In this document: in pieces, positions 1 to 64,000 of the stretch
Layout of the letters: each line of letters begins with the position of its first letter
How positions within the stretch are numbered: the stretch's first letter is position 1
From: Aureimonas sp. SK2
GTDB taxonomy: Bacteria; Pseudomonadota; Alphaproteobacteria; Rhizobiales; Rhizobiaceae
Length of the DNA: 64,000 nucleotides
Direction: 5' to 3'
Assembly (NCBI RefSeq): GCF_029813115.1
Contig: NZ_JAPZDS010000004.1
Location: 124,001 to 188,000 of the forward strand
Notes under the pieces: generated by a model
Databases searched by the model: none
The model's input: only the letters and a program-made list of their open reading frames with translations
What the model was told of the DNA's origin: nothing
Made by a program: the position numbers and the translations under genes

Positions 1-53
1 TGACGGCGGCGAGGCGTGCCGCGCCATGTCGGATGGATCGGGCGGCCCCTTGT

Positions 54-1838
54 CTAGAGGTCGGCATCGTTGCCCCGCTCCCCGTCGTCGAACCGCTTCA
101 GCGCGAGAACGGCCTGGATCAAGGCCAGATGGCTGAGAGCTTGCGGATGGTTGCCGGTGAGCCGGCGGGACCTCGTGTCGTACTCCTCCGACAGGAGACC
201 GGTGCGTCCGGCGATGCCGATCACCGCCTCGATCGTCCGCACGGCGTCCGCGCGGCGCCCGACGCCCAGAAGGCACTCGGCCAGCCAGAACGAGCAGGCG
301 AGGAACGCGCCTTCCGGAACGAGGGCCTCCATACGGTGGCGCCGGACAAAACCGCCCTCGACGAGTTGCGCCTCGATGGCATGGAGCGTCCCCGCCATGC
401 GTGCGTCGCTCATCGGCAGGAAGCCGATCTTGGGAAGGAGAAGAAGCGAGGCGTCCACCTCCGACCCGCCGTAGAAGGACGTGAAGGTGTTCAGGCCCGT
501 GTCGAAGCCTTCCGCACAGATCGTCGCGTGCATGTGGTCGCGCAGCGCATGAAGTTCGGCGCGACGCTCCATCGCCAGCTCCTGCGCGCCCCGACCATCC
601 AGGAAGCGATCCAGGACGACCCAGGCCATGGCCTTGGAGTAGACGTAATGGCGCGGCTCGCCGCGGCTTTCCCACAGACCCTGGTCGGGCTGCGTCCAGA
701 CCCTGGCGACGTGGTCCACCACGGCATGCTCCAGATGCCGGCCTTGGGTCGTGCGCTCCATGCCGGCTCGCTCGGCGATGTGGAGCGCGGACATGAGCTC
801 GCCCCAGACGTCGAGCTGGAGCTGGCCCGCGGCCGCATTGCCGACGCGCACCGGCTTGGCGAAGCGGTAGCCCGGGAGCCACGGAAGCTCCGCCTCGTCG
901 AGCCGACGGGACCCGTCGACGCGGTACATGATCTGCATCTTCTCAGGGGCTCCCGCGACCGCGCGCAGGATCCAGTCGCGCCAGTCGCGCGCCTCCTCGA
1001 CGAACCCGCATTCGACGAAAGCGTCCAGCGTGAAGGCGGCGTCGCGCAGCCAGCAGTAGCGGTAGTCCCAGTTCATGGTGCCGCCGGGCTGCTCCGGGAG
1101 CGAGGTGGTGGGCGCTGCGACGAGGCCCCCGGTCGGGCGATGGATCAGGGTCTTCAGCGTCAGCAGCGAGCGCCGCACGGCTTGCGGGTAGGCGAGGCCG
1201 TCATCCTCGAGCCGGGCGATCCACTCGCGCCCCTCGTTCTCCGCGTCGCGGAGCGCGGCTTCGGCGTCGATCCCGTCACCGACGATCTCGTTGGATCGCC
1301 CATAGGCGAGAACGAAGGCACGGCTTTCGCCTTCCGCCAGCGCAAGGCGAGATACGACGACGTCCCCCTCCAACTTAAGAGGGACGTCCGCGTGGAGAGC
1401 CAGTTTGTCGGGACCAACATGCATGGCGAGCCCCTCGCCCTCCGGCACGATCCAAGGCGGCATGTTGCCGTAGTCGAACCGGAAGGCGGCGCGAGAGATG
1501 AGTTCGACGCTTCCCTTCGTAGCTCGAGCGATCCGGATCAGAAGCGGCCGCCCGTCCCGTACGGGCATGAAGTCCGTGACGACAAGAGTGCCGCCCTCGC
1601 ACTGGAACTCCGTGTCGAGAACCATCGTATCGGGGCGGTAGGCCTGCCGGCTCTCCAGCACCTCGACGCTCGGGGCCAAGCTCCAGTACCCATGCCGCTC
1701 GTCACCAAGCAATGCGGCGCAGCAGGCTGGCGAGTCGAACCGCGGCAGGCAGAGCCAGTCGACGGATCCATGCCTGGAGACGAGGGCGACGGTCTCGCCG
1801 TCGCCGATCATCGCGTAGTCTTCGAGCGGGACGGTCAA
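54..1838 (-). CDS. GH15 family glucoamylase/trehalase-like hydrolase
   Basis: This is a 594-residue soluble protein of glycoside hydrolase family 15, which cleaves alpha-glucosidic bonds (glucoamylase, or trehalase in actinobacterial relatives). The N-terminal trehalase-like beta domain starts with LEDYAMIGDGETVALVSRHG and then DWLCLPRFDSP. The (alpha/alpha)6 catalytic domain shows the YRYCWLRDAAFTL substrate-site motif near residue 260, and the late SEEYD segment carries a likely catalytic Glu. Length fits the bacterial GH15 group of about 600 residues. The start is a TTG, chosen because the conserved EDYAMIGD block begins only five codons later. It lies 12 bases after the SDR gene stop on the same strand, so the two are probably cotranscribed. 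The natural substrate (trehalose, maltooligosaccharide or glucan) cannot be read from the sequence. There is no signal peptide, so a cytoplasmic role is inferred. Confidence 0.9.
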   Translation of the reverse strand: MTVPLEDYAMIGDGETVALVSRHGSVDWLCLPRFDSPACCAALLGDERHGYWSLAPSVEVLESRQAYRPDTMVLDTEFQCEGGTLVVTDFMPVRDGRPLLIRIARATKGSVELISRAAFRFDYGNMPPWIVPEGEGLAMHVGPDKLALHADVPLKLEGDVVVSRLALAEGESRAFVLAYGRSNEIVGDGIDAEAALRDAENEGREWIARLEDDGLAYPQAVRRSLLTLKTLIHRPTGGLVAAPTTSLPEQPGGTMNWDYRYCWLRDAAFTLDAFVECGFVEEARDWRDWILRAVAGAPEKMQIMYRVDGSRRLDEAELPWLPGYRFAKPVRVGNAAAGQLQLDVWGELMSALHIAERAGMERTTQGRHLEHAVVDHVARVWTQPDQGLWESRGEPRHYVYSKAMAWVVLDRFLDGRGAQELAMERRAELHALRDHMHATICAEGFDTGLNTFTSFYGGSEVDASLLLLPKIGFLPMSDARMAGTLHAIEAQLVEGGFVRRHRMEALVPEGAFLACSFWLAECLLGVGRRADAVRTIEAVIGIAGRTGLLSEEYDTRSRRLTGNHPQALSHLALIQAVLALKRFDDGERGNDADL

Positions 1839-1850
1839 CGACTTCGGCCG

Positions 1851-2864
1851 TCAGACGTCGAAGCGACGCGCGAGGCGATGCAGTCCCAAGAGGGCGAGAA
1901 GTCCCGCCAGACCCCAGAACGCCGTGCGATGACGGTCCGTGAACATCTGGATGCTGCGCGGCTTGGAGCGGCTGTCGAAGCGGCCGTGCGAACCGTAGTC
2001 GCCTTTCACGGGCTCGAAAAGGTTGCTCGGGGCATTGTCCGGCTTCGGCTCCTGCGTGAGTTGGCCGGAATAGCCGCTCCGGGCGAGGTATCGGTCAAGA
2101 AGCCCCGGCGCGATCCGGTTGGCGAGGATAGCCTGCACGGTAGGATAACCGACCCAGACATTGCGCCGGTCGTGCTCGGCGGCGAAGCGGATGGCCCGAG
2201 CCGGGACCTCGGGCTCGAAGATCGGAGGGACGGGTTGGGCCCGGCGACCCATCTTGTTGAGGGCCCAGTCGAACTGCGGCGTGTTGACCGCGGGCAGATC
2301 CACCATGGTGATCCGCACGTTCAGCTTGTCGTGGATGATCTCGGATCGCAGCGAGTCCGTGAATCCGCGGATGGCCGCCTTGGCACCGCAGTAGACCGAC
2401 TGGAGGGGAACGGAGCGATAGGCCAGGGCGGATCCGACGTTCACGATAACGCCGCGGTCGCGGGTTCGCATGCGCTTGAGAGCCGACATCATGCCATGGA
2501 CCTGACCGAGGTATGTTACGCGGGTTCCGCGTTCGACTTCTTCGGGCGTCAGCTTGGCGACCGGAGAAAATACGGTTGCCATGGCGACGTTGACCCAGAC
2601 GTCGATCGGCCCGAGTTCCGCTTCCGCCCGTTCGGCAGCGGCTTCGACCGCGGCGGCATCCGCGACGTCGGTGGGGATCGGGAGGGCGCGAACGCCTTGT
2701 CGCCGCGCATAGTCCGCCGCGCGCTCCAACCGCTCGGCGTCCCGGGACAGGAGGACGACGTCGTAGCCCGCTCGCGCGAACTCGTCGGCGGTCGCCCGCC
2801 CCACGCCAGCGCCGGCACCCGTGATGACAACAATCTTGTTCAATGGTTCCGTCCCACCGCTCAA
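1851..2864 (-). CDS. SDR family oxidoreductase with C-terminal membrane anchor
   Basis: This is a classical short-chain dehydrogenase/reductase. The NAD(P)-binding glycine motif VVITGAGAGVGRA lies near residue 15, the NVGSALAY strand holds the catalytic Ser, and YCGAKAA holds the Tyr/Lys pair. The protein is 337 residues, longer than the usual 250. The extra C-terminus ends in a hydrophobic helix (FWGLAGLLALLGLHRLA) followed by Arg, which looks like a membrane tail anchor. The annotated start is a TTG. A second TTG at 2843 would give the typical SDR N-terminus MNKIVVITG and sits 6 bases after a GGGACGG stretch, so it may be the true start. It is the first gene of the pair with the GH15 enzyme. 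Substrate is unknown; stress-linked SDRs of this layout are common in rhizobia (family knowledge). Confidence 0.85.
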   Translation of the reverse strand: MSGGTEPLNKIVVITGAGAGVGRATADEFARAGYDVVLLSRDAERLERAADYARRQGVRALPIPTDVADAAAVEAAAERAEAELGPIDVWVNVAMATVFSPVAKLTPEEVERGTRVTYLGQVHGMMSALKRMRTRDRGVIVNVGSALAYRSVPLQSVYCGAKAAIRGFTDSLRSEIIHDKLNVRITMVDLPAVNTPQFDWALNKMGRRAQPVPPIFEPEVPARAIRFAAEHDRRNVWVGYPTVQAILANRIAPGLLDRYLARSGYSGQLTQEPKPDNAPSNLFEPVKGDYGSHGRFDSRSKPRSIQMFTDRHRTAFWGLAGLLALLGLHRLARRFDV

Positions 2865-3149
2865 TGTGGACGGCTAACTTGCCCTCCCAGCAAAGTGGGA
2901 CAATGGCTCAACCGCAAATTTAATGTTCCATGTGAGCGGACGAGAACCGTTGGGCATTTGTGGTTATCGGCGACAACCTTCGTTTGCTTATTGCCGAGGA
3001 ACTGCGAGCCACAGGCCACGTCGGATGAAATGATCTTGTCTTTTGCCAGCTACGATTAGAGCACAACATTAAATCGTGCGCTCTCCACTTGTTGAGCCGT
3101 TAGCCGGGCACATCTGGGTGCGATTACAATCTCGTGAGCTCGGCATCTT

Positions 3150-3857
3150 ATGGAAAGCACCCCCTTTTTGATCGGCTTCGTCGTGATGTCGATCGCCTCT
3201 GTCGGCATCTACGTCACCGGCCCCAAGGCCAGTGCGATCCGGCATCACACGCAGATCCACTCGTTGGTCCCCTTCATCGCGGCCACCGCCTACCTCGCCA
3301 TGTATCTCGGCACCTTCGTCATGGACCGCGGCGATGGCGTCACGCTCTACGTTCCACGCTACGGCGACTGGATCTTCACGACGCCGCTCCTGCTCTCCAG
3401 CCTCGTCGCGCTCGCGCTTCACGAACACCCCCGTCAGGGCGGCTACGTGGTCGCCATCGTCGGCCTCGATGCCCTGATGATCCTGACGGGCCTCCTGTCG
3501 GCGATGAGTCTCGACGGCTCGACACGCCTCGTCTGGTTCCTGTGGTCCTGCGCGGCCTTCGCGGGCGTCTACTTCATGCTCTGGGGACCGCTGCGCGAGC
3601 GCTCGTCTAGTTACGGCGGCGCGCTCGGCGAGGTCTACCGCAAGAACGCCACGCAGCTTTCCGTGGTCTGGCTGATCTACCCGCTGGTGTTCGCCATCGG
3701 ACCCGAAGGCCTAGGCACCATCTCCGGCACCGCCAGCGTCTGGGCCATCCTGATCCTCGATATCATCGCCAAGGTCGTCTACGGCTTCACCGCCGGCGAG
3801 CGCCTGAAGAAGGCCGAGCCCGAACTCTCGAAGCGCGAAGAGCGTCGCCTCGCCTGA
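3150..3857 (+). CDS. Microbial (type 1) rhodopsin with D-T-S motif
   Basis: This is a 235-residue seven-helix retinal protein. Helix C reads RYGDWIFTTPLLLSS, giving Arg70, Asp73 (bacteriorhodopsin D85, proton acceptor), Thr77 (T89) and Ser84 in place of the D96 proton donor. Helix G reads LILDIIAK, with Asp204 (D212) and the retinal Schiff-base Lys208 (K216). Helix F keeps Trp174 and Pro178. Glu186 matches E194, but E204 is replaced by Ser196. Leu81 occupies the spectral tuning site (proteorhodopsin 105), which suggests green absorption. Asp204 separates it from Anabaena-type sensory rhodopsins, which also carry D-T-S but have Pro there. Either slow proton pumping, as in the DTG/DTS group of alphaproteobacterial rhodopsins, or sensing is possible. 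No transducer gene is adjacent. The beta-carotene cleavage gene starts 20 bases downstream. The ribosome-binding site is weak. Confidence 0.95.
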   Translation: MESTPFLIGFVVMSIASVGIYVTGPKASAIRHHTQIHSLVPFIAATAYLAMYLGTFVMDRGDGVTLYVPRYGDWIFTTPLLLSSLVALALHEHPRQGGYVVAIVGLDALMILTGLLSAMSLDGSTRLVWFLWSCAAFAGVYFMLWGPLRERSSSYGGALGEVYRKNATQLSVVWLIYPLVFAIGPEGLGTISGTASVWAILILDIIAKVVYGFTAGERLKKAEPELSKREERRLA

Positions 3858-3877
3858 CGCCGGGGTTAAGATCCACG

Positions 3878-4789
3878 ATGACGCTCGCCCACATGACCTC
3901 CGCGACGCATCCATTCGGGCGCATCGCATCGGCGAGGCGGCCCTCCGGCCGCTTCGTGTGGGCGTGCGGTTTCGCCGTCCTGGGACTGGCGGCCGATCTA
4001 ATCGGCGGTCCCATGCCGCTCGCCTTCGCAGCGATCCTGATCCTCGGTCTTGGACTTCCGCATGGTGCCAGCGATTACTTGGCGGCCATGGCGGGCCACA
4101 GGATGCGAGAGGATGCGAGCCGCCTTGTCGGCTTCCTCGCGCTCTATCTCGGCACCGTCGGTGCCACGCTTCTGCTCTGGTATGCGGCCCCCGGCGCAGC
4201 GCTCGCGGCATTCCTTGCTTTGTCCGCCCTACACTTCGCGATCGACGACGTGCCGGACGGGCTGCGTCTGGCCGAGCGCGTAGCGCGCGGTCTCATGCCC
4301 ATCACGCTTCCCGCCCTATTTCACGCCGAAGCTCTGGCGCAACTCTTTGCGGCACTCTCGACGCCCGCCAATGGCCAGGCGCTTGCAGAAGTCTCCCTGT
4401 TCTTGGCAACGCCCATGCTGACACTGGTCGTGCTCGCCAGCGTTCTGCGCCTACGGAACGGGGACCGTGAACCAGCGCTGGAACTGGCGCTGATCGCAAG
4501 CGCCCTCCTAATCTTCTCGCCGCTGGTCGGCTTCGCGTTGGTTTTCGCGCTCGTCCACAGCCGCGGACAAACACGCGAACGTATGGCGACACTCCACCTC
4601 CCGACCATTCGCGCGTATCTTTTGGCCTGCGCGCCGACGCTGCTCGGCGCCGCCATCCTGTTTGCCTCGCTCGGGGTTCTTTTCTTCGGCGGCCGGGCCC
4701 CTGCGCTGAACGCGATCTTCATCGGCCTTGCCGCGCTCACCGTTCCGCACATGCTGGTGACGCCTCTATTCGAGCGCCGCGAGACATAG
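3878..4789 (+). CDS. blh: Brp/Blh-family beta-carotene 15,15'-dioxygenase
   Basis: This 303-residue, highly hydrophobic protein matches the Brp/Blh family, which cleaves beta-carotene into two retinal molecules. The conserved GLGLPHGASDYLAA block near residue 65 supplies a metal-binding His and Asp, and SALHFAIDD near residue 120 gives a second His and acidic pair. Further His residues occur in the last third (LVHSRGQTRE, TVPHMLVTPLFE). Eight or so membrane helices are visible. It follows the rhodopsin gene after 20 bases, so the pair makes apoprotein and chromophore together. No carotenoid biosynthesis genes lie in the window, so beta-carotene must be made from another locus. Assignment rests on the motifs and on the partnership with the rhodopsin. 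Confidence 0.92.
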   Translation: MTLAHMTSATHPFGRIASARRPSGRFVWACGFAVLGLAADLIGGPMPLAFAAILILGLGLPHGASDYLAAMAGHRMREDASRLVGFLALYLGTVGATLLLWYAAPGAALAAFLALSALHFAIDDVPDGLRLAERVARGLMPITLPALFHAEALAQLFAALSTPANGQALAEVSLFLATPMLTLVVLASVLRLRNGDREPALELALIASALLIFSPLVGFALVFALVHSRGQTRERMATLHLPTIRAYLLACAPTLLGAAILFASLGVLFFGGRAPALNAIFIGLAALTVPHMLVTPLFERRET

Positions 4790-5117
4790 CTCGTACGTCC
4801 CGTTCGGCTGCCACTCAGCGGAATGCAGATGCGGTGGATGGCTCCCGATCTGCGAGGCGGTGACGCGTCCCACCATGCGCTTCGTGGCTGTGAAGTCCGC
4901 TGACCAGCAGGCTGCCCTTTCGCTGCACCGGACGCGCAACCTTCCGGTCGAGCAGCGCACGCAACCCGTGACATCGACAGGCCGGACAGAATGCTGCACC
5001 CGACCAACACGCCAAAGCATCAGTTTCACCCTGGCGACAGGGAAGCCGTCCACGGATGGATATACCCCGTGCCAGCGGCATACAGGCCGGCAAACCGTGC
5101 CGGCCCAGACCGAGACG
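4790..5117. other. Convergent intergenic region without a gene
   Basis: These 328 bases separate the convergent blh and PAP2 genes. Short open frames here show no recognisable domain and no ribosome-binding site. The only structure I see is the hairpin at 5085-5105. Confidence 0.6.
5085..5105 (-). terminator. Hairpin downstream of PAP2 gene
   Basis: A perfect 7-base stem, GGCCGGC paired with GCCGGCC, encloses a 7-base loop, 12 bases beyond the PAP2 stop codon. There is no T-tract, so termination is inferred from position and stem strength. Confidence 0.4.
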
Positions 5118-5714
5118 TCAGCCCTGCTTCCGGATCATCCAGTTGGCGGGACGAACGACAGTTCGGTCGAACATGGCTTCGACCCTTCGCGTGACTTCCA
5201 AGCCGAACCGCCGATCGAATGCTCTCGCTCCCCATGCGGCAACGACCGCGACAACCAAAGCCCCCACCATGTCGAGCGGGAAGTGGATGCCGAGGTAGAC
5301 ACGGGACCAGGCGACGAAGACACTCGCGCAGCCAATGCATGCGGCATGGCGCCAATGTCGCAGCGATAGCATCACGGCGGCATAGGTAAACATCACGAGC
5401 CCATGGTTGCTTGGAAAGGACGGGCTCGCCCGGTGCTCGATCAACTGATTGCCGATCGGGATCAGGAACGGGCGCTGGCTCGGGACGACCGCGCCGATCA
5501 GGAAGCTGATGCCGATGGCGATGACGAGCGCAGCGACCAGCGCCAAGGCCTGGCGCCGAACATCATGTGTTCCGGCAATCCAGAGGATGGCGACGTGCAG
5601 GGGAATGAGCAGGACGATGTAGCGGGCGGCGGCATAGGCAACCCAGGCTGTCGCGCCCCAGTCGAGCGATCCGGCGTTGATCGCGGAAAACAGCGTCTGG
5701 TCGAGAGCATTCAT
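5118..5714 (-). CDS. PAP2-family phosphatase (undecaprenyl-diphosphatase-like)
   Basis: This 198-residue polytopic membrane protein of the type 2 phosphatidic acid phosphatase family carries the three phosphatase motifs in order: SQRPF (motif 1, without the usual preceding Lys spacing being obvious), PSFPSNHG (motif 2, catalytic His) and SRVYLGIHFPLD (motif 3, His and Asp). The SNHG motif and short length resemble BcrC/YbjG undecaprenyl pyrophosphate phosphatases, which recycle the bactoprenol carrier at the membrane. Other lipid phosphates cannot be excluded. It lies 67 bases downstream of the YqaA-like gene on the same strand, and both encode membrane lipid or envelope proteins. Confidence 0.88.
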   Translation of the reverse strand: MNALDQTLFSAINAGSLDWGATAWVAYAAARYIVLLIPLHVAILWIAGTHDVRRQALALVAALVIAIGISFLIGAVVPSQRPFLIPIGNQLIEHRASPSFPSNHGLVMFTYAAVMLSLRHWRHAACIGCASVFVAWSRVYLGIHFPLDMVGALVVAVVAAWGARAFDRRFGLEVTRRVEAMFDRTVVRPANWMIRKQG

Positions 5715-5781
5715 CGGAGAACGTCCTCCTTGCGGTCGGTGTCGATCTCAGGGAGCGGGATGAGACGAAGCGGCGCCCCGG

Positions 5782-6363
5782 TCACATCACCAGTCGGAGC
5801 ACGAGGAAGCCGCCGACCAAGGCGACGACGCCGAGCGTAAACACGACGCCAAGACGCTTCTCGATGAAGGCTCGCACGGGCGGCCCAAAGCGATGAAGCA
5901 AGGCGGCCACGGCGTAGAAGCGAATCCCTCGCGCCACGATGCTCGACAGGATGAAGACCACGAGGTCAAGGCCTGTGGCGCCGCTTGCCACCGTCACCAC
6001 CTTGAACGGGAACGGCGTCAGGCCGGCCATAAGGACGATCCAGGCGCCCCACTCGTTGTAGGTCCGGGCGAACTCCGCGAACTTGTCTCCGTAACCGTAG
6101 AAGGCGAGGAGCGGCTCGGCGATCTCCTCGAAGAGGAAGGCCCCGATGACATATCCGAGGACGGCGCCGAGAACGGACGTCACGGTGCAGACAAGGGCGA
6201 GAGACCAGGCCCTGCGCCGGTCTGCGATCACCATCGGGATCAGCAGGGCATCGGGCGGGATCGGGAAGAAGGAGCTCTCGGCGAACGACACGGCACCCAG
6301 CGCGTAGGCCGCCTTCGGCCTGGCTGACAGGCGCATCGTCCAGTCGTAGAGGGGTCGGAGCAT
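5782..6363 (-). CDS. YqaA/DedA-family (SNARE-associated domain) membrane protein
   Basis: This 193-residue inner-membrane protein is of the YqaA branch of the DedA/VTT family, many members of which are flippases for polyprenyl phosphate or phospholipid. Conserved features are ESSFFPIPPDALLIP near residue 30, GAVLGYVIGAFLFEE near residue 75, and the Pro-rich LMAGLTPFPFKVVT with Phe-Lys near residue 120. I chose the ATG at 6363 because AAGGGAG lies six bases upstream and the family starts with a short MLRPLYDW-type leader. An open frame continues upstream to 6909 but lacks family similarity. Together with the downstream PAP2 phosphatase, this suggests undecaprenyl phosphate recycling (inference). 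Confidence 0.88.
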   Translation of the reverse strand: MLRPLYDWTMRLSARPKAAYALGAVSFAESSFFPIPPDALLIPMVIADRRRAWSLALVCTVTSVLGAVLGYVIGAFLFEEIAEPLLAFYGYGDKFAEFARTYNEWGAWIVLMAGLTPFPFKVVTVASGATGLDLVVFILSSIVARGIRFYAVAALLHRFGPPVRAFIEKRLGVVFTLGVVALVGGFLVLRLVM

Positions 6364-7634
6364 GCGGCTCCCTTCTGCTGTTGCTCGGCTCTCCTTATCA
6401 CGCGAGCGGCGCAGTGCGACCTGCCGGATGCCATTTCCGAGCTTGCGCCCCGATTTCCGGCCAATGCGATCCACTCTCGGACACGTGACCCACGACGGCT
6501 TGCTGATCCGCCTGTTCCGCCCAATAACCGGGCTGGGTGCGGGCTCATGACGAGCCGGCAGGGTTTTGAACGCTGGTCGGGCCGCCAGCGATGGAGACCT
6601 GTGAATGTCGGTTGCCGACCTGTCCGTCATCGGCGTTGTTGCCGTCTTTTTGGTTTTCATCGTCTGGGTGAACATTCGCCACCGAAAGCAGGCCAACAAG
6701 ACGCCGAGGACCGTTGAGACGCCGCGGCGTTGGGACCAATCGGCGACCAGGGACCGGGCGGCCTGAACGCTTTGGTCGGCTTCGGAACACACCGATCGGC
6801 ATCGGACGGACGGCAAACGGGACGGGTTTCCCCAGCCCGACTCTCGACGGATATTCGGCATGGCGTCGGATTCCGGGGAGCCTGCCGTGCGGATCGTGGT
6901 TTTCCGCATTCAAGCCGCTGAATGGGCGATCGACCGGCTGTCCGCGGCAGCGCAGAGCGGCAGAATGCGGGCGAGGCGTCCACGCATCGCTGCGGCAGCC
7001 GCTCCGTCATCGACTGTGCGATTGGCCCTCGATCAGCATGCCCGCGAAACGAACGCTGTCGCACTTCGGGCTCCGCATCGAGCGATCCATGCACCACGCG
7101 CTGCCGGTCAAACGTGGGGCGTCGCTGTGACGAACCAGTCATCCGTACGACTCGTAGGCCTCCTTGCGCCGACCGCATCTTCGCGATCGGCATGCTGACG
7201 GGTCATCGCGGTCGCGGTCGCAGCCCTCACCGCCAGCACGACCGGGCGGCGGGAGTTTCGCGGCGTCGTTCTCCAGTTCCAACGGCTGGACGTGACGCTC
7301 ATGGGGCTGGCCGCCGACCCGTTCCTGTCCTGACGCTTCCGGTCGCCGGCCACCCCCTCGGTCATGCCGCCTATCTCTCGGGCGCCGACATCGGCGCACC
7401 GAAAGGCGGTGACGCGCTCGACGGCGTGCTCGAGCGGCCTATGGGGGCATTCTGGGGCCGCATCGGGGAGGAAGGCGCTCGGACTGTCGGCGGCGGCGGA
7501 AAATCGACGGGAGGCTTTCCGGGCGAGTTCGGCCGCGCTCCGATGCACTGGAGCCGCCGACCCGCAACCCAGCGTCGGAAGAGCCGCGGTCCACGGCATT
7601 CAACGTCAACGAAGACATATGAAGGGAGGAATAC
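6364..7634. other. Gene-poor stretch with one small ORF
   Basis: About 1.27 kb lies between the YqaA-like gene and the DASS symporter. Only the 53-codon ORF at 6605-6766 has a convincing ribosome-binding site and membrane-protein composition. From 6767 to 7634 the open frames on both strands are Arg- and Ser-rich, with no domains. A stretch in frame from 7199 to 7333 has gene-like codon use but no start codon, and may be the tail of a lost gene. Confidence 0.5.
6605..6766 (+). CDS. Small single-pass membrane protein (53 aa)
   Basis: This short gene starts with ATG eight bases after a GGAG site. The product has one hydrophobic segment (LSVIGVVAVFLVFIVWV, residues 6-22), followed by a basic stretch (RHRKQANK) and a charged tail ending in ATRDRAA. 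By the positive-inside rule the C-terminus should be cytoplasmic. Family unknown, and it stands alone. Its reality rests on the ribosome-binding site, the clean helix and codon use; no homologue is recalled. Confidence 0.5.
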   Translation: MSVADLSVIGVVAVFLVFIVWVNIRHRKQANKTPRTVETPRRWDQSATRDRAA

Positions 7635-9143
7635 ATGGCAGGTTCGGAAGCATCCACAGGGCGGTTTCCGCTGAAACCGATCCCCATTGCCATCGGAGGC
7701 GCGATCTTCCTCGGGCTTCTGTTGCTGCCGGCACCGGGGGGGCTGTCGCCCGAGGGCTGGAGCGTCGTCGCGGTCGCCGCCCTCATGATCGTCTGGTGGA
7801 TGACCGAAGCCATTCCCGTCCCCGCGACGGCTCTCGCGCCCATCGCGCTTCTCCCCATCCTCGGAGCCATCAGCACGACGCAGGCGACCTCGCCTTACGG
7901 CGATCCCATCATCTTCCTTTTCATGGGCGGCTTCGTGCTTGCGCTGGCCATGGAGCGTTGCAACCTGCATCGCCGTGTCGCGCTCAACATCGTGGCGCGC
8001 ACCGGCTCGCAGCAGGACCGCATCGTCGGCGGCTTCATGGTCGCCACAGCCTTCATCTCCATGTGGGTTTCGAACACCGCGACGGCAGTGATGATGCTGC
8101 CCGTCGCCGTTTCCGTCGCCGGGCTGATGAAGGGCGGAGAGGGATCCGCGCGTTTCTCCCTGTCGTTGATGCTGGCCATTGCCTACGCCGCGTCCATCGG
8201 CGGCGTCGCGACGCTGATCGGGACCCCGCCCAACGCGCTGCTCGCCGGGGCCCTCAACCAGAGCTACGGCTACGACCTCGGCTTCGCACGCTGGATGATC
8301 ATCGGCGTTCCCGTGGCCGCCGTGATGCTGCTTGCGGCTTGGATTCTCCTCACGCGCATCACGCTTCGCCTCGAGCGCGGGGAGATCGCGGATGCCCGCG
8401 CCCTGTTCCAGAAGGAACTGCATGCTCTGGGCCCGTGGTCGCAAGCCGAGGTCCGCGTCGCCCTGGTCTTCGTCGTCACCGCGTCGGCATGGATGTTCCG
8501 CACCCTTCTCGACGACTACGTGCCCGGCCTGAACGACACCTCGATCGCCATTGCCGCAGCGCTGGCCCTCTTCCTGATCCCCTCGGGCGAGGCCAAGGGC
8601 GGCGCGCTGGTGGACTGGGACACGGCCAAGCGGCTGCCTTGGGATGTTCTGATCCTCTTCGGCGGAGGCCTCAGCCTCGCGGCCGCCGTGACGCGCACCG
8701 GCGTCGACGACTGGATCGGCTCGCTAATCGGCGTGGCCGCGAGCCCCCTGCCGCTGATCGGCATCGTGGTCGTCGTCGCCCTGACCGTCCTCGTCCTGAC
8801 CGAGTTCACTTCGAACACGGCGACCGCTGCCGCCTTCATCCCGCTTCTGGCGGCTCTTGCCGTGAACCTCGGGGAGAACCCCCTGCTTCTGACCGTTCCG
8901 GCGGCGCTGGCGGCTTCCATGGCCTTCATGCTGCCCGTGGCCACGCCGCCGAACGCGATCGTGTTCGGCTCGGGGTTCGTCACGATCCCGCAGATGGCGC
9001 GCCAGGGCTTCTGGCTGAACGTGGCGGCCGTGGCGGTGATCTCGACCCTGGCCTACGGACTGATGGTGACCCTGTTCGGCGTCACGGTCGGCGCGCTTCC
9101 CGAATGGGCGGCCCCGGCCGCGGGCGCGGTCGGTCAGCCCTAA
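7635..9143 (+). CDS. DASS/SLC13-family sodium:dicarboxylate or sulfate symporter
   Basis: This 502-residue inner-membrane transporter belongs to the divalent anion:sodium symporter family (SLC13, ArsB/NhaD superfamily). The two Ser-Asn-Thr substrate-site signatures in the inverted repeats are present: MWVSNTATAVMMLP near residue 140 and FTSNTATAAAFIPL near residue 395. About eleven hydrophobic helices, the WWMTEAIPVPATAL segment and GTPPNALLAG support the family. Likely substrates are C4-dicarboxylates, citrate or sulfate, and sequence alone does not decide. A strong ribosome-binding site (AAGGGAGG) lies seven bases before the ATG. It appears monocistronic, closed by the hairpin at 9172-9202. 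Confidence 0.92.
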   Translation: MAGSEASTGRFPLKPIPIAIGGAIFLGLLLLPAPGGLSPEGWSVVAVAALMIVWWMTEAIPVPATALAPIALLPILGAISTTQATSPYGDPIIFLFMGGFVLALAMERCNLHRRVALNIVARTGSQQDRIVGGFMVATAFISMWVSNTATAVMMLPVAVSVAGLMKGGEGSARFSLSLMLAIAYAASIGGVATLIGTPPNALLAGALNQSYGYDLGFARWMIIGVPVAAVMLLAAWILLTRITLRLERGEIADARALFQKELHALGPWSQAEVRVALVFVVTASAWMFRTLLDDYVPGLNDTSIAIAAALALFLIPSGEAKGGALVDWDTAKRLPWDVLILFGGGLSLAAAVTRTGVDDWIGSLIGVAASPLPLIGIVVVVALTVLVLTEFTSNTATAAAFIPLLAALAVNLGENPLLLTVPAALAASMAFMLPVATPPNAIVFGSGFVTIPQMARQGFWLNVAAVAVISTLAYGLMVTLFGVTVGALPEWAAPAAGAVGQP

Positions 9144-9171
9144 GGCCCTCGGACAAGGTCGGACTGCGTCG

Positions 9172-9202
9172 GCGTTCCCCCCATCGACGCGCGGGGGAAC
9201 GC
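9172..9202 (+). terminator. Strong hairpin after the DASS symporter
   Basis: The 10-base arms GCGTTCCCCC and GGGGGAACGC are perfectly complementary, with an 11-base loop, 28 bases after the symporter stop. TCTT follows. A rho-independent terminator is the likely reading. Confidence 0.65.
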
Positions 9203-9256
9203 TCTTCAGACCGGCGCGCTACGGAAAACTTCAGAACGGGCACCCGGACCAAATCC

Positions 9257-9376
9257 ATGGAGAAGCTCATGCGCCGCTGGGTCGCCTACACTGTCGGTAC
9301 CCTGTTCCTTCTCGTCCTTTCCTTCGCGTTGCTTTGGGGACGCGAAGGACCGATCGGTGCGGTGATCGGGAACTGA
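9257..9376 (+). CDS. Small membrane protein (39 aa)
   Basis: This is a 39-codon ORF with an ATG start, basic N-terminus (MEKLMRRW) and one strong membrane helix (YTVGTLFLLVLSFALLWG), ending in GAVIGN. It lies after the terminator-like hairpin of the symporter, so it needs its own promoter. The ribosome-binding site is poor (only CGGA about eight bases upstream). The composition is unlike random antisense translation, but no family is recognised. Confidence 0.35.
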   Translation: MEKLMRRWVAYTVGTLFLLVLSFALLWGREGPIGAVIGN

Positions 9377-9668
9377 GCTCGCAAGCCGCGGCGGCTTCGG
9401 AAGGCTGCCGAGAGTGCCAGAAGGTAGCGCGCGGCGGCGAGCATGTATGGGAGTTCGCGGACCGGAAGCAAAACACCCAGAGCCTGCTCGACGGCACGGT
9501 GGAAGCCGGTGGTTCTTCCCGCCCGGCTCGCCGACTGCCGCGCCATACCCTCTTTCGATCGACCTTGCGTCCCGATGACCTCCCCCAGAAGGGCTCAGAC
9601 GATGCGCGCCATCTTGTTGGGGGATGCCGCTCTGCCCGCGAAGTCCGGTTGCCGTCCATTCGTCGGGC

Positions 9669-10082
9669 TCAAGCTCGCCGAAGACGGATCGGCTTCGCGC
9701 CGGTCCAGAGCGTCCCACGTCCGAGTTCCGCGAGGATGTCCAGCCGATCGGTGATCGTCAGGAAGTGATTGCCGGCCAGCGGTCCGGCCTTCGAGGCGAA
9801 GGCGACCGGACCATACGCGAGGAGAATTTCCGTCTCCGAGACGCCGCCGGGATAAAGGACCATCTGGCCGGGCGACGGGTGGCTCGTGGCGTTCTCGTAG
9901 GGCAAGCCGAAGTCCCTGTCGCCAAGCGGTATCCAGCAGGCTTCGCCCGACCAGCGGACATGAATGATCCGCTCGGCATAGGGTAGGATCGCCTCGATCG
10001 CGGCCACGGTGCGGGGCGCCGCCTGCCGCTCGAAGCGGGCGGGAAAGATCTCGGTGTCGATCTCGACGAGGATTTCGGTCAT
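9669..10082 (-). CDS. DUF3830 family protein (cyclophilin-like fold)
   Basis: This 137-residue protein resembles the DUF3830 group of cyclophilin-like beta-barrel proteins. Conserved blocks are HVRWSGEACWIPLGD near residue 42, ENATSHPSPGQMVLYPGG near residue 64, SETEILLAYG near residue 83, and FASKAGPLAGNHFLTI near residue 95. Biochemical function is unknown; relatives often sit beside amidohydrolase or transporter genes, so a role in small-molecule catabolism is possible. The ATG fits the family N-terminus MTEILVEI. It is transcribed divergently from the LOG gene across 65 bases. It is not clearly part of the triazine cluster, which begins on the other side of the LOG gene. Confidence 0.75.
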   Translation of the reverse strand: MTEILVEIDTEIFPARFERQAAPRTVAAIEAILPYAERIIHVRWSGEACWIPLGDRDFGLPYENATSHPSPGQMVLYPGGVSETEILLAYGPVAFASKAGPLAGNHFLTITDRLDILAELGRGTLWTGAKPIRLRRA

Positions 10083-10147
10083 GTAGGCGCTTTCCCTGGA
10101 TGTTCCGGGCTGGCCGGACTCTGGACGATCGGAAGGACGAGAGACCC

Positions 10148-10726
10148 ATGGCGCGCGAGATCGGGACGATCGCCATCTTCTGCGGATCGAACGTGGGCGG
10201 GCAAGGGGCCTATGCCGAGGGCGCGAAGGCGCTTGGCCGCGCGCTGGGGACCCGAGGCATCAGCGTCGTTTACGGCGGCACGCACAAGGGGCTGATGGGG
10301 CATCTGGCCGATGCGGCGCTCGCGGCCGGCGGGCGCGTTCACGGGGTCATCACCGAGCGATTGCACGCGCGCGGCCACGCCCATGCGGAGCTGACCACCC
10401 TCGAGGTCATGCCGACGCTGCGCGCCCGCAAGGAGCGCATGGCCGCGCTCGCCGACGCCTTCATCGCCCTGCCCGGCGGCATCGGAACGCTGGAGGAGTT
10501 TCTGGAGGTCTGGACGATGAACCAGCTTTCCGAGATCGACAAGCCGGCCGGGCTCCTCGACACGCGCGGCTTCTTCCAGGCCTTCCTCGGCTTCATCGAC
10601 CACATGGTGGACGAGCGCTTCCTGCCGCCCGCGCACCGCCATTCCATCGTGGTCGACGCCGATCCGTCGGCGCTGATCGAGGGCTTGCGGCGGTTCGAAC
10701 GCGTCGACGTGCCGAAATGGCTCTGA
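10148..10726 (+). CDS. LOG-family protein (nucleoside monophosphate phosphoribohydrolase)
   Basis: This 192-residue cytoplasmic protein is of the LOG/TIGR00730 family. Members release the base from cytokinin riboside 5'-monophosphate or, in many bacteria, from AMP. It shows IAIFCGSNVG at the N-terminus, the YGGTHKGLMG phosphate-binding turn near residue 40, RKERM near residue 98, and the signature PGGIGTLEE near residue 113 with catalytic Arg and Glu. The ATG at 10148 is preferred over an in-frame codon 48 bases upstream because the Rossmann-like first strand begins seven residues later. Plant-associated bacteria can make cytokinins this way, but housekeeping nucleotide turnover is equally likely. 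Confidence 0.88.
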   Translation: MAREIGTIAIFCGSNVGGQGAYAEGAKALGRALGTRGISVVYGGTHKGLMGHLADAALAAGGRVHGVITERLHARGHAHAELTTLEVMPTLRARKERMAALADAFIALPGGIGTLEEFLEVWTMNQLSEIDKPAGLLDTRGFFQAFLGFIDHMVDERFLPPAHRHSIVVDADPSALIEGLRRFERVDVPKWL

Positions 10727-10752
10727 CCTCGGACGGCTGACGGCCCGCCCCG

Positions 10753-11847
10753 TCACGGCGCGTTGCGGCGGGCGATCACGGCGACCGGCCCGCCACCGTC
10801 CGGCCCTTGGTGCTCCGCCCCGCCTGACACGAAAAGCTCCGTCGTGCCCGTGAGCCCGGCCAGCACACCGCCGACGAAGGCGCGCGCGTGGCGCGTCGCG
10901 GAGATGTCGCTGTCGTCGTTCATCGTGTGGCGCGCCCCGCGTACGAGGCCGGTGCGCGACGCCTCGGCCTTGGCGAGAAGCGCCTCGAAGCGCGCCCCGC
11001 CCGGCACGCCGAGTGCGTCGAGGCAGGCGCGCACGGGCGCCGCGTCGATCGCATCGCGCATCACCGCATGGCCGACCGCGAGCGGCCCGCGCCAGCTTCG
11101 GCTCATGCCGAGGACGAGGATCTCGTGGCCCATGAGTTCCACGCCGGCCGAGGTGCTGGCGCGATTCGAGAAGAGGGTCATGTCGCGACCGATCGCGCTC
11201 TCCGGCACGGCGGCGGGATCGAGTTCGCCGAGCGCGAGCGCGATGCCGAGCGCGCTCGCTCCGCGCGACAGGCCCATCGACTTCAGCGTGTCCGACACGG
11301 CGCAGGGCTGCCCCCGCGCCGCCGCTTCCGCGATACGCGCGCTGGTGAGGAGCGGGCATTTGACCTGCACGAAATGGACATCCGCAAGGTCCGAGATGCC
11401 GGCCGCCGCCATCGCCTCCAGCACGCCTGCCCGAACCACCTCCATCTGCGCGGCACGGCCGATCTCCTCGGGGAGGAGATCGCGGGTGACGCAGGAGCCG
11501 ATCGCCAGCGAGCCATCCGCGAAGGCCGGCCCGTCCCCGCTCTCGACCCGCTCGAAGACGAGCCAATGCGGGCTCAGCGCCCCTTCCGTGCCGCCGGACA
11601 TGACGAGCACGGCGCGCGCCGCCCGTTCGGCGCCGACATGGGTGGCGAGGAAGTCGGCGAGCGCGCGGGTGGCGAATCCCCGCGTGAAGTCGTTGACGCA
11701 TCCGTTGCCCTCGGTCTTGCCGAGAATGGCGAGGATGCCGGCCGGATCGAGCCTGCCTGCGGCGACGAGGCGCTCCAGCCCGGACACGTCGTCCGGGCCG
11801 GCAGCGGGAACGCGGTGGACGCGCGTCGAGGGATGGACGGGCGACAT
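10753..11847 (-). CDS. Cyanuric acid amidohydrolase/barbiturase (AtzD/TrzD family)
   Basis: This 364-residue enzyme is of the rare ring-opening amidohydrolase family, built from three tandem structural repeats that each give a Lys and a Ser. Repeat 1 has GKTEGNG (Lys44) and VMSGGTEG (Ser84). Repeat 2 has VKCPLLTS (Lys163) and the SRGASALG and RASTSAGVEL segments. Repeat 3 has AKAEAS (Lys293), RHTMNDDSDI and SGGAEHQGP (Ser341). Family members hydrolyse cyanuric acid to carboxybiuret, which decarboxylates to biuret, or barbituric acid to ureidomalonate. The presence of biuret hydrolase and allophanate hydrolase in the neighbouring operon favours cyanuric acid (inference). It is the last gene of the minus operon, 36 bases after the deaminase-type amidohydrolase. 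Confidence 0.93.
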   Translation of the reverse strand: MSPVHPSTRVHRVPAAGPDDVSGLERLVAAGRLDPAGILAILGKTEGNGCVNDFTRGFATRALADFLATHVGAERAARAVLVMSGGTEGALSPHWLVFERVESGDGPAFADGSLAIGSCVTRDLLPEEIGRAAQMEVVRAGVLEAMAAAGISDLADVHFVQVKCPLLTSARIAEAAARGQPCAVSDTLKSMGLSRGASALGIALALGELDPAAVPESAIGRDMTLFSNRASTSAGVELMGHEILVLGMSRSWRGPLAVGHAVMRDAIDAAPVRACLDALGVPGGARFEALLAKAEASRTGLVRGARHTMNDDSDISATRHARAFVGGVLAGLTGTTELFVSGGAEHQGPDGGGPVAVIARRNAP

Positions 11848-11883
11848 GAGGGCAGGCCCTCCTTTCGAAACGGTCGGTCGGGT

Positions 11884-13326
11884 TCAGCAGCAGCCCGGCG
11901 GGTGGAAATGCCGGGCCATCGCGGCTTCGAGATGCGGCAGCGCGGCGGCCAGATCGCGCGACGACCCCATGCCGTGGCGCACGGCGGCGAGAAGCTCTCG
12001 GGTGACGGCCCCGTGGTCGATGCCGGTGAGGCGTCCATTCAGGGCGATGCTCCGTCCGCCGACGATCACCTCGGCGATGTGGTGCCGGGTGCCGCGCGCC
12101 AGCAGGAGGCCGCCAGGCTCGGGCGCGATGGGGAGCCGGTCCTCGTCCAGCCGGTCCATGTCGAGGAGGAGAAGATCGGCGGGCTCGCCCTCGGCGAGGC
12201 GCCCGCCCCCCTCCTCGCCTAAGACGGCGGGGCGACCGTTGCGCACGGCCATGGCGAGGATCTCCGCGTCCCCGAGCGTCTCCTCGAAGCCCCAGCCGCG
12301 ATGGAGGAGATGGGCGAGGCGCATCTCGCGAAGCGCGTCGTCGTCCTCGTCCAGCCCCAGCCCGTCGAGGCCGAGCGCCACCCGGCAGCCCGCACGGACC
12401 ATGGCGGCGACCGGCGCGATGCCGGAGCGGATCTGGAGGTTGGAGCTCGTATTGACCGCGATCGTCGCGCCGCTCATCGCGATCAGTTCGAGTTCGTCGG
12501 GCCGCGCATAGGTGCAGTGGGCAAGCGTCAGGCGCGGCGACAGGAGGCCGATATCGGCGAGCCAGCGCACGAGCCCACCGGACTTCTCCTGGTGGTCGGC
12601 CCATTCGCGCTGGTAGCGCGACTCCAGAAGATGCATGTGGACGCGCCGCCCGGTCAGGGCCGACGCCTCGGCCACGGCGATCAGCAGTTCGTCGCTGCAC
12701 CATTGCGGACCGGTCGGCCCGTACTGGGCGCGGATGCCCTCGCCCAGCGCCGCGTCCACCTCGTCCACCAAGCGAATCTGCGTGGGCACGTCCGGCGCGG
12801 GGGTCGAGACGCGCCCGGCGATCTCCGCCCTTGGCCCCGGCGGAAGCGCGGCGAGGATCGGATCGGACGGACCGTAGACCAGGGGGTTGCGGTCGCGCAG
12901 GGCGACGGCGACGCCGATCCGCACACCGATGTCCCGCGCGGCGCGCGCGGTCGCGGCCGCCTCTTCCGACACGGAGGCGAAGGAGCGGAAGCGCGTGTGG
13001 TGGACCATCACGGTCGCCGCCCCGCCGAGCGCACTGCGCCCGAGCGAGGCGGCGGCGGCGAGATAGGGATCGATCGGGGGCAGCAGCGAGAGGTAGGCAA
13101 GCCAGAGTTCCAGCGGCTTGCCCGCCGCGCCGAAGGAACTCGCGCGGAGCGGGCGCGCGTGGTCGTGCGCGTTGACGAGGGCCGGCATGGCGAGAAGTGC
13201 GGACGGCGCCGCGCTCCGCTCCATCGACGCGATCCGCCCGCCTTCGAGGATCAGCGCCAGCGGGTCGCGCGAGCCGAAGCCATCAGTGCACAACGCGCCG
13301 AGGCAGGACATGCGCCTTGCCGTCAC
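11884..13326 (-). CDS. Metal-dependent amidohydrolase (AtzB/TrzA/guanine-deaminase-like)
   Basis: This 480-residue protein is of the amidohydrolase superfamily, cyclic-amidine deaminase branch. Metal ligands appear as NAHDH (His54, His56), HMHLLES (middle His with Glu), LAHCTY, and LGLDGLGLDED late in the barrel. Relatives deaminate or dechlorinate aromatic N-heterocycles (guanine, 8-oxoguanine, hydroxyatrazine, melamine series). Encoded directly upstream of the ring-opening enzyme, it is the best candidate to produce that enzyme's substrate, for example by removing the amino group from ammelide or a related triazine or pyrimidine. The exact substrate cannot be assigned. The C-terminus is unusual in ending FHPPGCC. 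It overlaps the binding-protein gene stop by four bases. Confidence 0.82.
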   Translation of the reverse strand: MTARRMSCLGALCTDGFGSRDPLALILEGGRIASMERSAAPSALLAMPALVNAHDHARPLRASSFGAAGKPLELWLAYLSLLPPIDPYLAAAASLGRSALGGAATVMVHHTRFRSFASVSEEAAATARAARDIGVRIGVAVALRDRNPLVYGPSDPILAALPPGPRAEIAGRVSTPAPDVPTQIRLVDEVDAALGEGIRAQYGPTGPQWCSDELLIAVAEASALTGRRVHMHLLESRYQREWADHQEKSGGLVRWLADIGLLSPRLTLAHCTYARPDELELIAMSGATIAVNTSSNLQIRSGIAPVAAMVRAGCRVALGLDGLGLDEDDDALREMRLAHLLHRGWGFEETLGDAEILAMAVRNGRPAVLGEEGGGRLAEGEPADLLLLDMDRLDEDRLPIAPEPGGLLLARGTRHHIAEVIVGGRSIALNGRLTGIDHGAVTRELLAAVRHGMGSSRDLAAALPHLEAAMARHFHPPGCC

Positions 13327-14363
13327 TGCGACGCCTCGCCCGCCGTCCGCTCGCCCCGTTCGGGCAGGAAGGAGCGGTCGAAGACCTCGGCCACCGCCGG
13401 CCGCCGCTCCAGCCCGTAGGCCTCGGCGATGGAGCCGATCGCGCGCTCAAGCCGGGTATCGTCGAGATCGCCGAAGCCGAGACGTCCGGTCTCCTCCGTT
13501 TCGATCACGCGGTCGAGCGCGAAGCGCATGCGCGCGGTTTCGGCTTCGGCGTTCACCAGCGGTTCCACGGCCGTCAGCGCCGCGACGCCGCGCGCCGGGT
13601 CGGCGGCGACTTCGATCATCGCGCGGTTGATCGCGTGCACCAGCCCGCGCACGGCCTCCGGCTTTTCGGTGGCAAGGCGCCGCGAGACCATGACGCCGTT
13701 GGAGTAGAGATCGAGCCCGTTCGCCGAAAAGTCGATCCAGCGGAAGCCCTCGTCGGGGTCCTGGCCCTGCGACAGGAGATTGACGTAGCTCGTCACGTTG
13801 AAGACGAGCGAGGCATCGACCTCGCCGCGCAGGAGCATCTGCTCCTGGAGGTTGGCCTGCATGTTGAGCACCTCGACGCCCGCCGGATCGACGGCGTTGA
13901 CCTTGAGGAGCAGCGGCAGGAGCTTGGTCGCGGCGGCCGAAGCCGGCCCGCCGACCTTGCGGCCGGACAGGTCCTTGACCGAGGCAATGCCGCTGTCGGC
14001 CTTGGTGAGGACCGAAAAGGGCGCGGCGTTGTAGACCTGGTAGACCATTACAGGCGCCGTGTCCGGCGCGCTCGCTGCCTGCTGGATCAGAGCGTTGATG
14101 TCACCGAAGCCGGCGTCGTAAGCGCCGGACGCGATGCGCGTGACGGTGGCCGCCGAGCCTTCGCCCTGGTCGATCGTCACGTCGAGCCCCTCGGCGTCGA
14201 AGTAGCCTTTCTCCTTGGCGAGGAGGAAGGGGCCGTGAACGCCCTGGTAGACCCAGTCCAGAGTGAAGCGGATCGGCACCTTGTCCGCGGCGGCGGCGGG
14301 AAGCGCGGCGGCGAGCGTCAAGGCGGCCAGAGCCAGCGCTCGGGCGAGCGGGCGATATGTCAT
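13323..14363 (-). CDS. NMT1/THI5-type ABC transporter substrate-binding protein
   Basis: This is a 346-residue periplasmic binding protein. Its cleavable signal peptide (RALALAALTLAAALPAAAA) precedes a mature start near DKVPIRFTLDWVYQG. The FTLDW, EGLDVTIDQGEGSAATV and GFGDINALI segments are typical of NMT1/THI5-like proteins that bind pyrimidines, riboflavin-like heterocycles, taurine or nitrate. It follows the permease gene after 30 bases, so this operon has ATPase, permease and binding protein in order. A clear paralogue lies at 18329-19357 in the same operon. Given the catabolic genes, a triazine, pyrimidine or related heterocycle is the likely ligand (inference). Confidence 0.9.
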   Translation of the reverse strand: MTYRPLARALALAALTLAAALPAAAADKVPIRFTLDWVYQGVHGPFLLAKEKGYFDAEGLDVTIDQGEGSAATVTRIASGAYDAGFGDINALIQQAASAPDTAPVMVYQVYNAAPFSVLTKADSGIASVKDLSGRKVGGPASAAATKLLPLLLKVNAVDPAGVEVLNMQANLQEQMLLRGEVDASLVFNVTSYVNLLSQGQDPDEGFRWIDFSANGLDLYSNGVMVSRRLATEKPEAVRGLVHAINRAMIEVAADPARGVAALTAVEPLVNAEAETARMRFALDRVIETEETGRLGFGDLDDTRLERAIGSIAEAYGLERRPAVAEVFDRSFLPERGERTAGEASQ

Positions 14364-14393
14364 GATCGAACCTTTCGGTAGGAAACCGGGCCG

Positions 14394-15164
14394 TCAGCCC
14401 ATGGCGAATTCGGTCTTGCGGTTGGCCCAGCCGGTGACGCGCTTCTCCACCAGCGAGAAGACGGCGTAGAGCGCCACGCCGAGGCCGGCGAGAATGAAGA
14501 GGCCGGCGAAGACCAAGGGCACGTTGAAGTTGGACGAGGCGATCAGCATCATGTTGCCGATGCCCCGGTTGGAGGCCACCGTCTCGGCGATCACCGTGCC
14601 GACGAAGGCGAGCGTGACCGCGACCTTCAGCGAGGCGAAGAGGTAGGGCATCGTGCGGGGCAGACCGACGTTAAAGAGGATGTCGGTGCGGCTCGCCTTC
14701 CAGGTCTTGAGCACGTCCTCCAGCTCCGGCTCCGTCGTCGCCAGGCCCGTCGCGACGTTCACCACCACGGGGAAGATCGAGATGATCATGGCCGTGATGA
14801 TGGCCGGCACCGTGCCCGCCCCGAACCAGAGGACGAGGATCGGCACGACCGCGACCTTGGGGATGGAGGAGAAACCGACCAGAAGCGGAAAGGCGACCTT
14901 GTAGGCGAAGCGCGAGGAGCCGATCACCATGCCGATGACGACGCCGAGCGAGACCCCGAGCGCGAAGCCGACGAGCGTCGTGTAGAGCGTCTGCACCGCG
15001 TGCGGCATGAGGGCCGGCCAGCGTGTCACGAGAACCGTGACGATCTCGCTCGGGCGCGGCAGCACGAGCGGGCTGATCGAGAAGGCGAGGCAGGCCGCCT
15101 CCCAGGCCCCGAAGAAGCCGAGGATGACGAGAAGCGAGCCGAGGCGTTCGCGGGACAGGGTCAT
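14394..15164 (-). CDS. ABC transporter permease (SsuC/TauC/ThiX-like)
   Basis: This 256-residue inner-membrane permease has about six helices. The EAA-loop region near residue 165 reads KTWKASRTDILFNVGLPRTM, the cytoplasmic contact for the ATPase. Close family members are the nitrate/sulfonate/taurine and thiamine-precursor permeases. It overlaps the preceding ATPase gene by four bases, which indicates translational coupling. With the ATPase and one or both NMT1-type binding proteins it should form a complete importer for the heterocycle degraded by this operon. Confidence 0.92.
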   Translation of the reverse strand: MTLSRERLGSLLVILGFFGAWEAACLAFSISPLVLPRPSEIVTVLVTRWPALMPHAVQTLYTTLVGFALGVSLGVVIGMVIGSSRFAYKVAFPLLVGFSSIPKVAVVPILVLWFGAGTVPAIITAMIISIFPVVVNVATGLATTEPELEDVLKTWKASRTDILFNVGLPRTMPYLFASLKVAVTLAFVGTVIAETVASNRGIGNMMLIASSNFNVPLVFAGLFILAGLGVALYAVFSLVEKRVTGWANRKTEFAMG

Positions 15165-16036
15165 GTCGTCGTCTCCTTAGCGGCGGTGCGGGCTGCGACG
15201 ATGAGGCTGCGAAGGCGATGGCCGAGAGCCACGAAGGCGGGCTCGGCCGTCGTGTCGATGGTACGGGGGCGTGCGAAGGGAACGTGCTCGTCCACGAGGA
15301 TGCGGCCGGGCCGCGCGCTCATCACGACGATGCGGTTGGCGAGGAAGGCGCTTTCACGCAGGTCGTGCGTCACGAGGAGGACGGTCGGGCGCGTGTCCAT
15401 CCAGAGCGACTGGAGGATCTCCCAGAGCTCCTCGCGGGTGAACTGGTCGAGCGCGCCGAAGGGCTCGTCGAGGAGAAGCAGCGTCGGCTCGTGGATCAGC
15501 GCGCGGCAGAGCGAGGCGCGCTGCTGCATGCCGCCCGAAAGCTGCCAGGGATAGCGGTCGCCGAAACCGCCGAGCCCGACCTTGGCGAGGAGCACCTCGG
15601 CCCGCTCGCGATACTCGCCCTTCCGCTTGGCCCGCCAGCTCTCCCTGAAGCCCGGCACGATCTTGAGCGGCAGCATGACGTTGTCGCGGATCGTGAGCCA
15701 GGGCAGCAATGTCGGGTTCTGGAAGGCCATGCCGATCCGCACGTCCTCGGCCCCGACCTCGCGTCCGCCGACGAAGACATAGCCGGACGTCGCCCGGATC
15801 AGCCCGGCGACGAGCTTGAGGATCGTCGACTTGCCGCAGCCGGACGGTCCCACCAGCGCCACGAAGTCGCCGGCAAAGACCTTGAGGTCGGTCGAGGACA
15901 GGGCCTGCACGGCTCCCTCGCCTCGTCCGTAGGCGAGCGCCGCCCCGTCGAACTGGATAAGGGGCGTCGGCGAGGACGGCACGGCCGGGTCGAAGGGTCG
16001 GGCGCCGGCGGTGTCGTTGACGGTCAGCATCTGCAT
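15161..16036 (-). CDS. ABC transporter ATP-binding protein (SsuB/TauB-like)
   Basis: This 291-residue ATPase subunit has Walker A GPSGCGKST, Q-loop GMAFQNPTLLPW, signature LSGGMQQRAS, Walker B LLLLDEPFGALD and switch His in VTHDLRES. The first ATG (16036) lies only three bases from a GAGGAGG site. A second ATG six bases later (16030, giving MLTVND) has the better spacing and may be the real start. The N-terminus carries about 25 extra residues before the core domain. It is the first gene of the transporter block and lies 17 bases after the cyclic amidohydrolase stop codon. Confidence 0.93.
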   Translation of the reverse strand: MQMLTVNDTAGARPFDPAVPSSPTPLIQFDGAALAYGRGEGAVQALSSTDLKVFAGDFVALVGPSGCGKSTILKLVAGLIRATSGYVFVGGREVGAEDVRIGMAFQNPTLLPWLTIRDNVMLPLKIVPGFRESWRAKRKGEYRERAEVLLAKVGLGGFGDRYPWQLSGGMQQRASLCRALIHEPTLLLLDEPFGALDQFTREELWEILQSLWMDTRPTVLLVTHDLRESAFLANRIVVMSARPGRILVDEHVPFARPRTIDTTAEPAFVALGHRLRSLIVAARTAAKETTT

Positions 16037-16053
16037 GCCCTCCTCCTCTTGTC

Positions 16054-17511
16054 TCACGCGACGGCGCGCGGGCGCGCGGGGGCCGGCGGGCGGAGCACGG
16101 CCTCCATCGTCTGGTCGAGATTGCGGGGCCTGGGGGCGGGCATTGCCTGCACCCGGCGCACCGAGCGGCCCCACCCGGCGGTGCCGGTGACGAGCTGCCG
16201 GTCGCGCATCGCGAAGCGCCCGCGAACCAGCGTGTGGACGGGAAGGCCCGTTGTCTCCATCCCCTCGAACGGCGTGATCTTGCCGCGAGAATGCAGCTCC
16301 GCCGCACGGATCACATGGCGGCGCTTCATATCCACGAAGGCGATGTCGGCGTCGGCACCCACGGTGAGCGAGCCCTTGCGCGGGAAAAGGCCGAAGGCAC
16401 GCGCGGGCGCGCCGGCCGACATGCGCACGTATTCGGCCAGCGAGAAGCGCCCATCGTTCACGGCGGTGAGCATCAGTTGCATCTGCGTCTCGACGCCGGG
16501 AAAGCCGCAATCGGCGGTCCAGATATCGTCGCGCCGCTTCTCGGCGGGGTCGTGCGGCGCGTGGTCGGTCGCGATCATGTCGATCGTTCCATCCTGAAGC
16601 GCCTCCCAGAGCGCCGCCTGGTGGTGCCTCTCGCGCACAGGCGGGTTGACGCGGATGATCGAGCCCAGCGTCTCGTAGGCCTCCTCGTCGAAGAGGAGGT
16701 AATGCGGGCAGGTCTCGCCCGTGATGTCGACGCCCCGCGCCTTCGCCTCGCGCAAGGGGCGCAGCTCGTCGGCCGACGAGATGTGGAGGATGTGGATGCG
16801 CGCGCCGGTCCATTCGGCGAGGATCGCCGCACGCGCCACCGCTTCCGTCGCGACGACGGCGGGCCGCGAGGCAAGATGGGCGAGCGGATCGTGCCGGCCC
16901 GCGGCCGTCAGCTTGCGCTGGCGCCAAGCCATGATCGACGCCGTCTCGGCATGGAGCGAGCAGCGCAGGCCGTGCTTCGCCAGGATTTCGAACCCTTCCA
17001 GCATCGCGCCCGTCGAGGGCGAGGGCAGGTTGCCGAACGTGTTGCCCATGAAGCACTTGAAGGCCGCGACCCCGCCCTCGATCAGCGCTTCGAGCTGGTC
17101 GATATTGTCTTCGGCGAGAAGCCCGTAGATGCCGAAGTCGACATGCGCCTTCCCGGCCGCCTCGAGCTTCAGCGCGAGCGCCTCGGGCGTGCCCGTCGGC
17201 GGGTTGGTGTTGGGCATCTCGAAGACGGTGGTGACGCCGCCCATGGCGGCGGCCGCCGTGCCCGTGCCCCAGTCCTCCTTGTGCGTGTAGCCGGGCTCGC
17301 GAAAATGGACATGCGCATCGATCGCACCGGGCAGGAGATGGAGCCCGGTGGCGTCGACGATCTCGCGCGCCGCCGGCATCGCCTCGGGCGTTCCGACAGC
17401 GACGATCGTGCCGTCACGGATGGCGAGCGCCGCATCCTGCGTGCCCGTCTCGCTGGCGATCGTCCCGTTGAGGACGACGAGGTCGACAAGGGGCTGGGTT
17501 TCGAGCGTCAT
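16054..17511 (-). CDS. Dihydroorotase/allantoinase-like cyclic amidohydrolase
   Basis: This 485-residue protein is of the cyclic amidohydrolase (dihydroorotase, allantoinase, hydantoinase) family, which opens five- or six-membered cyclic ureides. The metal centre is intact: DAHVHFREPG (two His), AAFKCFMGN (carbamylated Lys), SLHAET, HILHISS and ATDHAPH (Asp). The THKEDWGTGTAAAAMGGVTT and MPNTNPPT blocks are dihydroorotase/allantoinase-like. A Pro/Arg-rich tail after about residue 455 (PAPARPRAVA at the end) is extra. Start ATG at 17511 is 12 bases from the stop codon of the SDR gene. Its location inside the ring-opening operon suggests a catabolic rather than biosynthetic role, with hydantoin, dihydropyrimidine or allantoin as candidates. 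Confidence 0.88.
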   Translation of the reverse strand: MTLETQPLVDLVVLNGTIASETGTQDAALAIRDGTIVAVGTPEAMPAAREIVDATGLHLLPGAIDAHVHFREPGYTHKEDWGTGTAAAAMGGVTTVFEMPNTNPPTGTPEALALKLEAAGKAHVDFGIYGLLAEDNIDQLEALIEGGVAAFKCFMGNTFGNLPSPSTGAMLEGFEILAKHGLRCSLHAETASIMAWRQRKLTAAGRHDPLAHLASRPAVVATEAVARAAILAEWTGARIHILHISSADELRPLREAKARGVDITGETCPHYLLFDEEAYETLGSIIRVNPPVRERHHQAALWEALQDGTIDMIATDHAPHDPAEKRRDDIWTADCGFPGVETQMQLMLTAVNDGRFSLAEYVRMSAGAPARAFGLFPRKGSLTVGADADIAFVDMKRRHVIRAAELHSRGKITPFEGMETTGLPVHTLVRGRFAMRDRQLVTGTAGWGRSVRRVQAMPAPRPRNLDQTMEAVLRPPAPARPRAVA

Positions 17512-17522
17512 GGCGGGTCCTT

Positions 17523-18320
17523 TCAGAGCATGGCCCAGCCGCCGTCGACCGGCAGGTCGACGCCGGTGATCTGGCGGGCGGCGTCGCTGGCGAGGAAGAG
17601 GCAGGCATGGGCCACGTCCTCGTCGGTCGAGACGCGGCGAAGGGCGTAGTCCTCGGCGTGGCGCCGGGCGGCTTCCTCCTCCGAGATGCCGAGCCGCGCG
17701 GCCATTTCGGGCACGACCTTGGTGCGGAAACGAGGGCCGTCCACCATGCCGGGCGCGACGCAGTTGACGTTGACGTTGTGCGGGCCGGCTTCCAAAGCGA
17801 AGGACTTGGTGATGCCGCGCAAGCCCCATTTGGAAGCGGAATAGGCCATGCGCCCGGCCCGGCCGCGCATACCGAACGTGCCGCCGACATTGACGATGCG
17901 CCCGCCCCCGCCCGCGATCATCGCCGGCATCACCGCACGCATCGTGTTGAAGCAGCCGGCCATGTTGAGCGTGACGATCTCGTTGAACTCCTCGGCCGTC
18001 GTCTCCCAGCCCGTCTTGCCGATCGGGCCGGAGCCGCCCGCGACGTTGACGAGGACGTCGATGCGGCCGAAGGTCTCGCGGGTCCGCTCGGCCAGCGCCG
18101 CCGCGTCGCTCTCGCTCGTCACGTCGCAGGCGACGACGATCGCCTCCGCGCCGCGCGACCGCGCCTCTTGCGCCACCGGCTCGATCGCGCCCGTGTCGCG
18201 CCCGGCCAGCGCCAGCCGGCACCCTTCGCTCGCAAAGGCCCGGCTGACGGCCGCGCCCATCCCCTTGGCGGGACCGGTGATGACCACGGTCCGCCCCTTC
18301 AATCCGAGTTCCATGTCCAT
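17523..18320 (-). CDS. SDR family NAD(P)-dependent oxidoreductase
   Basis: This 265-residue classical short-chain dehydrogenase has the cofactor motif VVITGPAKGMGAA near residue 12, NVAGG near residue 93, catalytic Ser in NVGGTFG (an unusual replacement, where the family mostly has GS/SS here), and YSASKWGL with Tyr and Lys. The FabG-like C-terminus ends GVDLPVDGGWAML. It sits between a binding protein and a cyclic amidohydrolase gene, with gaps of eight and 11 bases, so it belongs to the operon. A reduction or oxidation step on a ring or on a malonate- or lactate-type fragment is possible. I do not assign a substrate. Confidence 0.88.
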   Translation of the reverse strand: MDMELGLKGRTVVITGPAKGMGAAVSRAFASEGCRLALAGRDTGAIEPVAQEARSRGAEAIVVACDVTSESDAAALAERTRETFGRIDVLVNVAGGSGPIGKTGWETTAEEFNEIVTLNMAGCFNTMRAVMPAMIAGGGGRIVNVGGTFGMRGRAGRMAYSASKWGLRGITKSFALEAGPHNVNVNCVAPGMVDGPRFRTKVVPEMAARLGISEEEAARRHAEDYALRRVSTDEDVAHACLFLASDAARQITGVDLPVDGGWAML

Positions 18321-18328
18321 ACCTGCTT

Positions 18329-19357
18329 TCAGTTCACGACGGCCGTCGGCCGCTCGGCAAGCGGCGGCAGGAAGGCATCGGTGAAGACCTCCTCCAGCGC
18401 CGGCGTCCGCGGCAGCGCGTTGGCCTCCACCACCACGTCGATCGCCCGCTTCATGCGCTCGAGGTCGATGGCGCCGAGGCCGATGGTCTTGATTTCCGGG
18501 TGGTTCATCTCGGCGGCGAGCGTCGCCTTCGTGCGCTCGATCTCCACCGTCTCGTTGAGCAGCGGCTCGCGCTTCATCACCGCCTCGACCGAGCCGGCCG
18601 GGTCGGCGATCATGTCCTTGGTCGCCTTGTTGAGGGCCGACAGCAGGCCCTTCACGGCCTCCGGGTGCTCCTCGGCGAACGACTTCGAGACGACGAGGGC
18701 GTTGGAATAGAGGTCGAGCCCGTAGTCGCCGAACTTGATGAAGCGGAGTTGCGTGTCGGGGTCGATGCCGGCCGCCTTGGCGCTGAAGGCGATCGTGTTG
18801 ACATAGCCGAACACGCCGTCCACCTGCCCGCTCATCAGCATCTGCTCGCGCAGGTTCGGCTGCATGTTGGTGACGGTCACAGCCGAGGCGTCGAGGCCGG
18901 CGGCCTTGGCAAAGGCCGGGAAGAGTTTCAGCGCGCCGTCGCTGGCGGGGCCGCCGACCGTCTTGCCGGCGAGGTCGGCCGGCTTCTCGATCGGGCCGTC
19001 CGCCTTCACCGCGATGGTGAAGGGCGGCGTGTTGAACATCTGGTAGACGCCGATCGGCGCCTGGTCCGGCTGCGTGGCGGCCAGCGAGATCAGCGCGTTG
19101 ATGTCGCCGAAGCCGACGTCGTAGGCCCCCGTCGCGACCTTGGTGATCGCGGCGGCCGAGCCCTCGCCCTGGTCGATCGTCACGTCGAGGCCTGCGTCTT
19201 TGAAATAACCCTTGTCCTCGGCCAGGAAGAACAGGGCCTGCGGTCCCTGGTACTTCCAGTTGAGGACCATGCGGACGGGCGTCTGGGCTTCCGCCTGCGC
19301 CAGCGGCGCGGCGGAGGCGAGAAGAGCAAGACCGAGGCCGGCGAGAAAAGACCGCAT
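18329..19357 (-). CDS. Second NMT1/THI5-type ABC substrate-binding protein
   Basis: This 342-residue periplasmic binding protein has a signal peptide (FLAGLGLALLASAAPLAQAEA) and a mature start near QTPVRMVLNWKYQG. It is a clear paralogue of the product of 13323-14363: both share VTIDQGEGSAA, GAYDxGFGDINALI, QANLQEQML/QPNLREQML and LDLYSNxxVVS-type segments. The operon encodes only one permease and one ATPase, so this protein either feeds the same importer with a second ligand or acts as a ligand sensor. It lies three bases downstream of the isochorismatase-like gene. Confidence 0.9.
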   Translation of the reverse strand: MRSFLAGLGLALLASAAPLAQAEAQTPVRMVLNWKYQGPQALFFLAEDKGYFKDAGLDVTIDQGEGSAAAITKVATGAYDVGFGDINALISLAATQPDQAPIGVYQMFNTPPFTIAVKADGPIEKPADLAGKTVGGPASDGALKLFPAFAKAAGLDASAVTVTNMQPNLREQMLMSGQVDGVFGYVNTIAFSAKAAGIDPDTQLRFIKFGDYGLDLYSNALVVSKSFAEEHPEAVKGLLSALNKATKDMIADPAGSVEAVMKREPLLNETVEIERTKATLAAEMNHPEIKTIGLGAIDLERMKRAIDVVVEANALPRTPALEEVFTDAFLPPLAERPTAVVN

Positions 19358-19360
19358 GGT

Positions 19361-20188
19361 TCAGGCTTCCTTTGCGAGAGGGGAGGAGTTCAGGGCGGGA
19401 AGGATGTCGGCGCTCGTCGCCACGAAGCCGTGCAGCGTCTCCACGAGCCAGACGACGGCCGCCTCGATCTCGGGCGGCGAGACGGTGGCGCACAGGTCGC
19501 AGACGAGCACGCAGTCGTAGCCGAGCGCGGCGGCGTCGGTGAGCGTCTCGAAGACGCAGCGGTCGGTGTTGATGCCGCAGAAGAGAAGCGTCGTGACACC
19601 CATCCGGCGCAGGAGGCTGTCGAGATGGGTGTCGGGAAAGCCGGAGAAACGCTGCTTGTGGACCTCGAAGTCGCCCGGCTCGCGCGTCAGCCCCTCGGCC
19701 AGCGCCGCGCCCCAGGAACCGGCGTGGAGCGTGCCCTCGCCGCGCCCGGCGGCAGGCTCGCCGTAGCCGGTGGCCGACGCCTCGCGCTTGCCGCGATAAA
19801 GCGTCGAGGCCGGCAGATGCGCGGCCGTGCCGGGCAGGCCCCAGTTCAGCCAGACGACGGGCAGGCCGGCATTCCGGCATGTTCCGGCGAAGGCGTCGAT
19901 CCTCTCCACCGGCGCCCGGCCCTGCCGGCCGGCGCGGGCGAACCAGCCCTCGCCGTGCAGGAAGTCGTTCTGCAGGTCCACCGCGATCAGCGCGGTGCGC
20001 GAAAGGTCGACCTCGACCGCGCGGGGCCGGGCGGCAAACGTCGCCGATCGGGACGCGGGCTCGGGGCGACACGTCGAGATGCCGTCCGGTCCGACCTGCC
20101 AGCCTTGGCCCGCAGAAAGGCCGAGGCGGAATGAAATGTCGGTCTGGGAAGGTAGGATCGTTTCGGCCAAGCACTCGGCTCCTGTCAT
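19361..20188 (-). CDS. Isochorismatase-fold cysteine hydrolase
   Basis: This 275-residue protein is of the isochorismatase superfamily and heads the minus operon. The Asp-Lys-Cys triad is visible: IAVDLQNDF, VHKQRFSGF and GINTDRCV. The N-terminus is about 60 residues longer than usual before the first strand (SRTALIAVDLQ); an internal start is possible, but the ATG at 20188 is the first after the divergent promoter region. Relatives include N-carbamoylsarcosine amidase, ureidoacrylate hydrolase (RutB), nicotinamidase and biuret hydrolase, so hydrolysis of a linear ureide or amide from ring opening is plausible. It is only distantly like the two isochorismatase-type enzymes of the plus operon. 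Confidence 0.85.
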   Translation of the reverse strand: MTGAECLAETILPSQTDISFRLGLSAGQGWQVGPDGISTCRPEPASRSATFAARPRAVEVDLSRTALIAVDLQNDFLHGEGWFARAGRQGRAPVERIDAFAGTCRNAGLPVVWLNWGLPGTAAHLPASTLYRGKREASATGYGEPAAGRGEGTLHAGSWGAALAEGLTREPGDFEVHKQRFSGFPDTHLDSLLRRMGVTTLLFCGINTDRCVFETLTDAAALGYDCVLVCDLCATVSPPEIEAAVVWLVETLHGFVATSADILPALNSSPLAKEA

Positions 20189-20234
20189 CTCGCCAGGAGG
20201 CTACAGGGCGATTTGCGAATACCGGAAATGCTGA

Positions 20235-20257
20235 TTTCGATCCGATGTGATACGAAA
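20235..20257. promoter_or_regulatory. Inverted repeat in the LysR/operon intergenic region
   Basis: TTTCG and CGAAA are separated by 13 bases in the 101-base gap between the divergent LysR and isochorismatase genes. LysR proteins commonly bind imperfect palindromes in such gaps. Site assignment is by position and symmetry only. Confidence 0.35.
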
Positions 20258-20289
20258 AAGTCTACACCCCGCGTTCGAAAGGCAATGCG

Positions 20290-21207
20290 ATGCGGCACAT
20301 GCGGATCTGGGCCTATGTGGACCTGGCGGCGCGCCACGGGTCGATCCGGCGGGCGGCGGAAGAGCTCAACATCACGCCCTCCGCCCTCCAGCGCCGCATC
20401 CAGGACGTGGAGGACGATCTCGGCACTCCGATCTTCGAACGGTCGGCGCAGGGCGTCCGACTGACGGCGGCCGGTGAGACCTTCATCCGCTGGATCCGGC
20501 AGCAGGCGGTGGACCTCGAGCGCACGCGCTCGCAGATCGAAAGCCTCGGCGGCCTCAAGCGCGGCCATATCCGGATCGCCTGCAGCCAGGCGCTGGTGAA
20601 CCATTTCCTGCCGCAGGAGATCGCCGGCTTCCGCCGCTCCTATCCGCGCGTCAGCTTCGCCGTGTCGGTGGTGGACCACGACGTCGCCCTGCAGCGGCTC
20701 GTGGACTACGAGGCGGACATCGTCCTGATCTTCCGGCCCCGCCGCAGCGCCGAGCTGCAGCCCATCGTCTCGGTCGGGCAGCGGCTCCATGCCGTCATGG
20801 CCAGCGACCACCCGTTGGCGGGACAGGACACGATCCGCCTGCGCGACTGCGCGCCCTATCCGATCGCGCTGGCCGACCGGTCCTTCGGCTCGCGTCGGAT
20901 CATCGACGGGATCCTGTCCACCAGTTCCTTCTCGCTGTCGATCGACTTCGAGTCCGATTCCTTCGAGATGCTGCGCAACCTCGCGCGCTCGGGCGAGGTC
21001 ATCACGTTCCAGATCGAGGTGGGGTCGGAGACCACCTGGCTGGAGCCGGGGCTCGTGTCCGTGCCCGTGGCCGACACCGATCCGACCCACGGCCCCCTGG
21101 TTCTCGGCCAGTTGCGGGGGCGCACCCTGCCCGTCGCCGCCGCCAAGTTCGTCGAGCAGGTGGCGAGGCGACTCGACCGGACCCGCAATCTGCCGCAGGG
21201 CGCATGA
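20290..21207 (+). CDS. LysR-family transcriptional regulator
   Basis: This 305-residue regulator has the winged-helix DNA-binding domain in residues 1-60 (GSIRRAAEELNITPSALQRRI, followed by LGTPIFERSAQGVRLTAAG) and the type 2 periplasmic-binding-like effector domain from about residue 90. It is divergent from the minus operon and directly upstream of the sigma-54 driven plus operon, so it could control one or both. In Pseudomonas sp. ADP the LysR protein AtzR activates the cyanuric acid operon atzDEF in response to cyanuric acid and nitrogen limitation (established). Whether this protein is a functional equivalent is inference. Confidence 0.92.
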   Translation: MRHMRIWAYVDLAARHGSIRRAAEELNITPSALQRRIQDVEDDLGTPIFERSAQGVRLTAAGETFIRWIRQQAVDLERTRSQIESLGGLKRGHIRIACSQALVNHFLPQEIAGFRRSYPRVSFAVSVVDHDVALQRLVDYEADIVLIFRPRRSAELQPIVSVGQRLHAVMASDHPLAGQDTIRLRDCAPYPIALADRSFGSRRIIDGILSTSSFSLSIDFESDSFEMLRNLARSGEVITFQIEVGSETTWLEPGLVSVPVADTDPTHGPLVLGQLRGRTLPVAAAKFVEQVARRLDRTRNLPQGA

Positions 21208-21308
21208 GCGCACAACCTGACACCACAATTGCCTATTTTTAGATCAAACGGCAGGAGACCTTGAAGCGTCCAGAGAGGCAAGATGCTGTAAAATCAATGC
21301 TTCGGACT

Positions 21309-21325
21309 TTGGCACGGGCATTGCA
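21309..21325 (+). promoter_or_regulatory. Sigma-54 (RpoN) -24/-12 promoter
   Basis: The sequence TTGGCACGGGCATTGCA matches the RpoN consensus YTGGCACGrNNNTTGCW at every defined position. The -24 GG is at 21311-21312 and the -12 GC at 21323-21324, with the obligatory 10 bases between. Transcription would start near 21336, about 30 bases before the binding-protein ATG. RpoN needs an enhancer-binding activator; NtrC is the obvious candidate for a nitrogen-scavenging operon, but I see no clear NtrC palindrome in the 100 bases upstream. Confidence 0.85.
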
Positions 21326-21364
21326 TGCAATCTCTCGTCACCTCCTCGACGGGATTTTGCCGCC

Positions 21365-22480
21365 ATGTCCTTTCTGCCGCTTCACCGCCGCCGCTTCCTC
21401 CTGGGCGCGGGTGCGCTCGCCCTCTCGCCCCTGGCCATGCGCGTCGGCGCGGCGCGGGCCGCCGAGGATCTGACGGTCGGCTTCCTCTATGTCGGCCCGA
21501 AGGACGACTTCGGCTACAATCAGGCCCATGCGCAGGCGGCCGCCATCATCAAGCAGATGCCCGGCGTCACGGTGCTCGAAGAGGAGAACGTCGCCGAGAG
21601 CGAGGCCGTCTCGCGCTCCATGCAGTCGATGATCGAGCTGGACGGCGCCAAGCTCCTGTTCCCGACCTCCTTCGGCTACTACAATCCCTTCGTGCTGAAC
21701 GCCGCGAGCGCCAATCCCGAGGTGGAGTTCCGCCATTGCGGGGGGCTCTGGAGCGACAGCGACCCGAAGAACGCCGGCTCCTATTTCGGCTATATCGGCA
21801 TGGCGCAGTACCTGTCGGGCATCGTCGCCGGCCACCAGTCGAAGTCGAAGAAGCTCGGCTTCATCGCCGCCAAGCCGATCCCGCAGGTCCTCCTCAACAT
21901 CAACTCCTTCACGCTGGGCGCGCGCTCGGTCGATCCGTCGATCACGACGCAGGTCATCTTCACCGGCGACTGGTCGATGCCGGTCAAGGAGGCGGAAGCC
22001 GCCAACGCGCTGATCGACCAGGGCGTCGACGTCATCACCTGCCATGTCGACGGGCCGAAGGTGCTGGTCCAGACGGCGGCGGGGCGCGGCTGCTTCGTCA
22101 CCGGCTACCACACGAGCCAGGCCGAGCTCGCGCCCGAGCACTACCTCACCGGCGCCGAATGGGACTGGGCCAACGTCTACCGATCCTTCGTGGAAAAGGC
22201 GCAGGCCGGCGAACCCCTGCCGAACTTCGTGCGCGGGGGTCTTGCGGAAGGCTTCGTGAAGTCGAGCCCCTACGGCGCGATGGTGGGCGAGGCCGCGCGT
22301 GCCCAAGCCGACAGCGTGCGCGCCGAGATGATGAAGGGCGGCTATTCCGTCATCAAGGGACCGCTCAAGGACAACAAGGGCAAGGAGGTCGTCGCCGCCG
22401 GCCAGAGCTACCCGGAAACCGCGATCGAGCTCGAGAAGATGGACTACCTCGTCGAGGGTGTCGTCGGCTCGACGGCCTGA
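21365..22480 (+). CDS. BMP-family ABC transporter substrate-binding protein
   Basis: This 371-residue periplasmic binding protein is of the BMP (PnrA/Med-like) family, whose members bind purine nucleosides and other bases. The N-terminus HRRRFLLGAGALAL resembles a twin-arginine signal, with processing near ARAAEDLTVGF. The VGFLYVGPKDDFGYN opening is typical of the family. It is the first gene after the sigma-54 promoter and is followed by two permeases, so it starts the importer. The likely ligand is a urea- or amide-type or heterocyclic nitrogen compound (biuret, cyanuric acid, formamide or similar), inferred from the enzymes encoded downstream. Confidence 0.92.
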   Translation: MSFLPLHRRRFLLGAGALALSPLAMRVGAARAAEDLTVGFLYVGPKDDFGYNQAHAQAAAIIKQMPGVTVLEEENVAESEAVSRSMQSMIELDGAKLLFPTSFGYYNPFVLNAASANPEVEFRHCGGLWSDSDPKNAGSYFGYIGMAQYLSGIVAGHQSKSKKLGFIAAKPIPQVLLNINSFTLGARSVDPSITTQVIFTGDWSMPVKEAEAANALIDQGVDVITCHVDGPKVLVQTAAGRGCFVTGYHTSQAELAPEHYLTGAEWDWANVYRSFVEKAQAGEPLPNFVRGGLAEGFVKSSPYGAMVGEAARAQADSVRAEMMKGGYSVIKGPLKDNKGKEVVAAGQSYPETAIELEKMDYLVEGVVGSTA

Positions 22481-22499
22481 GCGGCGGGGATCGGCTGCG

Positions 22500-23606
22500 A
22501 TGACCCTCGATCTGTCCTCCCCTATGGCCGCGCCGTCGCGCGGCCTCTCGGACGCCGCGTGTCGACGGATCGAGGCCGTGCTCCTGCCGGTCCTCGCGAT
22601 CCTCTCAGGGTTTGCCGCCTTCGCGCTGTTCCTAGCCGTCCAGGGGCACTCCCCCGCCGAATTCGCCTCGCTCGTCTGGCGCGGCGGCTTCGGCACGGCC
22701 TTCTCCATCGCGAACACGCTGCAGCGCGCGGCTCCTCTCCTCCTCACCGCGCTCTGCGTCGCGCTGCCGGCGCAGCTCGGCCTCGTGGTGATCGGCGGCG
22801 AGGGCGCGCTCGTCCTGGGCGGTCTCGCGGCCGCCGCGGTCGGCGCGGCGCTGACCGGCCTGTCGTCGGCCGTCGGCCTCGGCGCGATGGCGCTTGCGGG
22901 CGCGCTGGTCGGCGGCTTCTGGATCGGGCTCGCCGGCTGGCTGCGCCATGCGCGAGGCGTCAACGAGACGATCGCCTCCCTCCTCCTCAGCTATATCGCG
23001 ATCGCCCTCTTCAACCATATCGTGGAAGGCCCGCTGCGCGACCCGGCGAGCCTCAACAAACCCTCCACCGCGCCCCTGCCGGCGGAGTTCCGCATCGGCA
23101 CCCTGCCGGGGATCGACGTCCACTGGGGTTTTGCCGTCGGCGTCCTCGCCTGCCTCGTGAGCGCCTTCGTGATCCGGCGCACCACCTTTGGTTTTGCCGC
23201 GCGCATCGCCGGCGGCAACGCGCGCGCGGCCGCCGTCCAGGGCCTGCCGGTCGGACGGCTCGTCGTCGCCTTCGCGGTGGCCGGAGGCGCGGCCGCCGGC
23301 ATCGCGGGGATGATCGACGTCGCGGCGGTGCAGGGCTCGGCCAACGCGTCGCTGATCGCGGGCACCGGCTATACCGGCATCCTCGTCGCCTTCCTCGCGC
23401 GCCAGAACCCGCTGGCCATCCTGCCGATGGCGATCCTCGTCGGCGGCATCGCGGCGGCGGGCGGCCTCGTCCAGCGCCGCATGGGCCTGCCGGACGCGAC
23501 CATGCTCGTGCTCCAGGGCTGCCTGTTCCTGTCCATCCTCCTGTCGGAAACGCTGGCCGGACGCCTCGTGCCCAAGGCCCTGCGCGCGGAGGCAAGCGCC
23601 CGATGA
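22500..23606 (+). CDS. ABC transporter permease 1 (nucleoside/simple-sugar type)
   Basis: This 368-residue polytopic permease is of the BPD_transp_2 family, as found in BMP-type nucleoside importers. The ATG at 22500 (MTLDLSS) is 19 bases after the binding-protein stop. An upstream in-frame ATG at 22458 would overlap the binding-protein gene and is less likely. Conserved segments include LGLVVIGGEGALVLGG and RGVNETIASLLLSYIA near residue 150, the typical NExI motif of these permeases. It overlaps the next gene by four bases (ATGA). Confidence 0.92.
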   Translation: MTLDLSSPMAAPSRGLSDAACRRIEAVLLPVLAILSGFAAFALFLAVQGHSPAEFASLVWRGGFGTAFSIANTLQRAAPLLLTALCVALPAQLGLVVIGGEGALVLGGLAAAAVGAALTGLSSAVGLGAMALAGALVGGFWIGLAGWLRHARGVNETIASLLLSYIAIALFNHIVEGPLRDPASLNKPSTAPLPAEFRIGTLPGIDVHWGFAVGVLACLVSAFVIRRTTFGFAARIAGGNARAAAVQGLPVGRLVVAFAVAGGAAAGIAGMIDVAAVQGSANASLIAGTGYTGILVAFLARQNPLAILPMAILVGGIAAAGGLVQRRMGLPDATMLVLQGCLFLSILLSETLAGRLVPKALRAEASAR

Positions 23607-24520
23607 GCCTCGATCTCTGGAGCGTCCTCGTCGCGGTTCTGGGCGGCGCCATCCGCGTCTCCACGCCCTTCCTCTTCGTCAGCCTCGGCGAATGCGTGAC
23701 GGAGAAATCGGGCCGCATCAATCTCGGGCTGGAAGGCACACTGGTTTTCGGCGCGATGGCCGGCTACGGCGGATCGCTTCTGATTGGAAATCCCTGGGCC
23801 GGGGTGCTCGCCGCCGGCCTCGCCGGCACGCTGTTCGGGCTGCTGCACGGGGCGATCTGCTCGCTGAAAGGCGTCAACGACATCGCGGTCGGCATCGCGC
23901 TGATGATCTTCGGCACGGGCCTCGCCTTCTTCTTCGGCAAACCGCTGATCCAGCCGGCCGCGCCCATGCTGCAGGCGATCGACCTCGGCTTCTGGACGAG
24001 CGATCCGGCGCTGAGGGCCGCCCTCCAGATCAATCCGCTGTTCCTTTTGGGCATCGCGATCGCCTTCGCCATGGGCTTCGCCTTCCGCCGAACGCGGGTC
24101 GGGCTCATCCTTCGCATGGTCGGCGACAGCGCCGACGCCGCGCGCGCGATGGGTTACCCGATCGTGCCGGTGCGGATCGCCGCCACCATGTTCGGCGGCT
24201 TCATGGCCGGGGTCGGCGGGGCCTATCTCTCGCTCTACTATCCCGGCTCCTGGAACGAGGGCATCTCGTCGGGCCAGGGGCTGATCGCCGTCGCGCTCGT
24301 CATCTTCGCGCGGTGGAACCCCGTCGCCTGCTTCGGGGCGGCGCTCCTCTTCGGCGGGGCGGGCGCGCTCGGCCCCGCGCTCCAGTCGGTCGGCGTCACC
24401 GGCGGCACCTACCTCTTCTACGCCGCGCCGTACGTGCTGACGCTTCTCATCCTGATCCTCACCTCCTCGCCCCGCCGCGCCCTCGACGGCGCGCCGCGCG
24501 AACTTTCCATCACGAAATAG
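23603..24520 (+). CDS. ABC transporter permease 2 (nucleoside/simple-sugar type)
   Basis: This 305-residue second permease has the characteristic start ATPFLFVSLGE-like segment (here STPFLFVSLGECVTEKSG), RINLGLEGTLVFGAMAG and KGVNDIAVGIALMIFGTGL. The start overlaps the first permease stop. With the partner permease it forms the heterodimeric channel. Unusually, the ATPase gene is not next but comes after two hydrolase genes (26257-27825). Confidence 0.92.
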   Translation: MSLDLWSVLVAVLGGAIRVSTPFLFVSLGECVTEKSGRINLGLEGTLVFGAMAGYGGSLLIGNPWAGVLAAGLAGTLFGLLHGAICSLKGVNDIAVGIALMIFGTGLAFFFGKPLIQPAAPMLQAIDLGFWTSDPALRAALQINPLFLLGIAIAFAMGFAFRRTRVGLILRMVGDSADAARAMGYPIVPVRIAATMFGGFMAGVGGAYLSLYYPGSWNEGISSGQGLIAVALVIFARWNPVACFGAALLFGGAGALGPALQSVGVTGGTYLFYAAPYVLTLLILILTSSPRRALDGAPRELSITK

Positions 24521-24529
24521 GAGCCCGGC

Positions 24530-25546
24530 ATGAACGGCCTCGGCGGACTGAACAAATCGGACAACGGCGTCGTCATCGGCTGCGTGCAACTGCAGCTCCC
24601 GACGGTCGTCACCCCGGACGACCTGAAGCGCCAGACGGCGCGCATCGTCGAGATGGTGGGCAAGGCGCGGCGCAACTTGAGCACCATGGACCTCGTAGTC
24701 TTTCCGGAATACGCGCTCCACGGCCTGTCGATGGACACGAACCCCGCGATCATGTGCCGGGTGGACGGGCCGGAAGTGGAAGCCTTCCGGAAGGCGTGCC
24801 GCGACAACCGCATCTGGGGCTGCTTCTCCATCATGGAGCTGAACCCGGGCGGCATGCCCTACAACACCGGCCTCGTGATCGACGACACGGGCGAGATCGC
24901 GCTGAACTACCGCAAGCTCCACCCCTGGGTGCCGGTCGAGCCCTGGGAGCCGGGAAACCTTGGCATCCCCGTCATCGACGGGCCGAAGGGCGCCAAACTC
25001 GCCCTCATCATCTGCCACGACGGCATGTTCCCTGAGATGGCGCGCGAATGCGCCTACAAGGGCGCCGAAATCATGCTGCGCACGGCCGGCTACACGGCCC
25101 CGATCCGTGAAAGCTGGCGCTTCACCAACCAGTCCAACGCGTTCTGCAACCTGATGGTGACCGCCAATGTGTGTCTCACCGGCTCGGACGGCTCGTTCGA
25201 TTCCATGGGCGAGGGGATGATCGTGAACTTCGACGGCACGGTGCTTGCCCACGGCACCACCGGCCGGGTGGACGAGATCATCACGGCCGAAGTCCGGCCC
25301 GACCTCGTGCGGGAGGCGAGGCGCGGCTGGGGCGTCGAGAACAACATCTACCAGCTCGGCCATCGAGGCTACGTCGCGGTGATGGGCGGCGCGCAGGACT
25401 GCCCTTACACCTACATGCAGGACATGGTCGCCGGCTCCTATCGCCTTCCTTGGGAGGACGAGGTCAAGGTCGTGGACGGCACGTCCTGCGGCTTTCCCGC
25501 CCCGACGCGCCGCTATGGCGAAGTTCTTCCCCAAGCCGCCGAATAA
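24530..25546 (+). CDS. amiF: Formamidase (AmiF-type, nitrilase superfamily)
   Basis: This 338-residue enzyme is of the nitrilase superfamily, aliphatic amidase/formamidase branch. The catalytic triad is Glu60 (VVFPEYALHG), Lys129 (NYRKLHPW) and Cys162 (IICHDGMFPE). The spacing and the RTAGYTAPIRESWR and WGVENNIYQLGHRGYV segments match AmiF, which hydrolyses formamide to formate and ammonia, rather than AmiE. Length also matches (about 335). Located between the permeases and biuret hydrolase, it adds another ammonia-releasing step to the sigma-54 operon. A broader short-chain amide range cannot be excluded. Confidence 0.9.
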   Translation: MNGLGGLNKSDNGVVIGCVQLQLPTVVTPDDLKRQTARIVEMVGKARRNLSTMDLVVFPEYALHGLSMDTNPAIMCRVDGPEVEAFRKACRDNRIWGCFSIMELNPGGMPYNTGLVIDDTGEIALNYRKLHPWVPVEPWEPGNLGIPVIDGPKGAKLALIICHDGMFPEMARECAYKGAEIMLRTAGYTAPIRESWRFTNQSNAFCNLMVTANVCLTGSDGSFDSMGEGMIVNFDGTVLAHGTTGRVDEIITAEVRPDLVREARRGWGVENNIYQLGHRGYVAVMGGAQDCPYTYMQDMVAGSYRLPWEDEVKVVDGTSCGFPAPTRRYGEVLPQAAE

Positions 25547-25558
25547 GGAGCGAGAGCG

Positions 25559-26260
25559 ATGGACACGCTGAACGCCGCCGGTCTCACGATCGCTTCCACG
25601 CCCTACCGCTGGCCCTATGACGGGAGCCTCGCGCCGGAAACCACCGCCCTCGTCATCATCGACATGCAGACCGACTTCTGCGGCCCCGGCGGCTACGTCG
25701 ACAAGATGGGCTACGACCTCTCGCTGACCCGCGCGCCGATCGAGCCGATCCGCAGCCTTCTCGCCGCTATGCGCGACAAGGGCTATCCCATCATCCACAC
25801 GCGCGAGGGGCACCGGCCGGATCTGGCGGACCTTCCCGCCAACAAGCGCTGGCGCAGCCAACAGATCGGCGCCGGCATCGGCGATCCCGGCCCCTGCGGG
25901 CGCATCCTCGTGCGCGGAGAGCCGGGCTGGGAGATCATTCCCGAACTCGCGCCCCTGCCCGGCGAGGTCGTGATCGACAAGCCCGGCAAGGGCTCGTTCT
26001 GCGCCACCGACCTCGAGCTGATCCTCCATGCGCGGGGCATCCGCAACATCGTGCTGACCGGCATCACCACCGACGTCTGCGTCCACACGACCATGCGCGA
26101 GGCCAACGACCGCGGCTTCGAATGCGTGATCCTCGAGGACTGCTGCGGGGCGACGGACCGGGGCAACCACGAGGCCGCGATCAAGATGGTGACGATGCAG
26201 GGCGGCGTCTTCGGCGCGGTCGCTTCCAGCGCGGCACTGATCGAGGCGATCGGCGGATGA
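25559..26260 (+). CDS. biuH: Biuret amidohydrolase (isochorismatase superfamily)
   Basis: This 233-residue cysteine hydrolase closely resembles the rhizobial biuret hydrolase as I recall it: [58 protein letters not shown] and [17 protein letters not shown]. The catalytic triad is Asp35, Lys141 and Cys174. The enzyme converts biuret to allophanate and ammonia. In Rhizobium leguminosarum the gene neighbours a cyanuric acid hydrolase (established). Here it is separated from the AtzD homologue but sits in the divergent operon. The start is 12 bases after the formamidase stop, with AAGGAGCGAGAG just upstream, and the stop overlaps the ATPase start. Confidence 0.9.
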
Positions 26261-27825
26261 GCGCGCTCGCCGCCCTGCCCGACGAGGCGCCGGAGGCCCC
26301 CGAAACGCGGGGTCCCCGCCCGCTCTTGGAGGCCGTCGGCCTCACCAAGCGCTTCGGCGCCTTCACGGCGCTGGACGACGTGACGATCGCGCTCCATCCC
26401 GGCGAGTTCCACGCCCTGCTCGGCGAGAACGGGGCGGGCAAGTCGACGCTCGTCAAATGCATCCTCGGCTATTACCAGCCCGATGCCGGCGCGGTGGTGC
26501 TGGACGGGCGCGAAGTCGAGATCGCCTCCCCGCGCGACGCGCGCCGGCTCGGCCTCGGCATGGTCTATCAGCATTTCACGCTGGCGCCCGCCATGAGCGT
26601 CCTCGAAAACCTCGTGATGGCCGGCGCCACCGTGCCGCGCGTCGTCGACTGGAAGGCTGAGCGCCGCCGCCTCGCCGCCTTCATGGAGACGATGCCGCTC
26701 AGCGTGCCGCTCGACGTCGCGGTGGACCGCCTGTCGGCCGGCGAGCGGCAGAAGACCGAGATCCTGAAGCAGCTCTATCTCGGCTCCCGCGTCCTCGTCC
26801 TCGACGAGCCGACCTCGGTGCTGACGCCGAACGAGGCGGAGGAGGTCCTGTCCTTCCTGCGCACCCGCGCCTCCGAGACCGGCATGGCTGTCCTCCTCAT
26901 CACCCACAAGTTCGCCGAGGTCACGCGCTTCTGCGACCGGGTCAGCGTTTTGCGCAAGGGCCGCCCGGCCGGCGGCGGCCAGGTCTCGGACCTCGGCGTC
27001 GAGGAGATGGCGCGACTGATGATCGGCGAGCGCGAACTCGCCGAAGCACCGGCCCGCGCCACGTCGCCCGCAGTGCCCCCGGTGCTGCGCTTGGAACACC
27101 TGAACGCCGGCCTGCCAGGCAGCCGAGGCGCCATCGAGATCGACCGGCTCCATGTGGCGCCGGGCGAGATCGTCGGCATCGCCGGCATCTCGGGCAACGG
27201 CCAGACGACGCTGGTCGAGGTCCTGTCCGGCCAGACGCCGGTCGGCGGCGGCCTGCTGGAGGTCGGCGGCAAGCCCTACCGCGCGAGCCGCGCCGAGGCG
27301 CAGGCGCGAAAGGTGCGCTGCCTGCCGGAGGAGCCGCTCCGCAACGCCTGCGTCGGCCGCATGTCGGTGTCCGACAACCTCGCCTTCCGCACGTTCGACC
27401 GCAACGAGGCGGGCGCGCCGATCCGCCTCCTGGACCGCGCCCGGATGCGACGCGACGCCGAGCGGCTGATCGCGGCCTACTCGGTGAAGACGCAATCACC
27501 CGCCTCGCCCATCGCGACGCTGTCCGGCGGCAACGTCCAGCGCGCGGTGCTCGCCCGCGAGCTGCAGGGCGAGACCGACCTTCTCGTCGTCGCCAACCCG
27601 TGCTTCGGGCTCGACTTCGGGGCGGTCGCCGACATCCGCGCCCAGCTGATCGCCGCGCGCAACCGGGGCGCGGCCGTGCTCCTCGTGTCCGAGGATCTCG
27701 ACGAGGTGATCGCACTCTCTGACCGCATCCTGGTCCTCTTCGAGGGGCAGATCGTCATGGAGACGAAGGGCGGCGCGTCGGCCGACCCGTTCGCCATCGG
27801 CCGGGCCATGGCGGGGCACGCCTGA
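26257..27825 (+). CDS. ABC transporter ATP-binding protein, duplicated (nucleoside/sugar type)
   Basis: This 522-residue protein has two fused ATPase domains, as in BMP-type importers. Domain 1: [33 protein letters not shown] (signature) and VLDEPTSVL. Domain 2: degenerate Walker [10 protein letters not shown], signature [15 protein letters not shown] and Walker B region [10 protein letters not shown], where relatives mostly have QPTRGLD. The ATG overlaps the biuret hydrolase stop and the end overlaps the next gene by one base. It completes the importer started at 21365. Confidence 0.93.
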
Positions 27826-28487
27826 TGGCGATCGCCTCCGCCCTCCCCTTTCCCTTCGCGCTCGACACGAGCCGCGTCGGCCTCGTCGTCATCGACATGC
27901 AGCGCGACTTCCTCGAACCCGGCGGGTTCGGCGAGAGTCTGGGCAACGACGTGCGCCCGCTCCAGGCGATCGTGCCGACGGTGGCAACACTCATCGCGGG
28001 TTTCCGGCAGGCCGGGCGGCCGGTGATCCACACGCGCGAATGCCATGCGCCCGACCTTTCCGACTGCCCGCAGCCCAAGCTCGCGCGTGGCGCACCGGGA
28101 ATGCGCATCGGCGATCCCGGCCCCATGGGGCGCATTCTGATCCGGGGCGAGCCGGGCGCCGAGATCGTGCCCGAGCTCGCGCCCCTGCCCGGCGAGATCG
28201 TGCTCGACAAGCCCGGCAAGGGTGCCTTCCATGCGACGCCGCTGCAGGCCGAACTCCGCCGCCTCGGCCTGACGCAGCTCGTGCTTGCCGGCGTCACCAC
28301 CGAGGTCTGCGTCCAGACCACGATGCGCGAGGCCAACGACCGGGGCTACGAGTGCCTGCTCGCGCAGGACGCGACCGAAAGCTATTTCCCCGAGTTCAAG
28401 GCGGCGACGCTCGCGATGATCCGCGCGCAAGGTGCGATCGTCGGCTGGACCGCCGGGACCGACGCCATCCTGGAGGCCCTCGCATGA
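27825..28487 (+). CDS. Biuret-hydrolase-like isochorismatase hydrolase (paralogue)
   Basis: This 220-residue cysteine hydrolase is homologous to the biuret hydrolase two genes upstream. Shared blocks are [35 protein letters not shown] and [18 protein letters not shown]. Asp24, the Lys of DKPGKG, and the Cys of TEVCV form the triad. It differs in the lid and substrate region: the [15 protein letters not shown] segment of the paralogue is replaced by [19 protein letters not shown], and the EDCCGATD segment by QDATESYF. It therefore likely acts on another ureide or amide. RutB-type peroxyureidoacrylate hydrolase and ureidomalonate-type substrates are possibilities. Start overlaps the ATPase stop (TGATG). 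Confidence 0.85.
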
Positions 28488-28837
28488 GCTTTCCTGTCCA
28501 CTTTCCCGGCCTTGTCACCGGTGCGTTCCGCGACGCCGCCTTCGAGGCCTTCCGCGAGGGCGTCGAGATCGCCCATCTCCAGAGGCCGGACGGGCATGGC
28601 GGCCCGGCGCTCGCCCTCTTGCGCTATCGGCCAGGCGCCAGCGTGCCGCGCCACGAGCACATGGGTCTCGAGACCATCCTCGTTCTCGACGGCAGCCAGA
28701 GCGACGAGCGCGGGACTTATCGCGTGGGCGACGTCGTCCTCAATCCGCAGGGCAGCGTCCACAGCGTCTGGTCCGAGGAGGGCTGCACCGTCCTCATCTC
28801 CTGGGCGGCGCCTGTGCGCATCCTCGACGAAGCCTGA
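28484..28837 (+). CDS. Small cupin-domain protein (ChrR-like)
   Basis: This 117-residue single-domain cupin has metal-binding residues His57, His59 and Glu63 in [16 protein letters not shown] (motif 1) and His93 in [10 protein letters not shown] (motif 2). It overlaps the preceding hydrolase gene by four bases and precedes allophanate hydrolase by 21 bases. Related cupins include the anti-sigma factor ChrR domain and ureidoglycolate-type enzymes. A metal-dependent step in ureide metabolism or a sensor role is conceivable; function is not assigned. Confidence 0.85.
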
Positions 28838-28858
28838 CCCTTTCCGAAAGTCCCCGAC

Positions 28859-30655
28859 ATGATCCTGCCCGCCGTTCTCGACTTCGCCCGACTGCGCGCC
28901 GCCTATGCCGCAGGCCTCTCCCTCCCCGACATGGTGGGGGCGCTTCTCGAACGGCTGGCCGAGGCCGACCCCGCGATCTTCATCGCCCGCACCGCGCCGG
29001 ACGCTCTCCACGCCGCCACCGCCGAGCTTCTTGCGCGTGCGCCCGAGCCGAACTCGCTGCCGCTCTGGGGCCTGCCCTTCGCAGTCAAGGACAATATCGA
29101 CGTGGCGGGACTGCCGACCACCGTCGCCTGTCCCGACTTCGCCTACGAGCCCACGGCCGACGCACCGGTCGTGGCGCGGCTGAAGGCGGCAGGCGCCCTG
29201 GTGATCGGGAAGACCAATCTCGACCAGTTCGCCACCGGCCTCAACGGCACGCGTTCGCCTTACGGCGCGCCGCGCTGCGTCTTCGACGCCGCCTACGTGT
29301 CCGGCGGCTCGTCGTCGGGTTCGGGCGTCGCGGTGGCGGCGGGTCTCGCCGCCTTCTCGCTCGGTACGGATACGGCAGGGTCGGGCCGCGTGCCCGCCGC
29401 GTTCAACAACATCGTCGGGATCAAGCCCTCTCCGGGCCGCATCCCGACGGCGGGCGTGGTGCCGGCCTGCCGCTCGATCGACGTCGTGACCGTCTTCGCC
29501 GCCTCCGTCGCCGACGGGATCGAGGCGCGGCGGGTGGCCGAGGGGTATGAGGACAGCGATCCCTTCTCGCGACGCTTCGGCGAGGCGGCGTTGCCGGCAC
29601 GGCTTCGGCTCGGCGTGCCGGAGGCAGGCGAGCTGGAATTCTTCGGCAATGCGGCCTATCGCGCGCTCTATGAGGCGAGCATCGAGCGCGCCCGAGCGCT
29701 CGGTGCGGAGATCGTCGCCTTCGACTACCGCCCGTTCCGCGAGGCGGCGGCGCTGCTCTACGAAGGTCCCTGGGTGGCCGAGCGGCTCCATGCCGTGCAG
29801 CCCTTCATCGACGAGAAGCCGGAGGCGATGGACGCGACGGTTCGCACGATCATCGAGGGCGCGCGCAGCATGAGCGCGGTGGACGCCTTCGCGGGGCGCT
29901 ACCGGTTGGAGGCGCTGCGCCGCGAGGCCGAGCGGGAATGGGCTGATGTCGACGCCCTCCTCCTGCCGACCTCGCCGGATATCCAGACCGTCGAGGCGAT
30001 GCGGGGCGACCCGGTCGCCCTCAACGCCCGCTTCGGCCGCTACACCAACTTCGCCAATTTCTTCGGTTGCGCCGCGATCGCGGTGCCGGCCGGCTTCACG
30101 CCCGCCGGTCTGCCCTTCGGCGTTCAGCTCGTGGCGCCGTCCGACACGGACGAGGCCCTCGCCCCGTTTGCCGCCCGGCTCCATGCGGCGGCCGGCACCG
30201 GCGCGGGCCTCGACCGCGACCTGTGCCCGCCCGCAGTTGAGGACGTCCCAACGGAGACGATCGCCATCGCGGTTGTCGGTGCCCACCTCACCGGCATGCC
30301 CCTCAACAGCCAACTGACCACGCTCGGCGGCACGCTCTTGGCACAAGCGCGCACGGCGCCGGGATATCGCCTCTATGCCCTCGCCGGCACGACGCCGCCC
30401 AAGCCCGGACTCGTGCGCGAGCCGGGTCTTGCGGGACCGGGGATCGAAGTGGAGATCTGGCAGCTCTCGCCGGCGGCCTTCGGCCGCTTCGTTTCGGCCA
30501 TTCCCCAGCCGCTCGGTATCGGCAAGCTCATTCTGGACGACGGGTCCGAGGTCTCCGGCTTCCTCTGCGAGCCGGCGGCGCTCGCGGGCGCTACGGAGAT
30601 CACCGAATTCGGCGGCTGGCGGAACTACGTTGCGTCCAGGGCCAGGGCCGCCTGA
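28859..30655 (+). CDS. atzF: Allophanate hydrolase (AtzF-type)
   Basis: This 598-residue enzyme hydrolyses allophanate to ammonia and CO2. Residues 1-450 form the amidase-signature domain: Lys77 in FAVKDNIDVAG, the cis-Ser in VSGGSSSGSGVA near residue 152, and nucleophile Ser175 in GTDTAGSGRVPA. Residues about 470-598 form the C-terminal domain specific to allophanate hydrolases (GAHLTGMPLNSQL, ALAGTTPPKPGLVRE). Length matches AtzF/DUR1-type proteins of about 600 residues. It completes the route from biuret. It is followed after 10 bases by the GntR gene. No urea carboxylase gene is nearby, which fits a biuret rather than a urea route. Confidence 0.94.
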   Translation: MILPAVLDFARLRAAYAAGLSLPDMVGALLERLAEADPAIFIARTAPDALHAATAELLARAPEPNSLPLWGLPFAVKDNIDVAGLPTTVACPDFAYEPTADAPVVARLKAAGALVIGKTNLDQFATGLNGTRSPYGAPRCVFDAAYVSGGSSSGSGVAVAAGLAAFSLGTDTAGSGRVPAAFNNIVGIKPSPGRIPTAGVVPACRSIDVVTVFAASVADGIEARRVAEGYEDSDPFSRRFGEAALPARLRLGVPEAGELEFFGNAAYRALYEASIERARALGAEIVAFDYRPFREAAALLYEGPWVAERLHAVQPFIDEKPEAMDATVRTIIEGARSMSAVDAFAGRYRLEALRREAEREWADVDALLLPTSPDIQTVEAMRGDPVALNARFGRYTNFANFFGCAAIAVPAGFTPAGLPFGVQLVAPSDTDEALAPFAARLHAAAGTGAGLDRDLCPPAVEDVPTETIAIAVVGAHLTGMPLNSQLTTLGGTLLAQARTAPGYRLYALAGTTPPKPGLVREPGLAGPGIEVEIWQLSPAAFGRFVSAIPQPLGIGKLILDDGSEVSGFLCEPAALAGATEITEFGGWRNYVASRARAA

Positions 30656-30665
30656 TACTGCCGCA

Positions 30666-31382
30666 ATGACTAAGCATACGAAGCGCACGCAGGCGGACAT
30701 GATCCGTGAGATCCTGTCGGATCGTATCGTCCACGGCATCCTGCGGCCCGGCGAGGCGCTGGACGAGATGGGCCTGGCGGCAGAGTTCGGCGTCTCGCGC
30801 ACACCGATCCGCGAAGCCCTCCGCCAGCTTGAATCGATCGGGCTCGCCCGCTCGCGGCCGCATCGCGGCACGATTGTTACCAACGTGTCGGAGAGCGAGC
30901 TCCATGACATCTTTCGGGTCATGGGGGAACTGGAGGCGCTGTGCGCGCGGCTGTCCGCGGAGGCCATGACGCCTGCCGAGTGCGAGGCGCTCTCGCACCT
31001 CCATGCGCGCGGCGCCGAGTTCGTGCTGAGCGGCGACGTCGATGGCTATCGAGCGCACAACGAACAGTTCCACGATGCGCTCTATGCCGGCTCCCACAAC
31101 AGCTTCCTGGAGGAAACCACCCGCTCGGTGCGCCGCCGCCTCGCTCCGTTCCGCCGCATGCAGTTCGAGGCGCTGCACCGCATCGCGAATTCGCAAAGGG
31201 AGCACGGCGATGTCGTCGCAGCCATCCTGGACGGCGACGCGGATCGTGCGGCAGACGCGATGCACCGTCACATGTCCATCGTAGAAAGGGCCGTCGACCG
31301 CGTTTCGCCGACGCCTCATACCGCTCGCTCGGAACGGGCCCCGTCGATCGCCGCAGCACGATCGGATTCAGGGTCCTTCTGA
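30666..31382 (+). CDS. GntR-family (FCD/FadR subfamily) transcriptional regulator
   Basis: This 238-residue regulator has an N-terminal winged helix with GEALDEMGLAAEFGVSRTPIREALRQLE (residues about 33-60) and a C-terminal all-helical FCD effector domain with metal-binding His residues (NEQFHDALYAGSHN, HRHMS near the end). The ATG at 30666 gives the normal N-terminus; the frame is open further upstream but overlaps allophanate hydrolase. As last gene of the operon it probably gives feedback control by a pathway intermediate. A perfect hairpin follows eight bases after its stop codon. Confidence 0.9.
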   Translation: MTKHTKRTQADMIREILSDRIVHGILRPGEALDEMGLAAEFGVSRTPIREALRQLESIGLARSRPHRGTIVTNVSESELHDIFRVMGELEALCARLSAEAMTPAECEALSHLHARGAEFVLSGDVDGYRAHNEQFHDALYAGSHNSFLEETTRSVRRRLAPFRRMQFEALHRIANSQREHGDVVAAILDGDADRAADAMHRHMSIVERAVDRVSPTPHTARSERAPSIAAARSDSGSF

Positions 31383-31389
31383 TGGACTG

Positions 31390-31412
31390 GCCAAGAGCGA
31401 TCTGCTCTTGGC
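31390..31412 (+). terminator. Hairpin ending the nitrogen-scavenging operon
   Basis: A perfect 9-base stem, GCCAAGAGC paired with GCTCTTGGC, with loop GATCT, begins eight bases after the GntR stop. There is no T-tract, so termination may be weak or factor-assisted. Confidence 0.55.
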
Positions 31413-31663
31413 AATCGAGAACCGCTGGGATGCGGAACGGCCGATCGTCGAACAGCCGGTCCGACTGGACGCCCTGGGAGCGATCCAATGGAAGAAGAAG
31501 TCAGCCGCACGCAGCTGATGCGGCAGATGGAGGCACTGCCTCGCTGCCTGGCCGGGATGGAGCCGCCGGAGGGGGCGGACACCACCGCTCCCAGCCCGAC
31601 GGTCGCGCCGGCCTTCCATCGCTCCGCTGCCCCATCGCCCGAGCCTCCCGCCGTCGCAGCTTA

Positions 31664-32917
31664 TCACTGGGCCGCTGCGACCGCGTCCCTGACGTCGACG
31701 TCGATCCGCGCATAGGCTTGGTCGAACGAGAGTTCGCCCGCGATCACCTGGCTGACGCGGTTGACGAGCGCGCCATAATAGGCCGACGACCAGCGCCAGC
31801 CCGGCAGGCGCTGCGCCTCGTCCGAGGTCGTCTTCTGGGCTGCGAGAAGCTTCTCCAGAGCGGCCGCGACCTGCGGATCCTCTGTCCGGTACTCGACGCC
31901 CGAGTCCCGTACGGCCTTGTTCGCGGGCAGGAAGAGCGAACGGGCCGCGAACTCGCGCGCCACCGGCTCGCTGGCGAGATACTCCATCACGCGCGCGACG
32001 GCTTCCGGTTCCTTGGTGTATTTTACCGCGACGAGGCCTGCGCCGCCCGGGATGCCGGTGCAGGCCGATGGTCCGCAGGGGCTTCCCGTCGCGACCCAGT
32101 CGAAGGCGTCGCCGATCTGCCGCGAGAAGTTCGGAATTTGCCAGGAGCCGGAATAGTAGAAGGCGACCTGGCCGTTGACGAAGTCCTCGGCGGCCGCCCG
32201 ATAGGTCGTGCCGGCCGCCGTGACCCAGACCTCGGGGTTGATCGTGCCGTCCCTGTTCCAGCCGACGAACTTTTCGGTAAAGGCCCTGACGCCCGCATCG
32301 ACGGGGGCCGGAGAGCCGTCGACGGCGATGTAGTTGGCGCCGAAGGAAAGGTTCGGGCCGCTGATGCGGTGGCCCGACCGGTCGATCGCGGCCGGGATCG
32401 GCACCTGCTGGCTCGCCGCCACGGTTCTCGCCGCCTCCATCCACTGGTCCCAGGTCGCCCCCTCGCCCGGTAGCGCGACGCCGGCCCGATCGAACAGCGT
32501 CTTGTTGGCGAAGCCGCTGGACAGGGTGATCTGCGTCATGAAGCCGGGGATGATGTCGGAGTTGTCCGGCCGCATCCAATCGAGCTGGTCGCCATAGGCG
32601 GCTTCGAAGCCCTCGACGTTCTTGAGATAGGGCGTGAGGTCGAGCCAGTGGCGCGAGAGCGGCTTGAGTTCGGTGACGCGAGCGATGTCCGGCCCCTGCC
32701 CCGCCTCGAGCTGGATCGGCAGCTGTTCTCGGACCACCTGGAAGGCCACGTTGTCCAGCGTGACGTTGATATCCGGATTCTGCTCGTGGAAGCGCGACAG
32801 GAGATCCTTCATGACTTCGCCCTCCACGCCGTCCGAGTACCAGAGGATGCGCACGTCCGCCGCGTGGGCGGCAGAGGCGGACAGGGCGACGACGAGGCCT
32901 GCGATGACGGCTTTCAT
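31664..32917 (-). CDS. Orphan extracellular solute-binding protein (sugar type, family 1)
   Basis: This 417-residue periplasmic binding protein has a clear signal peptide (AVIAGLVVALSASAAHAA) and the features of the MalE/UgpB-like family: VRILWYSDGVEGEVMKDLL, LEAGQGPDIARVT, TWDQWMEAART and GQVAFYYSGSWQI. No permease or ATPase for it lies in the window, and the flanks are non-coding or decayed. It may have lost its partners or serve a transporter elsewhere. Likely ligand is a sugar or polyol. Confidence 0.88.
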   Translation of the reverse strand: MKAVIAGLVVALSASAAHAADVRILWYSDGVEGEVMKDLLSRFHEQNPDINVTLDNVAFQVVREQLPIQLEAGQGPDIARVTELKPLSRHWLDLTPYLKNVEGFEAAYGDQLDWMRPDNSDIIPGFMTQITLSSGFANKTLFDRAGVALPGEGATWDQWMEAARTVAASQQVPIPAAIDRSGHRISGPNLSFGANYIAVDGSPAPVDAGVRAFTEKFVGWNRDGTINPEVWVTAAGTTYRAAAEDFVNGQVAFYYSGSWQIPNFSRQIGDAFDWVATGSPCGPSACTGIPGGAGLVAVKYTKEPEAVARVMEYLASEPVAREFAARSLFLPANKAVRDSGVEYRTEDPQVAAALEKLLAAQKTTSDEAQRLPGWRWSSAYYGALVNRVSQVIAGELSFDQAYARIDVDVRDAVAAAQ

Positions 32918-33017
32918 GAATCCCTCTCGAGAATGGCCCGCCTCCCGCAGGCCGAAGACGTTGATTGGTCGAAGCGCGGCGTCAGGCCGCCGCGGTCGCT
33001 TGAGCCAGGAGAAGCAT

Positions 33018-33521
33018 CTAGCGCCGGCCCTCGATGGTGAAGCTCTTCGGATCGATCATGCGCCCCTCCGCCTCCGCGCCCCCGTCGGCACGGAGGGTGA
33101 CCATACCGCAGTCGGGGTCCTCCACCACAGGCCGGCCGCCCTCGCCTTCCGCCACCGCCAGCCCGCCGAAGCGGACCTTCAGCGCGTCGACCCCCTCGCC
33201 CTTGTCCGGCAGGCGGACGCACCAGAGCGCGCGGGTACCGGCAAGACGGACTTCGTTGCCTGCGGTCGGGCCGGTGACGACGAGCTCGAACAAGGCGCGA
33301 ACGCGCTGCGCGCCGCCTCTCGACGGCTCGGCCTCCATCCGGCGCGAGCGGCGGAACGTGGCTTCCGGCGGAAGCGAGCCGGCGAGGAAGAAGAACGGGT
33401 CCATCTCGCCCGACATCGGCTGGTCGGGCACGTCGTAGCGGGTCTCGCCTGCCGTGCCGATCTGCCAGTGGGCGATCGGGCCGCCCGCCCGAAGCGCACG
33501 GCGAAGGAAGGTCTCGGGCAT
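33018..33521 (-). CDS. Hypothetical protein, possibly a gene remnant
   Basis: This is a 167-residue reading frame starting MPETFLRRALRAG, rich in beta-strand-like segments (GPIAHWQIGTAGETRYDV, MDPFFFLAGSLPP, CGMVTLRADG). I do not recognise a domain. Just upstream, in another frame, a protein-like stretch (IEFVYTHGDRLIPVSARL, then AFGRGRTGENRKYTDVDP) could be the front half of the same gene. A frameshifted pseudogene is therefore possible. It lies 100 bases upstream of the orphan binding protein. Confidence 0.4.
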   Translation of the reverse strand: MPETFLRRALRAGGPIAHWQIGTAGETRYDVPDQPMSGEMDPFFFLAGSLPPEATFRRSRRMEAEPSRGGAQRVRALFELVVTGPTAGNEVRLAGTRALWCVRLPDKGEGVDALKVRFGGLAVAEGEGGRPVVEDPDCGMVTLRADGGAEAEGRMIDPKSFTIEGRR

Positions 33522-34383
33522 CAGCGCAGCTCCGCCACGGCACGGGGTCGACGTCGGTATATTTCCGGTTCTCGCCGGTCCTGCCCCGCCCGAAAGCGTA
33601 AGGACGGGTGCCCGGGCCCATGTGGATCGGCCGGGCAAGCGAGAGCCGCGCGCTGACGGGGATCAGGCGGTCGCCATGAGTATAGACGAACTCGATCGCG
33701 CCGGCCGAAACTCGCGTCTCGACCAAGGACTCGGCGCGCAGGCTTCGGCTCGGCCACGAGCGCATCCTGTTCCTGACCCGGCCCGGCCGGCACACCATCG
33801 AGCGCTGGTTCGGGGTTGGCGCGACGCCACGAACGACTTCGGGTCGGACGGCACTTCGGACCTCGTCGCCGACAGCTTGTCCGGCGGGGCGTTGATCCAG
33901 CTCGCGCGTGACGCCATCGATGTGCCTGGTCAGGTTTCGGCGGTCGGAATGGACGACCCGCCCGGTGCGGTCTTCCACTCCCCCAATGACCAGCGTGCAT
34001 AGTCCCGAGCATACCCTCGGGGCGGTCGCGATCGACATTCTCTGCGAGGAGATGGGCAGTCCCGGGCGTCCCGCACGCCCGGTCGAACTGGCCCGCTCAC
34101 TTGTGGAGCGCGCTTCGGGGACATCGCCCCGACGGGATGATCGTCGGCGCTAGGAGACGCCCGTTCTCAATGTCCACTGTCGCCTGGATGATGATCGAAG
34201 TGGCCCGACCGCTTCCTTCTCCGTCGCGCCAGTGGGCACCGGGGAAGCGGAGGTCAGAAGGCGGTCGGACGATGCGTCGATGACACGCGGAGGCGATCGA
34301 GCAGATCCAGCAAGTCCTCTCCCATAGGGTCGGACCCGGAACGGGATGGCGGCGGAAGGCGGCCAGTTCTGCGCCGCCCGATC
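33522..34383. other. Probably decayed, gene-free stretch
   Basis: In these 862 bases no complete gene is visible on either strand. Several protein-like fragments occur on the minus strand in changing frames (for example around 33540-33720), which suggests a broken gene. No insertion sequence ends or transposase fragments are seen. Confidence 0.45.
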
Positions 34384-35277
34384 TCAACCGGAAGGCCGTG
34401 CCGACCTTGCCGCCAAGAGGGCGCCGGTGAACCGTCGCACGATCGCTCCCTTCTGTGTGTCGGGCCGGAACAGGAGATGGCTTCGGAAGGTGATGTCCGG
34501 CTTGAACGGGCGGAACACCACGCCGCGCTCGGCAAATCCCTCGGCCGAAAGCGGATTGACGAGACCGACGCCCACACCTTCCAGCGCCAGCGCGCATATG
34601 GTCGACGAGTAGATCGTCTCGACGACGAGCCGCGGCTTCGAGCCGACGGCCTCAAGCTCGACATCGAGACGACGGCGGGCGCGATCTTCCGGTGAAAGCG
34701 CGACATAGTCCACGCCGTCGAGATCCGCGGGCGTGACGACCTCCAGTCGGCTCAGGGGGTGGCCACCGGGAATGGCGCAGACACCCGGAAAGCTGCCGAA
34801 CGCTTGGTGATCGACCCCCGACAGGTCCACCTCGTCGGCGGCAAGGCCGATGTCGTACTGGCCGCCGGCCACATGGTCGCGCACTGTCGACGAGGAAGCG
34901 ACGGTCAGGCTGATTGTGACGTGCGGGTGCTGCTCGCGGAACATGCGGATCGCCCGCGGCACCAAGGTGGAACCGAGCGCGGCGAGGCTCGCGATCCGGA
35001 TACTGCCCGTTCCGAAGTCACGGATGCGGGCGGCGGAGGCCCGAAGACGGTCGAGCCCGACAAAGCTCGCGTCGACCTCTCGGAAGAAGAGCTGGCCCTC
35101 CGGCGTCGGCACCAGCCGCCCCTTCACGCGATCGAACAAGAAGAACCCGACGCGCGCCTCGAGCTCGGACACGCAGCGACTGACGGCAGGCTGCGTCACG
35201 CCGAGGAGTTCAGCGGCACGCGAGACGGTGCCGCTCAACATGACCGCGCGGAAGGCCTCGATCTGCCGCAAGTTCAT
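34384..35277 (-). CDS. LysR-family transcriptional regulator
   Basis: This 297-residue regulator starts MNLRQIEAFRAVMLSGTVSRA with the helix-turn-helix LLGVTQPAVSRCVSELEARVG, and the effector-binding domain follows from about residue 90. The N-terminus and overall pattern resemble the opine-catabolism regulators OccR/NocR. The ATG at 35277 gives the canonical start; an open frame continues 117 bases upstream without family similarity. It is divergent from the C-S lyase gene and probably controls that lyase, the amino-acid transporter and the ammonia-lyase operon (inference). Confidence 0.92.
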   Translation of the reverse strand: MNLRQIEAFRAVMLSGTVSRAAELLGVTQPAVSRCVSELEARVGFFLFDRVKGRLVPTPEGQLFFREVDASFVGLDRLRASAARIRDFGTGSIRIASLAALGSTLVPRAIRMFREQHPHVTISLTVASSSTVRDHVAGGQYDIGLAADEVDLSGVDHQAFGSFPGVCAIPGGHPLSRLEVVTPADLDGVDYVALSPEDRARRRLDVELEAVGSKPRLVVETIYSSTICALALEGVGVGLVNPLSAEGFAERGVVFRPFKPDITFRSHLLFRPDTQKGAIVRRFTGALLAARSARPSG

Positions 35278-35301
35278 GCAGCCTCCCATCCCATAAGATT
35301 T

Positions 35302-35325
35302 ACGCATGGAGTCAGGCCGATGCGT
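35302..35325. promoter_or_regulatory. Perfect inverted repeat, candidate LysR operator
   Basis: ACGCAT and ATGCGT are separated by 12 bases within the 115-base gap between the divergent LysR and C-S lyase genes. Size, spacing and position fit a LysR activator site. Confidence 0.45.
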
Positions 35326-35392
35326 CAATTGTTCTTCTAGGTCGTCTGGGTTTGGATGGCCAGGCAATTCCAGCCTGTTCCGGGAGACCGCC

Positions 35393-36583
35393 ATGCGCGA
35401 CCAGACGCTCTGTGTCCTGCGCCAACCCGTTCCACACGATGGCTATGCCAGCCTTGCCGTTCCCACCCACCGCGCCTCGACGATCGTCTTCGCCGACGCC
35501 CAGTCCTATGCCGAGCGCGGCAAGCGCGGGCCGGACGGCTATACCTACGGCCTGCACGGCACGCCGACGACCCGCGCGCTCGAAGCCGCGCTGACGGGGC
35601 TGCACCGGGGCGTCCGCACCGCTCTCGTTCCCTCGGGCCAGGCTGCCACAGCCGTCGTGTTCCAGACGGTGCTGATGCCCGGCGACACGGTGCTGGTTCC
35701 CGACACCGCCTATCCGCCGACCAAGGGCCTGTGCGCCAACTTTCTGGAGCCCCGCGGCATCCGGTACCGGATCTACGACCCGCTCGCAGGGGCCGGCATC
35801 GCCGAGCAGATGGATCCGAGCGTCAAGCTGGTATGGACGGAGTCGCCCGGCTCCACGACGATGGACATCCAGGACATCCCCGCCATCGTGCGCGTCGCTC
35901 ATGAGCATGGCGCCCTGGTCGGCTGCGACAACACCTGGGCGACGCCCCTCCACTTCAAGCCGCTCGACCATGGCGTCGACTTCGCGATGGAAGCGCTCAC
36001 CAAGTATGTCGGCGGGCATTCCGATCTCCTGATGGGATCCATCACCGTTCGTGACCTGCCCCTTCACCGCCGGCTGAAGGACACGATGCGGATGCTGGGC
36101 TACGGCGTGTCGCCCGACGAGGTGGCGCTGGCGCTCCGTGGTCTGGAGACGATGGGTGTCCGTCTTGCCCACGCGTCGCGCGTCGCCCTCGACCTCGCCG
36201 AGCGGATCGCGGACCACGTACCGCCGGAACTCGTACTGCATCCCGCCCTGCCCTCCTTCCCCGGGCACGACCTCTGGAAGCGCGACTTCGCGGGCTCGAG
36301 CGGCGTCTTCAGCCTCGTCATCCCGCAGGCGGCGGAGGCCACCTTGCCGGACCTCCTGACCGCAACAAAAGCCTTCTCGATCGGCGCCTCCTGGGGCGGC
36401 ACGCACAGCCTCCTCGCGCCGATGAACGTCGCCAAGGACCGGCATCTCGGGCCGGCGCCCCACGGCGGCACGATCCTGCGCATCTCGATCGGCGTCGAGG
36501 ACCCGGCCGACCTGTGGGCCGATCTCGAGCCCATTGTCGAGGCCGTGGCAGCCGCCGCCGTCCGCCGATCCGACGCCGCCTGA
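35393..36583 (+). CDS. PLP-dependent C-S lyase (cystathionine beta-lyase family)
   Basis: This 396-residue enzyme is of the Cys/Met metabolism PLP family. The lysine forming the internal aldimine is in EALTKYVGGHSDLLMG, preceded by VGCDNTWATP (Asp contacting the pyridine N) and ALVPSGQAATAVVF (phosphate site). The IGASWGGTHSLL block resembles cystathionine beta-lyase MetC more than gamma-synthase. Its place upstream of an amino-acid importer and an ammonia-lyase suggests a catabolic role on an imported cysteine conjugate (cystathionine, lanthionine, S-alkyl-cysteine) rather than methionine synthesis. Start ATG at 35393 follows GGGAGA by seven bases. Confidence 0.88.
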   Translation: MRDQTLCVLRQPVPHDGYASLAVPTHRASTIVFADAQSYAERGKRGPDGYTYGLHGTPTTRALEAALTGLHRGVRTALVPSGQAATAVVFQTVLMPGDTVLVPDTAYPPTKGLCANFLEPRGIRYRIYDPLAGAGIAEQMDPSVKLVWTESPGSTTMDIQDIPAIVRVAHEHGALVGCDNTWATPLHFKPLDHGVDFAMEALTKYVGGHSDLLMGSITVRDLPLHRRLKDTMRMLGYGVSPDEVALALRGLETMGVRLAHASRVALDLAERIADHVPPELVLHPALPSFPGHDLWKRDFAGSSGVFSLVIPQAAEATLPDLLTATKAFSIGASWGGTHSLLAPMNVAKDRHLGPAPHGGTILRISIGVEDPADLWADLEPIVEAVAAAAVRRSDAA

Positions 36584-36620
36584 CCGCATCCCCAACCCAA
36601 CGCCTCTCGGAGACCGAACG

Positions 36621-37652
36621 ATGACCCGCGCAACGCGAACGATCGCATGCCTCGCCGCCTCCGCCGTCCTCGGCATCCTGCCCGCGCTTCCCGCGAGCGC
36701 GGCGACGACCCTCGAGACCGTCAGGCAACGCGGTCACGTCGTCTGCGGAGCGAGCCAGGGCACGGTCGGGTTCGGCGCGCCCGACGCGAACGGGGAATGG
36801 AAGGGGCTCGACGTCGACACCTGCCGTGCCGTCGCGGCCGCCGTCTTCGGTGATGCGACGAAGGTCGAATTCGTGCCCCTCAGCGGCCAGCAGCGCATTC
36901 CCGCGCTCCAGACCGGCGAGATCGACGTCCTGCCGCGCACGCTCACCTGGACGCTCCGTCGCGACGGCAACGGCATCAACCCGACCTTTCCGAACTACTA
37001 CGAGTTCACGGGCTTCATGGTGTTGAAGGATCTCGGGGTGACCAAGGTCGAGGACATGACGGGTGCTTCGGTCTGCGTCCAGACCGGCTCCACCACCGAG
37101 GTCGTCGTCAACGATGTTTCCAACAAGCTGAACCTCCAGCTCAATCCCGTGGTGTTCGACAACGTCGCGGCCACGAGGCAGGCCTTCTTTTCCGGCCGCT
37201 GCGACGCCCTGATCACCGACGCGGCGGCGCTTGCCTCCGTGCGCGCCTCGCAGACCACCAATCCCGACGACTTCGTCATCTTCCCGGCAACCGAGTACAT
37301 GGATGCGCTGACGCCGGCGGTCCGGCACGGCGACGACCAGTGGTTCGACATCGTCAAATGGTCGATCCAGGCCCCGATCGCCGCCGAGATGTTCGGGATC
37401 ACGAGCGCCAATGTCGACGAGATGAAGGGCTCGGACGACCCTTACGTGAAGCGCTTCCTCGGGGTCGAGCCGGGCAATGGCGCGGCGCTCGGCCTGGACG
37501 AGGCGTTCGCCTACACGATCGTCAAGCAGCTCGGGAACTACGCCGAGATGTTCGACCGCAGCCTCGGCAAGGACAGCCCGCTCAAGATCGAGCGTGGCTA
37601 CAACCGGCTCTACCGCGACGGCGGGCTGATGTTCCCGATGGCTTTCCAATGA
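36621..37652 (+). CDS. Aap-type amino-acid ABC transporter substrate-binding protein
   Basis: This 343-residue periplasmic protein has a signal peptide (IACLAASAVLGILPALPASA) and AapJ-like features: TLETVRQRGHVVCGASQGTVGF, ANGEWKGLDVDTCRAVAAAVFGD, VLPRTLTWTLRRD and CVQTGSTTE. AapJ of Rhizobium is the binding protein of the general L-amino acid permease. It is placed 37 bases after the C-S lyase and precedes two permeases and an ATPase in the canonical J-Q-M-P order. The ligand may be narrower than in the housekeeping Aap system, given the flanking catabolic enzymes. Confidence 0.92.
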   Translation: MTRATRTIACLAASAVLGILPALPASAATTLETVRQRGHVVCGASQGTVGFGAPDANGEWKGLDVDTCRAVAAAVFGDATKVEFVPLSGQQRIPALQTGEIDVLPRTLTWTLRRDGNGINPTFPNYYEFTGFMVLKDLGVTKVEDMTGASVCVQTGSTTEVVVNDVSNKLNLQLNPVVFDNVAATRQAFFSGRCDALITDAAALASVRASQTTNPDDFVIFPATEYMDALTPAVRHGDDQWFDIVKWSIQAPIAAEMFGITSANVDEMKGSDDPYVKRFLGVEPGNGAALGLDEAFAYTIVKQLGNYAEMFDRSLGKDSPLKIERGYNRLYRDGGLMFPMAFQ

Positions 37653-37680
37653 GGGCGCGGCGGGACGGGAGGGTCGCACG

Positions 37681-38826
37681 ATGATCGGCTCGCTCCTTCA
37701 CAACGAGAAGGTTCGGAACGTCGCGGCGCAGGCCATTCTTCTCGCCGCCTTCGCAGCCTCGCTCCTCTGGCTCGTCGCCAACACGGCCGAGAACCTGTCG
37801 GCCCGCGGTATCCGGGTCGGCTGGGACTTCCTCTGGCGCTCGGCCAACTTCCCGATCTCCGAGAGCGTCCTGCCCTACAGCCCGAGCGACACATTCCTCT
37901 GGGCGATCATGGTCGGCATCGGCAACACCCTGTTCCTGTCGGTCGTGGTGGTGGTGCTGGCGACGCTTCTCGGAACCGTCGTGGGCCTCGCACGGCGCTC
38001 CGCCAACCCGCTCCTGTCGGCGGTCACGGGATGCTTCGTGACCACGGCGCGCAACACGCCGCTGATCGTCCAGCTTCTTTTCTGGTACGCCCTCCTGACG
38101 ACGGCGCTGCCGGCGCCCCGGCAGGCCCTCAACCCGTTTCCCGGCGTCTATCTGTCCCTGCGCGGCATTTACGTGCCGTCGCTCTCGGTCGATGGCAACG
38201 CCTCGGCGTTCTGGATCGGTGCTCTGGTCGCTGCGGCCGCCATCGTGTGGGTCGGCCTGCGGTTCGGCCGCGGCAGGCTGAGCGGGCGGTGGCTTTATCC
38301 CTCGCTTGCCCTTGGGAGCCTGATCACCGCCGTCATGGTCGCCGCGGCGGCGGGAGCGCAACTGTCTGCGACCAGCCCCGAGCTTCGCGGCCTGAACTTC
38401 ACGGGCGGAATGCGCCTGTCGTCCGAGTTCGCCGCCCTGATGATCGGCCTCGTCCTCTACACGTCGGCCTTCGTCGGCGAGATCGTGCGCGGCGGGATCG
38501 ATGCCGTCGCACGAGGTCAGTGGGAGGCGGGGCGCGCCCTCGGCCTGACCGAGGGGCAGATCCTGCGCAAGGTCGTGGCACCCCAGGCGCTGCGGGTCAT
38601 CATTCCCCCGATGACGAGCCAATACGTGTCGGCGGCCAAGAACACGACGCTGGCCCTGGCCGTCGGATATCCGGAACTCGGCCTCGTGATCGGCACCGTG
38701 ATCAACCAGACCGGACAGGCCATCGAGAGCCTCCTCGTGCTGCTCGGCGTCTTCCTCGCCATCAGCCTCTCGGTCTCCGGCGCCATGAACTGGCTCAACC
38801 GCAAAGTCGCGCTGGTGCAGAGATGA
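37681..38826 (+). CDS. AapQ-like amino-acid ABC permease
   Basis: This 381-residue permease of the polar amino-acid family is longer than the usual 220-250 residues because of the extra N-terminal helices and a central loop typical of AapQ. Conserved blocks are [31 protein letters not shown] and [27 protein letters not shown] (EAA loop). It overlaps the next permease by four bases. Confidence 0.92.
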
Positions 38827-39911
38827 CGGACGCAGCCCTTTCCATGCAGACCAGTGCGCGGACCGCACCGCCCAAGCCGCGCAGGAGCGTCCACCGGGTC
38901 CTCTTCGCCGATATGGCGAGCGCGGCGCTGACGGTCGCGACCGGCGGTCTTCTGCTTCTTGCGCTCCCCTCGATCCTGCGCTGGGGTGTCTTCGATGCCG
39001 TCTGGGTCGCCGGGCCCGACGCCTGCCGCGATGGCGGCGCCTGCTGGGCCTACCTCGCCGACAAGCTGCGGCTGATCCTGTTCGGCACCTACCCGCCCGC
39101 CGAGCAGTGGCGCCCGCTCGCGGTGATCGCGTTGATCCTCGCAGGCCTTCTGGCCACCCTGTCGCCGCGGATGTGGGGCGGCCGGCTCATCGCCGCCTGG
39201 GGCCTGCTTCTCGGCGCGATGCTGGGGCTGATGTGGGGCGGCTTCCTCGGTATGGAGTTCGTGCCCACGAGCCGCTGGGGCGGCCTGCCGGTCACGCTGC
39301 TCCTCGCGGTCCTGTCGCTCGGCCTCGGCTTTCCCTTCTCGGTCGTCCTCGCCCTCGGGCGGCGTTCGAAACTTCCGGTATTCCGATGGCTCTCCGTCCT
39401 GACGATCGAACTCGTGCGCGGCCTGCCGCTGGTCGGGCTCCTGTTCGTCGCATCGATCCTGCTGCCGCTGCTGCTTCCCGTCGGCCTGTCGATCGACAAG
39501 CTGGGGCGCACGCTCGCCGCCCTCACGGTCTTTTCGGCGGCCTACCTCGCCGAGGTGGTGCGCGGAGGATTGCAGGGCGTGCCCGGGGGCCAGGCGGAGG
39601 CCGCCAAGGCTCTGGGCATTCCCGGCTGGAAGGTCGTGTGGCACGTGGTCCTGCCGCAGGCGATCCAGAAGGTCGTGCCGCCCCTGACCAACACCGCGAT
39701 CGTCATGGTCAAGAACACCAGCCTCGTCATGATCGTGGGAGTCTTCGACATGCTGAGCGCCGGACGGGCCGCAGCCACCGATCCGCTGTGGCCCGCCCCC
39801 TACACGGAGACCTACCTCTTCGTCGCCGCCGTCTACTTCGCAATCTGCTACGGGATCTCGCGCTACTCGCTGTGGCTGGAGACCCGACTTGCCGAAAGGG
39901 AGCGCCGATGA
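38823..39911 (+). CDS. AapM-like amino-acid ABC permease
   Basis: This 362-residue second permease is AapM-like, with a long N-terminal membrane region and the core segment [18 protein letters not shown]. The EAA loop reads [24 protein letters not shown]. The conserved [17 protein letters not shown] segment precedes the last helix. The start overlaps the first permease and the end overlaps the ATPase gene by four bases, so translation is coupled. Confidence 0.92.
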
Positions 39912-40672
39912 GCGCCGTCGCCTTGGCCGTCCAACCGTCGCCGGAACCGTTCATCCGGGTCCGCGCCCTCCAGAAATGGTACGGCAACTACCATGCCCTT
40001 CGCGACATCGATCTCGACGTACGCCAAGGCGAGCGCATCGTCCTGTGCGGTCCTTCCGGGTCGGGCAAGTCGACCCTTATCCGCTGCGTGAACCGTCTCG
40101 AGGAGTTCCAGGAGGGCGAGGTCACCGTGAACGGCGTCCACCTCGACGCCAACCTCAAGAACGTCGACGCCATCAGGCGCGAGGTCGGCATGGTGTTCCA
40201 GCACTTCAACCTGTTCCCGCACATGACCGTCCTCGACAACTGCCTGATGCCGCAGGTGCTGGCGCGCGGCACGCCGCGAGCGGAGGCGCGCGAGGTAGCC
40301 ATGCGCTTCCTCGAGCGCGTCCGCATCCCGGAACAGGCCGACAAATATCCCGGCCAGCTCTCGGGCGGCCAGCAACAGCGCGTCGCCATCGCCCGGGCCT
40401 TGTGCATGCGGCCCCGCGCGATGCTCTTCGACGAGCCGACCTCGGCCCTCGATCCCGAGATGGTCAAGGAGGTCCTCGACACGATGGTGACGCTCGCCGA
40501 GGACGGCATGACCATGGTGGTGGTCACCCACGAGATGGGGTTCGCCCGGCAGGTCGCGGACCGCGTCGTCTTCATGGAGGAGGGTCGGATCGTCGAGACG
40601 GCCACGCCCGCCGAGTTCTTCGACAACCCGCGGCAGGAGCGCACGCGCCGCTTCCTCGATATGGTCATCTGA
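39908..40672 (+). CDS. AapP-like amino-acid ABC transporter ATP-binding protein
   Basis: This 254-residue ATPase has Walker [11 protein letters not shown]-loop [10 protein letters not shown], signature [15 protein letters not shown], Walker [15 protein letters not shown] and switch His in THEMGFA. Sequence is typical of the AapP/GlnQ group. It completes the importer encoded from 36621. The next gene starts 41 bases downstream. Confidence 0.94.
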
Positions 40673-40713
40673 GCGACAGGGATGCCGTGGCGCAACGGCA
40701 CGGGAGATCGGTC

Positions 40714-41916
40714 ATGCTCGTGTTGAACACGCTGCCGGAACGCGGCCGGCCGCTGGATGCAATCGACGCTTCGATGCTTGGCCCCTCGGGCGCCGATGCC
40801 GCCCGGCGTTGGATCGAAACGCAGGCTGAACGCCCGGAAACACCGCTCTACGAACTCGGCGCCTTGGCGGCCGAACTCGGGGTCACACGTCTCTACGTGA
40901 AGGACGAGGGCCGGCGTCTCGGGCTCGGCTCCTTCAAGGCTCTCGGCGGCGCCTATGCTGTGGCGTGCCTCGTCCTCGAGGAAGCGTCGCGTCGCCTCGG
41001 CCGGACGCTCTGCTTCACCGAGCTCGCAAGCCCGGCGGTGACGACGGTCGCCTCGTCGATGACAGTCGCCTGTGCCACGGACGGCAATCATGGCCGTTCG
41101 GTCGCGCAAGGGGCGAGCCGGGTGGGAGCGAAGGCGGCCATCTTCGTGCATTCGGGCGTGAGCGACGAGCGGGTCGCCGCCATCGCCCGGTTCGGTGCCG
41201 GGATCATCCGTGTCGAGGGCAACTACGACGACTCGGTCGCCCGCGCCGCCGAGATCGCCGAAGAGCGCGGCTGGATCGTCGTCTCCGACACGTCGTGGCC
41301 GGGCTACGAACGGATCCCGTCTCTCGTCATGCAGGGCTACACACTCATGGTTCGCGAGGCCCTCGGCCGCCTTCCCGAACCGCCGACACATGTCTTCCTT
41401 CAGTCGGGGGTGGGCGGCTTCGCAGCTGCGGTCGCGGGCCATATGGCACTCATGCTCGGCGACCGGTGCCCGACGATCGTGGTTGTCGATCCCGCACGAG
41501 CCGCCTGTCTCGTCGAAAGCGCGAAGGCCGGGCGTCCGGTGAAGTTGGACCAGGGCGAGCCGACCGTGATGGCCATGCTGGAATGCTATGAGCCCTCGCT
41601 CGTCGCCTGGCGCATCCTGTCGCGCGTCGCGGACGCCTTCATAGCCGTTGATGAAATCGACGCGCTCGACGCCATGAACCGCTTGGCCCGCCCAGCGGGG
41701 GACGATCCCGCGATCGTCTCCGGCGAAAGCGGCGGTGCCGGACTTGCCGGCCTCGTCGTGGCTATGCGGAGCGTCGATATGCGTCGGCATCTTGCGCTGG
41801 GTGCCGGCTCGCGGGTCCTCGTGATCAACACGGAGGGCGCGACGGACCCGGCCCTTTATCGAACGCTTGTGGGCCTGGATCCGGACGACGTGCGATCTGC
41901 CGGTTCAGCTGGATAG
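40714..41916 (+). CDS. dpaL: Diaminopropionate ammonia-lyase
   Basis: This 400-residue fold-type II PLP enzyme has the PLP lysine in LGLGSFKALGGAYA, the TDGNHGRSVAQGA asparagine loop, VQGYTLMV-like (here MQGYTLMVREAL) and FLQSGVGGFAAAVAGH. These features match diaminopropionate ammonia-lyase, which converts 2,3-diaminopropionate to pyruvate and two ammonia. Length matches the family (about 400). Following the Aap-like importer, it suggests uptake and use of diaminopropionate or a related plant non-protein amino acid such as the Lathyrus toxin ODAP after deacylation (inference). Confidence 0.9.
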   Translation: MLVLNTLPERGRPLDAIDASMLGPSGADAARRWIETQAERPETPLYELGALAAELGVTRLYVKDEGRRLGLGSFKALGGAYAVACLVLEEASRRLGRTLCFTELASPAVTTVASSMTVACATDGNHGRSVAQGASRVGAKAAIFVHSGVSDERVAAIARFGAGIIRVEGNYDDSVARAAEIAEERGWIVVSDTSWPGYERIPSLVMQGYTLMVREALGRLPEPPTHVFLQSGVGGFAAAVAGHMALMLGDRCPTIVVVDPARAACLVESAKAGRPVKLDQGEPTVMAMLECYEPSLVAWRILSRVADAFIAVDEIDALDAMNRLARPAGDDPAIVSGESGGAGLAGLVVAMRSVDMRRHLALGAGSRVLVINTEGATDPALYRTLVGLDPDDVRSAGSAG

Positions 41917-42481
41917 GTGGCATCGACCGCCGAGCCGAAACGCAATTCTCGTCCTCGACGGCGTGGACCAGTGCCCTGGCGATCGGTTTACGCGTGCGGT
42001 CGTAGCCCTTTCACGGATCCAAGCCGGATAGGCGCTTTATCCCCTCATCCGGCGAAAAGGCATTTGCTGCTTGAAGCTGCCCAGGCGCAAGCCGTTTGCC
42101 CCCTCTCGTTGCGCCGCCAGTCGACGACGATGCGCCCGCGCCGCTCTGCCTCCGACATGGTGACGCCGAAGTGGGATAAGCCGTCGGCGGCCCTTCTCCA
42201 GCCACCGCTTGAACCGAGCCCGCCCGCAGGGGATTCGCGGATCGTTCTCAAACAGAATCAATCGCCCCCCCCGCATTCCCGATCGACATCCATGCTCGGT
42301 CGGAGGAGGCACAGTTTCGCGCCCGATGGGTATTCGCATCGAAATTTTCTCACAAGTCCGTGATAGCCCCAGCATCACCGGATATTAGGAAGAGGCGAAA
42401 AGTCCGAGTTTTCCGAAAATACAGGCGACGGATTCGTCTTTCCTCAAGGAGACACTCAATCGTCAGCTTCCTTCATCAGGA

Positions 42482-42511
42482 TTGACAGGCTTGGTCGACC
42501 GCCCGGATAGT
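42482..42511 (+). promoter_or_regulatory. Sigma-70-like promoter for the tctCBA operon
   Basis: TTGACA at 42482-42487 and GATAGT at 42506-42511 are separated by 18 bases, about 80 bases before the tctC ATG. The -35 box is a perfect match; the -10 matches four of six positions. Confidence 0.4.
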
Positions 42512-42556
42512 TCGATCCATGGCCATCGCGGGAGGAATGCGGTGTCCGAAGAAGAC

Positions 42557-42572
42557 GACTTCTATCGAAGTC
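42557..42572 (+). promoter_or_regulatory. Short inverted repeat in the tctC leader
   Basis: GACTTC and GAAGTC with a TATC spacer lie just upstream of the GGGAGGA ribosome-binding site of tctC. It could be an operator or a leader hairpin. Confidence 0.3.
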
Positions 42573-42591
42573 TGTGCTCCCGGGAGGAACC

Positions 42592-43575
42592 ATGAAACGC
42601 ATCCTGGCCCTGAGGCTCGCTGCTGCGGCCGTGTTCGCCGCCGCATTCGCCGCACCGGCCGTCGCCCAGTCGTCGTTCCCCGAACGGCCCATCCAAATGA
42701 TCGTGCCGTGGGGCGCCGGTGGCGGCACGGATGCGGTCGGGCGCATCCTCGCGGCCGTCCTACAGGAGGATCTCGGCCAGCCGATCAACGTCGTGAACCG
42801 CACCGGCGGCTCGGGCGTCGTCGGCCACAGCGCCATCGCGACGGCTCCGGCCGACGGCTACACGATCGGCATCATGACGATCGAGATCGGCATGATGCAC
42901 TGGCAGGGGCTGACGGACCTCACCCACGAGCAGTTCGACATCCTGGGCATCGTCAACGCCGACCCCGGCGGCATCATGGTATCGGCCGATTCCGAGCACA
43001 AGACGATCGAAAGTCTCCTCGAGGCGATCCGCACGAACCCCAAGGGCACGTTTACCGGCTCCGGCACCGGCCAGGGCGGCATCTGGCATCTCGGTCTGGC
43101 CGGCTGGCTTCTGTCGGAAGAGCTCGACCCCGGTCAGGTGACCTGGGTGCCGAGCCAAGGCGCGGCCGCCGGCATCACCGACATGGTGGCGGGCGGCGTG
43201 GACCTCGTGCCGACCTCGCTCGCCGAAGGACGGTCGATGATCGACGCCGGGCGGGTGCTGCCGCTGGCCACCATGTCCGCCGAGCGCCAGCCGCTCTTCC
43301 CGAACGTGCCGACGCTCGCCGAATCCACCGGGTCGGACTGGACGCTCTCGGTCTGGCGCGCCGTCGCCGCGCCCAAGGGCCTGCCGGAGGACGTCAAGGC
43401 GCGCCTCTCGGAAGCCCTGGAGAAGGCCTACAACTCCGAGACCTACGGCAACTTCATGCGCGAACGCGGCTTCGGCATGCGCTGGGCCGGCCCGCAGGAG
43501 GCGACCGAACTCGTGGCCGCCGACGACGCGAGCCTCGGCGAGGTCATGAAGCGCGCGGGCCTCGCCGCGCAGTAG
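42592..43575 (+). CDS. tctC: TctC/Bug-family periplasmic binding protein
   Basis: This 327-residue binding protein of the tripartite tricarboxylate transporter (TTT) family has a signal peptide (RILALRLAAAAVFAAAFAAPAVA) and the Bug-family blocks FPERPIQMIVPWGAGGGTDAVGR, VVNRTGGSGVVG and ATAPADGYT. The ATG at 42592 is five bases after GGGAGGA. TTT systems bind citrate, tartrate, other carboxylates or aromatic acids; the ligand is unknown. It is followed by a strong hairpin and then the two membrane subunits. Confidence 0.93.
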   Translation: MKRILALRLAAAAVFAAAFAAPAVAQSSFPERPIQMIVPWGAGGGTDAVGRILAAVLQEDLGQPINVVNRTGGSGVVGHSAIATAPADGYTIGIMTIEIGMMHWQGLTDLTHEQFDILGIVNADPGGIMVSADSEHKTIESLLEAIRTNPKGTFTGSGTGQGGIWHLGLAGWLLSEELDPGQVTWVPSQGAAAGITDMVAGGVDLVPTSLAEGRSMIDAGRVLPLATMSAERQPLFPNVPTLAESTGSDWTLSVWRAVAAPKGLPEDVKARLSEALEKAYNSETYGNFMRERGFGMRWAGPQEATELVAADDASLGEVMKRAGLAAQ

Positions 43576-43585
43576 CCGAAAGCCT

Positions 43586-43621
43586 CGAACCGGGACCTTG
43601 CAGAAGTGCGGTCCCGGTTCG
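43586..43621 (+). terminator. Intercistronic hairpin between tctC and tctB
   Basis: Two perfectly complementary 12-base arms, CGAACCGGGACC and GGTCCCGGTTCG, with a 12-base loop, start 11 bases after the tctC stop. It is likely a partial terminator or mRNA-stabilising hairpin that raises tctC transcript over tctBA. Confidence 0.65.
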
Positions 43622-43665
43622 GCCACGATCTTTCGATCCCTCGATCCTGAAGGCGAAGCGCGCTC

Positions 43666-44139
43666 ATGCGCCTCAACGACCTCTTCCTGTCCCTCCTCGT
43701 TCTCGCCTTCGGAATCGCGATCCTCGTCTCGGCCTACGGCTTCTCGCCGATTCCGGGACAGCAATACGGCGCCGACACGATGCCCAAGGCCATCGGCGTG
43801 TGCACGATCGCGCTCGGCCTGTTCATGGCCGGACACGCGGTGATTTCCGGCGAGCGCCTGCCGCGCGTCGACTTCGCGGACTGGACGCGGCGGCCGTCTG
43901 TCCTGTTCGGCATCGCCGTCGCGCTGGCGCTCGTCGCCTTCTACGTTGCCGCCTCGCCGCTCCTCGGCTTTCTCCCGGCGGCCTTCGTCGTGATGACGGC
44001 GTTCATGCTGGTGCGACGCGTGCGCCCGCTCGTCGCCGTGCCCGTCTCGGCGCTCGCCGCCGTCCTGATCCACGAAGCCTTCGGCCGGCTCCTGCTCGTG
44101 CCCCTGCCGCGCGGCGAGTTCTCCGGCTTCTTCTGGTAG
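43666..44139 (+). CDS. tctB: TctB-family small membrane subunit
   Basis: This 157-residue protein has four predicted membrane helices, starting MRLNDLFLSLLVLAFGIAIL, with the TctB-typical IPGQQYGADTMPKAIGVC segment near residue 30. It is the small membrane subunit of the tripartite tricarboxylate transporter. It lies 90 bases downstream of tctC, past the hairpin, and six bases before tctA. Confidence 0.9.
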   Translation: MRLNDLFLSLLVLAFGIAILVSAYGFSPIPGQQYGADTMPKAIGVCTIALGLFMAGHAVISGERLPRVDFADWTRRPSVLFGIAVALALVAFYVAASPLLGFLPAAFVVMTAFMLVRRVRPLVAVPVSALAAVLIHEAFGRLLLVPLPRGEFSGFFW

Positions 44140-44145
44140 CACTCC

Positions 44146-45645
44146 ATGACCGCCTTCTTCGAGGCCATCCCGCTCGCCTTCCAGCCCGAGGTCCTGCTCG
44201 TCGTGTTCCTGTTGGCGGTGTTCGGCATGTTCGTCGGTGCGATCCCCGGGCTTACCGCCACCATGGCGACGGCGCTTCTCGTGCCCGTCACCTTCTTCAT
44301 GGAGCCCGTGCCGGCGATCGCCGCGATCGTCACGGCGACGGCCATGGCGATCTTCGCCGGCGACATTCCGGCCGCGCTCCTGCGCATTCCCGGCACGCCG
44401 GCCAATGCCGCCTATATCGAGGACGCCTATCGGATGACGAAGAGCGGCCGGGCGGAAGAGGCGCTGGGCGCCGCGCTCGTCTTCTCGGCCATCGGCGGCA
44501 TTTTCGGGACGATCGTTCTCATGACGGCCGCCCCGGCACTGGCCGAAATCGCACTGCGCTTCTCGTCGTTCGAATATTTCTGGCTCGTGGTGCTGGGCCT
44601 GTCCTGCGCCGTATTCGTGTCGCCGAGCTCGGCGCCCAGGGGCCTGATCTCGCTCTTCATCGGTCTTTTTGCCGCGACGGTCGGCATCGAGAACCCGGCG
44701 GGCCAGCCGCGCTACACCTTCGGCAGCGTCGAACTTCTGTCCGGGATCCAGTTCATACCCGCCATGATCGGGCTCTTCGCCGTGGCCGAGGTCCTGCGGT
44801 CCGTCGCCTATCCCGGACCGACGGCAGGATCCGTGGCGCCGAGCGGTTCGGGCATCTTCCGATCGCAGGTCACCAACTTGCGCCGCTACCCGGTGCAGGT
44901 CGTGCGTGGCTCGGTGGTCGGCTCGGGTCTGGGCATCCTCCCCGGAGCGGGCGCCGACATCGCGGCCTGGATCTCCTACGCCATCTCCAAGCGCTTTTCG
45001 AAGACGCCCGAGAAATATGGGACGGGCCATGTCGAGGGTCTCGTGGAGGCCGGCGCCGCCAACAATTCGGCCATGAGCGGCGCCTGGATTCCGGCACTCG
45101 TCTTCGGCATTCCCGGCGACTCCATCACCGCGATCGTGATCGGCGTCCTTTACATCAAGGGCATCAATCCGGGTCCGACGATCTTCATCAACGACCCGCA
45201 GATGATCTACGCCATCTTCGTGGTCTTCATCATCGCCAACGTCATCATGCTGCCGCTCGGCTGGGCGGCGATCAAGGCGGCCCGGCCGATCCTCTCGATC
45301 CCGCAGAACGTGCTGATGCCGATCATCCTGATGTTCTGCATCGTCGGCGCGTTCGCGATCAACAATTCGGTGTTCGGCATCTGGGTCATGCTGGTCTTCG
45401 GTGTGATCGGCTTCCTGATGGAGGAGAACGACATCCCGATCGCGCCGGCCATCCTCGGCCTCGTGCTCGGGCCGATGCTGGAGCACCACTTCGTCACGGC
45501 CATGATCCGCTCGCAGGGCTCGTTCCTCGCCTTCTTCGAGCGGCCGATCGCCGCCGGGCTCGGCCTCTTCACCATCGCGATCTGGCTGATCCCGCTCGCC
45601 CTTCTGATCCTGCGCCGCATCCGGCACAGCGCATCGCCAGCCTGA
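44146..45645 (+). CDS. tctA: TctA-family large membrane subunit
   Basis: This 499-residue polytopic protein is the transport subunit of the TTT system. Conserved are GAIPGLTATMATALLVPVTF near residue 30, DIPAALLRIPGTPANAA near residue 70, GILPGAGADIAAWISYA near residue 265 and FGIPGDSITAIVIGVLYIKG near residue 325. The two PGxxA-type motifs mark the duplicated core. It ends nine bases before the dehydrogenase gene, whose product may act on the imported acid. Confidence 0.93.
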   Translation: MTAFFEAIPLAFQPEVLLVVFLLAVFGMFVGAIPGLTATMATALLVPVTFFMEPVPAIAAIVTATAMAIFAGDIPAALLRIPGTPANAAYIEDAYRMTKSGRAEEALGAALVFSAIGGIFGTIVLMTAAPALAEIALRFSSFEYFWLVVLGLSCAVFVSPSSAPRGLISLFIGLFAATVGIENPAGQPRYTFGSVELLSGIQFIPAMIGLFAVAEVLRSVAYPGPTAGSVAPSGSGIFRSQVTNLRRYPVQVVRGSVVGSGLGILPGAGADIAAWISYAISKRFSKTPEKYGTGHVEGLVEAGAANNSAMSGAWIPALVFGIPGDSITAIVIGVLYIKGINPGPTIFINDPQMIYAIFVVFIIANVIMLPLGWAAIKAARPILSIPQNVLMPIILMFCIVGAFAINNSVFGIWVMLVFGVIGFLMEENDIPIAPAILGLVLGPMLEHHFVTAMIRSQGSFLAFFERPIAAGLGLFTIAIWLIPLALLILRRIRHSASPA

Positions 45646-45654
45646 GGACCCGCC

Positions 45655-46587
45655 TTGACGAAGCCCGACCTTCTGCTCCTCGCCTCCTATCCCGATCCCG
45701 TCGTCTCGGCTCTGGAGCGCGACTTCACCGTGCATCGGCACAGCGAGGACGCGATCCCGGCCGAGCTTGCCGAACGCGTGCGCTTCGTCGCCACCGGCAA
45801 CGGTTCCGGCTGCGGGCGGGCGACGATCGAAGGGCTGCCCCGGCTGGAGATCGTCGGCTCCTTCGGGGTCGGCTACGACAAGGTGGACGTGGCGGCCGCG
45901 CGCGAGAGGGGCGTGCGCGTCACCAACACGCCGGACGTCCTAAACGACTGCGTGGCGGAAGTGACGCTGGCCCTCATGCTCGCGCTCTGCCACCGCCTGC
46001 CGCAGGCTGACCGCTACGTGCGCGACGGCCGCTGGGAGCGCGAGGGCGACTTTGGGCTGACGGCCGAGCTCACCGGTCGGCGAGCCGGCATCCTCGGCCT
46101 CGGTCGCATCGGCAAGGAGATCGCGTCCCGCCTGCAGGCATTTCGCATGGAGGTGGTCTATCACGGCCGCAACCGGCAGGAGCACCAGCCCTATCCCTTC
46201 TACGCCGATCTCGCGGAGATGGCGCGGGACGTCGACTGGCTCGTGGTGATCGCGCCCGGCTCTCCCTCCACGCGCGGCCTCGTCTCGCGCGAGGTTCTGG
46301 AGGCGCTCGGCCCCGAGGGCCATCTCGTCAACGTCGCCCGTGGTTCGCTGGTCGACGAGCCCGCGATGATCGAGCTCCTGTCGCAGGGGCGCCTCGGCGG
46401 CGCCGCGCTCGACGTCTTCGCCCAGGAGCCGCACGTCCCGGAAGAGCTGCGGCGCCTGGAGAACGTCGTTCTCCTGCCCCATCAGGGCAGCGCCACGCAC
46501 AAGACCCGTGCGGCGATGGGCGATCTCGTGGTGCGAAACCTGCGCGCGCACCTGCGCGGCGAACCGCTTCTCAGCGCCGTCGCCTGA
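45655..46587 (+). CDS. D-2-hydroxyacid dehydrogenase (glyoxylate/hydroxypyruvate reductase-like)
   Basis: This 310-residue NAD(P)-dependent dehydrogenase has the Rossmann motif GILGLGRIGKEIASRL near residue 145, catalytic Arg in VNVARGSLVDE, Glu in DVFAQEPHVP and His in LLPHQGSAT. The start is a TTG, supported by GAGGA six bases upstream that overlaps the tctA stop. Related enzymes reduce glyoxylate or hydroxypyruvate, or oxidise D-2-hydroxyacids. Coupling to the TTT transporter suggests that the imported substrate is a hydroxy- or keto-acid. Confidence 0.9.
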   Translation: MTKPDLLLLASYPDPVVSALERDFTVHRHSEDAIPAELAERVRFVATGNGSGCGRATIEGLPRLEIVGSFGVGYDKVDVAAARERGVRVTNTPDVLNDCVAEVTLALMLALCHRLPQADRYVRDGRWEREGDFGLTAELTGRRAGILGLGRIGKEIASRLQAFRMEVVYHGRNRQEHQPYPFYADLAEMARDVDWLVVIAPGSPSTRGLVSREVLEALGPEGHLVNVARGSLVDEPAMIELLSQGRLGGAALDVFAQEPHVPEELRRLENVVLLPHQGSATHKTRAAMGDLVVRNLRAHLRGEPLLSAVA

Positions 46588-46642
46588 GGCCAGCGGTCAA
46601 GATCCGGTTGCGCCATACACATGATGCGACCGGAAGGGTATC

Positions 46643-46674
46643 GGCGACCGGCCGGTTGCGGCCGGCCGATCGCC
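46643..46674. terminator. GC-rich hairpin between convergent genes
   Basis: CCGGCCG (46648-46654) pairs with CGGCCGG (46659-46665) over a GTTG loop. The outer GGCGA/TCGCC arms extend the stem with a four-base bulge. It sits between the convergent dehydrogenase and aldehyde dehydrogenase genes. Confidence 0.4.
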
Positions 46675-46692
46675 TCAGCGCGGTGCTGGCCC

Positions 46693-48240
46693 CTACGCTT
46701 CGGCCGAGCCCCCATCGACGTCGAACTTGACCCCTTGCGCGAGCGGCATCGAGCGGCCGTAGTTGATGGCGTTGGTCTGGCGGCGCATGTAGGCCTTCCA
46801 GGCGTCCGAGCCGCTCTCTCGCCCGCCGCCGGTCTCCTTCTCGCCGCCGAAGGCCCCGCCGATCTCGGCGCCGGACGTGCCCATGTTGACGTTGGCGATG
46901 CCGCAATCCGAACCCGCCGCCGACAGGAAGCGCTCGACCTCACGCATGTCGGTTGCGAAGATCGAGGACGACAGGCCCTGCGGCACGCCGTTCTGCAACG
47001 CGATCGCCTCGTCGAGATCGCGATACTTCAGGACATAAAGGATCGGCGCGAAGGTCTCCTCCACGACCGGCCCGGTCTGGCCGGGCATCTCGACGAGGGC
47101 CGGGCGCACGTAGAAGGACGCCTCCCCGGTGACGTCCACCCGCTCGCCCCCGTGCACCGTGCCGCCTGCGGCCTTGGCGGCTTCCAGCGCGCGGCCCATG
47201 CCCTCGAAGGCGGCGCGGTCGATCAGCGGCCCGACCAGCGCGTCCGAGGTCAGCGGGTTGCCCACCGAGATCGAGGCGTAGACCTTGGCGAGCTTGGGCA
47301 CCAGCGTGTCGTAGACGCTCTCGTGGACGATCAGGCGGCGCATCGTGGTGCAGCGCTGGCCGGCCGTGCCCATGGCGCCGAAGGCGACGGCGCGCAGCGT
47401 CAGATCGAGATCGGCCGAGGGCGTGACGATCGAGGCGTTGTTGCCGCCGAGCTCCAGGATCGCGCGGGCGAAGCGGCGGGCGAGGCGTTCGCCGACGGCG
47501 CGTCCCATCCGCGTCGAGCCGGTGGCCGAGACGACCGGAACGCGGGGATCGTCCACCAGCGCCTCGCCGGCCTTGGCGTCGCCGACGAGAAGCGTCGACA
47601 GGCCGGCCGGCGCGTCGCTGCCAAAGCGGGCGGCGGCCTTCTCGAAGATCGCCTGCGTCGCCAGCGCCGTCAGCGGCGCCTTCTCGGACGGCTTCCAAAC
47701 CACGGCGTCGCCGCACACGAAGGCGAGCGCCGCGTTCCAGGACCAGACCGCTACGGGGAAGTTGAAGGCCGAGATGACGCCGACGACGCCGATCGGGTGC
47801 CATTGCTCGGTCATCTTGTGGTCGGCGCGCTCGGACGGGATGACGAGGCCGTAGAGTTGGCGCGACAGGCCGACGGCGAAGTCGCAGATGTCGATCATCT
47901 CCTGGACCTCGCCGAGCCCCTCCGACGGGGACTTGCCGACTTCCAGGCTGACGAGGCGGCCGAGCGCGTCCTTATGGGCACGCAGCTCCTCGCCGAGAAG
48001 GCGCACGAGTTCGCCGCGACGGGGGGCGGGAACGGTGCGCCACGTCAGGAACGCCTCGTGGGCGCGGCCGACGGCGGCGGTCGCGTCGGCCGGTCCGGCG
48101 AGCGTCAGGCTGGCGAGGACCGCTCCGTCCACCGGCGAGACGACATGGTGCGAACCGCCGCCGAAGGCGCTCGGGGCGACGCCGAGGCCGGTAAGGAGTT
48201 CGCGGGCTTCGTCGGCGGGCGACTGGGAGGTGCGGGACAT
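46693..48240 (-). CDS. amaB: L-aminoadipate-semialdehyde dehydrogenase (AmaB/ALDH7 type)
   Basis: This 515-residue aldehyde dehydrogenase is of the antiquitin (ALDH7) type. Catalytic Cys lies in GTAGQRCTTMRRL, the general base Glu in ILELGGNNASI, and cofactor residues in ISAFNFPVAVW and VVSATGSTRMG. AmaB oxidises 2-aminoadipate 6-semialdehyde to 2-aminoadipate, downstream of pipecolate oxidation. The adjoining genes encode a pipecolate-oxidase-like flavoprotein and a 2-oxoadipate dioxygenase/decarboxylase homologue on the same strand, which strongly supports a lysine/pipecolate pathway. Confidence 0.9.
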   Translation of the reverse strand: MSRTSQSPADEARELLTGLGVAPSAFGGGSHHVVSPVDGAVLASLTLAGPADATAAVGRAHEAFLTWRTVPAPRRGELVRLLGEELRAHKDALGRLVSLEVGKSPSEGLGEVQEMIDICDFAVGLSRQLYGLVIPSERADHKMTEQWHPIGVVGVISAFNFPVAVWSWNAALAFVCGDAVVWKPSEKAPLTALATQAIFEKAAARFGSDAPAGLSTLLVGDAKAGEALVDDPRVPVVSATGSTRMGRAVGERLARRFARAILELGGNNASIVTPSADLDLTLRAVAFGAMGTAGQRCTTMRRLIVHESVYDTLVPKLAKVYASISVGNPLTSDALVGPLIDRAAFEGMGRALEAAKAAGGTVHGGERVDVTGEASFYVRPALVEMPGQTGPVVEETFAPILYVLKYRDLDEAIALQNGVPQGLSSSIFATDMREVERFLSAAGSDCGIANVNMGTSGAEIGGAFGGEKETGGGRESGSDAWKAYMRRQTNAINYGRSMPLAQGVKFDVDGGSAEA

Positions 48241-48280
48241 GATGCGTCGGTCCTTGTACGTGCGACGTATGGGGGATGGA

Positions 48281-49564
48281 TCAGAAGCGGGCGCCGGCGA
48301 GGTGTGCGATCTGCGCCCCGACTTCGTAGTAGGCCTCGCGCAGCGCCCGGCGCGGCGCGGCCTCGACGGGGGTGACCGGCAGCGGCAGGTCGTCCTCGCC
48401 GATCCGGCCGAGCAGGAGGTCGGCGAGGCAGCGGCCGAAGACCGTGCCGGGGGCGATGCCCCGGCCGTTGTAGCCGCTGAAGGCGACGACCTCGCGGGCC
48501 AGCCGGTGGAAGCGCGGCAGGCTGTTCCCGGTCATGCCGATCTTGCCGTACCACTGGTACTCGAAATCGATGCCGGCGAGCTGCGGGAACAGCCTGGCCA
48601 ACGCCCGACGGCCCCAGTCGCGGTGGACGGCCTGGCCGCCGCCGCGCAGCGCGCCGACCGAGCCGAAGACGAGCCGGCCCGCCTGGTCGAAGCGGAAGGA
48701 GGACAGGATTTCCTTGGTATCCCAGGCGCCCTGGCGCTCGGGCAGGATGGATCGGCGCAGATTGTCGCCGAGCGGCGGGGTGGCCATGTTGAAATAGGGC
48801 AGGTGCACCTGCTCGCAGCGGATCTCCGGCCAGACGCCCGCGGCATAGGCGTCGGTCGCCACGACGACGCGCCGGGCACGCACGGTGCCGTTCGGCGTGC
48901 GCAGGATCCACATGCCGCCCTCGTCGGCGGCCGAGACGACGGGGCTGCTCGTGAACAGGGCGGCCCCGGCGCCGATCGCGGCACGGGCGAGGCCCCGGGC
49001 ATAGGCGAGCGGCTGGATCGTGCCGGCCCGCTCGTCGAGAAGCGCGCCGGCATAGGCCGCCGTGCCGACCTTGGCCTCGGTCTCGGCGGCCCCGAGCAGT
49101 CGCACCGGCGCGCCCCGCGCGCGCCATTGGCGCTCGCGCTCGCGCAGTTCGGCAAGGCCCTTCTCCCCGACCGCGCAATGAAGGGTTCCCTGCCGCTCTG
49201 CCTCGCAGTCGATCCCATGCCGCTCGACGATGTCGAAGACGGCACGGGGCGCCTCGCCCAGAAGCCGCAGCAGCCGCTCGCCGTGAACCTCGCCCAGTTC
49301 CCCGGGCAGATCGTCGGGCATCACCCACATGCCGGCGTTGACGAGGCCGACATTGCGGCCCGAACCGCCGAAGCCGATCTCCTCGGCCTCCAGCACCGCG
49401 ACATCGACGCCGCCCTCGGCCAGATGCAGCGCCGCCGAACAGCCGGTGAAGCCGGCGCCGACAACGGCCACGTCCACCAACAGCTCGCCCGAGAGCGACG
49501 TGGTCGGCGGCGGCGGCGGCGCGGACGCCGACCAGAGCCCGTGACTGCGCGGATCGTTCCTCAT
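48281..49564 (-). CDS. amaA: FAD-dependent oxidoreductase (L-pipecolate oxidase AmaA-like)
   Basis: This 427-residue flavoprotein of the DAO family has the dinucleotide-binding motif VAVVGAGFTGCSAALHLAE near residue 35, GFGGSGRNVGLVN near residue 65 and the C-terminal FSGYNGRGIAPGTVFGR FAD motif. AmaA oxidises L-pipecolate to piperideine-6-carboxylate, which opens to aminoadipate semialdehyde, the substrate of the next gene product. Start ATG at 49564 gives the compact N-terminus before the FAD motif, although a Pro-rich stretch precedes it. It lies 16 bases downstream of hglS and 40 bases upstream of amaB. Confidence 0.85.
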   Translation of the reverse strand: MRNDPRSHGLWSASAPPPPPTTSLSGELLVDVAVVGAGFTGCSAALHLAEGGVDVAVLEAEEIGFGGSGRNVGLVNAGMWVMPDDLPGELGEVHGERLLRLLGEAPRAVFDIVERHGIDCEAERQGTLHCAVGEKGLAELRERERQWRARGAPVRLLGAAETEAKVGTAAYAGALLDERAGTIQPLAYARGLARAAIGAGAALFTSSPVVSAADEGGMWILRTPNGTVRARRVVVATDAYAAGVWPEIRCEQVHLPYFNMATPPLGDNLRRSILPERQGAWDTKEILSSFRFDQAGRLVFGSVGALRGGGQAVHRDWGRRALARLFPQLAGIDFEYQWYGKIGMTGNSLPRFHRLAREVVAFSGYNGRGIAPGTVFGRCLADLLLGRIGEDDLPLPVTPVEAAPRRALREAYYEVGAQIAHLAGARF

Positions 49565-49580
49565 GCGGCTGCGACGCCTC

Positions 49581-50981
49581 TCAAGCCGCGTCGGAACGCA
49601 GGCGGCCGGCAAGCGCGGCACGCACGCCCTCGATCGAGCGGGCGACGGCGTCCTCGTAGACCTGGAACTCGTCGGCGACCGGCGATCCCAGCGCCTCCTC
49701 GAAGGCGCTCCGGCTGGCATTGCCGGCATAGCTCCGCTGCTCCTCGCCGCCGAGATTGGACTGGAAGATTCCGGCCGCCGAGACGGGGAGGAAGTCCTCG
49801 TAGACGATCGGATAGGCCTCGACATGGCCCGCCGCCTCGAGCGCCTCGATCGATAGCGCGTCGAGCCCGGCCGGGGCGACGGCCCGCCCCTTGGCCGTCA
49901 GGACGAAGCGGAAGTAGCCGAGCCCCTCGCGACGCAGCGTGTCATGGTCGTCGGGAAAGGCCTGGAAAACGTCTGCCAGCCGCGTCGCGTAGTCGGCGCC
50001 CGCATTGCCTTGCCCGCCGGCGTCGCGCACCTGCGACAGGAGCTCGTCGTAGAGCGCGCGGCCCTTGGGCGTCAGCGCCAGGCCGCGCTGCTCGATCTCG
50101 CCGAAGCGGGCGGTGTGGGTTCCGGCCTCGCCTCCGCCTTCCCCGCGGAACAGGATCGGCTCCTCCAGGGCCTTGAAGCTCGTCTGGCGCAGGAGGATCG
50201 GGCAGCGGCGCGTCGGCGGGCCTTCGATCACGTCCTTGGCTGCGATTCCGCGCGCAGGCATCTCGGCCTGCACCGCGTCGATGTCGAGCGTGCGCGGCGT
50301 CAGGTGGTTGATGTGCGGCCCCTTGAAGCACACGACGTCGGCGATCAGGCGATGGACGGCGGACAGGCGCTTGTAGGTCTCGCTATCCACCGTCGCCTCG
50401 CGGTGCCAGCGGAAGGTCTCGACCGCCTCCGCGACAAAGCTGTCGGCTTCCGCATCGGTCAACCCGCCGTTACGCTCCGCCGTCTCGATCAGCGAAAGGG
50501 CGCCCGGCGTGAAGATCCGTCGGCGCGCCAGGATCGCGGCGGCTTCCGCACGCAGGCCCTCATCGGCAATCAGATCGAGCCGCAGGAGCGAGGTGAAGAC
50601 GCGGAACGGGTTGCGAGCGAGACTTTCCGCATGCACCGGGCGGAAGGCCGTGGAATGGACGGGCACGCCTGCCACCGACAGATCGTAGTAGCCGACCGGC
50701 TGCATGCCCATGACCGCGAAGAGCCGGCGCATGGTGAAGAGTTCACCCGCCGTGCCGAGCCGGATGGCGCCGTGTCGTTCGAGGTCGATGCGCTCCAGAT
50801 CGTCCGTACGCTCCAGATTCGCCCGCAGGCGGGGATCGGCCGCCAGAGTTGCCGCATTCACGTCGGCCACCAGTTCCATCAGCGTGCCGTATTGCGGCAC
50901 CTCGGACCGGTACATCCGCGACATGGTCTGCGAGAACCGGGTCCGGATCTCGTCCGGCGTGACGAAATGCGCGTCGCTCAA
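49581..50981 (-). CDS. hglS: 2-oxoadipate dioxygenase/decarboxylase (HglS/DUF1338)
   Basis: This 466-residue protein of the DUF1338 (YdcJ) family resembles HglS, the Fe(II) enzyme that converts 2-oxoadipate to D-2-hydroxyglutarate in lysine catabolism of Pseudomonas putida. Candidate iron ligands are the His in LERHGAIRLGT (near 70), the His residues in FKGPHINHLTPRTLDID, and Glu in RFGEIEQRGLALT. The start is a TTG with GGGAG eight bases upstream. It is the first gene of the operon. The aminotransferase AmaC and the D-2-hydroxyglutarate dehydrogenase of the route are not in the window. Confidence 0.9.
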   Translation of the reverse strand: MSDAHFVTPDEIRTRFSQTMSRMYRSEVPQYGTLMELVADVNAATLAADPRLRANLERTDDLERIDLERHGAIRLGTAGELFTMRRLFAVMGMQPVGYYDLSVAGVPVHSTAFRPVHAESLARNPFRVFTSLLRLDLIADEGLRAEAAAILARRRIFTPGALSLIETAERNGGLTDAEADSFVAEAVETFRWHREATVDSETYKRLSAVHRLIADVVCFKGPHINHLTPRTLDIDAVQAEMPARGIAAKDVIEGPPTRRCPILLRQTSFKALEEPILFRGEGGGEAGTHTARFGEIEQRGLALTPKGRALYDELLSQVRDAGGQGNAGADYATRLADVFQAFPDDHDTLRREGLGYFRFVLTAKGRAVAPAGLDALSIEALEAAGHVEAYPIVYEDFLPVSAAGIFQSNLGGEEQRSYAGNASRSAFEEALGSPVADEFQVYEDAVARSIEGVRAALAGRLRSDAA

Positions 50982-51368
50982 GGCTCCACTCCCTTCAGGT
51001 CCGATGGGTCGCCCAAACCGCCTGGAAGGGGTCGGGTATCGCCATACTCTTCCTCTTTCCGGCGAGGATTCTCAAACGACGTTCGTACATGAGGTCATGC
51101 CGTCCGTGAATGACGCAACCCGGGAGAGGCCCCGGCCACCCTCGGTTCGAGCGAGGCGTCTGGCCTTCTCGGCTTTGAGGCCACGGAAGGGGCAAGCGCT
51201 CCTTGGGCGCGCGATCATGTCCGCAATGGCATGACCCCGACGCCAGATCGCCGTGACGCGGCGAGGCGGTGGCGGGCCGCCACGACCGCCGTACCCGATG
51301 GCGAAGGCATCTGTCCCGGCCGGGCCGTCGCCGCGCCGCGCCGGTTTGAGGTGGCGCCGGGTTGCCCG
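50982..51368. other. Intergenic region upstream of hglS
   Basis: These 387 bases hold no recognisable gene. Open frames on both strands lack a ribosome-binding site and domain similarity. The stretch presumably contains the hglS promoter, but I find no clear promoter boxes. Confidence 0.5.
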
Positions 51369-51701
51369 TCAGGCAACTTTGGCCAGAGACACCTTGCGCT
51401 TCGACGGCAGGCCGGGCTCGCGGTCGAACGAGGCCTGGTCGCGGCATTGTTCGAAGAGCGCGAGGCCCACCTTGCCCGCGGCTTCCCAGAGCGCGTGCTC
51501 GCTGCATTCGGCGGCGATCACCAGCGCGATCCGCCGCATGTGCGTGCGCGCGACGCAATAGGCCGCCAGCGCCGCGCGCTGGAGCGGCGGCAGTTCGCGC
51601 ACGGTTTCGACGACGCGCTCCTCGGAGGAGCGAAGGAGCAGGGCCAGAAGTTCGAGGGGAACGGGACAGGTCGGCTCGTTCGGGCGATACCGGTTGCTCA
51701 T
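51369..51701 (-). CDS. Small hypothetical protein (110 aa)
   Basis: This is a 110-residue soluble, probably helical protein starting MSNRYRPNEPTCPVPLELLALLL. It contains LRSSEERVVETVRELPPLQRAALAAYC and ends in a basic tail (SKRKVSLAKVA). I do not recognise the family. The ATG at 51701 is preferred over one six bases upstream. Codon use is that of the neighbours, so it is probably real. It is alone on its strand. Confidence 0.6.
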   Translation of the reverse strand: MSNRYRPNEPTCPVPLELLALLLRSSEERVVETVRELPPLQRAALAAYCVARTHMRRIALVIAAECSEHALWEAAGKVGLALFEQCRDQASFDREPGLPSKRKVSLAKVA

Positions 51702-51819
51702 GCACATGCTCCAAGCCTTGTGAATCGCGGATCGTGATCGGATGCCGATGCAAATAGCGCCGCGCGACGGCCGGAAATCCCTCAAGATTTAGGGATCGCC
51801 GAAAGGGACTGTTCGGGAT

Positions 51820-51850
51820 GGCGGCACCGTCCGGCCGGGGCCGTGCCGCC
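51820..51850 (-). terminator. Hairpin downstream of the 68-residue membrane protein
   Basis: GGCGGCAC and GTGCCGCC, perfectly complementary, enclose a 15-base GC-rich loop that can pair further. It lies 17 bases past the stop of the small gene at 51867-52073. Confidence 0.45.
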
Positions 51851-51866
51851 GGCGAGCACGCTTCGC

Positions 51867-52073
51867 TCAGGCCGGCCGGGTACGACCGTGGTCCCCTTCC
51901 GCCACCTTGAGCTTCTGCTGCGTCTCCAGGGAGATCGCCAGCGAGCGAAGGACGCATTCGGTCAGTCCGGCGACCCGTACTTCGAGCAAGCGGTTCGACA
52001 GCGCCGGCCGGAGGATCGGAACCGGGACGAGGAGCCCGAACAGGAAAACCAAGATGATCGTCAACAAGGACAT
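51867..52073 (-). CDS. Small membrane protein (68 aa)
   Basis: The start ATG follows GGAGG by six bases. The product begins MSLLTIILVFLFGLLVPVPIL, a single membrane helix or signal anchor, then a soluble part (LTECVLRSLAISLETQQKLK). Family unknown. The good ribosome-binding site, clean helix and downstream hairpin support a real gene; the longer in-frame ORF upstream is not protein-like. Confidence 0.6.
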   Translation of the reverse strand: MSLLTIILVFLFGLLVPVPILRPALSNRLLEVRVAGLTECVLRSLAISLETQQKLKVAEGDHGRTRPA

Positions 52074-52189
52074 CCAAGCCTCCAGCCGCATCGAAAGGAA
52101 TGTCCGGCACGGCATGACCGCGACTTGTGTCTCGGCCGGTCTTCGGGTCTCGGCGGATGCGCCGCGAGCGGGCCGGCCCGAAGGCGGCG

Positions 52190-52402
52190 TCAGCCGCGCA
52201 TCTCGTCCTCGAAGCCCATTCGCCAGGACACGCCGTCGGCGCTTTGCGGACGATAGGGGTTGTCGCGCCGTGTGAGGCCGCGGCTGGCGGCCTGCGCGCC
52301 CTCCATCCGGACGATGTCGTCCCGCGTCAGACGCAAGCCCCGCAGGGCGGCTTCTAAGAACGCCATGTCGTCGTCGACTGAAAGATCCTGTATCCGGCTC
52401 AT
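52190..52402 (-). CDS. Small hypothetical protein (70 aa)
   Basis: This 70-residue acidic protein starts MSRIQDLSVDDDMAFLEAAL, with LRLTRDDIVRMEGAQA and RRDNPYRPQSADGVSWRMGF. The ATG at 52402 lies five bases after GGAGG. No domain is recognised. It is independent of the next gene, 116 bases downstream. Confidence 0.6.
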   Translation of the reverse strand: MSRIQDLSVDDDMAFLEAALRGLRLTRDDIVRMEGAQAASRGLTRRDNPYRPQSADGVSWRMGFEDEMRG

Positions 52403-52568
52403 TCCATCCTCCATCCATCGCAACCCAAGGTTCTGATGATTGGCTGGTCTGGAGCTTGCCAACCGGGAAATCCGGGGTGGACGCACACGCATGGCGACCT
52501 AAGACGCTGTCTTTCCGCCTGCCGGACAGGCCATCGCCGGGGGGCGCGGCGAGACCGACGGAGCCTTT

Positions 52569-53051
52569 TCAGGCAGCGGCGGTCGCGGCGGCCCGCGCCA
52601 GGCGATCCACGTCCTCGTTCTCCCGGTGCCCCGCAGGGCCCTTGACCCATGTCCAGGCGATCTCGCGCCCGCTCGCCAGGGCATCGAGTTCCTGCCACAG
52701 GTCGCGGTTCCTCACCTTGCGGCCCTCGGCGTTCTTCCAGCCACGGGACTTCCAGGGCCGAACCCACTCGGTCATCCCCCTGACGAGATACCGGGAATCC
52801 GAGAAGACCGTCGCGGTACCGGCCGGGAACGCCTTCAGCGCCTCGATGGCGGCGACCATCTCCATGCGGTTGCTATCGGTCGCGGCGACGCGGCCGGTGA
52901 GGACGACGGGCTCGGCAAGGCGGCCGTCGTCGCAGAGGATGCGGATCGTCGCCGCCCAACCGCCCGGCCCCGGATTGCCGGCACAGGAGCCGTCCGTGTG
53001 GATCACCGCGTGGCGTCGGGAAGCGGGGCGGTCGGGGGCTTCGGATTCCAT
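52569..53051 (-). CDS. rnhA: Ribonuclease HI
   Basis: This 160-residue ribonuclease HI removes RNA from RNA-DNA hybrids. The four catalytic acids are present: Asp in VIHTDGSCAGNPG, Glu in SNRMEMVAAIEAL, Asp in VFSDSRYLVRGM and Asp in HRENEDVDRLAR. Length and the WVKGPAGHRENE handle region match bacterial RNase HI (about 150-160). The start ATG at 53051 adds a short leader MESEAPDRPASRRH. It lies 61 bases downstream of the histidine kinase gene on the same strand. Only one copy is seen here; whether the genome has another is not known. Confidence 0.95.
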   Translation of the reverse strand: MESEAPDRPASRRHAVIHTDGSCAGNPGPGGWAATIRILCDDGRLAEPVVLTGRVAATDSNRMEMVAAIEALKAFPAGTATVFSDSRYLVRGMTEWVRPWKSRGWKNAEGRKVRNRDLWQELDALASGREIAWTWVKGPAGHRENEDVDRLARAAATAAA

Positions 53052-53112
53052 CGCCCGGGCGTAGCAGAACCGGCAGGCGGCGTCCCGGTCTCGCGAACGA
53101 CCATCCCGTCTG

Positions 53113-54492
53113 TCAGATGCCCGCGTCGATCGATGGAAGCGCGAGGCGCATGCGCAGGCCGGGTTCGGCGTCCGTCGCCTGGACGCTGCCGCCGTGCAGT
53201 TCGGCGACGGAGGCGACGAGCGCGAGGCCGAGGCCATGGCCGGGCGTCGCCCGGCTGCGGTCGAGCCTGTAGAGGCGGCGGAAGACCTTGTCCCGCTCGT
53301 CTTCCGGAATGCCCGGCCCGTCGTCCACGACCTCGGCCAGAACCGTGCGCGCTTCGAGGTCCTGCCGCAGCGCGAGGCGGATCGTGCCGGGCGGCGGAAC
53401 ATGGGTGATGGCGTTCTCGATCAGGTTGGCGAGCGCCTGGGTGAGGAGGTCGCCGTCCCCCAGGACGCGCAGACCCGGCTCGATCCGGCATTCCAGACGG
53501 TGGCCGGCATCCACCGCCACCTCGCCGTAGACGTCGGCGACCCGCTCGGCGAGATCGGAGAGGTCCAGCGCCCGGAAGCGGGCCTTGCGCGCGCCGGCCT
53601 CGATCTGCGCGATGCGCAGGAGGGCGTTGAAAGTGTCGATGATGGCGTCCGTCTCGGCGACCGCCGCCTCGACGGCGCGTTCGAGATCCGCCTTGTCGGC
53701 GCTCCGGGCGATCCCTTCCAGACCCTGCCGCAGACGTGCGAGCGGCGTGCGCAGGTCGTGCGCGATGTCGGTCGAGACCTGCCGCAGGCTTTCCACCAGC
53801 GTCTCGATCCGGGCGAGCATCACGTTGATGTCGGTGGCGAGGCGGTCGAGTTCGTCGCCTCGTCCGGAGACGGGAAGGCGCAGGTCCAGCCGCCCTTCCA
53901 CGATCGAGCGCGTGGTGGCGGCGATCGCATCGACGCGGCGGCTCGGCCCGAGCCCTACGATGATGCCGCCGACCAGCGCCAGCGCCAGGGTGACCACGCA
54001 GCCGGTCAGGATGGCCGAAAGGAGGATGGAGCGGATCGTCTCCAGGATGTCGGAGCGGCGCGCGGCAAGGACGCGGTAGTCGCCGAGAACGATGCCCTGG
54101 GCATAGAGCGTGTCGCCCCGTGCGCCTTCGGTCGCGCTGGGGGCCGCCGGGGTCAGGCGGGTGGCGCTCGCGCCCGGTATCCAGGCGTCGGCCGGCAGGT
54201 TGCCGACGAGGCGCTCGCCGTTCGGCCCGAGCAGCAGGAAGAAGCGGTCGTCCGCCGCGCTGTCGACCCGCTCCTCGACCTCCTGGCGAAGGCCGCCCTC
54301 CCCCCCTTCATCGTAGCCGTGGACGAAGAGTGCGAGATCCTCGGCGATGGAGGCGCGCACGATGGTCTGCATCTGGGTGCTGGCGGCCACATAGGTGACA
54401 GCCATGATGAGGACGGCCGAGACACCGAACATCAGCCCGTAGCCGAGCGACAGGCGGAAGGTGATGGTGCGGAACCGGTCAGGCAGGCGCAT
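53113..54492 (-). CDS. Sensor histidine kinase
   Basis: This 459-residue membrane kinase has two membrane helices (about residues 16-38 and 155-180) around a periplasmic sensor region, a HAMP segment, and the H-box STDIAHDLRTPLARLR carrying the phosphorylated His. It also has the N-box ALANLIENAITHV and the glycine boxes VVDDGPGIPEDE and GHGLGLALVASVAELHGG. It overlaps the response regulator gene by 14 bases. The divergent neighbours eptA and dgkA suggest that it senses envelope or cationic peptide stress, as PmrB/BasS and ColS do (inference). Confidence 0.93.
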   Translation of the reverse strand: MRLPDRFRTITFRLSLGYGLMFGVSAVLIMAVTYVAASTQMQTIVRASIAEDLALFVHGYDEGGEGGLRQEVEERVDSAADDRFFLLLGPNGERLVGNLPADAWIPGASATRLTPAAPSATEGARGDTLYAQGIVLGDYRVLAARRSDILETIRSILLSAILTGCVVTLALALVGGIIVGLGPSRRVDAIAATTRSIVEGRLDLRLPVSGRGDELDRLATDINVMLARIETLVESLRQVSTDIAHDLRTPLARLRQGLEGIARSADKADLERAVEAAVAETDAIIDTFNALLRIAQIEAGARKARFRALDLSDLAERVADVYGEVAVDAGHRLECRIEPGLRVLGDGDLLTQALANLIENAITHVPPPGTIRLALRQDLEARTVLAEVVDDGPGIPEDERDKVFRRLYRLDRSRATPGHGLGLALVASVAELHGGSVQATDAEPGLRMRLALPSIDAGI

Positions 54493-55159
54493 CGAGAAGA
54501 TAGCCGGAGCCGCGCACGGTGCGGATCATCTCGGCCCCGAACGGCCGGTCCACCTTGGCGCGCAGGCGGCTGACATGGGTTTCGACGACGTTGGTCTTGG
54601 GATCGAAATGGAACTCCCAGACCCGCTCCAGGAGCATGGTGCGCGTCAGCACCCGTCCCCGGTTGCGCATCATGTATTCCAGGAGCCGGAACTCGCGCGG
54701 CTGAAGCTCGACAGGCTGGCCGGCACGCGAGACCGTGCGCGCGATCAGGTTCATTTCGAGGTCGCCGACGAGAAGCACGGTTTCCTCGCGCCGTTCCGGC
54801 ACGGCGCGGCGGGCCAGGGCGTTCAGACGCGCCATCAGCTCGGAAAAGGCGAAGGGCTTCAGGAGATAGTCGTCGGCGCCGGCCTCCAGCCCCTCGACGC
54901 GGTCGTCCACCCCGCCGACGGCGGTCAGGAAGATGGCGGGCGTGCGCCGGCCGGCCGCCCGGAGCGCCTTGAGGAGCGACAGGCCGTCGAGGTCGGGCAG
55001 CATCCGGTCCACCACGGCGGCATCGTAGGGGCGGGTCAGCGCGAGTTCGAGGCCGAGCGCGCCCCGGCCGGCGTGATCGACCTCGTGGCCCTCCTCGCGC
55101 AGACCGTTGCAGACATAGGCGGCGGTGGACGCGTCGTCCTCGACCAGCAGCACCTTCAA
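54479..55159 (-). CDS. OmpR/PhoB-family response regulator
   Basis: This 226-residue response regulator has acidic pocket residues (LLVEDDAST), phospho-acceptor Asp51 (AVVDRMLPDLDGL), Thr in IFLTAV and Lys in YLLKPFAFSE. The C-terminal winged helix ends with NVVETHVSRLRAKVDRPFG and IRTVRGSGYLL. The start is TTG; GGAGG lies eight bases upstream. It is the first gene of the two-component pair and divergent from eptA across 165 bases. Confidence 0.93.
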   Translation of the reverse strand: MKVLLVEDDASTAAYVCNGLREEGHEVDHAGRGALGLELALTRPYDAAVVDRMLPDLDGLSLLKALRAAGRRTPAIFLTAVGGVDDRVEGLEAGADDYLLKPFAFSELMARLNALARRAVPERREETVLLVGDLEMNLIARTVSRAGQPVELQPREFRLLEYMMRNRGRVLTRTMLLERVWEFHFDPKTNVVETHVSRLRAKVDRPFGAEMIRTVRGSGYLLDAPA

Positions 55160-55228
55160 CCCGGCATCCTCCGTTTCGGCATCCGGTTCTAGCCCGGTTC
55201 CGCTCCCGTTTCACGCCGGGGCTCGCCG

Positions 55229-55246
55229 CTATACCAAACCGTATAG
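55229..55246. promoter_or_regulatory. Inverted repeat between response regulator and eptA
   Basis: CTATAC and GTATAG are perfectly complementary with a six-base spacer. The overlapping TATAGT (55242-55247) could be a -10 box towards eptA. Candidate operator or bidirectional promoter element. Confidence 0.4.
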
Positions 55247-55324
55247 TTTCGGCGACGTGGCGCCGAACTGAGGTCGCTATGGAAGGGCGGCCGGAGCGTC
55301 CCGGCGCCAACGGACCCCTTGCCC

Positions 55325-56977
55325 ATGCGCCTTGCCAGACCCACTATTGCCAGCCTGCCGCTGGCCGCCCTTTGCGCGGCCTACATCCTGTTCGCCACCA
55401 ACGGCACCTTCTGGCGCAAGGGCTTTCTGTATTTCGGGGACCATCCCCTGCACCTGGCAGCGCTCGGGCTCGGTCTCTTCCTGCTGCTGTTCTGCCTGCT
55501 GGCGGCCCTCTCGGTCCGCTACGTCCTGAAGCCGGCCGCGATCGTGCTGATCCTCGTCTCGGCCGCCGCCTCCTACTACGTCGACAGCTACGGCATCCTG
55601 ATCGACCGCGAGATGATCGCCAACATCGCGAACACGACCCATGCGGAGGCCGGCCATCTCGTCACCGCCGGCTTCCTTCTCCATCTCGCGCTGTTCGGCC
55701 TGCTTCCGGCGGCTCTCGTCGCGCTCGTGCGCGTGCGCCACCACCCGTTCAGGCGGAAGGTCCGGCAGAACTTGGCCGTGATCCTGCCCAGCCTGGCGCT
55801 GGTGATCGCCATCGCGCTCGGCTTCTATTCGAGCTACGCCTCGACGTTCCGGATGCATCGCGACCTCATGGCCAGCCTCAACCCGGTCGCGCCGGTCGCG
55901 GCGGTCGTGAAGTTCGCCGAGCACTGGGACGGCGAGCGGACCTACGTGGCCGCGCCGCTGGGGACGGACGCCGTCGCCGGCCCGCGGCTCGCCGCGGCGA
56001 AGAAGCCGGTCGTGACCGTGCTGGTGGTCGGCGAGACGGCTCGGGGCCAGGAATTCTCGCTGAACGGCTACGGACGCGACACCAATCCCGAACTCGCCCG
56101 GCGCGGGGTGGTCTCCTTCACCGACGTCTCGAGCTGCGGCACCTCGACCGCCGTGTCCGTGCCCTGCATGTTCTCCAACCTGACGCGGGCCGGCCATTCC
56201 GACGAGAAGGCACGCTCGGTGGAGAACGTCCTCGACGTCCTGGGCCATGCCGGCCTCGACGTGCGCTGGATCGACAACGACACCGGCGCCTACCACGTCG
56301 CCGACCGCGTGCCCTACGCGTTCCTGCCCGACGGGGCCGATCCCCGGTTCTGCGAGGGCGGCGAATGCCGCGACGAGATTCTGTCGGACCGGCTCCAGGC
56401 GGAGCTGAAGACGGTGACCCGGAACACCTTGATCGTGCTGCACCAGCTCGGCAGCCACGGGCCGACCTATTTTCAGCGATACCCCAAGGATTTCGAGCGC
56501 TTCACGCCGGCCTGCCACACCGCAGAGTTCGCCGACTGCGAGCGCCAGGAGATCATCAACGCCTACGACAACACGATCCTCTACACCGACCACGTTCTGG
56601 CCGAGGTGATCGACCAGTTGAAGGCTCGGACGGACTTCGAGACCTCGATGCTCTACCTCTCCGACCACGGCGAGTCGCTCGGCGAGAACGGGATCTATCT
56701 CCACGCCATGCCCTATATGCTCGCGCCGTCAACGCAGACGCATGTGCCGATGATCGCCTGGGTCTCCGACGGCTTCGCGCGGACGATGGGCCTCAACACC
56801 GCATGCCTTTCCGGCCGCAGGGATGCCGCGCTTTCGCACGACAACCTGTTCCACACGCTGCTCGGTCTGAACGACGTGCGCACGGCCGTCTACGACGCGG
56901 AGATGGACGCCTTCGCACCGTGCCGCCCGGCCGGGACGCCGACGCAGGTGTCGGCGCTGACGGGAGGCCGCCCGTGA
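55325..56977 (+). CDS. eptA: Lipid A phosphoethanolamine transferase (EptA family)
   Basis: This 550-residue inner-membrane enzyme has five N-terminal helices (residues about 10-200) and a periplasmic sulfatase-like domain. The metal site includes VVGETARGQEF (Glu), nucleophile Thr in SCGTSTAVSVPCMF, and YLSDHGESLGENG (Asp, His). It transfers phosphoethanolamine from phosphatidylethanolamine to lipid A, reducing polymyxin binding. ATG at 55325 is used; a TTG six bases upstream is possible. Cys residues around GGECRDE and ACHTAEFADCE could form the usual disulfides. It overlaps dgkA by four bases. Confidence 0.93.
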   Translation: MRLARPTIASLPLAALCAAYILFATNGTFWRKGFLYFGDHPLHLAALGLGLFLLLFCLLAALSVRYVLKPAAIVLILVSAAASYYVDSYGILIDREMIANIANTTHAEAGHLVTAGFLLHLALFGLLPAALVALVRVRHHPFRRKVRQNLAVILPSLALVIAIALGFYSSYASTFRMHRDLMASLNPVAPVAAVVKFAEHWDGERTYVAAPLGTDAVAGPRLAAAKKPVVTVLVVGETARGQEFSLNGYGRDTNPELARRGVVSFTDVSSCGTSTAVSVPCMFSNLTRAGHSDEKARSVENVLDVLGHAGLDVRWIDNDTGAYHVADRVPYAFLPDGADPRFCEGGECRDEILSDRLQAELKTVTRNTLIVLHQLGSHGPTYFQRYPKDFERFTPACHTAEFADCERQEIINAYDNTILYTDHVLAEVIDQLKARTDFETSMLYLSDHGESLGENGIYLHAMPYMLAPSTQTHVPMIAWVSDGFARTMGLNTACLSGRRDAALSHDNLFHTLLGLNDVRTAVYDAEMDAFAPCRPAGTPTQVSALTGGRP

Positions 56978-57354
56978 GCGTCGAGGCGCGGGCGGCACCG
57001 GCCAAGCTGCGCGGCCTCGCCCATCTCGCCGCCGCCGGCCGCTACTCGCTGGCCGGCCTCGTGCGCCTCCTTGGCGAAGCGGCTTTCCGGCACGAGATCG
57101 CGCTGGGAGCACTCCTCGTCGCCTCGCTTGCCATGGAAGGCGTGGCGACGTCGGACCTCCTGATCCAGGGCGTGCTGCTTCTCGTCCTGGCGGCGACGGA
57201 GGCGCTCAACACGGCGATCGAGCTGATCGTCGATCGCGTCTCGCCTGAGTTCTCCCTGTTCGCCCAGCAGGCCAAGGACCTCGGCTCGTTCGCCGTCTTC
57301 TGCCTCCTGGCGGCCAATCTCGGCTTTGCCGCCGCGGTGCTCCTTCAGGCCTGA
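56974..57354 (+). CDS. dgkA: Diacylglycerol kinase (DgkA)
   Basis: This 126-residue integral membrane diacylglycerol kinase has three helices. The family signature ATEALNTAIELIVDRVS (Glu, Asn and Glu for Mg-ATP) is at residues about 68-84, with AFRHEIALG near residue 35 and AKDLGSFAVF near residue 98. Start is GTG, overlapping the eptA stop. EptA releases diacylglycerol from phosphatidylethanolamine, and DgkA phosphorylates it back to phosphatidate, so the coupling makes direct metabolic sense. Confidence 0.93.
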   Translation: MSVEARAAPAKLRGLAHLAAAGRYSLAGLVRLLGEAAFRHEIALGALLVASLAMEGVATSDLLIQGVLLLVLAATEALNTAIELIVDRVSPEFSLFAQQAKDLGSFAVFCLLAANLGFAAAVLLQA

Positions 57355-57384
57355 AGGAACGGGTGCCGGGAGCGCGTCGGCGCG

Positions 57385-59373
57385 TCAGGCCGGGGCATCC
57401 TGGACGCCGCGCCGGCGCACCGTGGCGATGCGGCCGGCCTCCTGCGGCCGGCCGAGGAAGAAGCCCTGGACCATGGCCCCTTGCGCCTCGCGCACGAAGT
57501 CGAGGTGCTCGGGGGTCTCGACGCCTTCCACCAGCACCCGCATATCGCGGTTGCGCAGGAGCTGCAGCACGTCCTGAAGGAAGAGCCGGCCGTCCTCGGA
57601 ATCGATGCGGTGAAGGAAACAGCGGTCGACCTTCACGACGTCGAAGGTGATCATCTGGAGCCATTGCAGCCCGGCATAGCCCGTACCGAAGTCGTCGAGC
57701 CAGATCTGGACGCCGAGAGCCTTGAGGTTGCGGATGACGTCCAGGATATGGGCATCGATCGAGATGTCGATGCCCTCGGTGATCTCGAGCGCCAGCGACG
57801 ACGGCTGGAGCCGCAGCTCGCCGAGGAGGCGCGCAACGTACATGGGAAAGCCGGGCGCCCGCAACTGCACCGCCGACACATTGACCGAGACCCGATCGGC
57901 CACCCCGGCGACCAGGATGTCGGTACAGGCCCGGCGCAGCACCCAGCGGCCGATCTCGCCGATCAGCCCGGTGCGCTCGGCCACGGGGATGAAGACGGTC
58001 GGGCTGATCGGCGTCCCGTCGTCCGTCCGCAGTCGCATGAGCGCCTCGACGGCGCAGACGCGCCCCGTGTCGAGGGCCACGATGGGCTGGTAGACCAGCG
58101 ACGCGAGATCGTCCTTCAGGGCACGGGCGAGGAGCTCGGCGATCTCCTGGTCGGGATGCACGCTTTCGGGAACGCTGGGGTCGAAGCAATGGGTGCGGTT
58201 GCGCCCCTCCGCCTTGGCCAGATAGAGGGCGCGATCGGCCTCGCTGCTGATGCGCTCCAGATCCGGGCTGGTGCCCAGGCGCGTCATGCTGGCCCCGATG
58301 CTGACGGTCACGATGCCCATGCCGTCGGAGCGTTCGGAGTGCTGGACCTCCAGCGCCTCCACGGCCCCGCGCAGGTCCTCCGCGAAGCGCAGGAGCGCCT
58401 CGCCGTCCTCGACATGGCAGAAGGCGATGAACTCCTCGCCGCCGTAACGCCCGACGATCGCCCGGTGCGGGCCGGCCGCGGCGTCGAGGGCGCGGCCGAC
58501 GCAGATCAGACAGTTGTCTCCGGCCTGATGCCCATAGCGGTCGTTGAAGGTCTTGAAATAGTCGACGTCGATCAGGAGGACGCCGATCGCCCGTCGATCG
58601 GTGTTCCAGCGCTCCCGGTACGCGACATACTCGTCCACAACGGCACGCCGATTCCGCAGCCCCGTGAGATGGTCCGTGTTGGCGATGCGGGCGAGTTGCA
58701 GGCTCTTCTCGCGAACCGCCGTCTCGTTGATCCGGGCTCGCGTCTCGTTAAGGAATGTCGCATAGCGCTCGAAGGTCAGCTCCCAGGAGAGGTAGAGGGC
58801 GAACCACAGGAAGATGAGGAAATAGGCGACGAGGACGAGCTTCGTCCCGACCGAGGCGTCGGTCGCCGCGACGGCGGCGCAGAAGAGAAGCGTGATGGCC
58901 GTCGAGCAGGCGGCGCTCACCCCGAAGCGGAACCGGAAGAACAGGCTCGAGCTGACGACGAAGACCGTCCCGAAGACCATGAACTGTGCGAAGGTCTCCT
59001 GGTGGATCGTCGATCGCGCCGCGAGGATCCAGGCGCCGGCGGCGGCGAAGAGGCCCGTCGCGCAGGTCAGGTTGACGGCCTGCAGCTCCGCGTCCCGCCA
59101 CACCTGGAACTCGACCAGGGCCAGGATCGCGAGCCCCAGGAGGATGCGTGTCGACGCGCTGTAGACGCTGACGTCGGGAAGCAACCAAAGGTCGAACAGG
59201 CCGAAGGAGGTGAAGCAGGCGACCGCCGCGCGGACGCCCTGCTGGAGCGAGGCGCGGTCCGCCCGGTCCGTACGCTTCTCGAACAGGCGTCGCAGCGTCG
59301 GATCGAAACGCTTCCAGCGAGGCTGAACCAGCGCCTGGTCTATCCGCCCAGCAAGATCGTCGTGGCCGGCCAT
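57385..59373 (-). CDS. Membrane GGDEF-EAL protein (c-di-GMP synthase/phosphodiesterase)
   Basis: This 662-residue protein has an N-terminal region of six membrane helices (residues about 45-220), a GGDEF domain with TDHLTGLRNRR, DVDYFKTFND and active-site GGEEF, and a C-terminal EAL domain with VEALMRLRT, NVSAVQLR, ITEGI, DDFGTGYAGLQ, VKVD and VEGVET. Both active sites look intact. The inhibitory RxxD site before GGEEF is absent (PHRA at that place), so product inhibition through it is not expected. Start ATG at 59373; the frame is open upstream to 59487 but without domain content. It is divergent from a methyltransferase gene. Confidence 0.92.
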   Translation of the reverse strand: MAGHDDLAGRIDQALVQPRWKRFDPTLRRLFEKRTDRADRASLQQGVRAAVACFTSFGLFDLWLLPDVSVYSASTRILLGLAILALVEFQVWRDAELQAVNLTCATGLFAAAGAWILAARSTIHQETFAQFMVFGTVFVVSSSLFFRFRFGVSAACSTAITLLFCAAVAATDASVGTKLVLVAYFLIFLWFALYLSWELTFERYATFLNETRARINETAVREKSLQLARIANTDHLTGLRNRRAVVDEYVAYRERWNTDRRAIGVLLIDVDYFKTFNDRYGHQAGDNCLICVGRALDAAAGPHRAIVGRYGGEEFIAFCHVEDGEALLRFAEDLRGAVEALEVQHSERSDGMGIVTVSIGASMTRLGTSPDLERISSEADRALYLAKAEGRNRTHCFDPSVPESVHPDQEIAELLARALKDDLASLVYQPIVALDTGRVCAVEALMRLRTDDGTPISPTVFIPVAERTGLIGEIGRWVLRRACTDILVAGVADRVSVNVSAVQLRAPGFPMYVARLLGELRLQPSSLALEITEGIDISIDAHILDVIRNLKALGVQIWLDDFGTGYAGLQWLQMITFDVVKVDRCFLHRIDSEDGRLFLQDVLQLLRNRDMRVLVEGVETPEHLDFVREAQGAMVQGFFLGRPQEAGRIATVRRRGVQDAPA

Positions 59374-59520
59374 CAAGGATGCATCTTTCCCATCTGCGCC
59401 GCCCGCGCCCGGAACGCCACGGTGTCGACCGCCCGGTCCAAACGCAGCGGATCGTGGTGGCCCGGGCACGGGCCGCCACCCCACCATACGCGTAGGTTAT
59501 TACCGACTGCTGAAGCGGGT

Positions 59521-59580
59521 GTTTGATAAGTTGAACGTGATATAAGAAAACCTTAAAAAAACGTATAAGTTTGTCCGCGT
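59521..59580. promoter_or_regulatory. AT-rich divergent promoter region
   Basis: A roughly 60-base AT-rich island in otherwise GC-rich DNA lies between the GGDEF-EAL and methyltransferase genes. It holds two TATAAG hexamers 17 bases apart, and TTGATA upstream. Promoters in both directions are likely here; exact boxes are not certain. Confidence 0.4.
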
Positions 59581-59626
59581 TCGCGCCACAGTCGCCTCGG
59601 CACCATCGCCACGGAATCAGGCAGAC

Positions 59627-60670
59627 ATGAGCGAAACCGCAGTCGACTTCGATGGACAAAGCCTCATCACGGGCAGTCTCGTGAGATCTTCCCGGCTCTC
59701 CCCTCCGTCCGATGACGAGCCGTCCCGGTTCGAAATCGCGTCGAGCCAGCTGTTTCCCATCCTTTCGGCCGCCGAGCGCGCCTTCATGGATGGCCTCGAA
59801 CCGAACGGCATCGTGGAGCGCCTCGCCGCCCGCCTCCATACGCTGCGCCGATCCTCGTCGCAGGCACTGTGGGATGCGGTCGTCGAGCTCGCGCAGCGGC
59901 ATTCCATCCGCCGCTTCCTGATGCAGGATCCGCTGACCCATTGGTCGGCGACCAAGCCGCGCGGCTACTCGGGAGACGCCGGTCTCCTCGATATCTACTA
60001 CAAGCATCCGAGCATGGATCACCTGCTGGCGGACTGCACGCCGCTCGGTCGGGCGATCTACGACTACACGTCGGAAGTTCCGGCTTGCGAGGCCGGCCGC
60101 GAGCGCTGCCGCATCCTCGCCCGGACCGTGGACGAGGCGGTGGAACGCACGGGCGAGGGCGCGCAGATTTTCGCCGTCGCGGCGGGGCACCTGCGCGAGG
60201 CCGAGATCTGCGGAAGCCTCCCGGCGGGGCGGATCGCGCGCTGGGTGGCACTGGACCAGGATTCCGTCAGCGTCGAGGTGATGGCCGGCGCCCATCCCGG
60301 CAGCGTCGTCCAGCCCTTGAACGGCTCCGTGCTCGGACTCCTGCGCCGGTCCTACGATCTCGGGACCTTCGACCTCGTCTACGCCTCCGGCCTCTACGAC
60401 TACCTGCAGGACAAGACGGCCGTGAAGCTGCTGCAGCGTCTCGTCGAGTTCCTGAAGCCCGGGGGCACGCTGCTGTTCGCCAACTTCAGCGACGAGATCG
60501 TGTCGGACGGCTACATGGAGACCTTCATGGACTGGCCGCTGATCCTGCGCTCGGAGGCGGACATGTGGCGCATCGTCAACGCCAGCGTCGACCGCAACCT
60601 GTTCGAGGCCAGCGTGTGGTACGGCGCCAATCGCAACATCGTCTACGCGACACTGCGCCGGCACGGATAG
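59627..60670 (+). CDS. Class I SAM-dependent methyltransferase-like protein
   Basis: This is a 347-residue protein. Residues about 95-130 contain LTHWSATKPRGYSGDAGLLDI, a segment seen in a group of methyltransferases related to the Ralstonia extracellular-factor synthase PhcB. The Rossmann methyltransferase core follows: IFAVAAGHLREAE (motif I, lacking the usual GxGxG), WVALDQDSVSV (acidic residue for ribose), FDLVYASGLYDYLQD and EFLKPGGTLLFANFSD. Substrate is unknown. Placement opposite a c-di-GMP enzyme suggests a signalling role, for example a fatty-acid methyl ester signal, but this is speculative. A hairpin follows at 60684-60713. Confidence 0.75.
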   Translation: MSETAVDFDGQSLITGSLVRSSRLSPPSDDEPSRFEIASSQLFPILSAAERAFMDGLEPNGIVERLAARLHTLRRSSSQALWDAVVELAQRHSIRRFLMQDPLTHWSATKPRGYSGDAGLLDIYYKHPSMDHLLADCTPLGRAIYDYTSEVPACEAGRERCRILARTVDEAVERTGEGAQIFAVAAGHLREAEICGSLPAGRIARWVALDQDSVSVEVMAGAHPGSVVQPLNGSVLGLLRRSYDLGTFDLVYASGLYDYLQDKTAVKLLQRLVEFLKPGGTLLFANFSDEIVSDGYMETFMDWPLILRSEADMWRIVNASVDRNLFEASVWYGANRNIVYATLRRHG

Positions 60671-61097
60671 GAATGGGATACGCACCGGGCAGAGCCGATG
60701 CGCCCTGCCCGGTCGCGCGTCCGAGCGCCGTTCCGCCTGCGGCGTGCCTCTGGGGAACCGGCGGCTTCGCATACCGGTCGGGCACGGGTTTCGGCGGCGT
60801 CGCCGGAACACGGAGGCGCCGGGAACGACGGCAACGCTCCTCGCGAGTGCTTCGGGCCCGGACCTTCGATCACGCGGCTCCGTACCGTCCTCGGTTCCGC
60901 GCGGAACGCGGCGGCAGGCGTCGACACGGCATGCCGCCCAGCCGAGCGATGTCGAGGTCGGCTCCGACCGCAATCCATGCGTCGCCAAACACAGGCATCC
61001 TTACCAGAGGGCCGAGAAACCCTAGTTCGCCCATGGGTGGACCGAACCTCCGGAGGCTCCGGTCCTTCCGCGAATGCCGCGTTTCGAGGGAGTTGGC
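60671..61097. other. Intergenic region with terminator-like hairpin
   Basis: These 427 bases hold no gene I can support. The first 45 hold the methyltransferase hairpin. The remaining open frames are Arg-rich and unrelated to known domains. Confidence 0.5.
60684..60713 (+). terminator. Hairpin after the methyltransferase gene
   Basis: ACCGGGCAG and CTGCCCGGT form a perfect 9-base stem with a 12-base loop, 13 bases after the stop codon. No T-tract follows. Confidence 0.5.
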
Positions 61098-61535
61098 ATG
61101 TCGAGTACGAGTGAAGCGCCTGGATCGTTTTCCGAAGGTCTGCACGGGATCCTGCTCAGCTTTCCCGTCGCCCTGTTCGCCACCGCGCTGGCCTGCGACC
61201 TCGCCTATCTCGGAACGGCCGAGATCCAGTGGACGAACTTCGCGAGCTGGTCGATCGCCGGGGCTCTCGTCTTCGGCGGACTGGTGCTTCTTTGGGCGCT
61301 GGTGGACTGGCTGCGCCAGCTGCGCCGGCCGGGCGGGGGGCGTCGCTTCACCTATCTCGTCGTGGTGGCGGTGCTTTGGGGCGTCGGCCTCGTCAATGCC
61401 TTCCACCACGTGCGCGACGGCTGGAGTTCGGTCGGCCTCACCGGCCTCCTTCTGTCCATCGCCTCGACCGTCCTCGCGCTTGCCGCCGGCTGGATGATCT
61501 TTTCCCGAAATGGCCGCCCGGAGATCGCACGATGA
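61098..61535 (+). CDS. DUF2231 family membrane protein
   Basis: This is a 145-residue protein with four membrane helices. The helices carry GILLSFPVALFATALACDLAY and SWSIAGALVFGGLVLLWALVD, and the NAFHHVRDGWSSVGLTGLLLS segment is typical of the DUF2231 family, thought to be a heme- or redox-linked membrane domain. Start ATG at 61098 follows GAGGGAG by about six bases. It overlaps the sorbosone-dehydrogenase-like gene by four bases. DUF2231 proteins commonly accompany such dehydrogenases and may pass electrons to the respiratory chain (inference). Confidence 0.85.
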   Translation: MSSTSEAPGSFSEGLHGILLSFPVALFATALACDLAYLGTAEIQWTNFASWSIAGALVFGGLVLLWALVDWLRQLRRPGGGRRFTYLVVVAVLWGVGLVNAFHHVRDGWSSVGLTGLLLSIASTVLALAAGWMIFSRNGRPEIAR

Positions 61536-62851
61536 ACAAGGCGTCCCTAGCCCTCGCCGTCTCGGCACTCGCCCTCTCCGGCTGCGAAGGCAGCGACCCC
61601 AATCTGAACCAGACCGGCGCGCAGCCCGATCTGCCCGCGATCCGCGAGGCGCTGATCCCGCCGATGAACATCGCAACGCCCGCCGGCTGGAACGAGACCC
61701 TCCCGACCGTTCCCGAGGGCTTCACCGTGTCCGCCTTCGCCAGCGACCTGTCGATCCCACGCCAGATGCTGGTGCTGCCGAACGGCGACGTGCTGGTGGC
61801 CGAGGGGCGCGGCGGCAACGCGCCGGCGCTCCGGCCGAAAGACGTGATCGCCGGCGTCATCAAGAAGCGCGGCAATTCAAGCGGCACCGGCGGCCATCGC
61901 ATCACGCTCCTGCGCGATGCCGACAACAACGGCGAGCCGGAAGTGCGCACCGTCCTGATCGACGGGCTCAACGCGCCCTACGGCCTCGCCTTCGTGGACG
62001 GCTTTCTCTACGTCGCCAACCAGGATGCGCTCCTGCGCTTCCCCTATCAGGACGGCCAGACCGAGATCACCACCCGCGGCGAGGAGGTCACCAAGCTTCC
62101 GTCCGCGATCAACCATCATTGGACGAAGTCGCTGGCGGCCAGCGCCGACGGCTCCAAGCTCTATGTCGGCATCGGCTCCAACAGCAATGTCGGCGAGCGC
62201 GGCATGACGGTGGAGGAGGAGCGGGCCGTGGTCTGGGAGATCGACCGCGCGACGGGGGCGAGCCGGACGCTGGCACGCGGCATCCGCAACCCGACGGCGC
62301 TGGCCATCGAGCCGACGACGGGAGCCCTCTGGGCCGTCGTCAACGAGCGCGACGAACTCGGCCCGCAGCTCGTACCGGACTACCTGACCTCCGTGAAGGA
62401 CGGCGCCTTCTACGGCTGGCCCTACAGCTACTGGGGCAAGAACATCGATCCGCGCGTCGAGCCGCAGAGGCCGGACCTCGTGGAAACCGCCATCGCCCCG
62501 GACTACGCGCTCGGCTCGCATGTCGCCGCGCTCGGCCTGTCCTTCACTACGGACGGCGGGTTCGGCGGCCCGTTCGCGCAAGGCGCCTTCATCGGCGAGC
62601 ACGGAAGCTGGAACCGGCAGGACCTCTCCGGCTACAAGGTGAGCTTCGTGCCGTTCGAGGGCGGGCGACCGGCGGGCGACCCGGTGGACTTCGTCACCGG
62701 CTTCCTGACCGGCGAAGGCGAGGCGCGCGGCCGGCCGGTCGGCGTCGCGTTCGACCCGGCAAAGCGCATCCTCCTGATCGCCGACGACCTGTCGCACACG
62801 ATCTGGCGCGTCGCCCCGGCCACGCAGGCACAGGCTTCGCTGACCCGTTGA
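61532..62851 (+). CDS. Sorbosone dehydrogenase-like PQQ-family beta-propeller lipoprotein
   Basis: This 439-residue lipoprotein has the signal peptide LALAVSALALSGC with the lipobox LSGC (Cys18). The mature protein has the six-bladed propeller of the soluble glucose/L-sorbosone dehydrogenase family: VPEGFTVSAFASDL, RQMLVLPNGDVLVAE, GLNAPYGLAFVDGFLYVANQ, GIRNPTALAIEP and FIGEHGSWNR, ending RPVGVAFDPAKRILLIADD. Members oxidise sugars or aldoses using PQQ in the periplasm. The gene is coupled to the DUF2231 gene by an ATGA overlap. Substrate is not predictable. Confidence 0.88.
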   Translation: MNKASLALAVSALALSGCEGSDPNLNQTGAQPDLPAIREALIPPMNIATPAGWNETLPTVPEGFTVSAFASDLSIPRQMLVLPNGDVLVAEGRGGNAPALRPKDVIAGVIKKRGNSSGTGGHRITLLRDADNNGEPEVRTVLIDGLNAPYGLAFVDGFLYVANQDALLRFPYQDGQTEITTRGEEVTKLPSAINHHWTKSLAASADGSKLYVGIGSNSNVGERGMTVEEERAVVWEIDRATGASRTLARGIRNPTALAIEPTTGALWAVVNERDELGPQLVPDYLTSVKDGAFYGWPYSYWGKNIDPRVEPQRPDLVETAIAPDYALGSHVAALGLSFTTDGGFGGPFAQGAFIGEHGSWNRQDLSGYKVSFVPFEGGRPAGDPVDFVTGFLTGEGEARGRPVGVAFDPAKRILLIADDLSHTIWRVAPATQAQASLTR

Positions 62852-62864
62852 CCGGTCGGGCGCC

Positions 62865-63866
62865 TCAGGCCGCGGCACCCGCCGCGGCGGCGAGGCGCTC
62901 GGCATAGTCGAAAGCCGTCTCGAGGCTCGCGGGATCGGCGAGCCCCTTGCCGGCGATGTCGAAGGCCGTTCCGTGGTCGGGGCTGGTGCGCACGAAGGGC
63001 AGGCCGAGCGTGACGTTCACCCCCTTCTCCAGCCCCATGTACTTTACCGGGATAAGCCCCTGATCGTGGTATTGCGCGACCACGATGTCGAAGCGGCCCT
63101 GGCGTGCCTGCATGAACACCGTGTCGCCCGGCCAGGGACCGGACGCGTCGATCCCCTCGCTCCGCGCCGCCTCGATCGCCGGGGCGATGATGCGGATTTC
63201 CTCCTCGCCGAAGAGCCCGCCCTCCCCCGCATGGGGGTTGAGGCCCGCCACCGCGATGCGGGGAGCCGCGATCCCGAGCGCGAGGCCCGCCCGGTGGGCG
63301 AGGCGCATGGCGCGCATCTGCGCTTCGTGGTCGCCCCGCCGGATCGCCTCGGCGAGCGAGCAATGGATCGTGACGAGCACCGTGCGGATCTCGTCGTTGG
63401 CCAGCATCATGGCGACATCGGGCGTGCCGGCATGGTCGGCGAGGATCTCGGTATGGCCGGGATAGGAGAGCCCGGCCGCCGACAGCGCCTCCTTGTGGAT
63501 CGGGGCCGTCACGATGCCGCGCACCCGCCCTTCGCGCGCCAGCACGATCGCGGCGATGATCGCGTCATAGGCCGCCCGTCCGCTGGCGGCCGAGACTTCG
63601 CCGACAGGCGGCAGGGCGCCCATCCGCGAGCTCGCGAGGACGTCCAGCACCCCCGGCTCGAACCGCGCGTCCTCCAACCGCTCCACCGCATTCACGCGGG
63701 CCTCGGTGCCGAGGCCGCCGAGAGCCTCGCGCAGCACGGCGGGGTCGCCGACCGCGACCCAGCGCCGCCGTTCGGGCCGGCGCAGGAACATGCGGGCCAC
63801 GATCTCCGGTCCGATGCCGGACGGGTCCCCCATGGTCACCGCCATGGGTTTCGAAGGATCGGACAT
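62865..63866 (-). CDS. pdxA: PdxA-family 4-hydroxythreonine-4-phosphate dehydrogenase
   Basis: This 333-residue protein has the full PdxA pattern: AVTMGDPSGIGPEI, VTAPIHKEALSAAG, PGHTEILAD, GLNPHAGEGGLFGEEE, GPWPGDTVF, AQYHDQGLIPVKYMG and NVTLGLPFVRTSPDHGTAFDIAG. The metal-binding His residues are present, but the HxPL segment of biosynthetic PdxA is here TIHCSLAEAI, as in the PdxA2-like catabolic branch. It may therefore act on 4-phospho-threonate or phospho-erythronate rather than in vitamin B6 synthesis. No pdxJ or ksgA partner lies beside it, which is a reason for caution. Confidence 0.88.
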   Translation of the reverse strand: MSDPSKPMAVTMGDPSGIGPEIVARMFLRRPERRRWVAVGDPAVLREALGGLGTEARVNAVERLEDARFEPGVLDVLASSRMGALPPVGEVSAASGRAAYDAIIAAIVLAREGRVRGIVTAPIHKEALSAAGLSYPGHTEILADHAGTPDVAMMLANDEIRTVLVTIHCSLAEAIRRGDHEAQMRAMRLAHRAGLALGIAAPRIAVAGLNPHAGEGGLFGEEEIRIIAPAIEAARSEGIDASGPWPGDTVFMQARQGRFDIVVAQYHDQGLIPVKYMGLEKGVNVTLGLPFVRTSPDHGTAFDIAGKGLADPASLETAFDYAERLAAAAGAAA

Positions 63867-64000
63867 CGGCGGGTCTCCGCTACGGCCAGGAACAAGCCCA
63901 CGGCATAGGCGAAAGGCACAGAAGACGAAAGCGTGCCCCCGCCGAGCCCCGGGCGGGAGTGCGTGCGGGGACGGGCTTGGTCCATCGAGGGTGGAGGGCC

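Follow-up and report, generated by a model that had tools for sequence, protein, structure and literature searches.

Bacterial utilisation of cyanuric acid and related ureides has been described in several systems. Pseudomonas sp. ADP, which has the LysR-type regulator AtzR, possesses AtzD and AtzF and uses AtzE. Its operon is named atzDGEHF (PMC6219798). In Herbaspirillum BH-1 the route proceeds by TrtA, TrtB, BiuH and AtzF, with carboxybiuret as the common intermediate (PMC7948467), and the functions of BiuH and TrtA have been published (PMC5806882, PMC7948467). The pRL10 region of Rhizobium johnstonii (leguminosarum) 3841 carries bmpA, two permease genes, a formamidase gene, biuH, atzD, an ATPase gene, a trtA-like gene and a cupin gene, with a divergent gntR upstream. 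No atzF occurs in our 21 kb gene table of this region, and the sources conflict: PMC5806882 places no AtzF close by, while PMC7948467 includes AtzF in the operon. The hydrolase of Azorhizobium caulinodans (structure 4nq3) has a published kcat and a Km of about 370 uM, tenfold above that of AtzD from strain ADP (PMC4051656). A cyanuric acid hydrolase and a dihydroorotase have also been published together on the Polaromonas plasmid pE10SP1.

The window analysed here is a stretch of 64,000 nucleotides from Aureimonas sp. SK2, in which reading frames terminate exactly at positions 10753 and 31382 (Table 1). The minus operon consists of nine tightly packed genes, transcribed in the order IHL1, SBPb, SDR, DHO, ATPase, permease, SBPa, AH1 and AtzD, with adjacent genes overlapping or separated by no more than 36 bases; a LysR gene on the plus strand diverges from it and is followed by ten plus-strand genes. 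None of 21 translations (the 20 operon genes and the neighbouring LOG gene, whose stretch was begun without a start codon) contains an inner stop. A sequence-only reading had described two divergent operons across a LysR gene, with AtzD ending one and BiuH and allophanate hydrolase in the other, and this layout stands. The genes it listed are present, including a deaminase-type amidohydrolase, a dihydroorotase-like enzyme and an SDR, all outside the classical route, but it missed TrtA, the formamidase, the cupin, the GntR regulator and IHL1. The DUF3830 gene, just outside the region it covered, was unmentioned there. Judging from the AtzD, BiuH and AtzF scores, all over their cut-offs, and from gene order conserved elsewhere, the two-operon locus is more than a product of chance. 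A simple palindrome scan printed no LysR motif shared by the two intergenic stretches, and a scan of 10000-11000 found no terminator or promoter.

Table 1. Features of the two operons and the adjacent DUF3830 gene in the window.
Feature	Position	Strand	Evidence
DUF3830 protein, beyond LOG gene; recurrent DHO-module partner	9669-10082	-	PF12903, E 4.8e-29
AtzD, cyanuric acid hydrolase family	10753-11847	-	NF052395, 533.6 bits, cut-off 360
AH1, amidohydrolase, deaminase / TRZ-ATZ chlorohydrolase superfamily	11884-13326	-	PF01979
SBPa, NMT1-type substrate-binding protein	13323-14363	-	PF09084, 9e-35
ABC permease, SsuC/NrtB type	14394-15164	-	PF00528
ABC ATPase, SsuB/TauB type	15161-16036	-	PF00005
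DHO, cyclic amidohydrolase, dihydroorotase-type Arg71 and Asn101	16054-17511	-	TIGR03178, 382.5 bits
SDR oxidoreductase	17523-18320	-	PF13561, PF00106
SBPb, second NMT1-type substrate-binding protein	18329-19357	-	PF09084, 1.5e-43
IHL1, isochorismatase-fold cysteine hydrolase, RutB-like	19361-20188	-	PF00857
LysR-type regulator	20290-21207	+	PF03466, PF00126
BmpA substrate-binding protein	21365-22480	+	PF02608, 7.1e-34
ABC permease, nupB-like	22500-23606	+	PF02653 in frame 22458-23606
ABC permease, nupC-like	23603-24520	+	PF02653 in frame 22559-24520
Formamidase-type nitrilase-fold amidase	24530-25546	+	NF009803, 577.9 over 406
BiuH, biuret hydrolase	25559-26260	+	NF050097, 427.1 over 370
ABC ATPase, two ABC domains, nupA-like	26257-27825	+	PF00005, two stretches
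TrtA, triuret hydrolase	27825-28487	+	best PDB 6xix, 296.6 bits
Small cupin after trtA	28484-28837	+	PF12973, 1.7e-19
AtzF, allophanate hydrolase, amidase and C-terminal domain	28859-30655	+	TIGR02713, 770.7 over 511.05; PF21986
GntR/FCD regulator	30666-31382	+	PF07729, PF00392 in frame 30375-31382

Comparison of gene order in other genomes, which the sequence-only reading had proposed, shows that the plus operon resembles the pRL10 region, sharing its order from bmpA to the cupin, and that the minus operon is a module recurring elsewhere. In the window, however, atzD lies in the minus operon instead of between biuH and the ATPase gene, and the cupin is followed by atzF and gntR. AtzD, BiuH, AtzF and the formamidase all score above curated cut-offs. 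The closest structure to BiuH is 6azo, the Rhizobium BiuH, and the C-terminal AH_C domain of AtzF was recognised at 1.5e-48. The product of 27825-28487 was rejected as a second BiuH, since it reaches only 244.2 of the 370 bits required by NF050097 and is closest to the TrtA structure 6xix (212.5 bits for the best BiuH); IHL1 scores 84.6 bits against the same model. At the six positions that discriminate TrtA from BiuH (PMC7948467), compared by eye, the former carries all six TrtA letters (F35, N41, A134, E160, Y187, I205) and 25559-26260 all six BiuH letters (Y, Y, S, D, T, V). Thus, the substrate range of this triuret and biuret operon appears to exceed cyanuric acid.

Whereas strain ADP uses AtzE, the Aureimonas genome has BiuH instead and contains no gene over the AtzE cut-off (best score 267.2 bits against 425.75), so that an AtzE elsewhere in the genome was rejected. 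An AtzG-like gene in the gap 28487-28859 was likewise rejected, as the gap contains the cupin. This cupin, which occupies the same operon place in Rhizobium 3841, is from its position a possible carboxybiuret decarboxylase and an unproven candidate for the counterpart of the Herbaspirillum TrtB. It is present in 8 of 20 short trtA stretches (L212-L231) and missing from eight Hyphomicrobiales ones (L224-L231); outside the class it adjoins trtA in none of eight loci examined (L232-L239), in two of which (L232, L235) trtA is followed by an AtzH-like sequence, identified by eye.

Among solved structures, 4nq3 (432 bits) is the nearest to the window AtzD. The Lys, Arg and Ser positions that we take to complete the active site of 4nq3, as well as the published ones, are all matched in the window protein (K44, R56, S84, K163, R195, S233, K293, R322, S341). 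The published ones are Arg52/188/314 and Ser79/226 (PMC4051656). None of the nine positions varies among the 84 aligned rows, and they do not separate the hydrolase from barbiturase. The distinction comes from the scores: the protein passes the NF052395 equivalog for cyanuric acid hydrolase (Table 1), while barbiturase 5hwe reaches 252 bits, and a barbiturase identity was discarded on these grounds. It is therefore highly improbable that AtzD serves an oxidative pyrimidine route as its barbiturase, even though the two enzymes belong to one protein family and an apparent URC1-like GTP cyclohydrolase homologue, identified by eye, lies near the module described below in 4 of 27 loci. Since AtzD scores as a cyanuric acid hydrolase, the genes on paper cover every step of the chain from cyanuric acid through (carboxy)biuret and allophanate to ammonia and CO2, which the sequence-only reading had put forward.

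The minus operon corresponds to a module that recurs in Alphaproteobacteria. This arrangement (type B) comprises LysR, a substrate-binding protein, SDR, the cyclic amidohydrolase DHO, an ABC transporter, AtzD and optional hydrolases, and was found in 27 of 80 AtzD loci, the best 80 of 573 relatives, chosen by similarity to the window. DHO at more than 55% identity occurs in 26 of the 80 (81 loci were scanned, with L001); the 27th, L081, has the module and AtzD, though DHO was not found, and L044, where a contig of 4 kb holds a portion of the module, was excluded from the count. The module also occurs without AtzD in Azospirillum (L113) and in L112, L117 and L118. One comparison of loci left out L115 and, as repeats, L130, L131 and L140. 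Fourteen of the 27 type-B genomes, several of them draft MAGs, have no BiuH of at least 77% identity (best at most 56%), which means that hydrolysis of biuret is not a necessary last step of the module. In the AtzD tree, the Azorhizobium hydrolase and a type-B Xanthobacter sequence form a pair (100/99) that is nested among type-B sequences of Xanthobacteraceae (100/100), although type-B AtzDs do not form a single clade and the window AtzD lies outside the group holding 4nq3.

Among 397 Hyphomicrobiales genomes, an AtzD-family gene is found in 23 of 25 genomes with DHO versus 44 of 372 without it (Fisher p 1e-17, uncorrected for kinship); one of the 23 (G613) has only low-scoring AtzD-family genes. 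Neither BiuH/TrtA (the type-A kind) nor DHO at 50% or more lies in the stretch at 44 of 66 Hyphomicrobiales AtzD loci; two of these 44 (L188, L191) lie on short contigs that carry further type-A genes. These 66 loci cover 67 of the 80 AtzD places found in the 397 genomes; the remainder are the window's own, six partial pieces (G765, G618, G782), low-scoring places in G609 (one) and G613 (two), and further copies in G741, G717 and G685. No published type-B cluster was found, nor literature pairing cyanuric acid amidohydrolase with allantoinase, in a search that left most subscription papers outside and does not establish absence from print.

DHO aligns over its length with the dihydroorotase/allantoinase/hydantoinase family. 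It exceeds the allantoinase cut-off of TIGR03178 (357.85) and its best PDB relative is allantoinase 3hm7, and so DHO might simply be an allantoinase or hydantoinase, in which case the minus operon would degrade allantoin or hydantoins towards glyoxylate while AtzD only shares the transporter. Such a role would also fit Novosphingobium (L112), where lysR-SDR-DHO adjoins genes for ATP-dependent hydantoinase and for malate synthase, which consumes glyoxylate, and the HyuA/HyuB relatives near the module in L117 and L118. It is nevertheless unlikely. DHO falls below other allantoinase cut-offs (PRK06189, 376.9 against 631; PRK08044, 290.3 against 688), as it does below that of dihydroorotase PRK09060 (402.5 against 482), exceeding the looser subfamily cut-off of TIGR00857 (336.1 against 279.05). 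Among PDB structures an allantoinase scores closest, but its substrate-site residues are of the dihydroorotase type: R71 (HxHxR) and N101 (MPN), which we take to be carboxylate-binding residues of dihydroorotases, are kept together with DHAPH in all 61 rows of at least 50% identity (some loci repeated; alignments under 300 residues left out), whereas none of the five best PDB relatives of DHO has Arg71 or Asn101. DHO reads HFREPG, MPNT and DHAPH, in contrast to HFNEPG, MPLN and DHSPS in 3hm7 and HISEPG, MPLN and DHSPC in 3e74 and 8hfd, and so differs at the HxHx, MP and DH positions from the active sites of solved allantoinases. Moreover, we know of no part for an SDR in the classical allantoin route. 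The conserved residues, pointing to a ring carboxylate as the substrate, argue for it over plain hydantoin or barbiturate, which the sequence-only reading had suggested, together with other s-triazines, as possible further substrates. A housekeeping dihydroorotase was rejected for DHO, because a PyrC over its cut-off is encoded on contig C12 of the same genome. A pyrB-pyrX pair, identified by reading, lies on contig C23.

One such carboxylate may be oxonate (5-azaorotate), another product of urate oxidation, and the type-B operon could be dedicated to the catabolism of this or a similar carboxylated s-triazine, with SDR and the allantoinase-like DHO acting on the triazine carboxylate and wired to AtzD, which would open the related cyanuric acid. 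Molybdenum hydroxylases are able to hydroxylate such rings, and one is encoded between AtzD and DHO in L136 and L139; no enzyme of this class is encoded by the 21 genes scanned in the two Aureimonas operons and next to them. The dihydroorotase-type residues and the co-occurrence of AtzD and DHO across genomes are consistent with this role, as is the origin of triuret and cyanuric acid from urate oxidation (PMC7948467). However, a search of the available literature gave nothing on-topic that links cyanuric acid to oxonate, oteracil or oxonic acid; oxonate as the substrate is speculative and this pathway distinctly unlikely.

IHL1 is far below the cut-offs for both RutB (110.5 bits) and BiuH, with RutB 8bkd as its best structure. 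AH1 reaches no NCBIfam cut-off, and a relative adjoins AtzD in L026, L179 and L180, in stretches without DHO. A 57% relative of the SsuC/NrtB-type permease lies two genes from AtzD in L235, and DUF3830 genes are found near DHO or AtzD in L113, L114, L116, L121, L123, L130, L133 and L137.

The two-operon arrangement, unfamiliar to the sequence-only reading, is not unique: apart from the window's own genome, 4 of 27 type-B genomes have BiuH no more than 15 kb from AtzD, and the adjacency is repeated in Aureimonas, Alexandriicola and Histidinibacterium. In the other 23 genomes the two genes do not lie within that distance or no close BiuH turned up, as would be expected if the operons were adjacent by chance and not used together. 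Given the recurrence in three genera, and the single AtzD-family gene in each of the 13 type-B genomes with a close BiuH, this is quite improbable.

We consider it about 70% probable that the two operons form a nitrogen-scavenging island for the import of ureides and heterocycles and their degradation to ammonia. Placed back to back, they probably let the bacterium convert cyanuric acid, biuret and triuret to ammonia. Ureides would enter via BmpA, the two permeases and the two-domain ATPase; TrtA would convert triuret to carboxybiuret, which would lose CO2 spontaneously or by action of the cupin, and the resulting biuret would be converted by BiuH to allophanate and by AtzF to ammonia and CO2. 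The NMT1-type transporter with two binding proteins may take up a heterocycle, AH1 probably deaminates an aminated ring (e.g. ammelide to cyanuric acid), and AtzD would turn cyanuric acid into carboxybiuret, entering the plus-operon route. The minus-operon gene set should also handle another ring compound: in a second branch, SDR might perform a reductive step, DHO open the carboxylate-bearing dihydro ring and IHL1 split the carbamoyl product, much as in the reductive catabolism of pyrimidines but with the substrate recognised in the manner of a dihydroorotase. The functions of AtzD, BiuH, TrtA and AtzF are supported by homology and conserved residues, while we infer the transport substrates, the roles of AH1 and the cupin, and the entire SDR-DHO-IHL1 branch.

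The pathway for cyanuric acid and triuret is already known; the minus operon is a variant module. It bears on the question why bacteria that never encountered herbicides possess a cyanuric acid hydrolase; the age of the AtzD family and its revival by man-made triazines are touched on in PMC6557486 and PMC4051656. A recurrent set tying AtzD to an SDR, a carboxylate-type DHO, a transporter and a regulator makes this question testable with few substrates, and the second operon of the same organism appears to handle triuret, a product of urate oxidation (PMC7948467). If the minus operon does act on oxonate, the two operons would together salvage urate oxidation products as a family, and cyanuric acid hydrolases would gain a natural, rather than man-made, source of substrate.

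The window combines a type-B module (the minus operon) with a type-A operon that lacks atzD (the plus operon). Type A denotes AtzD located within a triuret/biuret operon, while type B comprises most of LysR, SBPb (an NMT1-type substrate-binding protein), SDR (an oxidoreductase), DHO (a cyclic amidohydrolase), ATPase, permease and AtzD, with IHL1 (an isochorismatase-fold cysteine hydrolase), SBPa (another NMT1-type binding protein) and AH1 (a deaminase-superfamily amidohydrolase) being optional. Adjacent genes within either operon overlap or are at most 36 bases apart. The genome consists of 4.56 Mb in 89 contigs, the window lying on contig C34. Its neighbourhood was also found in four other loci (L002, L003, L031 and L081), of which L003 belongs to the culturable Aureimonas jatrophae DSM 25025, and BiuH and AtzD are less than 15 kb apart in 4 of 27 type-B genomes.

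Coordinates of the two operons and of other features in the window
Feature	Position	Strand	Remark
Minus operon	20188 down to 10753	-	nine genes
LysR gene	20290-21207	+	
Plus operon	21365-31382	+	ten genes
BiuH (plus operon)	25559-26260	+	
TrtA (plus operon)	27825-28487	+	
LOG-type lysine decarboxylase-like gene	10100-10726	+	PF03641; between AtzD and the DUF3830 gene, on the strand opposite to both
Bacteriorhodopsin-like protein	3150-3857	+	PF01036, 9.5e-42; in an Aureimonas-like genome
EptA/EptB-type phosphoethanolamine transferase	55319-56977	+	PF08019, PF00884

The kind of operon seen on the plus strand is already known. BiuH (427.1 bits, cut-off 370), AtzF (770.7 bits, cut-off 511.05) and the formamidase (577.9 bits, cut-off 406) passed the cut-offs of their own models. 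The gene listed as TrtA was also considered as BiuH and scored 244 bits, under the BiuH cut-off; its best match was the triuret hydrolase structure 6XIX (296.6 versus 212.5 bits). According to PMC7948467, six residue positions tell TrtA from BiuH, and in motifs read by eye each of the two genes carries the letters of its own enzyme at all six. That paper also gives carboxybiuret as the product of both TrtA and AtzD, so that both supply BiuH and AtzF. The gene order is that of pRL10 of Rhizobium 3841, although the window's operon lacks atzD, has an extra atzF and carries gntR at the opposite end; a comparable set, bmpA-nupABC with trtA, biuH and atzF, is reported in PMC12625717. In two loci, L232 and L235, an AtzH-like small protein (identified by eye) follows trtA, where the cupin would be.

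AtzD passed the cut-off of the cyanuric acid amidohydrolase model (533.6 bits, cut-off 360), scored 180 bits more against a cyanuric acid hydrolase structure than against barbiturase, and possesses the nine active-site Lys/Arg/Ser positions; its nearest relatives are those of Aureimonas sp. AU22 (88%) and A. jatrophae (86%), which places the genome in Aureimonas or in its immediate vicinity. The cyanuric acid-to-ammonia chain, proposed in the sequence-only reading for the two divergent operons, is well supported by homology; the triuret branch had been overlooked there. Among the genomes compared, G011 carries two adjoining low-scoring AtzD-family genes (C5:3058-5163; 227 and 194 bits), possibly barbiturase-like, as well as three ordinary AtzDs, and G613 carries two low-scoring ones 6 kb apart.

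The minus operon is a module in its own right. Among the 80 AtzD loci most similar to the window's (the best 80 of 573 relatives), a DHO orthologue of more than 55% identity was present in 26, and type B was recognised in 27, namely these and L081, which lacks DHO; type A is present in Jiella, Rhizobium, Agrobacterium and others. BiuH of at least 77% identity was found in 13 of the 27 type-B genomes, each with one AtzD-family gene. The best BiuH match was at most 56% in the remaining 14, which include the named isolates Azorhizobium oxalatiphilum, Aquabacter spiritensis, Xanthobacter aminoxidans, Rhodoplanes elegans and R. tepidamans, and thus type B often functions without a close BiuH. IHL1, present in 8 of these 14 loci and absent from 6, could act as a substitute. 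A published account of the module was not found in the literature searched, mostly outside subscription journals. LOG-like genes also lie near the module in L002, L003, L006, L018, L019, L035 and L123. A protein resembling the URC1/GTP cyclohydrolase II homologue, which belongs to pyrimidine catabolism, was read from the sequence near the module in L020, L034, L042 and L054.

In an even sample of 397 Hyphomicrobiales genomes, DHO (E 1e-140 or better) occurred in 25, an AtzD-family gene in 67 and both in 23 (Fisher p 1e-17, uncorrected for kinship), one of the 23, G613, having low-scoring AtzD-family genes only. With the own genome excluded, AtzD was present in 22 of 24 genomes with DHO versus 44 of 372 without it (p 6e-17, likewise uncorrected). 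DHO is rare in the class (6 of 385 genomes at E 1e-100) and in the phylum (4 of 398 at E 1e-140), the own genome included in both counts. BiuH or TrtA lay near 16 of 66 AtzD loci examined in the order sample, DHO near 6 and neither near 44, two of which (L188 and L191) are short contigs carrying other type-A genes.

In two of these six DHO loci (L136 and L139), a molybdenum hydroxylase large subunit is located directly between AtzD and DHO, and one also lies near DHO in L142, L146 and L120; the assignment is based on Pfam domains in L136 and L120, with NCBIfam relatives also in L142, and on similarity in L139 and L146. This neighbourhood is possibly a third AtzD context. In L028, L060, L066, L161, L172 and L174, AtzD has remoter cyclic amidohydrolases (33-38% to DHO) in its vicinity. 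AH1 directly adjoins AtzD without DHO in L026, L179 and L180, and relatives of the window's SsuB/SsuC-type ABC ATPase and permease (54-66% identical) are located near AtzD in L079 and L235, with no DHO in the stretch; these ABC genes are a candidate cyanuric acid transporter. Conversely, lysR-SDR-DHO lies near HyuA/HyuB without AtzD in L112 (which also has malate synthase), L117 and L118, and Azospirillum ramasamyi has the module without AtzD. From these partial combinations, the transporter, AH1 and AtzD seem to form one functional unit, and SDR and DHO another.

By score, the nearest models of DHO were dihydroorotase and allantoinase; the cut-off of TIGR03178 (allantoinase) was passed and that of the dihydroorotase model PRK09060 was not reached. 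The substrate-end motifs of DHO are HVHFREPG, MPNT and DHAPH, whereas in 3hm7, 3e74 and 8hfd, all of them allantoinases, N or S replaces its Arg and the other two motifs read MPLN and DHSP. This Arg and the Asn, which in dihydroorotase bind the ring carboxylate, are conserved in all 61 rows of at least 50% identity. A PyrC above its own cut-off is encoded elsewhere in the genome. In SDR, the 12 commonest patterns (51 rows of at least 58% identity) have an Arg after the second strand, which usually indicates NADP(H). Taken together, the carboxylate-type residues of DHO and the Arg of SDR suggest a branch in which a reduction would be followed by the opening of a carboxylated ring and hydrolysis of the carbamoyl product. 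A speculative candidate substrate, compatible with this branch as well as with the triazine neighbour, would be oxonate (5-azaorotate).

In a tree of 84 AtzDs, type-B sequences were clustered, yet did not form one clade: 9 changes of type were counted, at least 5 of them forced by starred branches, and none of 500 shuffles gave a number as low. The window's AtzD grouped with four other Aureimonas rows, all of type B. The characterised Azorhizobium hydrolase paired with a type-B Xanthobacter sequence (support 100/99), nested in a four-row group of Xanthobacteraceae (100/100). The type-B module is the less known element of the finding, and AtzD and this module have joined or separated repeatedly.
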